Shown here in pieces: positions 1-34,988 of a stretch of 34,988 bases of DNA. A program made the position numbers and the translations under genes. Origin of the DNA: Actinomycetes bacterium (lineage in GTDB: Bacteria; Actinomycetota; Acidimicrobiia; Acidimicrobiales; RAAP-2). The stretch covers positions 1 to 34,988 of the forward strand of contig JAKATH010000016.1 in NCBI GenBank assembly GCA_021828055.1. Reading direction: 5' to 3'. Below the pieces are notes generated by a model. The model saw only the letters and a list, made by a program, of their open reading frames with translations. It ran no database searches and was not told where the DNA came from. The stretch's first letter is position 1. Each line of letters begins with the position of its first letter.

Positions 1-298
1 GGAGCTTGGTGAGGCCGAGCGCCGCGTTGAGCGCCAGCGCCATGCGGTCGACGGTGCCCAGGCCGTTCACGAGGACGCGGAAGCCCGGCTGGTAGCCGGG
101 GATGTCGTCGAACAGCACCGCGGGAGCCCCTTCGGTGTGCTGGAGCAGGTCGGTCGCGTCGCCGATCTCCTGCTCCGAGGACGCGCCCGAGACGTGTCGC
201 AACTGGCCGACCTGCTCGACCTTCTCGAGCCACGCTCGCAGGTCGTAGGTGGCCGGGCGCTTCCGCTCGTTGGACGGGTTCGTCTCACTGTCGCTCAT
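1..298 (-). CDS. UbiD family decarboxylase, N-terminal part (runs off the window)
   Basis: The ATG at 298 opens a minus-strand frame of about 99 codons that is still open at the window edge. It begins MSDSETNPSNERKRP and continues into a DLRAWLEKVEQVGQLRHV segment and an LLQHTEGAPAVLFDDIPG segment. These are the N-terminal signatures of UbiD-type prenyl-FMN decarboxylases and match, segment by segment, the complete UbiD encoded just upstream (404-1957). The catalytic region lies outside the window, so activity cannot be judged. A GAGGAG Shine-Dalgarno-like run sits about 12 bases before the ATG. The gene follows the other UbiD after a 105-base gap and is probably the next gene of the same transcription unit. 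The two UbiDs could be tandem paralogues or two subunits of one enzyme. Confidence 0.85.
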   Translation of the reverse strand, partial: MSDSETNPSNERKRPATYDLRAWLEKVEQVGQLRHVSGASSEQEIGDATDLLQHTEGAPAVLFDDIPGYQPGFRVLVNGLGTVDRMALALNAALGLTKL

Positions 299-317
299 GT
301 GGGCAGTCTGCTCCTCG

Positions 318-345
318 TGCCGTGTTGTGGTTGCCGTGTTGTGGT
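318..345. repeat. Tandem 14-bp repeat (2 copies) upstream of the truncated UbiD gene
   Basis: TGCCGTGTTGTGGT occurs twice head to tail at 318-331 and 332-345, in the short gap between the two UbiD genes. It is less GC-rich than its surroundings. It could be an operator for a dimeric regulator or simple slippage; nothing else in the gap decides between these. Confidence 0.6.
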
Positions 346-403
346 TGATGGCGTCGGTACCTCGATGCAACAGCTGCGTCGCCCCGCGACTCGGCGGTCT
401 TGC

Positions 404-1957
404 TCAAAGCAGCCACGACCACCGCTCACGGGTCACGGCCTTGTCCTCGGGGTCGGGGCCGATGGGCTCGGGGAAGCGCTCCCTCCACTCCCACGGGCGA
501 GTGGCGTCGATGATCACCCGGGAGTTGAACCCCTTCTTGCCCGGCTCGATGGCCGGGTCCAGAGGTCCGCTCCAGGCGCGGCGGATCGTCTCGAAGTCCC
601 GTTCGGGGTCCGCCCGCGTGCAGACGGCCCAGATCACCTCCTCGAGGTCGGACACGTCGACGTCGTCGTCCACGACCACGACGATGCGGCCAAGGTAGGC
701 GCCGGCGCGGCACGACGCCGCGACATGTCCCGCCTGCACGGCGTGACCCGGATAGCGCTGCTTGATCGCGACGACGTTGAACAGGCGGCAGCCCCCCACT
801 CCGTGGCACCACGCGGCGGTGACGTCCGGCACGCCGACGCGGCGGAGCTCGCGGCGAAGATTGGCGCTTCGCAGGTACTGGCGGAAGCGGTGCGCCTCGA
901 AGGGAGGCTTTTCGGGGGGGACGCCCAAGATGATCGGGTCGCGGCGCCGATAGACGGTGCGCACCTCGAACACGGGGACCTCCTGCGCGCCGGTGGCGTA
1001 GTAGCCGGTCCACTCCCCGAAGGGACCTTCGCGGCGTAGCTGGTCGGGGTGCAGGAGTCCCTCCAGCGCGATCTCCGCCCGCGCGGGGATCGGAAGCCCC
1101 GTCTCGCGGCCGGCGATGCACTCGAACGGGCGGCCGCGCATGCCGCCAGCCCATTCGAGCTCGTTGACGCCCGGTGGCATCTCGAGACAGCTCCCGACGA
1201 AGAGCAACGGGTCCATGCCGCACAGGACCACTGCCGGAAGCGGCTCACCGCGCTCGAACGCCTTGTCGCGGTGGATGCGACCGTGCTTGCCCGGGGAGAT
1301 GTAGAGCCCCGTGTGGTTGCGGTCGTGCACCATCACCCGGTAGGTCCCGACGTTGACCCAGTCCGAGTCGGGGTCCTTCGTGATCACGCAGTCACCGGTC
1401 CCGAGGTACCGGCCCCCGTCGTTCGGGTGCCACAGGGGGACGGGGAAGCGACCGAGGTCGACGTCGTCTCCCCGCTCGACGACCTCGGTGACGGGCGACC
1501 GCCCCGGGTCGTCGTCGACCATGGCGACAGGTTCGGGCACCACCGCGTCCATCCGGCGCTCCCACTCGTCCATGAGGTCCCCGACCGAGATGTCGGCGGG
1601 GAGCCCCAGGGTCACGGCGAGCCGGCGCCGTTCGCCCTGGGCGTTGACCAGGATGCGCCAGCCGCGCTCGAAGCCGGGAAAGGCGTCGAACAGGACTGCG
1701 GGCGCGCCGTTGGTGTGCTGGAGCATCTCGGTGATGCGCCCGACGTTGTCGTCGAGGTCCACCCCCTCGAGCACCCGCAACTCGCCCAGGGCGTCGACCA
1801 TCTGCAGCCAGTCGCGAAGGTCCTCGTGCGGGGCGCCGGCGCGCACGGCCTCCGGGTCGACCGCCGAGGCGACGCCGAGCGAGCTCTCGAGCGAGCCGAG
1901 CCGCAGCTCGCGCGGGAGCTCGACGTGGTCAGGCACGGCGCCGAGCTGGGTGGTCAC
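404..1957 (-). CDS. UbiD family prenyl-FMN-dependent (de)carboxylase
   Basis: This is a 517-residue UbiD-fold enzyme, expected to decarboxylate an aromatic or alpha,beta-unsaturated acid with prenylated FMN. The start chosen is the GTG at 1957, which overlaps the TGA of the upstream aldolase as GTGA and has GGAGGAAG just upstream; a longer frame reaches 2074 but lies inside the aldolase. Known UbiD catalytic residues are visible: Arg207 in NVGTYRVMV (like Arg173 of fungal Fdc1), and Glu310 and Glu315 in the EGPFGE motif (like Glu277/Glu282). The prFMN-site segment TGYYATG follows. The enzyme would be cytosolic and would need the cofactor made by UbiX, encoded at 15263-15856 on the other arm. 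Family and likely catalytic competence are secure; the substrate is unknown, but neighbours suggest an aromatic acid. Confidence 0.93.
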   Translation of the reverse strand: MTTQLGAVPDHVELPRELRLGSLESSLGVASAVDPEAVRAGAPHEDLRDWLQMVDALGELRVLEGVDLDDNVGRITEMLQHTNGAPAVLFDAFPGFERGWRILVNAQGERRRLAVTLGLPADISVGDLMDEWERRMDAVVPEPVAMVDDDPGRSPVTEVVERGDDVDLGRFPVPLWHPNDGGRYLGTGDCVITKDPDSDWVNVGTYRVMVHDRNHTGLYISPGKHGRIHRDKAFERGEPLPAVVLCGMDPLLFVGSCLEMPPGVNELEWAGGMRGRPFECIAGRETGLPIPARAEIALEGLLHPDQLRREGPFGEWTGYYATGAQEVPVFEVRTVYRRRDPIILGVPPEKPPFEAHRFRQYLRSANLRRELRRVGVPDVTAAWCHGVGGCRLFNVVAIKQRYPGHAVQAGHVAASCRAGAYLGRIVVVVDDDVDVSDLEEVIWAVCTRADPERDFETIRRAWSGPLDPAIEPGKKGFNSRVIIDATRPWEWRERFPEPIGPDPEDKAVTRERWSWLL

Positions 1958-2763
1958 CGGCTTCCTCCACGAACCGGCGCCCACGTGTCGCCAGCAACCG
2001 GCGCGGTCTCGGCGTCGAGCCACTCGGGAAGGACCGACCCCGAGCTGAGGGCCACCGAGGTGTGGTACTTCCACAGCTTGCGGGCATGGCGGTCACGCTG
2101 GAAGGTGTCGAGGAAGCGGTCGCACTCGGTCCGGTCGAGCGGCCTCACCCGGCCGAGCTGCATGGCGTGCGCCAGAGCGTCGGCGTTCTCCACGAAGTGC
2201 ACCACGTCCGCGAAGAGCGTGAGGACGTCCTCGGCGACGACCACCTCGCCGTGCCCGCGCAGCAGCGCAGCCCCTGCGCCGCCGAGCGTGCCGGCGAGCG
2301 CGCGGCCCTGGGCGGCCGTGGCGATGTGGGACGCGTCGAGGTGGACTGGCACGCCGGCCGCCCAGCGGGAGGCGTGGTTCTTCACCGGCACGATCGCACC
2401 GTTCTCGACCATGGTGAACATGGTCGTCGGGTCGTGGTGGAAGTGCGCCACCGCGCCGACGTCGGAGCGGGCCCGGTAGAGCTCGGCGTGAATGGCGAGC
2501 TCTGAGGGTGGCTTGCCCTCTCCTTCGACGACCTCGCCGTCGAAGGAGACGAGGAGGACCCGCTCGGGCCGGAGGGAGGCTCTGGAGTCGTCGACCGGCT
2601 GGACGTAGAAGAGCTCGTCGCTGGGCCCGCGGGCGCTGAGGTGGCCGCTGTAGCCGAGGATCCCGGCGTCGACCAGCATGCGGGTGGCGACGGCGAGCTG
2701 CTGGCGCACCTGGCGGGCCCGGCCGCGCTGCTCGCCGCCTTCGGTCTGCTCCCTTCGGTCCAT
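1954..2763 (-). CDS. Class II aldolase/adducin family protein (possible dihydroxyphthalate-type decarboxylase)
   Basis: The protein of 269 residues has a class II aldolase fold. Visible zinc-site residues are His107 and His109 in AHFHHD and His171 in LLRGHG; Glu88 in the SELAIHAELY helix is at the usual acid/base position. I chose the ATG at 2763 because AGGAGG lies at 2775-2780; a GTG at 2775 in the same frame overlaps that motif. Members of this family act as sugar-phosphate aldolases or as non-oxidative decarboxylases, and the 3,4-dihydroxyphthalate 2-decarboxylase of actinobacterial phthalate pathways belongs to it. With UbiD and 4,5-dihydroxyphthalate-decarboxylase-like neighbours, decarboxylation of an aromatic acid is the better guess, but this is inference. 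It starts 15 bases after the upstream stop and is translationally coupled to UbiD through GTGA. Confidence 0.88.
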   Translation of the reverse strand: MDRREQTEGGEQRGRARQVRQQLAVATRMLVDAGILGYSGHLSARGPSDELFYVQPVDDSRASLRPERVLLVSFDGEVVEGEGKPPSELAIHAELYRARSDVGAVAHFHHDPTTMFTMVENGAIVPVKNHASRWAAGVPVHLDASHIATAAQGRALAGTLGGAGAALLRGHGEVVVAEDVLTLFADVVHFVENADALAHAMQLGRVRPLDRTECDRFLDTFQRDRHARKLWKYHTSVALSSGSVLPEWLDAETAPVAGDTWAPVRGGSR

Positions 2764-2778
2764 CGCGCCGTTCACCTC

Positions 2779-3771
2779 CTACACCTTGTAGCGGTCGAGC
2801 ACCTGGGGGGCGAAGAGCTCTTCGGGCTCGACGAGCCTCGAGGCCACGCCTTGCTCGTGCGCCCAGCGCGTGAACGCCTCGAGCGTCGCCCGGTTCTCCT
2901 CCACGCCGTAGGGGAACGGGTCGGGCCCGAGCAGGTCCCGCATCTCCTCCACCAGGCTCGGCACCCACCCCAGCGGGAGGCGGCTGGCGGTCATCTCCGA
3001 GAGCCGTTCGACGCTGCGGCGCTTGGCTTCGTTGAAGGCGCTGTAGAGGTTGGCGGCGACCCACGGCGCCTGCTCGAGGACGTCGGAGCGCACCACGGTC
3101 ACGTGCATGATGGGGAAGATCCCCGTCCGTTCCACGTACTCGCGCTCGATGGCCCGGTAGTCGGGGAAGAGGCGCACGATGTGGGGCTCTTTGCGCTCGA
3201 AGCTCTCCGGCGGGTGGGCGGAGAAGATCGCGTCGAGGTCGCCGTCGCGCAGCATGTCGTCCAAGCAGCGGTCGGGGACCGGCGTGAGCGAGACGCCCTC
3301 TGGGAGCCCGAGGGCGACCTTCTCGCTCCGGCCCGGAGTGTTGACGCCGGCCTGGAACCACGAGACGTCCTGGAGCGGGATGCCCCACTCGTGCTGGAGC
3401 AGCGCCCGGGTGTACACCGAGGCGGTCTGCGCCCACTCGGGCACGCCGATGCGCCCGCCCGCCAGCTCCTCGGGGCTCGACGGGCCGTCGGGGCGGACGA
3501 AGATCGACGAGTGCCGGCACACCCTGGACGGGAAGACCGGGATGGCGGTGAGGCTCGTGTCGCCGGCGGCCCTGAGGGCGAGGTACTTGGCGAAGGACAG
3601 CTCCGAGACGTGCCACTCCCGGTAGCGCAGGAAGCGGAAGAAGATCTCCTCGATCGGGAGGGTGAGGACGGAGAGCTCGACGCCTTGCACCCGGACGGCG
3701 CCGGTCTCGAGGTCCCGAAGGTGCTCGTAGCCGCTCTGCGCGAACGTGAGGGCGAGGCGCGGCGTGCTCAC
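2779..3771 (-). CDS. 4,5-dihydroxyphthalate decarboxylase-like protein
   Basis: This 330-residue protein resembles the 4,5-dihydroxyphthalate decarboxylase family (Pht5 type), which has a periplasmic-binding-protein-like fold. Family-like stretches include the N-terminal GVELSVLTLPIEEIFFRFL, the AIPVFPSRVCRHSSIFVR segment near residues 77-93, and ELAGGRIGVPEW near 102-113. The start is the GTG at 3771, overlapping the TGA of the upstream DapA-like gene as GTGA; a longer frame to 4053 lies wholly inside that gene. No signal peptide is visible, so a cytoplasmic enzyme is more likely than a transport binding protein. It sits between a lyase and a class II aldolase in the same operon. The fold assignment is good; the true substrate could be any vicinal dicarboxylated or hydroxylated aromatic. 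Confidence 0.82.
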   Translation of the reverse strand: MSTPRLALTFAQSGYEHLRDLETGAVRVQGVELSVLTLPIEEIFFRFLRYREWHVSELSFAKYLALRAAGDTSLTAIPVFPSRVCRHSSIFVRPDGPSSPEELAGGRIGVPEWAQTASVYTRALLQHEWGIPLQDVSWFQAGVNTPGRSEKVALGLPEGVSLTPVPDRCLDDMLRDGDLDAIFSAHPPESFERKEPHIVRLFPDYRAIEREYVERTGIFPIMHVTVVRSDVLEQAPWVAANLYSAFNEAKRRSVERLSEMTASRLPLGWVPSLVEEMRDLLGPDPFPYGVEENRATLEAFTRWAHEQGVASRLVEPEELFAPQVLDRYKV

Positions 3772-4679
3772 GACAGCAGTCCCGCCCTCTCGAGCACCGC
3801 GTCGAGCTTCGCCTCGAGCTCTGGAGTCGCGCTCGCCATCGGGAGGCGGTGCTCGTTGTTCGCCAGCACGCCCATCCGGCGGAGCATGTACTTGATCGGG
3901 ATCGGGTTGGTGTCGAAGAAGACCGACTTGTTCAGCTCCCACAGCTCGTCGTGGATCTTGCGCGCTTCGGCGAGATCGCCGCGGTCCACCGCGTGCCAGA
4001 GCGCGCCGACGCGGCCGGGGACGAGGTTGCCGACGGCGTTCATCATCCCGCACGCCCCGACGGCCAGCATGGGCAGGCTCAGCTCCTCGAGCCCGACGAA
4101 GACCCGGAACTCCGGGCCGAGGCGGCGGAGCACCTCGGTGACGAGCGCGAGGTCGGCGGACGCGTGCTTCATGCCGACGAGGTTGCCCGCCCGTTCGGCG
4201 ATGGCGGCGATCGTCGCGACCTCGAGCGTCACCGAGGCGCGCCCGGGGATGTGGTAGACGAGCACCGGGAGCTCGACCCGGCGGGCCACCTCCACGAAGT
4301 ACTCTTCGAGCCCTCGTTGGGGGGGCCGGATGTAGTACGGCGTCACCACCAAGAGGGCGTCCGCCCCTGCCTCCGCCGCGCCGAGCGACAGCTCGAGCGT
4401 CGAGGCGAGCGACTCGGTCCCGCTGGCCGCGACCACAGGGAGGCGCCCGTCGGCCGCCCGCACCGCCGCCTGGACGAGCGCCAGGCGCTCGGCGACCGTG
4501 AGCACGCTCGGCTCCCCGCTGGTGCCCGTGACCACGACGCCTTGGGAGCCGTTGGTCGCCTGGCGGTCGACGAGCGCCTCGAAGGTCTCCAGGTCGACCC
4601 GGCCGCCGGCGAAGGGGGTGACGACCGGCGTGTAGGAGCCGACCAGCGCGCTCGAAGAGAGCTGGCTCTTCTGGTTCAT
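3768..4679 (-). CDS. DapA-family (dihydrodipicolinate synthase / N-acetylneuraminate lyase superfamily) aldolase
   Basis: This 303-residue Schiff-base aldolase has the family motifs in order: GTSGE (residues 52-56), PYY (114-116), Tyr142 and Arg147 in VYHIPGRAS, and the Schiff-base Lys171 in GMKHAS. Arg147 matches the arginine that binds the carboxylate of aspartate semialdehyde in true DapA, so the sequence alone does not exclude lysine biosynthesis. The gene lies in a catabolic operon, however, with a ring-cleavage-type bicupin on one side and decarboxylase-like genes on the other. In naphthalene, phthalate and related pathways this family supplies pyruvate-releasing hydratase-aldolases, which I favour. 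The ATG at 4679 lies 10 bases after the bicupin stop and lacks a strong Shine-Dalgarno, suggesting reinitiation. Confidence 0.9.
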   Translation of the reverse strand: MNQKSQLSSSALVGSYTPVVTPFAGGRVDLETFEALVDRQATNGSQGVVVTGTSGEPSVLTVAERLALVQAAVRAADGRLPVVAASGTESLASTLELSLGAAEAGADALLVVTPYYIRPPQRGLEEYFVEVARRVELPVLVYHIPGRASVTLEVATIAAIAERAGNLVGMKHASADLALVTEVLRRLGPEFRVFVGLEELSLPMLAVGACGMMNAVGNLVPGRVGALWHAVDRGDLAEARKIHDELWELNKSVFFDTNPIPIKYMLRRMGVLANNEHRLPMASATPELEAKLDAVLERAGLLS

Positions 4680-4689
4680 CGCCGGCCGG

Positions 4690-5913
4690 TCAGTCCGCGC
4701 TGGCGCGGTTGGTCTCGAAGCCGCGCTGGGAGCCGAGCAGCCGGTAGGGCCTCTTCAGGTCCTCCTGCCACATGAGCGAGTCCATCGCGATGTGCAGCGG
4801 GCTGTCTTGGATCGTGAGCTCGTAGACGGGCTCGTCGTTGGACGCGTGGTTGTGGATCATCCAGCCGGGCGCGGTGAGCATGAGGTCGCCCGCCGACCAC
4901 TCGTAGCGCTTCCCGCCCACCCTGCTCCAGCCGCTGCCCGAGAAGAAGTAGTTGATGGCGGCCGAAGCATGGCGATGGGGGCGGTCCACGATGCCCGGTG
5001 GCCGCACGGTCATCGTGGCGAAGAAGTTGTTGCTCGTGCCGTTCGTCCGGCCGGTGGCCGGGTTGTAGAGCAGGTAGAGCCGGCGCCCGCGGTAGGAGGG
5101 GCCCAGGGCGCTCAGCTGGTCGAGCTCCTTTTTCACGTCCCGCCAGGGCCAGTGGAGCGGGTGCTGCTCGACGACCTCGGGGTTGATGAGGCGCTCGTAG
5201 GACATGAGCATCGCGCCGCCGCCGCCGAGCGGGAAGACATGGGCGATCGGGTGCTCGGCGATCTCGTCGGACCCCTCGGGGCGAACGGCGGGCTCCTCGG
5301 GCGGGTGCTCGTCGACGAAGTGGACACGGATCTTCTCGAGCAGCGGCGCATTGGAGTAGGTCAGCCTGACCTGGCGCTCCGAACCGTCGTTCTCGTGGAA
5401 GTAGGTCGTGAGGGCGGGCGTGTACCAGACGTCGTACTGGTCGAAGGGGATCTTCTCGCCCCCGACGGCGGCGAACCCCGACCCGGCGACGCAGAAGCAG
5501 ACCTGCGAGGAGTTGTGCCGGATCGGGGCGGTGCGCTCGCCGGGAAGCAGGACCTCGAGGGTCACGCGGATGCCCGGGGCGAGCCCGAGCCCCGGCTCCT
5601 CGGCGAAGGGGTGGACGATCCAGGCGCTGCGCCGGCCGTCTGGGGGCCGGGGCAGCGAGGCCAGGCGCTCCACCTGGGCCTCGATCTCGCTGGCGCGGAT
5701 GACGACCGGCGGCCACATGACCTCTTCCACCGGTGGGTGACCGGCGCCCAGCCGGTCCACGAACCGTGCAGAGACGGGCTCGGGCCCGTCGTCCTCCTGG
5801 AGGGTCGCCACAGCGCCCGACCGCCGGCCTTGCCCTTCCTCCTCGGTTCGGTCCAGTCGGTCGGTCCAGTCGGTCGGTTCGGTCCGGTCCAGTCGGTCGG
5901 TTCGGTCCGTCAT
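4690..5913 (-). CDS. Gentisate 1,2-dioxygenase-like bicupin protein
   Basis: This 407-residue protein has two cupin domains, at about 95-200 and 280-385, as in gentisate, 1-hydroxy-2-naphthoate and salicylate ring-cleaving dioxygenases. The C-terminal cupin has a clear metal motif: His313-Arg-His315 in DRPHRHASAAINYF, then His354/His356 in PGWMIHNHA. The N-terminal cupin has only IRHNSSQ, lacking a second histidine, so a metal is expected in the second domain. In characterised gentisate dioxygenases the iron sits in the first domain, so the activity may differ. The first 24 residues are a Thr/Asp/Arg repeat encoded by a DNA repeat and are probably disordered. AAAGGG lies upstream of the ATG. 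An oxidative ring-opening role fits the operon; an isomerase or binding role is possible. Confidence 0.82.
   Translation of the reverse strand: MTDRTDRLDRTEPTDWTDRLDRTEEEGQGRRSGAVATLQEDDGPEPVSARFVDRLGAGHPPVEEVMWPPVVIRASEIEAQVERLASLPRPPDGRRSAWIVHPFAEEPGLGLAPGIRVTLEVLLPGERTAPIRHNSSQVCFCVAGSGFAAVGGEKIPFDQYDVWYTPALTTYFHENDGSERQVRLTYSNAPLLEKIRVHFVDEHPPEEPAVRPEGSDEIAEHPIAHVFPLGGGGAMLMSYERLINPEVVEQHPLHWPWRDVKKELDQLSALGPSYRGRRLYLLYNPATGRTNGTSNNFFATMTVRPPGIVDRPHRHASAAINYFFSGSGWSRVGGKRYEWSAGDLMLTAPGWMIHNHASNDEPVYELTIQDSPLHIAMDSLMWQEDLKRPYRLLGSQRGFETNRASAD
5844..5910. repeat. Short tandem repeats encoding the bicupin N-terminus
   Basis: GTCCAGTCGGTCGG occurs at 5851-5864, 5864-5877 and 5887-5900, embedded in further CGGTTCGGTCC copies up to the start codon. 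On the minus strand it encodes repeated TDRLDRTE-type residues. The units are imperfect, but the frame stays open. Confidence 0.8.
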
Positions 5914-6150
5914 CTCGTGGACTCACCCTTTCTCGTCATCGCCGTCATCGCCGAGGGCGCCGTCGCTCTCATCGACGTGCGCCCTGGCCGAGTCGTCCTC
6001 GCGGCTCGAGTCCCTTCGTCGGCCCGGCCCGGCCCGCGGTCTCGCCTCGAGACGGGCCCGCCCCTCCTCACGGCCGGGCGGGGGACCGTCGTCGGAACCG
6101 CTGGGCCCGGGGGGCGCCGTCGGTCACGACCTCGGCACGACGCGACAGCA
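5914..6150. other. Intergenic GC-rich stretch upstream of the bicupin gene
   Basis: No gene is convincing here. It should hold the promoter of the bicupin-to-UbiD operon if that operon is separate from the aldolase gene to the right, but I could not pick a credible -35/-10 pair. The C-terminal tail of the neighbouring chimeric frame reads into its right edge. Confidence 0.4.
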
Positions 6151-7326
6151 TCACCGGCTCGAGCTCACGCCGTTCGAGGTCGCGCCCTGCGGGCCGTCCA
6201 CCGCTCGGCGAGCAGCCGTCTCGCCGGCTGAGCGGTGGGCTCCTCCCGGCCGCGCAGACCCGTCACCGAAATTCCGGTCCGGAGAGTGCGTGGTGGCGGT
6301 GCAGATCGGTTCCTCGAGGGAGCGGATGAGCGCCTTCAAGCGGTCTCCCCGCCGCCGGTGGGAGTTGGCGACCGCCGCGAGGCCCTCGGCCTCGGCACGA
6401 GCGATGAGAAGGTCGATGGTCTGTGCCTGCTGGCGGTGAACCGGGAGGAACCTGCCTCCGGTGAAGAAATGTGAGCATGCAAGGCAGTCCTCCGGCTCGG
6501 GACAGGTGTCGTCGGCGGGCCGGAGGCAGTAGCCGTTCGGCAGGCTCGTACGGATGCGGCTCGAATTCTCCTCGATCCACTCGAGCTCACTGGGCGGGGT
6601 CTCGACCGCCGCCGCCGCCGCACGCGCCTTGCGCCGGAGGTACTGCCAGCCCGACTCGAGAAGTGGCGGGTTCCAGATCTCGTCCCGCTTCGACGCCGCC
6701 TCCGCCTCGTCCGACCACGAGATCGGCTCCCCGGCGGCCATCGCCGCGAGCTGCACCCGGCAGGCCTTGTCGAGGAGCACGGCCGCCATCACGCCGGTGG
6801 CGACGGTCTCCCCGACTGCGACGAGTCCGTGCCGGGGCATGAGGCAGGCTCGAGCATCGCCGAGCGTCGTGGCGAGGCCGACCCCAAGGTCTTTCGTCTT
6901 CACGAGCCCCCCGGTTCGAAGGAAGCGGGGCACGTCAGGGTGGGCGAAGAGCACGCCCTCGTGAGAGAGCGCCCGCAGAGGCACGCCGAGGGACGCGAAG
7001 GCGTTCGCGGCGGCCGAGTGGGTGTGGACGACGCATTCGACATCGGGACGCAACCGGAAGATCTCGCCGTGGATCGGCCACTCGATGTGGCGGGGGCCAG
7101 TGCCCTCGAGGACCTCGCCGTCCAGTCCGACCAGCAGCATCCGGGACGCGACGACCTCCTCGAACCCTAGTCCTGAGGCCTTCATCCAAAAGCCTCGACC
7201 GCGTGGGTCCCGAACAGACACGTGGCCCCACACGAGGTCGCCGTGGCCAGCGACACCGAGCGCCTGATACGCCTCCACGGCCAGCCGGACCGCTTCGTCG
7301 ACGTCTCTCTCCTCGATCAATGCCAT
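6151..7326 (-). CDS. Class II aldolase fused to the zinc-binding C-terminal tail of a tyrosine integrase (chimeric gene)
   Basis: The 391-residue product starts at the ATG at 7326 (GAAAGG about 12 bases upstream). Residues 1-235 are a complete class II aldolase domain with zinc ligands His101 and His103 in VVHTHS and His166 in MPRHG, ending at ESGWQYLRRKAR. Residues from about 245 to 340 are unrelated: LPNGYC, then Cys275, Cys281, Cys284 and His286 in CPEPEDCLACSHF, then FLPVHRQQAQTIDLLIARAEAEG. This matches the C-terminal region of the Tn554-like TnpA/TnpB and related actinobacterial site-specific integrases. The integrase catalytic domain is absent. The last 50 residues look like random read-through. 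The simplest reading is that an element inserted at, or was deleted down to, the 3' end of the aldolase gene and left an in-frame fusion. The aldolase part may still be active. Confidence 0.82.
   Translation of the reverse strand: MALIEERDVDEAVRLAVEAYQALGVAGHGDLVWGHVSVRDPRGRGFWMKASGLGFEEVVASRMLLVGLDGEVLEGTGPRHIEWPIHGEIFRLRPDVECVVHTHSAAANAFASLGVPLRALSHEGVLFAHPDVPRFLRTGGLVKTKDLGVGLATTLGDARACLMPRHGLVAVGETVATGVMAAVLLDKACRVQLAAMAAGEPISWSDEAEAASKRDEIWNPPLLESGWQYLRRKARAAAAAVETPPSELEWIEENSSRIRTSLPNGYCLRPADDTCPEPEDCLACSHFFTGGRFLPVHRQQAQTIDLLIARAEAEGLAAVANSHRRRGDRLKALIRSLEEPICTATTHSPDRNFGDGSARPGGAHRSAGETAARRAVDGPQGATSNGVSSSR
6304..6594 (-). mobile_element. Remnant of a Tn554-type/tyrosine integrase gene (C-terminal end only)
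   Basis: The minus-strand translation here carries the cysteine cluster and FLPVHR/LLIARAEAEG helix typical of the C-terminus of Tn554-like integrases. Nothing upstream encodes the Arg-His-Arg-Tyr recombinase core; that position is occupied by the aldolase domain in the same frame. It is therefore a truncated mobile gene. Boundaries are approximate. Confidence 0.75.
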
Positions 7327-7353
7327 CGCCACAGAATACCTTTCTGCTCGTTG

Positions 7354-7419
7354 GTGCGCCAGGGGCGGCTCGTCCGGCGACGCCAGGTGCTGCGTGCGCC
7401 AGGGGCGGCTCGTCCGGCG
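7354..7419. repeat. Two identical 26-bp direct repeats, 40 bp apart
   Basis: The same 26 bases, beginning GTGCGCCAGGGG and ending CTCGTCCGGCG, occur at 7354-7379 and 7394-7419. They lie between the aldolase start codon and the truncated 5' end of the transposase pseudogene. They could be element-end or recombination sites, regulator sites for the divergent aldolase gene, or a local duplication. Confidence 0.85.
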
Positions 7420-7461
7420 CCGCCCGGTGCCGGGCGACGGACATCTCGACCGTCCACACGC

Positions 7462-8180
7462 CAGCTCGCACACAACGAACGCCACCCGGTCAGCGGCTCG
7501 CCGATCGCCAAGGTGATCCACTTCGGGCGCGCGGATCGGGTCGACCGCGATGCTCTCGGCCGCCTCGTCGCAGCGTTCTCTCGGCTCTTGGAGCCCACCG
7601 AAGCCATCGCCGCCATCGCAACCTGCGGCATCGAGATCGTCGACTCACGTCGATTCGGTGGTGCCTACGTGCGCCGTGAGGTCTGGGAGAGGCTTGGCAC
7701 CGCCGAGGCGCTCGTGCGTGCAGCCGGCGGCCTCAGGCTCGACGCGCACGTTGTCTCGAGCAGGTGCTGTTCGCGCTCGTGGTCGCATACCGCGGTCGGC
7801 GCGTGCGCGAGAAACTGGTGCGCTGCTCGGAGCAGGAGATCCCCGGCTCGGACCCCTGGTCCCAGCAAGGTCGTGCGTTGGCGGGACCTCGAGGGTGCGT
7901 TCCTCGCCCCGGCCCGCCTTCCACTGTCGCCCCGGCCCGTATCCGCGCGCGCGTTCAGCTGTGCTGGCTCGCGCTCTTGCCCATCCGCACGATCGAGCAC
8001 GCCGTCTCGGGCACCTGGCGCAACGTGCGCAACGGGTTCGACCGCATGCACCTCGTGACCTACGAGACCGCAGATGGCCGCGTCGCCCAACGCTCGGTCA
8101 CGACCGACCGCCAGCGGGAGATCTTCCGAGCGCTCGAGATCGGCGAGCCGGCCCGCTTCTACGACGTCGACCTTCCGGGG
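7462..8180 (+). pseudogene. Decayed IS1634/IS4-superfamily transposase
   Basis: Two plus-strand frames together carry pieces of one transposase. In the first frame, from 7462, QLAHNERHPV then AKVIHFGRADRVDRDALGRLV and SRLLEP match the N-terminal region of IS1634-family transposases, which begins a few residues earlier with a start that is missing here. Near 7750 the match shifts to another frame (VLFALVVAYR). After a large deletion of the catalytic centre, the C-terminal signature IRTIEHAVSGTWRNVRNGFDRMHLVTYET and a final FRALEIGEPARFYDVDLP appear, ending near 8177. The protein is non-functional: no start, one frameshift and the DDE core lost. I could not find intact terminal inverted repeats. 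Confidence 0.8.
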
Positions 8181-8672
8181 CCCGCCGCGCAGACCCCGCT
8201 CACAGGCTCGCGGAGGAACACGATCTTCTGGGGTCCTTGCGGGCGTCACTCCCTGCTCGGCGCCACTCTCCGCGCCTTTCGTGTGCCCATCGTCTCCGGA
8301 AGTCCGGTCAGTGGCTGTCTGGCCCAAGGCGATCGGGGGAGGAGAAGTCGGAGGCACTTGCGTGCAGGTGCCAACGAGCCGGTGCGGCCGACAGGTGCGG
8401 CCGACAGGTGCGGCCGACAGGTGCGGCCAACAGGTGCCAACGAGCCGGTGCGGCCGACAGGTGCGGCCGACAGGTGCGGCCAACAGGTGCCAACGAGCCG
8501 GTGCGGCCGACAGGTGCGGCCGGCAGGTGCGGCCACAATTGTCTGCCACCGATTGCGTGGTCGCATGTGCGGTGCCGGTCCCAATGGGACGTCGACCTCA
8601 GCAGCCACCCTCGCGCTCCGTCGCCGGAGCTCCGAGGCGAGCCAGCTCGCCGTCTACGCCGCTCACCGCGCC
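8181..8672. other. Non-coding stretch with a repeat array between the IS remnant and the transporter operon
   Basis: No real gene is apparent. The region holds the nested 13-bp repeat array at 8365-8535, and the promoter of the transporter operon begins at its right edge. Frames open on both strands across the array are by-products of repetition and high GC. Confidence 0.6.
8365..8535. repeat. Nested tandem repeat array of 13-bp units in 53-66-bp higher-order units
   Basis: The basic unit is CAGGTGCGGCCGA, with CAGGTGCGGCCAA and CAGGTGCGGCCGG variants. A distinct 16-bp spacer CAGGTGCCAACGAGCC starts each higher-order block at 8365, 8431 and 8484, followed by a shortened GGTGCGGCCGA and then two, one or two further 13-bp-type units. 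The blocks are 66, 53 and about 52 bp long. The array is directly repeated and non-palindromic and lies 140 bp upstream of the operon promoter. The unit length is not a multiple of three, which fits non-coding DNA. Confidence 0.9.
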
Positions 8673-8701
8673 TTGACTATTCACGACGCGGCAGTTACCG
8701 T
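8673..8701 (+). promoter_or_regulatory. Predicted promoter of the ABC transporter / EutA / UbiX / Mo-hydroxylase operon
   Basis: TTGACT (8673-8678) and TACCGT (8696-8701) are separated by 17 bp, a good sigma-70-type spacing. Transcription would begin near 8708 and leave a leader of about 58 bases. The leader contains an AAGGGGGAA Shine-Dalgarno at 8754-8762, just before the ATG at 8766. Confidence 0.6.
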
Positions 8702-8765
8702 TCGAGGAATCCGTTTCTGTTCGAGGGAGCTTGGACAGAACGATACGTGCCATAAGGGGGAATGC

Positions 8766-9827
8766 ATGAAGTCCACGGTAAAGCTCAAGGTGGCGCTCGT
8801 CGCGACCGTAGTCTGCACGATGGCAGCGGCCGGAGCGCTCGTCCTGCCAGGGGCGGCGGGAGGCAAGACCGACACAGTCATCGCCTTCAAGAACGGCAAG
8901 CCGACATTGAGGGGGATCACGCTGAGCGTGATCAACGCCGCGGGCAGCGCCCACGTCGCCGACACCAACGTCCACGACTGGGTCGAGATCATGAACGCGT
9001 GGGGCGCCAACGTGACCCAGACGAACGCCTCGAAGAACGTCGGCGAGCTCGCGGTGGAAGGTGGTAAGGCGACAGTGTCGGTCGGGCCGCTGCCCACGCA
9101 GCTCGACGCGGGGCTCAAGACCTTCGGGCCCAACCAGGTGCACCTCACAGACGCGCTCTTCGCCAAGAAGTCGATCAAGTCGCTCAGGGACCTGAAGGGC
9201 AAGACGATCGCCTACTGCTGCACAGCGTCTCCAGACGGCGTCATGCTGCACGCGATCTTGCAGAAGGCGCACCTGAAGCGCTCGACACTGCACCTCGTGG
9301 CCACCGGGGCGAGCACAGCGTCGCTGGACGCGCTCATCGCCGGCAAGGTCACAGCCGCGTTCGCCGCCGCCGCCACAGCGGACGCGACCGTCGCCAAGAC
9401 GCAAGATCACGAGCTCGCGGCCGCCACCACACTGCTGCCCGAGTACGCGGACAGCTTCATGGCGTCCACGCCGGCGTGGCTGAAGGCGCACCACAAGGTG
9501 GCCATTGCGATCGACCTGGCGTGGTTGGCCTCGGCCAAGCTCTTCAACACCAACGAGAGGCAGTGGGTCAAGGACGCGGCCGCGTACACCTCGAACGCCG
9601 ACTCGACCGCCCAGTACCAGACAGCGTGGAAGCAGCTGAAGAAGCTGAACGGGTGGCCGGACACACCGAAGGCCTATTCGGACCCGGTCGTGACATACAA
9701 CTTCAAAGTCGCCAAGCAGCTCCACACAATCACCGGCCTCGGCAACCGGCCGCGCACGCAGGAGATCACACAGGCGGCGTGGAAGGGGGCCTGGGTGCTC
9801 TGGCGGAAGCACGGCAAGAAGTTGTGA
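8766..9827 (+). CDS. ABC transporter substrate-binding protein (NitT/TauT-like)
   Basis: This 353-residue exported protein has a basic-hydrophobic signal peptide (about residues 1-33, MKSTVKLKV followed by a hydrophobic run ending near LPGAAGG). I see no convincing lipobox; Cys18 is in a poor context. The mature part resembles SsuA/TauA/NMT1-type binding proteins: SIKSLRDLKGKTIAY near 138-152 and ALIAGKVTAAFAAA near 192-205 are family-like. It would capture the substrate outside the membrane for the two permeases encoded next. The ATG is preceded by a strong purine-rich Shine-Dalgarno. It heads an operon of 11 overlapping genes, so the ligand is probably the compound that the downstream enzymes degrade, plausibly an organic acid. 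Confidence 0.87.
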   Translation: MKSTVKLKVALVATVVCTMAAAGALVLPGAAGGKTDTVIAFKNGKPTLRGITLSVINAAGSAHVADTNVHDWVEIMNAWGANVTQTNASKNVGELAVEGGKATVSVGPLPTQLDAGLKTFGPNQVHLTDALFAKKSIKSLRDLKGKTIAYCCTASPDGVMLHAILQKAHLKRSTLHLVATGASTASLDALIAGKVTAAFAAAATADATVAKTQDHELAAATTLLPEYADSFMASTPAWLKAHHKVAIAIDLAWLASAKLFNTNERQWVKDAAAYTSNADSTAQYQTAWKQLKKLNGWPDTPKAYSDPVVTYNFKVAKQLHTITGLGNRPRTQEITQAAWKGAWVLWRKHGKKL

Positions 9828-10765
9828 CAGCGTTGCAGGGAATGCCCGTCGGCGGGCTGGGCACGGCTCGGGCCGTGCCCAGCTCACCGGCGGAAGGCGT
9901 CACCCAGCTCGATGACGTGCTGGGCGGCGCCGGCGGCGCCGGCGATCCGGTCAGCTTCGGGCTCCCCGCTCTCGGCTGGGCGGGGTGGGTGCGGCGGCAC
10001 AACGCGGCGGTCGTCGGCATCCTGGCCGTGCTGGTGGGTATCGGGATCTGGCAGGCCACCGGGCTCGTCATGAACCCGATCTTCATCTCGACGCCGAGCC
10101 TGGTCGCACCGGCGCTGTGGCACCTCCTGGTCGACGGCCCGTTGCCTGGCGACTTCCTGCGGAGCCTGCTCGAGATGATCGGTGGGCTCGCCCTGGCGAC
10201 CTTCGTCGGGGTCGGGGCGGGCATGCTGATGGGCCGGGTCCGCATCCTCGAGCGGGCGCTCGAGCCGTTGGTCGCTTTCGGCAACGCCACGCCGTCGATC
10301 GCCCTGCTCCCGGTGATGGAGATCTGGTTCGGCTTCGGGGAGACGGCGAGGGTCGCATTCATCATGACGATCGCCGTGTGGCCGCTCGTCGTGAACACCC
10401 ACGTCGGCGTGCGCGCCGTGCGGGGACGGCTGGCCGACATCGGCACCACCTTCGGCATGTCCGGATGGCAGCAGATCCGCTACGTGTACCTGCCCGGGAC
10501 CCTCCCGTTCATCTTCATCGGCGCCCGCATCGCCCTGGCGGTCGGCACCGTCGGCATGATCCTCGGCGGGCAGGAGATCGGCCAGGTCGGCCTCGGCGGC
10601 CTGGTGACAGTGCTGGGCACTCGCGCCGAGACGGCGCAGCTGGTGGCGGCGGTCCTCACCACCACGGTCCTCGCCCTCTTCCTCTTCTGGGCCTTGCGCC
10701 AGTTCCAGGCCCGGGTGTTCCCCTGGATCGCCGCAACCTCTGCTGGAAGGCGTGAACCACGATGA
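9824..10765 (+). CDS. ABC transporter permease (SsuC/TauC-like), first of two
   Basis: This membrane protein of 313 residues belongs to the binding-protein-dependent permease family. Hydrophobic spans include VVGILAVLVGIGIWQA, LEMIGGLALATFVGVGAGML and a C-terminal VLTTTVLALFLFWAL. The cytoplasmic EAA-type loop is RLADIGTTFGMSGWQQIRYVYLPGTLPFIF. The start is taken as the GTG at 9824, overlapping the TGA of the binding-protein gene; an in-frame ATG at 9842 is an alternative. The first 45 residues are Gly/Ala-rich and precede the first membrane span. Its partner permease lies after the ATPase gene. Confidence 0.87.
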   Translation: MTALQGMPVGGLGTARAVPSSPAEGVTQLDDVLGGAGGAGDPVSFGLPALGWAGWVRRHNAAVVGILAVLVGIGIWQATGLVMNPIFISTPSLVAPALWHLLVDGPLPGDFLRSLLEMIGGLALATFVGVGAGMLMGRVRILERALEPLVAFGNATPSIALLPVMEIWFGFGETARVAFIMTIAVWPLVVNTHVGVRAVRGRLADIGTTFGMSGWQQIRYVYLPGTLPFIFIGARIALAVGTVGMILGGQEIGQVGLGGLVTVLGTRAETAQLVAAVLTTTVLALFLFWALRQFQARVFPWIAATSAGRREPR

Positions 10766-11607
10766 GCAGCGACGTGACGACGGGCGCGGCGGCCACTGCC
10801 ACCGCGGTGAAGACGGCCTCCCCGGTCGAGCACGAGACCATCTTGAGGATCGAGAAGGTGTGCAAGACCTTCGTCACGAACGACCGGACGGTCCACGCGC
10901 TCGACCGGGTGAGCCTCGACGTTCGAAGGGGCGAGTTCATCAGCCTGGTCGGGATCAGCGGGTGCGGCAAGACCACGCTGCTGCGTATCGTCGACGGGCT
11001 GGAGGACGCCGACAGCGGTGCCCTCTCGCTCGACGGAGCGAAGCTCGAGGGCGTCTCGCGCGACATGTCGTACGTGTTCCAGGACATCAACCTGCTGCCG
11101 TGGCGAAGCGTCGTCGACAACGTGGCGCTCGGTCTCGAGGTGCGCGGCGTCCCCAAGGCCGAGCGGCGTGAGCGGGCCATGGCGGTGCTCGACATGGTCG
11201 GCCTCGCGGCGGTGGCCAAGTCCCCGCCCTACACGCTCTCGGGCGGCATGCAGCAGCGCGTGGGCGTGGCCAGGGCACTGGCGATCCGGCCCAAGGTCCT
11301 GCTCATGGACGAGCCGTTCGGGCAGCTCGACAACTTCACCCGAGAGGCGCTCCAGGTCGAGATCGCCAACCTGTGGGAGAAGCTCGGGACGACGATCATG
11401 TTCGTGACCCACGACGTCGACGAGGCCATCTTCCTCTCCGACCGCATCGGGCTGTTCCAGCCCGGGCCGGGAAGGCTGACCGAGGTGCTCGACGTGGACC
11501 TCCCCCGTCCACGGACGGACTACGACGTCCGCGCCCATGGCCGGGCCATCGAGTTGCGGGCCTACATCACCGAGCACCTGCGGGGAGCGAGAGGCCCCGT
11601 GCAGTGA
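10762..11607 (+). CDS. ABC transporter ATP-binding protein (SsuB/TauB-like)
   Basis: This 281-residue nucleotide-binding subunit energises import. Walker A is GISGCGKTT, the Q-loop lies in VFQDINLLPW, the signature is LSGGMQQRVGVARAL, Walker B is VLLMDEPFGQLD, and the switch histidine is in FVTHDVDEA. The ATG overlaps the stop of the first permease as ATGA. Only one ATPase gene is present for two permeases, so an ATPase homodimer with a permease heterodimer is expected. A 20-residue Ala/Thr-rich N-terminal extension precedes the domain. Confidence 0.95.
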   Translation: MSSDVTTGAAATATAVKTASPVEHETILRIEKVCKTFVTNDRTVHALDRVSLDVRRGEFISLVGISGCGKTTLLRIVDGLEDADSGALSLDGAKLEGVSRDMSYVFQDINLLPWRSVVDNVALGLEVRGVPKAERRERAMAVLDMVGLAAVAKSPPYTLSGGMQQRVGVARALAIRPKVLLMDEPFGQLDNFTREALQVEIANLWEKLGTTIMFVTHDVDEAIFLSDRIGLFQPGPGRLTEVLDVDLPRPRTDYDVRAHGRAIELRAYITEHLRGARGPVQ

Positions 11608-12449
11608 CCGTCCTCAGCCGTCCGATGGCCGCGGCGCAGCCGGAGGCCGAGGCGGTCGTGCTGGCGCCACGCCGCCGCCCCCCGGTCAGCGAGTGGCGGT
11701 CGACGCGCATCGCCGCCCCGCTCGTCGCGGTCGGCGTCATCTTGGGCCTCTGGGAGCTTGCCGGCCTGTTTTTCATCAGCCCCATCCTGATCTCCTCCCC
11801 CCAGCAGACGCTCGCCGACTTCGTGGACCAGTTCTCCTCGGGTCCGGCGGTGCCGGCCTTGGAGATCTCCTTGCGCGAGCTCTACATCGGCATCGCGATC
11901 GGCCTGGCCGCCGGCATCCTGATCGGGCTCGTGGTAGGTCGCTACCGGCTGCTCGACGCCTTCCTCAGCCCGTACATCAACGCGGCCAACGCCACCCCGC
12001 TGAACGTGCTCATCCCGCTGCTCATCGTGTGGGTGGGCATCGGGACCGAGGCGCGCGTCCTGTTCATCGTGCTGATCAGCTTCTTCCCGGTGCTCTTGAA
12101 CACCGCCGGCGGGCTGCGCAACGTGAGCAAGGGCTACGTCGAGGTGGGCCGGATGCTCGGGCTGAACGAGCACCAGCTCATGAGGAAGGTCATCCTGCCC
12201 GCCTCCATGCCGTACATCTTCGCCGGTATCAGGCTCGGCGTCGCGCTCGGCGTGATCGGCATGATCGTGGGCGAGATAGAGGAGAGCAACGTCGGCCTCG
12301 GCTACTTCATCAACTTCTACGGCAACGGGTTCCAGACCGGCAAGCTGCTCGCCCTCATCTTCTTGGCCGCCCTCATCGGCGTGTTCAACGTGCTGGTCAT
12401 CCGGGGAGTCCAAGCCCGGTGGTTCCGTTGGATCAGTGCCGCGCGTTGA
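11604..12449 (+). CDS. ABC transporter permease (SsuC/TauC-like), second of two
   Basis: This 281-residue integral membrane protein has spans at IAAPLVAVGVILGLWELAG, LYIGIAIGLAAGILIGLVVG, VLIPLLIVWVGIG, VLFIVLISFFPVLL and LLALIFLAALIGVFNVLV. The EAA loop is GYVEVGRMLGLNEHQLMRKVILPASMPYIFAG. The GTG start overlaps the ATPase stop codon as GTGA. It clearly differs from the first permease, so the translocation pore is probably heteromeric. Confidence 0.9.
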   Translation: MTVLSRPMAAAQPEAEAVVLAPRRRPPVSEWRSTRIAAPLVAVGVILGLWELAGLFFISPILISSPQQTLADFVDQFSSGPAVPALEISLRELYIGIAIGLAAGILIGLVVGRYRLLDAFLSPYINAANATPLNVLIPLLIVWVGIGTEARVLFIVLISFFPVLLNTAGGLRNVSKGYVEVGRMLGLNEHQLMRKVILPASMPYIFAGIRLGVALGVIGMIVGEIEESNVGLGYFINFYGNGFQTGKLLALIFLAALIGVFNVLVIRGVQARWFRWISAAR

Positions 12450-14145
12450 GCTGAGCGCCGCTCCGACAGTGGCTGCCACGACGCAGCCCGTTGCGCGGTC
12501 GGACGTTCGAGACGCGCCCGGTCAGCACCCGCCGAGGGGGACGACGCGCCGGGACCGCCCGCTGCACCGGCTCCCGCTCGACTCGGACGTCGTCGAGCTG
12601 CTGACGGTCGGCATCGACGTCGGGTCCGCGACGTTCCACCTGACCGTGTCGCGGGTCGTGCTCGAGCGCAGGGCTCAGGAGCTCTCGACCAACTACGACG
12701 TCGTCGCCCGCGAGGTCCTCGTCTCCTCGCCCGTCTCCTTCACCCCGTACCTCGACTCGGGCGAGATCGACGCGGCGGCGGTCGGTGAGGCGGTCCGCCG
12801 CTCCTACGCAGAGGGGGGCGTGGACCCCGAGGAGATCGACACCGGGGTGGTGCTCCTCACGGGCGCCGCCCTCCTCCGGCGCAATGCCCGGGCGCTGGCC
12901 GAGCGGCTGGCGGGAGCGACGGGGAGGTTCGTCTGCGCGGCCGCCGGACACCACTTCGAAGCCGCGCTGGCCGCCCATGGCTCGGGTGCGGTCGCCCGGT
13001 CCCGGGAGACGCCGGACCCGGTCGTCGCCCTGGACGTCGGGGGCGCGACGACGAAGCTGGCCCTCGTCTCGTGCGGCGAGGTGCGGGCGACGGCTGCCGT
13101 CGGGGTCGGCAGCCGGCTCATCGCCTGGGACCCGGAGCGCCGGCTCGTACGGGTGGAACAAGCCGTCCTGCCGCTCGCCGAGTCCGTCGGCGTCGCAGCC
13201 GAGCTGGGGCACGTGATCGACCCGGCCCAGGTCGACGCCGTCTGCGACCGGATGGCCCTCGCCGTCGTCGCCCAGCTCGACCCTCGGATCGAGGTGGGAG
13301 CGGGCGCGCCGACGATGCTGCTGACCGACCCCTTCCCCGTGCCCGACGGGCCCTTCGAGATCGTGGCGTCGGGTGGCGTGGCGGAGTACCTGGTCCGTGC
13401 CGCCGGCGATGCCGCCGCCGACGACCTGGGGGACCTCGGGCCCCACCTCGCCCGCGCGCTCCTCTCCCGGCTCCAGGCGGCTGGGCTCGGTGCCCGGCTG
13501 CGGGTCGGCGACCAGCGGATCAGGGCGACTGTGATCGGCGCGTCCCAGTTCTCGACCCAGGTGAGCGGCTCGACGATCGCGGTTGACGAGACGGCGCTGC
13601 CGCTCCACAACGTGCCAGTCGTTCGGCCCGCGCTCGACCTCGGAGCAGCGCCCGTCGACCCCCGCGCGGTGGCTTCGGCGCTGGCGGAGGCGCTGCGCCG
13701 GCGGTTCTCGGCGCAGGAGGTTCCCCGCACGCTCGCCGTGTCGCTGCGCTGGCGCGGGGATCCGGCCTACGCGCGCTTGCGCGCGCTGGCCGCCGGGCTC
13801 GTCGCCGGTCGAAAGGCAGCCGGGGTGGAGCAGCTCGTCGTCGCCGTCGACACCGACGTGGCCTCGTCGCTCGGCCGCATCATGACCACAGAGCTCGGGG
13901 TCGACCCGGCAGCCGCGCTCTGCCTCGACAACCTCGACCTCGCCGAATTCGACCACGTCGACATCGGCCTGCCGGTCGGTCCGGCCAGCGTGGTCCCGGT
14001 CGTGGTGAAGTCTCTCCTCTTCGGCGCGGTCGATCCCAGTTCGCCGCGTCCCGTCGAACCGCGCCCGGTCGCCCGATCCGAGCTCCCAGAGCCCCCAGCA
14101 CCCATGGCCGGGAGTCAAGCCGAGAGTCAAGGAGAGCTCACGTGA
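12436..14145 (+). CDS. EutA-like ASKHA ATPase (ethanolamine ammonia-lyase reactivase family), orphan
   Basis: The 569-residue protein resembles EutA, the ATP-dependent reactivase of adenosylcobalamin-dependent ethanolamine ammonia-lyase. It has two actin/Hsp70-type phosphate loops: TVGIDVGSATFHLTVSR near residues 57-73 and VVALDVGGATTKLALVS near 196-212. EutA-like stretches include REVLVSSPVSFTPYLDSGEID and DTGVVLLTGAALLRRNARALAE. The N-terminus is about 50 residues longer than the usual EutA core. The GTG start at 12436 overlaps the permease gene by 14 bases, with a weak GTTGGA before it. No EutB or EutC lyase is visible in the window, so its client is unknown. It could reactivate an enzyme of this operon or a B12 enzyme elsewhere. 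Family membership is solid; the function is open. Confidence 0.82.
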   Translation: MPRVELSAAPTVAATTQPVARSDVRDAPGQHPPRGTTRRDRPLHRLPLDSDVVELLTVGIDVGSATFHLTVSRVVLERRAQELSTNYDVVAREVLVSSPVSFTPYLDSGEIDAAAVGEAVRRSYAEGGVDPEEIDTGVVLLTGAALLRRNARALAERLAGATGRFVCAAAGHHFEAALAAHGSGAVARSRETPDPVVALDVGGATTKLALVSCGEVRATAAVGVGSRLIAWDPERRLVRVEQAVLPLAESVGVAAELGHVIDPAQVDAVCDRMALAVVAQLDPRIEVGAGAPTMLLTDPFPVPDGPFEIVASGGVAEYLVRAAGDAAADDLGDLGPHLARALLSRLQAAGLGARLRVGDQRIRATVIGASQFSTQVSGSTIAVDETALPLHNVPVVRPALDLGAAPVDPRAVASALAEALRRRFSAQEVPRTLAVSLRWRGDPAYARLRALAAGLVAGRKAAGVEQLVVAVDTDVASSLGRIMTTELGVDPAAALCLDNLDLAEFDHVDIGLPVGPASVVPVVVKSLLFGAVDPSSPRPVEPRPVARSELPEPPAPMAGSQAESQGELT

Positions 14146-15266
14146 ACCGGACAGAGACCGATTCGGCTGTCCTGGAAGCTGCTGCGGCGGGGAAGCTCCT
14201 GAAGAGGCCCTACCTCGACTGGGCGAGGGACCAGAGGGTCCCGGTCGTCGAGGGCTTCGCCGTCGACCTGCTCACCGTCGAGACCAAGCCGTGGGACCGG
14301 CTCGGCGCGCCTGCCGCCTTCGTGCACCTCGTCGGGCGTGGCGACTGGGCCAACGTCGTCGTGGCCGTGCTCCCGCCGGGCAGCGCCACCGATCCCCAGC
14401 GGCACCTCTACGAAGAAGTCGTCTACGTCTTGGCCGGCCACGGCAACACCGTGGTGCGCGACCCGGCGGGAGGCGAGCACAGCTTCGAGTGGGGACCGCG
14501 CAGCCTCTTCGGGCTCCCCATCAACGCGCCGTACCGGCACTTCAACGCCGCCGGCAGCGAGGAGGCCCGTCTGGCCTCGGTCACCAGCCTCCCGCTCGTG
14601 CTGAACGTCTTCCACGACGAGTCGTTCGTGTTCGACAACCCGGGCGAGTTCCCCGGACGTTTCGGCGACGACGCAAGGTTCCGCGGCGAGGGCGACTTCG
14701 TGCACGTCGCGCCGGGTCGTCACATGTGGGAGACCAACTTCGTACCGGACCTCGCCGACTTCCAGATGCCCGAGTGGCAGGCGCGTGGTGAGGGAAGCCG
14801 GAACTTGAAGTTCGTCCTCGCCGACTCGACCATGCACGCGCACATGTCCGAGATGCCGGTCGGCACCTACAAGAAAGGTCACCGCCACGCGCCCGACTTC
14901 CACGTCTTCACCGTGGACGGCCGCGGCTACAGCCTCTTCTGGTACGAAGGCGACAGCGACTTCACTCGAATCGACTGGCGCCACGGCGTCGTCTACGCGC
15001 CCGGCGACCAGCAGTTCCACCAGCACTTCAACATCTCGGGGCACCCGAGCCGCTACCTGGCGGTCGCGTACGGCGGTCTGCGCTACCCCTTCACCGAGGA
15101 GCGGCGCCAGCACTTCATGGGCGTCGACAAGAGCGTCGCCGAAGGTGGGCGCCAGATCGACTACGCCGACGAGGACCCGCGCATCCGGGAGCTCTACGTG
15201 TCCGAGCTCGTCCGCGACGGCATCGAGTGCAGGATGCCGCCGATCGACCGCGGCCGCCCACGATGA
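14142..15266 (+). CDS. Bicupin (two-cupin-domain) protein
   Basis: This 374-residue protein has two cupin folds, at about 60-150 and 225-315. The second has a probable metal site: His247-Arg-His249 in YKKGHRHAPDFHVFTV and His293/His295 in QQFHQHFN. The first has DPQRHLYEEVVYVLAGHG with one histidine and two glutamates, so it may be a weaker site. It shares the C-terminal-site arrangement with the bicupin at 4690-5913 but is otherwise only distantly similar. The GTG start overlaps the EutA-like stop as GTGA and has AAGGAGAG upstream. A ring-modifying dioxygenase or isomerase would suit the operon, but no characterised enzyme can be named with confidence. Confidence 0.8.
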   Translation: MNRTETDSAVLEAAAAGKLLKRPYLDWARDQRVPVVEGFAVDLLTVETKPWDRLGAPAAFVHLVGRGDWANVVVAVLPPGSATDPQRHLYEEVVYVLAGHGNTVVRDPAGGEHSFEWGPRSLFGLPINAPYRHFNAAGSEEARLASVTSLPLVLNVFHDESFVFDNPGEFPGRFGDDARFRGEGDFVHVAPGRHMWETNFVPDLADFQMPEWQARGEGSRNLKFVLADSTMHAHMSEMPVGTYKKGHRHAPDFHVFTVDGRGYSLFWYEGDSDFTRIDWRHGVVYAPGDQQFHQHFNISGHPSRYLAVAYGGLRYPFTEERRQHFMGVDKSVAEGGRQIDYADEDPRIRELYVSELVRDGIECRMPPIDRGRPR

Positions 15267-15856
15267 GCGCGGCGACCGGCTCTTCGGGACGGCGCCGGCT
15301 CGTGGTCGGCATCTCGGGCTCGAGCGCGCCGCAGCTCGGGATCGCGTTGCTGGAGGCGCTGCACCGCAGCGAAGAGGTGGAGACCCACCTCGTCATCAGC
15401 GAGGGCGCGCGGCGCAGCATCGAGCTCGAAGCCGGTCTCGACCCGGATCGAGTGGCGAAGCTGGCGACGGCGGCGTACGACCCGCGGGACCTGGCGGCGG
15501 CGATCTCGTCGGGGTCGTTCCTGACCGACGGCATGGTCGTCATCCCCTGCTCGATGCGGACGCTCGCCGCGGTGGCGACGGGGAACGCGACCGACCTGCT
15601 CGTCCGTGCCGCCGACGTGACGCTCAAGGAACGGCGCCGCCTCGTGCTCGTCGCCCGCGAGTCGCCGCTCAACCTCGTCCACATCCGCAACATGGAGGTG
15701 GTGACGCTCGCCGGTGCCACCGTCATGCCGCCCGTGCTCGGCTTCTACCACCGTCCGAAGGCGGTCGAGGACCTGGTGGCCCAGGTGGTGGGGAAGGTGC
15801 TGGACCAGTTCGGCATCTCTCACGACCTGTTCCGGCGTTGGGGGTCGGCGGGGTGA
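15263..15856 (+). CDS. UbiX/Pad1-type flavin prenyltransferase
   Basis: UbiX transfers a dimethylallyl group to reduced FMN, making the prenyl-FMN cofactor of UbiD decarboxylases. The 197-residue product has the family features in order: the FMN-binding loop VGISGSSAPQLGIALLEAL near residues 12-30, VVIPCSMRTLAAVATGNATD in the middle, the RESPLNLVHIRNM segment, and the C-terminal ATVMPPVLGFYHRPKAVEDLV with conserved Tyr and Arg. The start is the ATG at 15263 overlapping the bicupin stop as ATGA. Two UbiD-type genes lie on the opposite arm (1-298 and 404-1957) and none in this operon, a strong functional link between the arms. Confusion with other flavoprotein decarboxylases is unlikely. Confidence 0.9.
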   Translation: MSAATGSSGRRRLVVGISGSSAPQLGIALLEALHRSEEVETHLVISEGARRSIELEAGLDPDRVAKLATAAYDPRDLAAAISSGSFLTDGMVVIPCSMRTLAAVATGNATDLLVRAADVTLKERRRLVLVARESPLNLVHIRNMEVVTLAGATVMPPVLGFYHRPKAVEDLVAQVVGKVLDQFGISHDLFRRWGSAG

Positions 15857-16332
15857 GAGGGCCAGCGCCCGCCGCCTCCGGCGAGGTGCCGGCTCGGGTG
15901 CGTGACGCGGTCGCCGGGGTGCCTGAGGTCGGCACGCTCGACCATGCGTTCATGTTCTTGACCGTCGACGTCCAAGGACGGGTGGACGTCTGCCTCTTGT
16001 CGCGCACCGAGGTCGAGACGACGCCGTCGTCGATCCGGGTCGTGGTGGCGAGCAGCAAGGCGCGCCGCAACCTGCGGGCGACCGGGCGGGCGACCTTCGT
16101 GGCGGTGACCGGGGACGCCGCCCACTACCTCGCGCTGGCGGTGGTGCGGGTGCTCGAGGACGCTGGCGCGATCGGCGCCGAGCTGGAGGTGGAACGGGAC
16201 CTGCTCGACGACCTGGGCGTGGAGCTCCACCCGATCCGCTTCCGGGTCGCAGAGAAGCTGGCGGTCGAGGAGCGCTGGGACCGGACCAGGCGCCTCCTCG
16301 CGCGCCTTGCGTCCGAGGACGCGGCGTCGTGA
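15853..16332 (+). CDS. Small protein of pyridoxamine-phosphate-oxidase-like split-barrel type (tentative)
   Basis: This 159-residue protein starts at the GTG overlapping the UbiX stop (GTGA). The stretches LDHAFMFLTVDVQGRVDVCLLSRTEV and VVVASSKARRNLRATGRATFVAV look like the flavin-binding split barrel of PNPOx-like proteins: a beta strand after the N-terminal helix, then the serine/lysine strand and an N-L-R phosphate-binding turn. It has no signal peptide or membrane span. Placed directly after UbiX and before the molybdenum hydroxylase, it may be an FMN-dependent reductase that supplies reduced flavin or acts on a pathway intermediate. The fold call rests on motif resemblance only. Confidence 0.6.
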   Translation: MRGPAPAASGEVPARVRDAVAGVPEVGTLDHAFMFLTVDVQGRVDVCLLSRTEVETTPSSIRVVVASSKARRNLRATGRATFVAVTGDAAHYLALAVVRVLEDAGAIGAELEVERDLLDDLGVELHPIRFRVAEKLAVEERWDRTRRLLARLASEDAAS

Positions 16333-18584
16333 CGCTCGCCTGGCCGCGTGTGGTCGGGCCCCGGGTGGACGCGCGGGACAAGGCGACCGGCGCCACGCGC
16401 TACAGCGCAGACGTGGAGTCCGAAGGCGCGTTGCACGCTGCGGTCGTTCGCAGCACGGTGCCCCACGCCGAGGTCCTCGCCGTCGACGCGAGCGCGGCGC
16501 TCGCGATCCGGGGCGTGACCGCGGTGGTGACCGCACGGGACCTCGAGCGTCGCTTCGGGGACGAGCTGTGCGGGCGCCGCGTGCGCGACATGCCGCTCCT
16601 CGCCAGGGACAAGGTGCGCTTCCCCGGGGAAGGGATCGCGGTGGTGCTCGCCACGACGCGGCGGGTGGCCGAGGACGCGGCTGCGCTCGTGGTGGTCGAG
16701 TACCGCGAGCTGCCTCCGGTCCTCGACGCGCTGGGCGCCCTCGAGCCCGATGCCCCCCGCGTCCACGAATCGCCCTGGCGCTACGACGGCGCGGTCGTGG
16801 ACCCGTCGGACCCGCCCAACCTCCAGTCCGGGCTCGTCGAGGGCGACCTCGTGGCCGTCGACGAGGTGCTCGGGCGCGCGGCGCACGTCGTCACCCGCAC
16901 GTACCGCACTCCCTCGGGCTATCAGGGGTACCTCGAGCCCCAGTGCTGGACGGCGTCGCCCCGCCCCGGAGGCGGCGTGGCGCTGCTCGGCACGGCCAAG
17001 GCGCCGTACCGCCTGCGGGAGCAGACCGCGAAGACCCTGGGCCTCGCGCTCGACGCGGTGGAGGTGGAGCCGGCGCCCCTCGGCGGCGACTTCGGGGGCA
17101 AGGGCGGGGTCGTCGACCCGACGCTGTGCGCGGCGCTGGCCCTGTGGGCGAACCGCCCGGTGCGCCTCGCGCTGCGCGCGGGAGAGGACATGACCGCCAC
17201 CGACGCCCGCCATCCTTCGGTGGTCGAGGTCCGCGTGGGCTGCGACGCCGACGGGACCCTGCTCGCGCTCCGCGTCGACGCCGTCTTCGACGGCGGCGCC
17301 TACGCGGCGGTGAAGCCGATCCCGTCGGCCAACCTGCACGGGATGGCCGAGTGCGCGCTCGGCTACCGCCTGGAGGCCTTCTTCGTGCGATCCCGGATCG
17401 CGTACACGACGACGGTGCCCAAGGGGCACATGCGGGCGCCCGGCGCTCCCCAGGCGGTGTTCGCCATCGAGAGCGCGCTCGACGAGCTCGCGTCTGCGGC
17501 CGGGGTGTCCCCGGTGGTGCTGCGGCGGCGGAGCGTGCTCGCCGGAGGCGACCGCGACGCCTACGGCCACGTGTGGGACGAGGCGCGCGGCACCGAGACC
17601 CTCGACGCCGCCCTTGCGGCGGGAGACGCGGCTCCGCGACCAAAAGACCGCGGGCGCTCCGGCTGGCGGCGCCCGGCTCCGTCAGGGTGGCGCCGCGGAA
17701 GGGGCGTCGCCCTCTACGCGCGTCCGACCGCGCCGCCGGCGACCACCAGCCTCCGCCTCGCGCCGGGCGACGACGGACGGCTCGTCGTCGAGCTCCCCTT
17801 CCCCGAGACCGGGACCGGCAGCCATTCGGTCGTGCGCGAGGAGCTCGCCGCCTCGCTCGGCGTCGACCCCGAGCGCGTCGAGGTCCGCCAGGTGTCGACC
17901 GCGTCGCTCCCCTACGACCCCGGCGTCGGCGCGAGCCGGGTCACGGTCGGGCTCACCGCGGCCGTGCGTCAGCTTGCCGGCCGCTGGTCGGAGTCAGGCG
18001 GCACCGAGGCCGTGACGATCGAGACGGGCTCGGGGACCGAACCTCCCGCGCTCTCCTTCTGTGCCCAGGTCGCGGACGTCGCCGTCGATCCCGAGACCGG
18101 CCAGGTCCTTGTCTTGGGCGTGGTGACGGCCGCCGACGTCGCGTCGGTCCTGCGCCCCCGCTCGCATCGGATGCAGATCGACGGGGGGGCGGTCATGGGC
18201 TACGGCTTCGCCTGCCTGGAGGACCTCCTCGAGGGAGACGGCCAGGTGTGGGCGACGAACCTCGCCGAGTTCCGGCTGCCCACTGCGCAGGACGTCCCCT
18301 CCCTGCGGACGGTGCTCGTCGAGGGCGGGCGGGGAGTGGGCCCCGCCAACGTCAAGGCGGTGGGAGAGCTGTCGAACGTGCCGACCGCGGCCGCCATCGC
18401 CAACGCCGTCGCCGAGGCGACGGGACGCCGATTTCGCCAGCTCCCGCTCACCGCCGAGCGCGTGTTCTGGGCGCTGCACGGCGAGGCCGGAGAAGAGGCC
18501 GGAGAAGAGGCCGGAGAAGAGGCCGGAGAAGAGGCCGGAGAAGAGGCCGGAGAAGAGGCCGGAGAAGAGGAGGGACCGGCGTGA
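16329..18584 (+). CDS. Molybdopterin-binding large subunit, xanthine dehydrogenase/CoxL family hydroxylase
   Basis: This 751-residue catalytic subunit would bind Mo-molybdopterin and insert water-derived oxygen into a substrate C-H bond, or catalyse the reverse dehydroxylation. Family motifs appear in order: GYQGYLEPQ near residues 197-205, the GGDFGGKGG loop near 254-262, MRAPGAPQAVFAIES, PETGTGSHSVVREELA, DPGVGASRVTVG, the MQIDGGAVMGYG region, and the base-catalyst region NVKAVGELSNVPTAAAIANA, whose Glu matches the catalytic GVGE glutamate. No CoxL-specific cysteine active loop is evident, so CO oxidation is unlikely. The GTG start overlaps the preceding stop (GTGA). The last 30 or so residues are a Gly-Glu-Glu-Ala repeat from a 12-bp DNA repeat. 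No XdhC-type cofactor-insertion gene is nearby. Confidence 0.9.
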   Translation: MTLAWPRVVGPRVDARDKATGATRYSADVESEGALHAAVVRSTVPHAEVLAVDASAALAIRGVTAVVTARDLERRFGDELCGRRVRDMPLLARDKVRFPGEGIAVVLATTRRVAEDAAALVVVEYRELPPVLDALGALEPDAPRVHESPWRYDGAVVDPSDPPNLQSGLVEGDLVAVDEVLGRAAHVVTRTYRTPSGYQGYLEPQCWTASPRPGGGVALLGTAKAPYRLREQTAKTLGLALDAVEVEPAPLGGDFGGKGGVVDPTLCAALALWANRPVRLALRAGEDMTATDARHPSVVEVRVGCDADGTLLALRVDAVFDGGAYAAVKPIPSANLHGMAECALGYRLEAFFVRSRIAYTTTVPKGHMRAPGAPQAVFAIESALDELASAAGVSPVVLRRRSVLAGGDRDAYGHVWDEARGTETLDAALAAGDAAPRPKDRGRSGWRRPAPSGWRRGRGVALYARPTAPPATTSLRLAPGDDGRLVVELPFPETGTGSHSVVREELAASLGVDPERVEVRQVSTASLPYDPGVGASRVTVGLTAAVRQLAGRWSESGGTEAVTIETGSGTEPPALSFCAQVADVAVDPETGQVLVLGVVTAADVASVLRPRSHRMQIDGGAVMGYGFACLEDLLEGDGQVWATNLAEFRLPTAQDVPSLRTVLVEGGRGVGPANVKAVGELSNVPTAAAIANAVAEATGRRFRQLPLTAERVFWALHGEAGEEAGEEAGEEAGEEAGEEAGEEAGEEEGPA
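18483..18566. repeat. Seven perfect 12-bp tandem repeats at the 3' end of the Mo-subunit gene
   Basis: GAGGCCGGAGAA is repeated seven times without error, giving an (EAGE)n acidic tail. The array runs into GAGGAGGGA, so its purine-rich end merges with the AGGAGGG Shine-Dalgarno (18568-18574) of the next gene at 18581. A unit of 12 keeps the frame whatever the copy number. Confidence 0.97.
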
Positions 18585-19045
18585 AGCTGCACGCCCGCGT
18601 CAACGGATCGCCGTTCGTCGCCGAGGTCCCCGCCACATCGAGCCTCCTCGAGGTGCTGCGTGGTGCCGGGCTGACCGGGACCAAGGAAGGGTGCCGAATC
18701 GGGGTGTGCGGGGTGTGCACGGTGCTCGTCGACGACCGGCCGGTGAGCTCGTGCCTCTACCTCGCGGGTTGCGCCAGCGAGGCGGACATCTGGACCGTCG
18801 AGGGCATGGCGGAGCGCGCGCCGTCGGTGGTCGACGCCTTCGTCGAGTGCGAGGGGATGCAGTGCGGCATCTGCACTCCGGGCCAGATCGTGGCCGTCGC
18901 GTCGATGGGCCCCGACGTCCGCGACGAGAACGGCGTCCGCCGCTACCTGAGCGGCAATCTGTGCCGCTGCACCGGGTACGGCACGATCGTGGATGCAGCC
19001 CTCGACGCGCAGGCGCGCCGACGGGGCGAGGTCGCGCCGACGTGA
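18581..19045 (+). CDS. [2Fe-2S] iron-sulfur subunit of the molybdenum hydroxylase (CoxS/XdhC-like small subunit)
   Basis: This 154-residue protein carries two [2Fe-2S] clusters that pass electrons from Mo to FAD. The plant-ferredoxin-type cluster uses Cys38, Cys43, Cys46 and Cys58 (GCRIGVCGVCTVL). The second, in the helical domain, uses Cys95, Cys98, Cys128 and Cys130 (MQCGICTPGQ and NLCRCTGYG). All eight ligands are present and the length is normal. The GTG start overlaps the stop of the large subunit (GTGA) and has a strong AGGAGGG upstream, which may raise expression of this small subunit. Confidence 0.95.
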   Translation: MKLHARVNGSPFVAEVPATSSLLEVLRGAGLTGTKEGCRIGVCGVCTVLVDDRPVSSCLYLAGCASEADIWTVEGMAERAPSVVDAFVECEGMQCGICTPGQIVAVASMGPDVRDENGVRRYLSGNLCRCTGYGTIVDAALDAQARRRGEVAPT

Positions 19046-19920
19046 CCGACCCGCCTTCCGGCGAAGCGGCGTTCCTCGTCCCCGGCACGGTCGAAGCGGC
19101 CGTCGAGGCGCTCGGAGCCGCTGGCGCCGTGGCTGTCGCCGGCGGTACCTCGATCGGTCTGCTGGTCGGCCAGGGCCTGCTCGCTCCCTCGGTGCTCGTA
19201 TGGCTCGGCCGCATCCCCGAGCTGTCTGTCCTCGAGGAAGGGGACGGGCAGATGTCCATCGGCGCCACCACCACCCTCGCCACCCTCGCCGCCCATCCGC
19301 GGGTGCGAACGGCGGTGCCTGCGCTCGCCGACGCCGCGGCGTCGGTCGGCAACACCCGGGTGCGTGCCGTGGCGACGATCGGCGGCGCCTTGGGGCACGC
19401 CGACCCTCGGCAGGATCTCCCGCCTGCGCTCCTCGCCCTCGACGCGCGCGTCGAGGTGGCGGGTGGGCGAGGCCGACGCCACCTGGCGATCGACGAATTG
19501 ATCGACGGCTTCATGTCGACGGATCTCGGCCCCGACGAGGTCATCACCGCCGTGCGCGTGCCGCTCGTGGACGGCCGGCGGAGCTGCTACCTCCGGTTCA
19601 CGCCAGGCAGCGCCGACGACTACCCGACGGTCGCGGTGGCCGCGACCGCCGAGGTCGCCGACGGGGTGCCGACCGCAGTGCGCCTCGCGATCGGCGGTGC
19701 CGGTCCCGCCGCCTACCTCGTGCCCGAGGCCGAGCAGGTGGAGGGCGCGCCCGAGGGGAGGTGGGCGGCCGAGGTGGCCGAGGTGGCCGAGGCTGCAGCC
19801 CGCAGGGCCGACCCGGTGGACGACAGGCTCGGCTCGGCGGCCTACAAGCGCCGCATGGTCGCCGTCTGGGCGAGACGGGCGCTCGAGCGGTGCCTCGGCG
19901 CCGATGGCGTCCAACCCTGA
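19042..19920 (+). CDS. FAD-binding medium subunit of the molybdenum hydroxylase (CoxM-like)
   Basis: This 292-residue subunit has the FAD-binding motifs of the family: AVAGGTSIGLLVGQG near residues 28-42 and VATIGGALGHADPRQDLPPAL near 111-131. A C-terminal CO-dehydrogenase-flavoprotein domain follows (AVRLAIGGAGPAAYLV onward). It would take electrons from the 2Fe-2S clusters and pass them to an acceptor. The GTG start overlaps the preceding TGA (GTGA). It is the last of the unbroken chain of overlapping genes; a fresh promoter follows its stop codon. Confidence 0.93.
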   Translation: MTDPPSGEAAFLVPGTVEAAVEALGAAGAVAVAGGTSIGLLVGQGLLAPSVLVWLGRIPELSVLEEGDGQMSIGATTTLATLAAHPRVRTAVPALADAAASVGNTRVRAVATIGGALGHADPRQDLPPALLALDARVEVAGGRGRRHLAIDELIDGFMSTDLGPDEVITAVRVPLVDGRRSCYLRFTPGSADDYPTVAVAATAEVADGVPTAVRLAIGGAGPAAYLVPEAEQVEGAPEGRWAAEVAEVAEAAARRADPVDDRLGSAAYKRRMVAVWARRALERCLGADGVQP

Positions 19921-19950
19921 CCGGGCCTCGGGACGGACCGGGGTCCTTGC

Positions 19951-19979
19951 TTGACGCTCCCGCGACCGGCCCGTACGTT
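19951..19979 (+). promoter_or_regulatory. Predicted promoter of the CMD-family / class II aldolase gene pair
   Basis: TTGACG (19951-19956) and TACGTT (19974-19979) are spaced by exactly 17 bp, in the only gap of the right arm. The leader would be about 65 bases and ends with a GAGGAGGAG Shine-Dalgarno at 20039-20047. Confidence 0.6.
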
Positions 19980-20049
19980 ACAGGCATCGTCTCTCGAGGT
20001 GCAGGTCTGGGCGCGGTGTTCCTGCTCCAGCTTCGGCCGAGGAGGAGTG

Positions 20050-20610
20050 GTGGGCCAGATCCGACGTCTTCGATTCGACGAGCTCGCCCCCGAGCTAAAG
20101 GACGCGCTCCACGCCAAGGTCGACCGCCTCGGCTACCTGGGTGAGTTCTTCGCCGTCGGCGGCCACCAGCCCGCGGCGACGACCGCCTTCCAGGCTTTCA
20201 CCGAAGCCCTGAAGGCGGCGCTCCCCGCCGAGATCACGGAGGTCGTCGCCCTTGGCGTCGCGTCCGCGCTCGGGAACGCCTACGAGCAGAGCCAGCACGA
20301 GCGGTTGGCCCAGACCCTCGGGTTCCCTGTCGCCTGGATCGCGGCCGCCGCCGGCCGCGGCGATCCCTCCGCTCTGAGCGCGAACGCCAGGGCCGCCCGG
20401 CAGCTCGCGCTCGCCGTCGTCGACCGGTACGGCCAGGGCGCCGGTCCAGAGCTCGAGCGGGCCGTCGACACGCTCGGTCAGGAGGCCGCCGTGGGCGTGC
20501 TGCTCACCGTTGGACGCTACGTCGCCCACGCGGTGGTCGCGAACACGCTGGAGCTCGCGGCTCCCGTCGAAGGCGTCCTTCCCGCCGCTGCAGCCGGCGG
20601 CGCCGAGTGA
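20050..20610 (+). CDS. Carboxymuconolactone decarboxylase (CMD/AhpD) family protein
   Basis: This 186-residue protein starts at one of two adjacent GTG codons (20047 or 20050) right after a GAGGAGGAG ribosome-binding site; I chose 20050 for spacing. The GEFFAVGGHQPAATTAFQAFTEALKAALPAEITEVVALGVAS segment is typical of the CMD helical fold. The following NAYEQSQHERLAQTLG carries the YE..H form of the active-site helix rather than the CxxC form of AhpD peroxidases, so a redox-active disulfide is not expected. Members of this family include 4-carboxymuconolactone decarboxylase, and many are uncharacterised. It is translationally coupled to the next aldolase. Confidence 0.78.
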   Translation: MGQIRRLRFDELAPELKDALHAKVDRLGYLGEFFAVGGHQPAATTAFQAFTEALKAALPAEITEVVALGVASALGNAYEQSQHERLAQTLGFPVAWIAAAAGRGDPSALSANARAARQLALAVVDRYGQGAGPELERAVDTLGQEAAVGVLLTVGRYVAHAVVANTLELAAPVEGVLPAAAAGGAE

Positions 20611-21386
20611 GCGAGCCGGACGCCGCCTCGGCGCCGGCCGGTCCTGAGCAGCTTGCGGCGGGTCGCGTCGACGTCGCGCGTGCGTGCCGGGTGCTCGCGG
20701 CGGAGGGCCTCGTGTCCGACATCCTCGGCCACGTGAGCCTGCGTGTGGACGGCCGCCGCATGCTCATCCGAGCGCGCAGCGCCTCGGACCCCGGGCTCCT
20801 CCTCACGAGGCCCGAAGACGTCGTCCTCACCGACTTCGACGGTGTGCCGGCCGAGGAGCTGGGCGACCGCCAGCTGCCCCAGGAGCTTCCGATCCACGGG
20901 GAGCTGCTGCGGCTGCGCCCCGACGACGGCGCCGTCGTGCACGCCCACCCTCCCGACGTGGTGCTGTGCAGCATCGCGGACCTGCCCCTGCGCCCCGTGT
21001 TCGGCGCCTTCAACATCCCCGCGATGCGCATGGCTGAGCGCGGGCTTCCGGTGTTCGACTACTACGGTCTGGTGAGGACTCGCGAACGCGGCGAGCAGAT
21101 GGTGGCGGCGATGGCAGGCGCGCGCGCGGCCCTGCTGCGCGGCCACGGCCTCACCACGGCTGCGCCCACCTTGGCGGGGGCGGTGGTGACGGCGCTCAAC
21201 GTCAACCTGCTCGCGCGCATGACCGCCGCGCTCGCCGCTGCGGGACGCAACGCGCCCGAGGTGCCCGACGCCGACCGTGCGGAGCTGCCCGACCTGGGCG
21301 GGGCCTTCAACGACGAGCTCGTCTGGCGCCACCACGTCGCGAAGCTTGCGTGGCGCGGCTTGAGCCTCGACGCCGCAGAAGGATGA
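20607..21386 (+). CDS. Class II aldolase/adducin family protein
   Basis: This 259-residue protein is the third class II aldolase in the window. The zinc ligands are His112 and His114 in VVHAHPPDVV and the histidine of LLRGHGLTT; the GHVSLR motif near residue 41 matches the GNxSxR substrate loop, and LPIHGELLRLRP holds the helix that normally carries the acid/base residue. The GTG start overlaps the preceding gene (GTGA). It is about as similar to the other two aldolases as any family members, not a recent duplicate. A decarboxylase or retro-aldol role on a product of the pathway is inferred from context. It ends 9 bases from the convergent thiolase gene. Confidence 0.87.
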   Translation: MSEPDAASAPAGPEQLAAGRVDVARACRVLAAEGLVSDILGHVSLRVDGRRMLIRARSASDPGLLLTRPEDVVLTDFDGVPAEELGDRQLPQELPIHGELLRLRPDDGAVVHAHPPDVVLCSIADLPLRPVFGAFNIPAMRMAERGLPVFDYYGLVRTRERGEQMVAAMAGARAALLRGHGLTTAAPTLAGAVVTALNVNLLARMTAALAAAGRNAPEVPDADRAELPDLGGAFNDELVWRHHVAKLAWRGLSLDAAEG

Positions 21387-21395
21387 CGCGCAGCC

Positions 21396-22580
21396 TCAGG
21401 GCGCAGAGCGCAGCACAGCGGCGTCGCCCTGGCCGCCTCCGCCGCACAGACCGACGGCTGCGACCCCGCCACCCCGGCGCCGCAGCTCGTACAGCGCGGT
21501 GAGCGCGAGGCGCGTCCCCGACATCCCGACCGGGTGGCCGAGAGCGATCGCACCGCCGTTCACGTTGAGCTTCTCGGCGGGGATCCCGAGCTCGTCGGCG
21601 GAGGCGAGCCCCACCGCAGCGAACGCCTCGTTGATCTCGAAGAGCTCGACGTCGCCCACCTCGAGCTTCGCCTTGCCGAGCGCCAGGGCGATCGCCCGCG
21701 AGGGTTGGAGAAGGAGCGAGGGGTCCGGGCCCGCCACCTGGCCGTAGGAGACGAGCTCACCGAGCGGCGTCACGCCGAGCTCGTCGGCCTTGGCCTTCGA
21801 CATCACGACGACCGCCGCGCCCCCGTCGGAGATCTGCGACGCGTTGCCCGCCGTGATCGTGCCCGCCTCGACGAACGCCGGCCGAAGGGCCGCGAGCGAC
21901 GCTGCGGTCGTCCCCGGTCGCACGCCTTCGTCGGTGTCCACGAGGATCGGGTCGCCCCTGCGCTGAGGCACCTGGAGGGGGACGATCTCCTCGGCGAGAC
22001 GGCCGTCCTTCGCAGCCGCGGCGGCCTTCTCGTGGGACGCTGCGGCAAAGGCGTCTTGGCGCTCCCGGGTGATGCCGATCCGCTCGTTGTAGCGCTCGGT
22101 GGCGAGCCCCATCGCGCACTGGTCGAACGCGCAGGTCAGCCCGTCGTGCATCATCGAGTCCACCAGCGCCGCGTCGCCGAGCCGGAAGCCCTCGCGCGCC
22201 CCCGGCAGGACGTGGGGCGCTCGGGTCATCGACTCCATCCCGCCGGCGACCACGACCTCGGCGTCACCCGCGTTCACCATCTGGTCCGCGAGGTAGATGG
22301 CGTTCAGCCCCGACAGGCACACTTTGTTCACCGTGGTCGCGGGGACCGTCATCGGGATGCCGGCCTTGACCGCCGCCTGGCGGGCGGTGATCTGGCCCTG
22401 CCCTGCCAGGACCACGTGTCCCATGACCACGTAGTCGACCTGGCCGGGCGCGAGCCCGGCCCGGCCGAGCGCCGCGGCGATGGCGAAGCCCCCCAGCTCC
22501 ATCGCGCTGAACGGGGCGAGGGCGCCGGACAGCTTCCCAATCGGCGTCCGGGCCCCTGCGACGATGACCGATCCGGGCAT
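21396..22580 (-). CDS. Acetyl-CoA C-acetyltransferase (thiolase)
   Basis: This 394-residue thiolase condenses two acetyl-CoA to acetoacetyl-CoA or runs in reverse. The nucleophile is Cys88 in NKVCLSGLNAI; His349 in ALGHPVGMSG and Cys379 in GLCGGGGQGDA complete the site. It starts MPGSVIVAGARTPIGK at the ATG at 22580, preceded by CGGAGGTC. It is divergent from ccr with a 133-base gap and supplies the first step of the ethylmalonyl-CoA route. Adjacent mutase, epimerase and ccr genes make this role more likely than beta-oxidation, though one enzyme may serve both. Confidence 0.93.
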   Translation of the reverse strand: MPGSVIVAGARTPIGKLSGALAPFSAMELGGFAIAAALGRAGLAPGQVDYVVMGHVVLAGQGQITARQAAVKAGIPMTVPATTVNKVCLSGLNAIYLADQMVNAGDAEVVVAGGMESMTRAPHVLPGAREGFRLGDAALVDSMMHDGLTCAFDQCAMGLATERYNERIGITRERQDAFAAASHEKAAAAAKDGRLAEEIVPLQVPQRRGDPILVDTDEGVRPGTTAASLAALRPAFVEAGTITAGNASQISDGGAAVVVMSKAKADELGVTPLGELVSYGQVAGPDPSLLLQPSRAIALALGKAKLEVGDVELFEINEAFAAVGLASADELGIPAEKLNVNGGAIALGHPVGMSGTRLALTALYELRRRGGGVAAVGLCGGGGQGDAAVLRSAP

Positions 22581-22700
22581 GGCTGACCTCCGACGTACGC
22601 CGGCGTCTCGCCGCCGGCCAAGGGGAACGAAACGATCGAACAGGGCACGAAGCCGGGCCCACCGGCTCGTCGCCAATTCTCTCGATTCTACAGGCTCCGC

Positions 22701-22706
22701 TACTGT
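22701..22706 (+). promoter_or_regulatory. TACTGT -10 box 7 bases before the ccr start codon (probable leaderless transcript)
   Basis: TACTGT matches the actinobacterial TAnnnT -10 element and lies where transcription would begin at or next to the ATG at 22714. No good Shine-Dalgarno precedes that ATG and no clear -35 is visible, both usual for leaderless genes. Confidence 0.5.
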
Positions 22707-22713
22707 CGCGGAA

Positions 22714-24054
22714 ATGAGCGGGATCCTTCAGGCGGCGGTCGACGGCGCCGACGGCGACGTCCTCGCCGCGATGTCGATGCCCGAGTCCTGCCGCGCCGCG
22801 TTCGTCCGGCGCGACGAGGTGGGGATGTTCGAGGGGCTCAGCTCCTCGAACAAGGACCCCCGCAAGTCGCTCCACGTCGACGACGTCCCCGTCCCGGAGC
22901 TCGCGTCCGACGAGGCGTACGTCGCGGTGATGGCCTCCGCCGTCAACTTCAACACCGTCTGGACCGCGATCTTCGAGCCGATGCCCACCTTCGGCTTCCT
23001 CGACCGGCTGGCGAAGGAGAGCATCTGGGGCGCACGCCACGCGCTCGGCCACCACGTGGTCGGCTCCGACGCCGCCGGCATCGTGCTCCGGACCGGCTCC
23101 CTCGTCCGGAACTGGAGACCCGGTGACCGGGTCACGATCCACTGCAACTACGTCGACGACCAGGACCCGACAGCGCACGACGACTCGATGCTCGCGCTGA
23201 ACCAGCGGATCTGGGGTTTCGAGACGAATTTCGGAGGCCTCGCCGACGTGACGGTGGTGAAGGCCAACCAGCTCATGCCGAAGCCAGCTCACCTCTCCTG
23301 GGAGGAGGCGGCGGTGAACGCGCTCTGCAACTCCACCGCCTACCGCATGCTCGTGTCGCGCAACGGGGCCCCGGTGGCCCAGGGCGACCGGGTCCTCGTC
23401 TGGGGCGCGACCGGCGGGCTCGGGAGCTACGCGGTCCAGTACGTGCTCAACGCCGGCGGGATCCCGATCGGCGTCGTCTCCTCGTCCGAGAAGGCGGACC
23501 TCCTGCGAGACCTCGGGGTCGACGCCGTGATCGATCGCACGGCCGCCGGCTACCGGTTCTGGAAGGACCAGCACGCCCAGGACGAGTCCGAGTGGCGCAG
23601 GCTCGGCAGGGACATCAGGGCCCTCGTGGGCGAGGATCCGGACATCGTCTTCGAGCACCCGGGGCGCGAGACCATGGGTGCCTCCGTGTTCGTCTGCAAG
23701 CGTGCGGGCACGATCGTCACCTGCGCGGCGACGTCCGGCCACATGGTCGAGTACGACAACCGCCACCTTTGGATGAAGCTCAAGACGATCAAGGGGTCTC
23801 ACTTCGCCAACTACCGGGAGGCCTGGGACGCGAACCGGCAGGTCTGCGAGGGCAAGATCGTCCCGCCCCTGTCCGCGGTCTTCAGGCTCGACGACGTGGG
23901 AGAGGCGGCCTACCAGGTCCATCACAACCTGCACGAGGGGAAGATCGGCGTGCTGTGCCTCGCCCCCGACGAAGGGCTCGGGATCGAGGACCATGAGCTG
24001 CGCGAGCGGGTGGGCGAGGACCGGATCACCCTGTTCCGACGGCACGACGCGTGA
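22714..24054 (+). CDS. ccr: Crotonyl-CoA carboxylase/reductase
   Basis: This 446-residue enzyme converts crotonyl-CoA, CO2 and NADPH to ethylmalonyl-CoA, the defining step of the ethylmalonyl-CoA pathway. The N-terminal MFEGLSSSNKDPRKSLHVDDVPVPEL and VNFNTVWTAIFEP segments are typical of Ccr. The NADPH-binding loop is GATGGLGSYA near 231-240. The four residues known to hold CO2 in the Kitasatospora enzyme (Asn81, Phe170, Glu171, His365) align with Asn80, Phe169, Glu170 and His363 here, so it is a true carboxylase and not a plain crotonyl-CoA reductase. The ATG at 22714 gives the family's usual N-terminus. The epimerase gene begins 10 bases after its stop. Confidence 0.96.
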   Translation: MSGILQAAVDGADGDVLAAMSMPESCRAAFVRRDEVGMFEGLSSSNKDPRKSLHVDDVPVPELASDEAYVAVMASAVNFNTVWTAIFEPMPTFGFLDRLAKESIWGARHALGHHVVGSDAAGIVLRTGSLVRNWRPGDRVTIHCNYVDDQDPTAHDDSMLALNQRIWGFETNFGGLADVTVVKANQLMPKPAHLSWEEAAVNALCNSTAYRMLVSRNGAPVAQGDRVLVWGATGGLGSYAVQYVLNAGGIPIGVVSSSEKADLLRDLGVDAVIDRTAAGYRFWKDQHAQDESEWRRLGRDIRALVGEDPDIVFEHPGRETMGASVFVCKRAGTIVTCAATSGHMVEYDNRHLWMKLKTIKGSHFANYREAWDANRQVCEGKIVPPLSAVFRLDDVGEAAYQVHHNLHEGKIGVLCLAPDEGLGIEDHELRERVGEDRITLFRRHDA

Positions 24055-24064
24055 GGTGGCGTAC

Positions 24065-24511
24065 GTGACGGAGCCCTTGCTGACCGAGATCGACCATGTC
24101 GCCATCGCGGTGCGCGACATGGACGCGGCGATCGAGTGGTACGCGCAGACCTTGGGGGCACGGGTCGCGCACCGCGAGCTCGTCGAGCACGACGGCGTGG
24201 AGGAGGCGCTTCTCGCGGTGGGCGAGTCCTACGTGCAGCTCGTTTCCCCGACGCGCGAGAGCTCGGCGGTCGCCACGTTCCTGGCGACCCGCGGTGAGGG
24301 GCTCCACCACGTCGCCTACCGAGTCGCGGACTGCGCCGAGGCGCTCGAGGCGGTGAGGCGCGCGGGGAGCAGGGTGGTCGACGAGGCGCCGCGGCGGGGG
24401 TCGCGGGGGACCATGATCGCCTTCGTCCACCCGAAGTCCTCCTTCGGCACCCTGGTGGAGCTCGTGCAGGAGGGGTTGGCGGACGGGAAGGTCGGCGCGC
24501 CGCCGCAGTAG
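24065..24511 (+). CDS. Methylmalonyl-/ethylmalonyl-CoA epimerase
   Basis: This 148-residue VOC-superfamily protein inverts C2 of methylmalonyl-CoA and ethylmalonyl-CoA. The metal site is readable: His11 in EIDHVAIAV, Gln58 in SYVQLVSP, the GLHHVAYRV histidine (81/82), and Glu132 in GTLVELVQ. I chose the GTG at 24065, with GAGGTGG six bases upstream; this gives the standard length. It sits between ccr and the carboxylase beta subunit in one operon, so it probably feeds the mutase on both substrates. Confidence 0.92.
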
Positions 24512-24522
24512 CCTCGAGCCCC

Positions 24523-26079
24523 ATGGAGCACACCATGGCCGAGCGCCTCGCGGACCTCGCGGCGCGAAAGGAGCAGGCCCTCCACGCGGGGAGCTCGCAG
24601 GCGGTCGAGCGCCAGCACGCCAAGGGCAAGATGACCGCGCGCGAGCGGATCGGCTACCTGCTCGACGAGGGGTCGTTCGAGGAGTTGCGCATGCTCGCCC
24701 GTCACCGCGCGCACGGCATGGGCCTCGGGGGCAACCGCCCGTACACGGACGGCGTGGTGACCGGCTTCGGCACCATCGACGGACGGAGGGTGTGCGTCTT
24801 CTCGCAGGACTTCACCGTCTTCGGCGGGGCGCTCGGGGAGGTCTTCGCCGAGAAGGTCCACGCGCTGATGGACCTCGCGGCGTCGACCGGCGTGCCGATG
24901 ATCGGGCTGAACGACGGTGCCGGGGCGCGGATCCAAGAAGGCGTCGTCTCGCTCCACTCCTACGGAGGGATCTTCTACCGCAACGTCGCGTCGTCCGGGA
25001 TGATCCCCCAGATCAGCGTCATCCTCGGGCCGTGCGCCGGAGGCGCGGTGTACTCGCCGGCGATCACCGACTTCGTCTTCATGGTGCAGGGCACCTCGCA
25101 CATGTTCATCACGGGGCCCGACGTCGTGAAGATGGTGACCGGTGAGGACGTGACGCTCGAGGAGCTCGGCGGGGCGATGAGCCACGCCACGAAGTCGGGA
25201 GTGGCGACCTTCGTCGCCGCGGACGAGAAGTCGTGCCTCGACGACGTGCGCTACCTCCTCTCGTTCCTCCCGTCGAACAACCTCGAGGAGCCGCCCGGGA
25301 CCACGTCGGGGGACGATCCCGAGCGCGTGACGCCAGAGCTCGCCGACCTCATGCCCGCGTCGCCGAACCAGCCGTACGACATGAAGAAGATCATCTCGGC
25401 GGTCGTCGACGACGGCGAGTACCTCGAGGTCCACTCGCACTGGGCGATGTCGATCACGTGCGGGTTCGCCCGAATCGGCGGCCGGGTGGTCGGCGTGGTC
25501 GGCAACCAGCCCGCGGTCCTCGCCGGCGTTCTCGACATCGACTCGTCCGAGAAGGCCGCCCGCTTCGTCCGCACGTGCGACGCCTTCAACATCCCGCTCG
25601 TCACGTTCGTGGACGTGCCGGGGTTCATGCCTGGGACGGACCAGGAGTACGGCGGGATCATCCGCCACGGGGCGAAGCTCCTCTACGCGTTCTGCGAGGC
25701 GACGGTGCCGCGCATCCAGGTCATCACGCGAAAGGCGTACGGCGGCGCCTACGTGGTCATGAACTCCAAGTCGATCGGCGCCGACCTGGCATTCGCATGG
25801 CCTTCCGCGGAGCTGGCGGTGATGGGCCCGCAGGGGGCGGTCGAGATCCTCTACCGCCGCGAGCTGGCCGCAGCCCCGGACCCCGCGGCGAGGCGCGCAG
25901 AGCTCGTCGAGGAGTACACGGAGCGCTACGCGAACCCGTACGTCGCGGCGGAGCGGGGGTACGTCGACGACGTGATCTCCCCTGCCGACACCCGCAGCGT
26001 CCTCGCTCGGAGCCTCGCCATGCTCGCCTCGAAGCGCTCGGAGCTGCCGAATCGCAAGCACGGCAACGTGCCTCTGTGA
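24523..26079 (+). CDS. Acyl-CoA (propionyl-CoA) carboxylase beta subunit
   Basis: This 518-residue carboxyltransferase subunit moves CO2 from biotin to propionyl-CoA or a related acyl-CoA. Both crotonase-like halves are complete: [24 protein letters not shown] and [20 protein letters not shown] in the N-half, [33 protein letters not shown] and [30 protein letters not shown] in the C-half. It starts at the ATG at 24523; a second ATG lies at 24535. The biotin-carboxylase/carrier alpha chain is not in the window. The small protein at 26076 is overlapped as GTGA and may be an accessory subunit. Confidence 0.94.
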
Positions 26080-26447
26080 GCGGCCCTGTGGCGAGGGGAC
26101 CCCGCCCCATAGCGGTCGGCTCCGGGCTCCGGCCCCGCCCCGCCGCGGTCGGCTCCGGGCTCCGGCCCCGCCCCGCCGAGGTCGGCTCCGGGCTCCGGCC
26201 CCGCCCCGCCGCCGATCCCGTCGTCGTCGCGTTGATCGCCGAGGCCGCGCTCGAGCTGTGGCCCCGCACTCCGGTCGCCGACCCGGCCGCTGAGGCGGAG
26301 CGGGCCGCTCGACAAGAGCGGGCTGGGCGCACGTGGCGGTTGAGCGGCCGGTGGTGGACTCGGCCCGGTCGCCCTGAGCCGGGACCGGCCATCGGCGCGC
26401 TGACGCCAGGCCGAGCCGTCCCGGGCCACTCCCGCCCCCCGGCCTGA
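26076..26447 (+). CDS. Small basic protein coupled to the carboxylase; candidate epsilon/OadG-like accessory subunit
   Basis: This 123-residue frame starts at the GTG overlapping the carboxylase stop codon (GTGA). Residues 12-45 are a threefold 11-residue repeat ([11 protein letters not shown]) encoded by 33-bp DNA repeats. After it comes [18 protein letters not shown], an amphipathic helix, and then [11 protein letters not shown] short helix followed by a W-x-x-x-GR ending resembles the tails of small accessory chains of decarboxylase/carboxylase complexes, and actinobacterial acyl-CoA carboxylases often have a small epsilon chain encoded next to beta. I cannot assign a family firmly. The coupling suggests it is translated with the beta subunit. 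Confidence 0.5.
26112..26210. repeat. Three perfect 33-bp tandem repeats
   Basis: Three copies (26112-26144, 26145-26177, 26178-26210) are identical except for one base in the third (GAGGTC instead of GCGGTC). The unit keeps the reading frame and adds 11 Pro/Arg-rich residues per copy to the small carboxylase-linked protein. Confidence 0.95.
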
Positions 26448-26559
26448 CGGGAGGGAGCGTGGCGCCCGTCGGGGCCTGCCCGTCGACACCGGCAGCGGGC
26501 GCCTCGTGGACGCCGGCGCGCTCGTCGCAGCGCTCGACGCGGGCAGCAGGGGCGCGTCC

Positions 26560-28569
26560 CTACCCTCGACCGTCCGGCGCGCGACGCTGCGCCGCGAGGT
26601 CCACCAGCTCCGAGACGATCTGGTCGAGCTGGAAGTCCTTCGGCGTGTAGATGGCCGCCACGCCCTTGCTGCGGAGCACCGCCGCGTCGTCGGAGGGCAC
26701 GATGCCGCCCACGACGACCGGTGCGTCCACGCCTTCTGCGCGCAGGCGGTCGAGGATCTCGGGCACGAGCTCCAGGTGCGAGCCAGAGAGGACCGAGAGC
26801 CCCACGACGTCGACGTCCTCGTCGCGCGCCGCCGCGACGATCGCGGCTGGCGTGAGACGGATTCCCTGGTAGACGACCTCGAACCCGGCGTCGCGTGCTG
26901 CGAGCGCGATCTGCTCGGCGCCGTTCGAGTGGCCGTCGAGCCCCGGCTTGGCGACGAGGAGCTTCGGCCGGGTGCCGATGGCTTCGACCAGCGCCCGGAC
27001 CTTCGCCTGCGCGCCGCCGCGTGCGCGGCCGCCGGTCTCCGGCCGCCGCGGGCTCCGGTACGCCCCGGCGACGCCGGTCGGAGCCCGGTACTCGCCGAAG
27101 ACCTCGCGCAGCGCCGCGGCCCACTCGCCGGTGGTCCCCCCGGCGCGGGCCAACTCGATGGTCGCCGGCATGACGTTGGCGGCAGGGTCGGCCACCGCGC
27201 GCCGCAACTCGTCGAGGGCCCCCGCCACGGCGGCCCCGTCCCGCCCTGCGCGCCAGGCTCGGACGTCGTCCTGGAGCTCCTGTTGCGCGGTCGGGTGGAC
27301 CTTCGCCACGGCGGCCGCACTCGGGTCCGCCGTGAGGGGCGACGGCTCGGTCTCCGTGAAGCAGTTGACGCCCACCACCGCGAGCTCACCCGACTCGATC
27401 CTCAGCACCCGCTCGGCCTGGCTGCGCACCAGGCGCGTCTTCAGCTCTTCGATCGCCTCGAACGCCCCGCCGAGCGACAGCACGTCGTCGAGCTCTGCGA
27501 GGGCGGCGCCGGCGAGGGACGCGGTCTTCTCCTCGATGACGGTGGACCCGTCGAAGATGTCGCCGTGCTCGAGGATGTCGGACTCGTAGGCGAGGATCTG
27601 CTGGAGCCTGAGCGACCACTGCTGGTCCCACGGGCGCGGCAACCCCAGCGCCTCGTTCCACGCTGGGAGCTGCATGGCGCGCGCGCGAGCGTTCGCGGAC
27701 AGCGTCACCCCCAGGGTCTCGAGCACGATGCGCGGCACGTTGTTCTCGGGCTGCTGCTCGGTGAGACCGAGGGAGCTCACCTGCACGCCGTAGCGAAATC
27801 GTCGAAGTCGAGGGTCGGCGACGCCGTATCGCTCCAGGCAGATCCGCTCCCAGAGCTGCGCGAAGGCCCGCAGCTTGCAGGTCTCCTCCACGAAGCGCAC
27901 CCCGGAGCTCACGAAGAAGCTGATGCGCCCGACGACCTGCGGGATCTCGGAGGCCCCGATCTTGGCGGAGGCACGTGCCGCGTCGAGGATCCCGATCGCG
28001 GTCGCGAGGGCGTACGCGATCTCCTGCACGGGGGTTGCCCCCGCTTCCTGGAGGTGGTAGCTGCAGATGTTGACGGGGTTCCACTTCGGCATTCGGCGCA
28101 CCGTGTACGCGATCGTGTCGACCGTGAGCCGGAGGCTCGGTGCGGGCGGGAAGATGAAGGTGCCGCGGCTCAGGTACTCCTTCACGATGTCGTTCTGCGT
28201 CGTGCCTTGGAGCGCGTCCGGTGGGACTCCCCGTTCGGCCGCGTGCGCGATGTACAAGCCGAGCAGCCATGCGGCCGTTGCGTTGATGGTCATCGAGGTG
28301 TTCATCTCGCCGACCGGGATCCCTGCCATGAGCTCGCGCATGTGGCCGAGGTGCACCACGGGCACACCGACCTTGCCGACCTCGCCGGCGGCCTCCGGCG
28401 CGTCGGGGTCGTAGCCCGTCTGGGTCGGCAGGTCGAAGGCGATGGAGAGGCCCGTCTGTCCCTTCGCAAGGTTCTTCCGGTAGAGCTCGTTCGAGGCGCG
28501 CGCGGTCGAGTGGCCGGAGTAGGTCCGCATCATCCAGGGTGACGAGCGGGTCGGGCGCTCCTCTTGCAC
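26560..28569 (-). CDS. Ethylmalonyl-CoA mutase (MeaA/Ecm-type, B12-dependent)
   Basis: This 669-residue adenosylcobalamin mutase rearranges ethylmalonyl-CoA to methylsuccinyl-CoA. The N-terminal RTYSGHSTARASNELYRKNLAKGQTGLSIAFDLPTQTGYD, the middle VQVSSLGLTEQQPENNVPRI, and AMQLPAWNEALGLPRPWDQQWSLR are features of the Ecm/MeaA subfamily and differ from methylmalonyl-CoA mutase. The C-terminal B12 domain has the base-off motif GLDGHSNGAEQIA, then SVLSGSHLE and VVVGGIVPSDD. I chose the GTG at 28569, preceded by GAGAGGAA; a longer frame reaches 28695, but its sequence is not family-like. It is convergent with the carboxylase genes. Ccr in the same cluster supports Ecm rather than Mcm. Confidence 0.9.
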   Translation of the reverse strand: MQEERPTRSSPWMMRTYSGHSTARASNELYRKNLAKGQTGLSIAFDLPTQTGYDPDAPEAAGEVGKVGVPVVHLGHMRELMAGIPVGEMNTSMTINATAAWLLGLYIAHAAERGVPPDALQGTTQNDIVKEYLSRGTFIFPPAPSLRLTVDTIAYTVRRMPKWNPVNICSYHLQEAGATPVQEIAYALATAIGILDAARASAKIGASEIPQVVGRISFFVSSGVRFVEETCKLRAFAQLWERICLERYGVADPRLRRFRYGVQVSSLGLTEQQPENNVPRIVLETLGVTLSANARARAMQLPAWNEALGLPRPWDQQWSLRLQQILAYESDILEHGDIFDGSTVIEEKTASLAGAALAELDDVLSLGGAFEAIEELKTRLVRSQAERVLRIESGELAVVGVNCFTETEPSPLTADPSAAAVAKVHPTAQQELQDDVRAWRAGRDGAAVAGALDELRRAVADPAANVMPATIELARAGGTTGEWAAALREVFGEYRAPTGVAGAYRSPRRPETGGRARGGAQAKVRALVEAIGTRPKLLVAKPGLDGHSNGAEQIALAARDAGFEVVYQGIRLTPAAIVAAARDEDVDVVGLSVLSGSHLELVPEILDRLRAEGVDAPVVVGGIVPSDDAAVLRSKGVAAIYTPKDFQLDQIVSELVDLAAQRRAPDGRG

Positions 28570-28748
28570 GGTCGGTTCCTCTCGGCTCAGCGGCGGCGGC
28601 AGAAGCAGAAGCCCTGCTCCGACCTGCGCCCCCCGACACCCAGCGACTCGAACACCGCGGCCCACGCTACCCCTGTGCCACCGAGAGACGACCAAGCCGC
28701 CCCGCAGGATGGCGGTCTGTGGGATGGTGTGGGCGTGGTGAGCCTCAC

Positions 28749-29471
28749 ATGAGCACGGGTGTGCTCGCGCTCGTCGGCGGGGACGAATGGACGCCCGGCT
28801 GCGACTTCGACGCGGAGCTCCTCGCCGCCTCCGGGTGCGACCGGGTCGTGGTGCTCCCCACGGCGGCCGCGTTCGAGCGGCCGGAGCGCCGCGTGCTCGC
28901 GGCAGCCGAGTGGTTCGCCGAGCTGGGCGCAGAGGTGGAGGGGCTCATGGTCACGACCCGCGCCGACGCGCAGGACGACGGCGCCGCGGCGACCGTCAGC
29001 TCCGCCCGCTTCGTCTACCTGAGCGGAGGGTCCCCGCTCCATTTACGCTCGGTGTTGAAGGGCTCGAAGGTCTTCGCGGCCCTCCGCGCGTCGTGGCACG
29101 CGGGCGCGGTCGTGGCCGGTGCAGGCGCCGGCGCGCTCGTGCTCTCCGACCCGATGGTCGACCCGCGCGGGGGAGCGCTCACCGTGGGGCTGGGGCTCGT
29201 CGAGGGCCTCGCCGTCGTGCCGCTCGTCGGCGACCTCCAGGACGGTGCCCACGGCGAGAAGCTCCACCGCTCGGTGCTGCTCGCACCGTCGGGCGTCCCC
29301 GTCGTGGGGATCCCGGGGCGCACCGCGGCGCTCCGCGACCCTGACGGACGTTGGCGTAGCGCCGGGCGAGGGGAGCCGGTGGTCTACGTCGACGGCCGCC
29401 TGGCGGCAGCGGGGCTCGACGCCCTGACGGGCACCTGGCCGGCGCCTGACCGGCACCTGGCCGGCGCCTGA
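28749..29471 (+). CDS. Cyanophycinase/peptidase S51-like protein lacking the nucleophile serine
   Basis: This 240-residue protein resembles the class-I-glutamine-amidotransferase-like S51 family (cyanophycinase, dipeptidase E). VLALVGGDEWTPG opens the fold, and FVYLSGGSPLHLRSVL matches the oxyanion-side GG motif. The nucleophile elbow reads AGAGAGAL (residues 123-130), where the family has GxSAGA, so Gly126 replaces the catalytic serine. A hydrolase by this mechanism is therefore unlikely; a binding or regulatory role is possible. Its last residues and stop codon lie inside a 22-bp DNA repeat, so the C-terminus is probably a recent extension. It starts at the ATG at 28749 without a clear Shine-Dalgarno. 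Confidence 0.7.
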   Translation: MSTGVLALVGGDEWTPGCDFDAELLAASGCDRVVVLPTAAAFERPERRVLAAAEWFAELGAEVEGLMVTTRADAQDDGAAATVSSARFVYLSGGSPLHLRSVLKGSKVFAALRASWHAGAVVAGAGAGALVLSDPMVDPRGGALTVGLGLVEGLAVVPLVGDLQDGAHGEKLHRSVLLAPSGVPVVGIPGRTAALRDPDGRWRSAGRGEPVVYVDGRLAAAGLDALTGTWPAPDRHLAGA

Positions 29472-29542
29472 CCGGCACCTGGCCGGCACCTGACTGGCAG
29501 CGGGGCTCGACGCCCTGGCCGGCGCCTGACCGGCACCTGGCC
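29405..29542. repeat. 22-bp repeat array spanning the 3' end of the S51-like gene
   Basis: A 22-bp unit beginning GGCGCCTGACCGG occurs at 29441-29462, 29463-29484 and 29521-29542. A second 21-bp string beginning GCAGCGGGGCTC occurs at 29407-29427 and 29497-29517, so a larger block was duplicated. The TGA of the S51-like gene lies within the second 22-bp copy; because 22 is not divisible by three, copy number changes where the protein ends. Confidence 0.88.
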
Positions 29543-29558
29543 GCCCCGTCGGACCCAG

Positions 29559-30509
29559 TCAGGCTGCGGCGGCCACGAGCGCCGCGAGCGCCTGCGCCCC
29601 CGGCCCGTCGATCGGGAGGTGCGTCTGTGTCGCGTAGAGCCAGCCCGGGTGCTGCACGGCCAACGCGTACCAGTTGACGAGCACCGCCCGCGGGTGGCGC
29701 GCGACCCCCTGTGCGAGCACCGCGTTGTTCGAGTCCTGCCATGTGCGGTCCACGCGGTTGTTCACGAACACCACCCTCGACGCTCCGGACAGGACGGACA
29801 TCATCGAGTCGAACTGCACGGGGGAGACGGGGCCGTTGGTCCCGAGACCTACGATGACGACCGCACCGAGCGCGTCCTGTGACTGGAGCTGCCGGAGCAC
29901 CGCCTCGCCTGTTGTCCACCAGCGGCTGACGGCTGCTGTGACGCGGACGCCGGGGATGTCCTTCGCGAGGGCCCCCTCGTAGTCGATCATCACCGAGTCT
30001 CCGACAGCGGTGACCTTGTCGGCGACGAATCCCCGCCCCGGGGCCGGGAGCGGAGGCTCCGTGACGGGTCCGTGCTTCCCGACGGCGGCAGAGGTGGCCG
30101 GGGGCGACGTGGCCGGAGCAGAGGTGGCGGGGGGCGAGGTGGCCGGGGGCGACGTGGCCGGAGCAGACGTGGCCGGGGGCGACGTGGCCGGGGGCGACGT
30201 GGCGGGGGGCGACGTGGCCGGAGCAGAGGTGGCCGGGGGCGACGTGGCCGGGGGCGACGTGGCGGCTGCCGTCGAGCGTGACGGGGTGGTGGAGGTGGTT
30301 GTGCCCGCGGCGAGCCGGGTGGTGGTGCTGTCCGTGTGGTGCCCCGAGGCGTGCGTGCGCGCCTCGGCAAGGGGGGTGCTGACGCCGCACGCGGCGGTGG
30401 CGAGCACCACGGCGGCGATCCCCAGCGCGGCTCCCGCCCAGCTCGTCAGCGGGCGCCTCTGCACGGCCGGGCGCACCGGCCCCGAGGTCAACTGCGCCTC
30501 CGGCCGCAT
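29559..30509 (-). CDS. Lipoprotein with Thr/Pro repeat linker and SGNH-hydrolase-like domain
   Basis: This 316-residue envelope protein has a signal segment AGAALGIAAVVLATAAC with Cys41 as probable lipid anchor. It continues with a Thr-rich stretch and a linker of eleven ATS(P/A)P units (about residues 83-140), and ends in an SGNH-type domain as on OatA-like O-acetyltransferases. The domain has AVGDSVM (Ser172), VGLGTNG (Asn225) and ATQTHLPIDG with His297. Three residues before that histidine, where the family has Asp (DxxH), there is Thr294, so the triad is incomplete. The protein may have altered or no activity. The linker would hold the domain away from the membrane. It converges on the S51-like gene; the ATG at 30509 lacks a strong Shine-Dalgarno. 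Confidence 0.75.
   Translation of the reverse strand: MRPEAQLTSGPVRPAVQRRPLTSWAGAALGIAAVVLATAACGVSTPLAEARTHASGHHTDSTTTRLAAGTTTSTTPSRSTAAATSPPATSPPATSAPATSPPATSPPATSPPATSAPATSPPATSPPATSAPATSPPATSAAVGKHGPVTEPPLPAPGRGFVADKVTAVGDSVMIDYEGALAKDIPGVRVTAAVSRWWTTGEAVLRQLQSQDALGAVVIVGLGTNGPVSPVQFDSMMSVLSGASRVVFVNNRVDRTWQDSNNAVLAQGVARHPRAVLVNWYALAVQHPGWLYATQTHLPIDGPGAQALAALVAAAA
30091..30255. repeat. Eleven 15-bp tandem repeats encoding the Thr/Pro linker
   Basis: Eleven head-to-tail 15-bp units of the GACGTGGCCGGGGGC type occur, with interspersed GACGTGGCCGGAGCA variants. On the minus strand they read ATSPP or ATSAP. Variant units recur at irregular spacing, suggesting growth by duplication of blocks as well as single units. 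Confidence 0.95.
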
Positions 30510-30579
30510 GCCAGCACTGTGCCAGATCGGGCCGTGGGGCGTGCCGCGGGCAGGCCCGTCCTTCGCGACGCCGCCTCGG

Positions 30580-31131
30580 CTACTCGTGCTCGGTGATCGT
30601 GACGGATTCGATGACCACGCGCTCTTTTGGGTTGCCCGACGGGGAGCCTGCCGCGTCGATCGTCCCGACGACGTCGCCGCCTGCTACCACCGACCCGAAG
30701 AGCGAGTAGGCGGGCGGGAGCCTGACGCCGTTGGGACCGCTGATGATGAAGAACTGGCTGCCGTTCGTATCCGGTCCGGCGTTGGCCATCGCGAGCGACC
30801 CGACCTGGTAGCGCCCGGGCTTGGGCAGCTCGTCCGCGAATCGGTAGCCGGGCCCGCCGCGACCGGTGCCCTCGGGGTCGCCTCCCTGGATGACGAAGCC
30901 CGGGATGATCCGGTGGAACACGATGCCGTCGAAGTAGTGCCAACGCGCGAGGAAGACGAAATTGTTGACCGTGACCGGTGCGCCGATCGCGTCGAGCTCG
31001 GCGACGATCGTGCCCTTCGACGTCTCGATCGCCGCGGTGTAGCGCCGCCGCGAGTCGATGACCAGCGGGGGAGGGCTGTCGAACCGCTGACGCTTCGGGC
31101 TCGAGCCGTCGGGGGCGGGGACGTCCGTCAT
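30580..31131 (-). CDS. Peptidyl-prolyl cis-trans isomerase, cyclophilin type (cytoplasmic)
   Basis: This 183-residue cyclophilin has the core VNNFVFLARWHYFDGIVFHRIIPGFVIQGGDPEGTG near residues 55-90, MANAGPDTNGSQFFI and LFGSVVAGGDVV, so the proline isomerase site (His-Arg-Ile-Ile, Gln-Phe-Phe) is intact. There is no signal peptide; the first 25 residues are an unstructured Pro/Ser/Arg stretch. It starts at the ATG 7 bases after the upstream cyclophilin stop codon, so the two form an operon. Its likely role is general folding. Confidence 0.92.
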   Translation of the reverse strand: MTDVPAPDGSSPKRQRFDSPPPLVIDSRRRYTAAIETSKGTIVAELDAIGAPVTVNNFVFLARWHYFDGIVFHRIIPGFVIQGGDPEGTGRGGPGYRFADELPKPGRYQVGSLAMANAGPDTNGSQFFIISGPNGVRLPPAYSLFGSVVAGGDVVGTIDAAGSPSGNPKERVVIESVTITEHE

Positions 31132-31138
31132 GGGTGCC

Positions 31139-32008
31139 TCAACTCTCGTGGATGGTGACGGTGAGGATCCTCTGGACGACGTCCGGCGGAACGCCTGTGG
31201 CCCTCGGTGTCGAGTTTCCCTCCGCATTGATCTTCTCGACGATCGGCATGCCCGAAGTCACCGTTCCGAACAGGGAGTACTTGTTCCCGCTCTTGAGGTC
31301 GTTGTTGAGGGTGGTGGCTCCTCCGGGCACCAGGATGAAGAACTGGCTCCCGTTGGTGTCTGTGCCGCCCGAGTTGGCCATGGCGACGTCGCCGGTGGCG
31401 TAGGCGGTCGGGACGTTCTCGTTGGCGAACTCGTAGCCCGGCCCACCCGATCCGGTGTCCGTCGGGTCGCCGGTCTGGTCCATGAAGCCGGGGATCACCC
31501 GGTGGAAGACGTTGCAGTTGTAGAAACCGTGACGCGCGAGGAAGACGAAGTTGTTCACCGTGTGCGGCGCCGCCTTGGCGTCGAGTGTGACCACGAAGGG
31601 TCCTGCCGTCGTCTTCACCGTCGCGGTGTAGGTCTTCGCCGTGGCGATCGTCATGGCGGGCGGTGAGGGCCAGTGCAGCGTGTTGGCCCTCGTCTTCGGT
31701 GTGGCGGGGCAGCCGGCGTCGACCGCCGCCTTGTCGGCCGCGGCCTGCAGCGCCTTGCTCCCGCTGGAGGTGGTGGTCGTCGTGGTGGTCGTCGTCGTGG
31801 TGGTCGTGGAGGAGGGCGTCTTCTTGGGAGGGGGAGGGCTGCTCGAGAACGCGCCGGTCGTGAGCAGGACCAGGAGGAGCACCACAGCGGCGCCGACGGT
31901 GATGAACCCGCCGTTCCGCAGCCGCCGGCGCGTCTGGACTCGGCGGCGCTCGGCAGCCTTCTTCTTCCTGCGTGCAGCTTTCTGCCTGGCTCGCTTGTCC
32001 GTGGGCAC
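31139..32008 (-). CDS. Membrane-anchored cyclophilin-type peptidyl-prolyl isomerase
   Basis: This 289-residue protein has a very basic N-terminus (KRARQKAARRKKKAAERRR), one membrane span (about residues 33-51, FITVGAAVVLLLVLLTTGAF), then a linker with PPPPKK and 13 consecutive threonines. The extracytoplasmic cyclophilin domain follows: HTVNNFVFLARHGFYNCNVFHRVIPGFMDQTGDPT, MANSGGTDTNGSQFFI and LFGTVTSGMPIVEKI. The anchored topology suggests folding of exported proteins. The GTG at 32008 is chosen because a TATCGT box lies 8 bases upstream and no Shine-Dalgarno is present, as for a leaderless message. It is divergent from aspartokinase. Confidence 0.88.
   Translation of the reverse strand: MPTDKRARQKAARRKKKAAERRRVQTRRRLRNGGFITVGAAVVLLLVLLTTGAFSSSPPPPKKTPSSTTTTTTTTTTTTTSSGSKALQAAADKAAVDAGCPATPKTRANTLHWPSPPAMTIATAKTYTATVKTTAGPFVVTLDAKAAPHTVNNFVFLARHGFYNCNVFHRVIPGFMDQTGDPTDTGSGGPGYEFANENVPTAYATGDVAMANSGGTDTNGSQFFILVPGGATTLNNDLKSGNKYSLFGTVTSGMPIVEKINAEGNSTPRATGVPPDVVQRILTVTIHES
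31769..31807. repeat. Polythreonine tract in the membrane-anchored cyclophilin
   Basis: Thirteen Thr codons in a row form a simple-sequence tract, seen on the plus strand as mixed GGT/CGT triplets. It encodes a flexible, possibly glycosylated, linker between the membrane span and the isomerase domain. Confidence 0.9.
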
Positions 32009-32016
32009 GGGCGGAC

Positions 32017-32022
32017 ACGATA
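32017..32022 (-). promoter_or_regulatory. TATCGT -10 box, 8 bases before the cyclophilin start codon
   Basis: The minus strand reads TATCGT at 32022-32017, followed by 8 bases and the GTG at 32008. This fits a leaderless promoter. It is back to back with the aspartokinase box at 32045, in a gap of 48 bases. Confidence 0.45.
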
Positions 32023-32044
32023 TCGAAGCCGCGGCTGTCGCGGA

Positions 32045-32050
32045 TAGCGT
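32045..32050 (+). promoter_or_regulatory. TAGCGT -10 box, 6 bases before the aspartokinase start codon
   Basis: TAGCGT followed by CTTTGC and then GTG places the expected transcription start at the start codon. No Shine-Dalgarno is visible. Confidence 0.45.
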
Positions 32051-32056
32051 CTTTGC

Positions 32057-33272
32057 GTGGCGCTCGTGGTCCAGAAGTTTGGCGGCACCTCCGTCGGGGA
32101 CGCCGACCGCATCCGCGCGGTCGCCGATCACGTCGCACGCACCCGGCGGTCGGGAAAGGACGTGGTCGTGGTCGTGAGCGCGATGGGGAAGACGACTGAC
32201 GACCTCATCCGCTTGGCGAGCGAGGTCAGCTCGGTGCAGCCTCCCCGCGAGTACGACATGCTGGTCAGCGCCGGAGAGCGCATCTCCACCGCGCTCTTGT
32301 GCATGGCGCTCGCGGAGCTCGGCGTCGCCGCCTCGTCGTTCACGGGGAGCCAGGCCGGGATCGTCACCGACACCTCCCACACGAAGGCGAAGATCGTCGA
32401 CATCCGCGCCGCACGGATCACCGAGGCGCTGGAAGTCGGGAAGGTGCCGGTCGTCGCGGGGTTCCAGGGGGTGTCGACGGAGCGGGACGTGACGACGCTC
32501 GGGCGCGGTGCCTCCGATCTCACGGCGGTGGCGCTCGCGGCTGTCCTCGGCGCCGACGTCTGCGAGATCTACACGGACGTGACGGGCGTCTTCAGCGCCG
32601 ACCCCAGGATCGTCCCGGACGCCCACAAGCTGCCCCGCCTCAGCTTCGAAGAGATGCTCGAGATCTCCGCGGCGGGGGGCAAGGTGCTGCAACTGCGGTC
32701 TGCCGAATTCGCGCGGAACCATCGCGTGCCCCTGCATGTGCGCAGCAGCTTCACCTGGGAGCCAGGCACGTGGATCTTGGAGGAGGATGTGTCAATGGTG
32801 GAGGAGGAGGCGGTCGTCACCGCGGTGGTCCACGATGCCTCGCAGGCGAAGATCACCGTGACCGGCGTCCCGGACAAGCCCGGGGTCGCGGCGCGCCTGT
32901 TCCGGGCGCTCGCGGATCGGTCGGTCAACGTGGACGACATCGTGCAGAACGCGTCGGTCCACGGCACGACCGACATCTCCTTCACGGTCCCCCGCACCGA
33001 TGTCGGCGCCGCCGTCGAGGGCGTCTCGGGCCATCTCGCCGACCTGGGCGCGACGGGGGTGACGTCGGACGAGGGGATCGCGAAGGTGTCGGTCATCGGC
33101 GCGGGGATGAAGTCGCACCCTGGGGTGACCGCCACGATGTTCGAGACGTTGGCCGATGAGGGGATCAACATCGACCTGATCTCGACCTCGACGATCCGGA
33201 TCTCCTGCATCGTGCGCGAGGAGGACGTCGAGCGTGCGGTGCGAGCGCTCCACCAAGCGTTCGAGCTCGGCT

Positions 33273-33274
<2 letters not shown>
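32057..33274 (+). CDS. Aspartokinase
   Basis: This 405-residue enzyme phosphorylates aspartate, the first step to lysine, threonine, methionine and diaminopimelate. The start VALVVQKFGGTSVGD has the KFGGTS ATP-site motif; VSAGERIS and TTLGRGASDLTAVALAA follow. Two ACT domains fill about 265-405 (KITVTGVPDKPGVAARLF and VSVIGAGMKSHPGVTATMF), so feedback inhibition by lysine and/or threonine is expected. The GTG at 32057 gives the family N-terminus. The aspartate-semialdehyde dehydrogenase gene follows 63 bases later, after a perfect hairpin. Confidence 0.96.
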
Positions 33275-34834
<1,560 letters not shown>

Positions 34835-34840
34835 GACGCG

Positions 34841-34846
34841 ACGGTA
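34841..34846 (-). promoter_or_regulatory. TACCGT -10 box, 6 bases before the PhoU-like start codon
   Basis: On the minus strand TACCGT is followed by CGTCGC and the GTG at 34834, the same layout as at the other leaderless candidates in this window. Confidence 0.45.
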
Positions 34847-34893
34847 GCCCGCGCTCCGCCAGCGTCCTCACTGCCGGCGTGACAGCCCCTCGG

Positions 34894-34899
34894 TACTGT
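34894..34899 (+). promoter_or_regulatory. TACTGT -10 box, 7 bases before the last start codon
   Basis: TACTGT, seven bases, then GTG at 34907. It is identical to the box before ccr and supports a real gene starting at 34907. Confidence 0.45.
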
Positions 34900-34906
34900 G
34901 GCCCCG

Positions 34907-34988
34907 GTGGCGATCAGGGCCGCGACGCACACGTACGGCGATGCCGCCTTCGCGGTCCTGGCGCACACTGTCCGCAAGGCGAAGGAGG
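34907..34988 (+). CDS. N-terminus of an unidentified protein (cut by the window end)
   Basis: The frame from the GTG at 34907 reads VAIRAATHTYGDAAFAVL then AHTVRKAKE and is open at the edge. It is too short to assign. Its TYG...L......AK pattern recalls the start of actinobacterial PD-(D/E)XK nuclease/helicase-type proteins, but that is a weak impression. The TACTGT box upstream is the main support for it being a gene. Confidence 0.4.
   Translation, partial: MAIRAATHTYGDAAFAVLAHTVRKAKE

Follow-up and report, generated by a model that had tools for sequence, protein, structure and literature searches.

A EutA-like ATPase is strictly linked to a bicupin in a probable aromatic polycarboxylate gene cluster of an acidimicrobial bacterium

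Introduction

Why would a gene cluster that encodes UbiD-type decarboxylases also encode a relative of EutA, the ethanolamine ammonia-lyase reactivase? The question is raised by a contig (JAKATH010000016.1; here C4) of an Acidimicrobiales genome, of which we analysed the first stretch of 34,988 nucleotides, beginning at the contig end (the window). We addressed it through the gene content of the cluster, its conservation in other genomes, its likely substrate and the distribution of the EutA-like gene and its neighbour.

Results and discussion

Gene content of the two arms

A first-pass annotation had described two divergent arms of catabolic genes, and Pfam and NCBIfam searches matched every gene that it named, mostly in overlapping reading frames. 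On the minus strand, UbiD-family decarboxylase 1 (2–298; Pfam UbiD_N and synteny) is truncated to its N-terminal 98 aa because the window begins at the contig end; it is full-length in the related genome G008 (L026:2529-3989). UbiD-family decarboxylase 2 is complete, with an uncertain start (404–1957; Pfam UbiD 1.4e-64 and UbiD_C; 311 bits to PDB 7pda), and passed the cut-off of the TIGR00148 subfamily (270.3 vs 244.9 bits). It is followed by class II aldolase/adducin-family protein a (1954–2775; Pfam Aldolase_II 2.1e-29), a 4,5-dihydroxyphthalate decarboxylase-like protein with homologues in 20 loci (2779–3771; 249 bits to PDB 9jp7), and a DHDPS/DapA-type class I lyase that is a probable pyruvate-yielding aldolase (3768–4679; Pfam DHDPS 2.1e-70; NCBIfam TIGR02313 279 bits, below cut-off). 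The arm is completed by the gentisate 1,2-dioxygenase-like bicupin a (4690–5811) and class II aldolase/adducin-family protein b, which has a C-terminal extension (6151–7332; Pfam Aldolase_II 9.3e-40). Bicupin a scored below the TIGR02272 gentisate 1,2-dioxygenase equivalog cut-off (79.6 vs 442 bits), so it is not filed as such an enzyme, though it may act like one.

The plus-strand arm opens with an ABC importer, comprising an NMT1/NitT-type substrate-binding protein (8766–9827; Pfam NMT1), permease 1 with an uncertain start (9842–10765; Pfam BPD_transp_1), an ATPase (10762–11607; Pfam ABC_tran) and permease 2 (11604–12449; Pfam BPD_transp_1). Downstream lie the EutA-like ASKHA ATPase (12577–14145, start uncertain, possibly 12469), its companion bicupin b (14142–15266; conserved His and adjacency), UbiX flavin prenyltransferase (15263–15856; TIGR00421, 228.9 bits against a cut-off of 108.9) and a PhdC-like prFMN maturase (15853–16332; 96 bits to PhdC 9srg). 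For the last of these, we looked for the conserved Glu47, Phe126, hydrophobic residue 132 and Glu136-x-Trp138 of PhdC; the active-site residues E47, F126, L132, E136 and W138 are kept as E53, F130, L136, E140 and W142. A Mo hydroxylase follows, with molybdopterin (16329–18584; Pfam MoCoBD_1/2, Ald_Xan_dh_C), 2Fe-2S (18581–19045; Pfam Fer2, Fer2_2) and FAD (19042–19920; Pfam FAD_binding_5) subunits. The last two genes encode a CMD/AhpD-family protein (20047–20610; Pfam CMD) and a 3,4-dihydroxyphthalate decarboxylase (PhtC)-type class II aldolase-family protein that passed the NF053537 cut-off (20607–21386; 285.5 vs 200 bits). The PhdC-like and AhpD/CMD-family genes are additions to the earlier gene list.

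Six successive junctions, from the EutA-like gene to the FAD subunit, have 4-base stop/start overlaps in the gene calls (14142/14145, 15263/15266, 15853/15856, 16329/16332, 18581/18584 and 19042/19045), and these seven genes therefore look like one operon. No RNA families or tRNAs were found in a search across the window.

In Mycolicibacterium fortuitum, phdABC encodes a UbiD decarboxylase, UbiX and the PhdC maturase (PMC13040415). The window resembles that system: a PhdC-like gene comes immediately after UbiX, and the cluster includes UbiD. It differs in that its two UbiD genes are on the opposite strand, the other partners are different and the substrate is probably another one.

Conservation of the cluster

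That the two arms belong together, as previously suggested, is upheld by a comparison of gene neighbourhoods. Both arms are present in G008 (matched genes 87–98% identical), in another actinobacterial MAG, L038 (50–76%), and in L039 (45–71%), while the proteobacterial locus L069 has a reduced set (DHPD, CMD, bicupin_a, DapA, UbiX and EutA-bicupin). Because the arms recur together in these genomes, the concern that they might never co-occur elsewhere was not borne out. The gene order in G008 points to a continuation of the cluster from the window into contig C7, on which another EutA-like gene and two further bicupins lie.

Proposed pathway and substrate

The gene families support an aromatic-acid pathway, as outlined in the first-pass annotation; UbiD/UbiX would act in decarboxylation, and a bicupin of the gentisate type would cleave the ring. 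The cluster probably degrades an imported aromatic acid with several carboxyl groups. While the genes and their families come from the searches, both the substrate and the sequence of reactions are inferred. The acid would be imported by the ABC importer and would receive one or more ring hydroxyl groups from the Mo hydroxylase. Its carboxylates would then be stripped by several unrelated decarboxylases, namely the two UbiDs, the 4,5-dihydroxyphthalate decarboxylase relative and the PhtC-type class II protein. Both UbiDs would depend on prFMN, which UbiX would provide and the PhdC-like protein would mature. Bicupin a would open the ring, and the DapA-type lyase would cleave the resulting chain to pyruvate.

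Family context points to phthalate-type di- or polycarboxylates as the substrate class: the window encodes the PhtC equivalog and the 4,5-dihydroxyphthalate decarboxylase relative, and oph/pht-like clusters surround EutA-bicupin pairs elsewhere. Phthalate pht/oph clusters follow 4,5- and 3,4-dihydroxyphthalate routes, and the review describing them makes no mention of EutA or of a cupin (PMC13040137). The likeness to these clusters lies in the two decarboxylase types and in the EutA-bicupin pairs embedded in phthalate-type clusters elsewhere. In contrast to them, the window has a Mo hydroxylase and UbiDs; neither a Rieske phthalate dioxygenase nor a cis-dihydrodiol dehydrogenase was found among the window genes searched. 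A Rieske-type relative is located on contig C7.

The Mo hydroxylase also raises the possibility that the cluster is specific for an N-heteroaromatic carboxylate, such as a pyridine di- or polycarboxylate, with hydroxylation beside the ring nitrogen. A complete three-subunit xanthine-dehydrogenase-family enzyme does lie within the overlapping-gene operon, and among the closest large subunits of known structure are those of N-heteroaromatic hydroxylases such as 6-hydroxypseudooxynicotine dehydrogenase, nicotinate dehydrogenase and quinoline 2-oxidoreductase. However, CO dehydrogenase and 4-hydroxybenzoyl-CoA reductase are also among the relatives with solved structures, every match of the Mo hydroxylase subunits falls far below the curated cut-offs (341 vs 780 bits for the NCBIfam XdhA equivalog), and the Mo enzyme is not near most relatives of the EutA-bicupin module. 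We therefore regard this narrower specificity as conceivable but somewhat doubtful. The broader account, in which the cluster serves catabolism of an aromatic, possibly N-heteroaromatic, di- or polycarboxylate and has a built-in EutA-like/bicupin helper module, is our main reading, with a probability of roughly 60%.

The EutA-like protein is distinct from EutA

The EutA-like protein matches Pfam EutA over its full length (1.7e-97; positions 2–474 of 475). EutA-likes are 31–36% identical to E. coli EutA and keep the ASKHA phosphate and adenosine motifs. The window protein could thus be an ordinary EutA that is present here by chance and acts on ethanolamine ammonia-lyase or some other B12 enzyme; a B12-binding mutase is encoded 12 kb downstream (26560–28533). 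Several results argue against this. The window protein misses the NCBIfam EutA cut-offs by a wide margin (269 vs 598 and 212 vs 769 bits), and a branch with SH-aLRT 100 sets the EutA-likes apart from five true EutAs. No EutB (ethanolamine ammonia-lyase) was found in G000 (84% complete) or in 21 other carriers, with a positive E. coli control, nor in any of the 19 bicupin-bearing Chloroflexota genomes with a EutA-like gene. EutB adjoins EutA in all five Chloroflexota genomes with a true EutA; among eight further carriers, two have EutB elsewhere in the genome. The absence of EutB from the Chloroflexota carriers, together with its position beside true EutA, identifies the EutA-likes as a separate clade in which EutB has been exchanged for a bicupin as the partner. 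Given also the strict linkage to the bicupin described below, an ordinary EutA is very improbable, and an ethanolamine or B12 function was rejected on the EutB absence and the separate clade.

Linkage of the EutA-like protein to the bicupin

The first-pass annotation had listed bicupin b as another bicupin, without linking it to the EutA-like protein. Bicupin b is more than a further ring-cleavage enzyme, as it accompanies the EutA-like protein almost without exception. A EutA-like gene was found in 47 of 79 bicupin loci and was adjacent and on the same strand in all 47. The remaining 32 loci had none in the fetched stretch, and in each of the 16 genomes where a bicupin locus stood alone, a EutA-like gene lay elsewhere. 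Conversely, across 738 genomes of three groups, every genome in which a EutA-like gene was well resolved also had a bicupin (25/25 overall; 2/2 in the window's class, 247 genomes; 4/4 in Alphaproteobacteria, 190 genomes; 19/19 in Chloroflexota, 301 genomes). The distances of one partner correlate with those of the other (r 0.71 vs a shuffled maximum of 0.29), with shared phylogeny accounting for part of the correlation.

The pair occurs in Actinomycetota, Chloroflexota and Proteobacteria, and the bicupin family has at least 575 relatives in one scan. Some pairs belong to clusters that also encode a LigXa/phthalate-dioxygenase-type Rieske protein, a reductase, a MocA-type dehydrogenase, DHPD and QPRTase; the Phyllobacterium counterpart of class II protein a (52%) is also beside a EutA-bicupin pair. 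Other pair-bearing clusters encode UbiD and two class III CoA-transferases. It should also be noted that CoA/UbiD genes of the anaerobic type are found at some Chloroflexota loci, an uneasy fit for an O2-dependent bicupin. No description of the pair was found in literature on EutA with UbiD/UbiX, dihydroxyphthalate, reactivase or cupin; the pair is widespread and apparently undescribed. A candidate EutA-bicupin gene fusion in G067 was discarded, as the 1214-codon open frame extends through the antisense of a divergent bicupin.

Metal site and fold of bicupin b

In gentisate dioxygenases, three His residues of the N-terminal cupin form a metal site. Across 110 sequences, bicupin b and its relatives lack this site: position 86 is Gln, Val or Met, and His133 is present in only 82, so that the N-terminal cupin looks degenerate. 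In the C-terminal cupin, on the other hand, His247, His249, His293 and His295 are invariant (110/110), and His254 is present in 99. Bicupin b shares the bicupin fold of gentisate and salicylate 1,2-dioxygenases (Z 20–21) at just 11–15% identity, and differs from them in its invariant C-terminal His, its degenerate N-terminal site and its EutA-like partner. The fold match to oxalate decarboxylase is almost as good (Z 19.7).

Possible mode of action

The EutA-like ATPase is tied to the bicupin and most likely acts on it, as the co-occurrence strongly supports. It might treat the bicupin as EutA treats ethanolamine ammonia-lyase. Our preferred mechanism, held tentatively by analogy, is that it would use ATP to reactivate the bicupin or to load its His-coordinated metal. 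Genomes contain 1–4 EutA-likes and up to 11 bicupins, as expected of a helper. A His/Asp-rich N-terminus, found in many EutA-likes and unlike EutA, suggests ATP-driven metal loading or reactivation: 46 of 58 EutA-likes have an HxH in the 60 aa that precede the ATPase core, compared with 3 of 107 bicupins, and some EutA-likes have poly-His tails. The window protein and its close relatives have no HxH N-terminus, so by this sign metal handling is not general. Nickel specificity was considered and rejected; one Phyllobacterium EutA has NikR and a HoxN-type transporter as neighbours, and no other locus does.

In hydantoinase and acetone/acetophenone carboxylase, an ASKHA subunit is part of the enzyme itself. 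The EutA-like protein might likewise be a catalytic ATPase or kinase subunit that activates the substrate with ATP before the bicupin converts it. The intact ASKHA motifs, the strict adjacency wherever one locus holds both genes and the fold matches (exopolyphosphatase, AnmK and CoA-dehydratase activators; a PDB sequence search returned nothing at E 0.1) are consistent with such a role. However, the excess of bicupins over EutA-likes and the single or tandem bicupin loci with no EutA-like gene nearby fit a shared helper better than a stoichiometric subunit, and we consider a catalytic subunit unlikely. Under the preferred helper mechanism, a EutA clade may have left the vitamin-B12 enzymes and become dedicated to the ATP-driven reactivation or metal loading of a large bicupin family in aromatic polycarboxylate breakdown, in at least three phyla; we put this forward as a plausible proposal, at somewhat less than even odds. 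We know of no earlier ASKHA helper for a cupin metalloenzyme.

If the pairing has been read correctly, an activation partner has been overlooked for the whole bicupin family, and heterologous assays of its members that omit the EutA-like protein may fail. The clusters may process aromatic di- or polycarboxylates from organic matter or plasticisers; as the carriers are soil, groundwater and marine bacteria, such use would bear on the mineralisation of this carbon. Annotation as ethanolamine ammonia-lyase reactivation assigns a function that most carrier genomes could not use. The Phyllobacterium EutA-like gene beside a bicupin is annotated as an ethanolamine ammonia-lyase reactivating factor.

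Linkage of the EutA-like gene to a bicupin

The EutA-like gene of the window (12577-14145, plus strand) and the adjoining bicupin b (14142-15266) form a pair that recurs across phyla. Relatives of bicupin b number at least 575 among the matches listed, and the best 79 were taken on; going by record titles, these loci span Actinomycetota, Chloroflexota, and Alpha-, Beta-, Gamma- and Deltaproteobacteria. A six-frame profile search detects an EutA-like gene in 47/79, and in all 47 it lies within 335 bases of a bicupin on the same strand. For bicupin loci with no EutA-like gene in the fetched stretch, every genome examined (16/16) has one elsewhere.

We also surveyed three genome draws, each centred on a genome already known to carry the pair. 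Among 247 genomes of the window's class, EutA-like gene and bicupin each occur in two, which coincide (leaving out two weak cupin matches of 89-109 bits). The same 4 of 190 alphaproteobacterial genomes have both, and 19 of 301 Chloroflexota genomes have an EutA-like gene, all 19 with a bicupin. Fisher tests were run on these draws, whose genomes are not phylogenetically independent. Three Chloroflexota genomes are exceptions: in G713 the bicupin sits at a contig end, in G511 the bicupin match is weak and partial, and in G776 the EutA-like gene is a fragment at the end of a contig. Because genomes in the alphaproteobacterial draw carry one to four EutA-likes versus up to 11 bicupins, a helper is favoured over a fixed subunit. 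We put the probability that the EutA-like protein serves the bicupin at about 0.8; that it does so by reactivation or metal loading is a tentative suggestion. The pair is a novel variation within known families, not a novel type; no description was found in the literature searched, which takes in few subscription papers, and it may have been reported earlier.

Bicupin b paralogues also stand in tandem, two to four together, with or without one EutA-like gene (L062, L072, L078, L075, L118); a heme-oxygenase-like diiron protein is often close to arrays without one. Two EutA-bicupin loci share a further bicupin-related protein starting VFLRGITSE (L004:8650-9663 and L025:12745-13710). In Phyllobacterium zundukense (L035:6911-10042), NikR and a HoxN/NixA nickel transporter adjoin the EutA-like gene, as in no other locus compared.

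Separation from true EutA

Five other Chloroflexota genomes have EutA matches of 336-366 bits (E. coli EutA scores 329 on the same profile). These are true EutAs, since the ethanolamine ammonia-lyase gene, eutB, adjoins in 5/5 and a bicupin is found in 0/5. EutB was found in none of the 19 Chloroflexota genomes with an EutA-like gene, and not in 28/30 carriers checked (two sets combined). In a tree, 54 EutA-likes and the five true EutAs fall on opposite sides of one branch (SH-aLRT 100). Distances between EutA-likes correlate with those between their bicupin partners (r 0.71; shuffle maximum 0.29), common descent accounting for part of this. EutA-likes have thus exchanged EutB for a bicupin.

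The EutA-like protein is modelled as an ASKHA ATPase (pLDDT 81). Most EutA-likes begin with a short segment ahead of the ATPase core (MHDLDFDHGH and MHDMEFDHEH are examples), and some carry poly-His runs at the N- or C-terminus. An HxH motif is present in the 60 residues preceding the core in 46/58 EutA-likes versus 3/107 bicupins. This extension is absent from all five true EutAs, and the window's own EutA-like protein lacks the His/Asp-type segment. Structural matches to the bicupin b model (pLDDT 89) are gentisate and salicylate 1,2-dioxygenases at Z 20-21 and oxalate decarboxylase at Z 19-20. In the alignment (n = 110), the C-terminal cupin keeps His247, His249, His293 and His295 in 110/110 and His254 in 99/110; the N-terminal site is incomplete.

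Gene content of the two arms

Codon-model gene calls and profile searches bore out every gene named in the first-pass annotation and added two. The minus arm runs from 7332 down to 2: class II aldolase-family b (6151-7332), the gentisate-dioxygenase-like bicupin a (4690-5811), a DapA-type lyase, a 4,5-dihydroxyphthalate-decarboxylase-like protein (DHPD; 249 bits to PDB 9jp7), class II aldolase-family a (1954-2775), UbiD2 (404-1957) and, at the window start, UbiD1 (2-298), truncated where the contig ends. The plus arm (8766-21386) encodes an NMT1-type binding protein with two permeases and an ATPase, then the EutA-like protein, bicupin b, UbiX followed by a small PNPOx-like protein, the three subunits of the Mo hydroxylase, an AhpD/CMD protein and class II aldolase-family c (20607-21386). 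Four-base frame overlaps in series are a usual operon sign, and six consecutive junctions from the EutA-like gene to the FAD subunit have them, so this run looks like one operon. Protein c scores 285.5 bits on the curated 3,4-dihydroxyphthalate decarboxylase profile, above its cut-off of 200; a and b fall below it.

The PNPOx-like protein matches the structure of PhdC (9srg, 96 bits), the prFMN maturase of Mycolicibacterium fortuitum, whose conserved site is Glu47, Phe126, residue 132, Glu136 and Trp138 (PMC13040415). All five positions are kept (E53, F130, L136, E140, W142), which suggests that UbiX and a PhdC-like maturase, encoded together, can serve the UbiDs of the opposite strand.

Tandem units of 13, 53 and 66 bases (8365-8535) lie in the 1.4-kb divergent region separating the arms, and a perfect 12-base repeat (18483-18570, 7.3 copies) encodes a tail rich in EAGE on the Mo large subunit. 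A B12-binding methylmalonyl-CoA-mutase-family gene (26560-28533), with a carboxyltransferase and thiolase close by, shows no sign of belonging to the cluster.

Genomic setting and co-occurrence

Contig C4, which opens with the window, belongs to a 2.64-Mb MAG (84% complete) with uncultured Actinomycetes as close relatives. Contig C7 of the same MAG starts with the UbiD1 C-terminus, and two C7 stretches match the region adjoining UbiD1 in genome G008 at 91-92%. Between them lies a 13.5-kb stretch, missing at that place in G008, which holds another EutA-like gene as well as two bicupins with 61% and 38% to bicupin b. The contigs are probably ordered C4 - UbiD1 - C7, the join itself being predicted. 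The C7 end holds a second UbiD1 N-terminus, 98% identical to the gene within which C4 starts, so UbiD1 is apparently duplicated (window 1-313; L004:1-208; L031:14125-14437); of class II protein a, no more than the final 19 residues precede the C7 copy, as if recombined. Within the genus, an EutA-like gene above the family cut-off is present in only 4/13 genomes, and the cluster is therefore accessory.

The two arms, read at first pass as mutually dependent, do co-occur in other genomes, and that reading is not refuted. G008 has the whole gene set, with matched genes at 87-98%. L038 has, in a different order, the importer, class II a, DHPD, DapA, both bicupins and the Mo enzyme; L039 has the importer, DHPD, EutA-like gene, bicupin b, class II c and a, UbiD and Mo enzyme; and proteobacterial L069 has bicupin b, EutA-like gene, DHPD, UbiX, CMD, bicupin a and DapA. 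Gene content and co-occurrence are direct observations; the pathway is probably one for catabolism of an aromatic or heteroaromatic carboxylate.

Contexts of the pair in other loci

Counting fetched loci, with near-duplicates among them, genes near the pair encode a LigXa/phthalate-dioxygenase-type Rieske protein (11 loci), its reductase (9), a MocA-type dehydrogenase (8), DHPD (20), QPRTase (9), class II aldolase-family proteins (14), UbiD (19 loci, 34 copies), class III CoA-transferase with UbiD (6), the Mo large subunit (10) and bicupin a (10), as well as tripartite carboxylate transporters. The set of Rieske protein, reductase, dehydrogenase, DHPD and QPRTase is similar to phthalate 4,5-dioxygenase operons in the literature, to which a QPRTase would belong. 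Judged by these genes, the common theme would be aromatic di- and polycarboxylates. A phthalate review describes UbiD phthaloyl-CoA decarboxylases with CoA-transferases and mentions neither EutA nor cupin (PMC13040137).

A quinolinate phosphoribosyltransferase paralogue lies near the pair in L077, L083, L086, L088, L095, L097, L103 and L113, mostly phthalate-type clusters, and possibly guards NAD synthesis against phthalate-like inhibitors.
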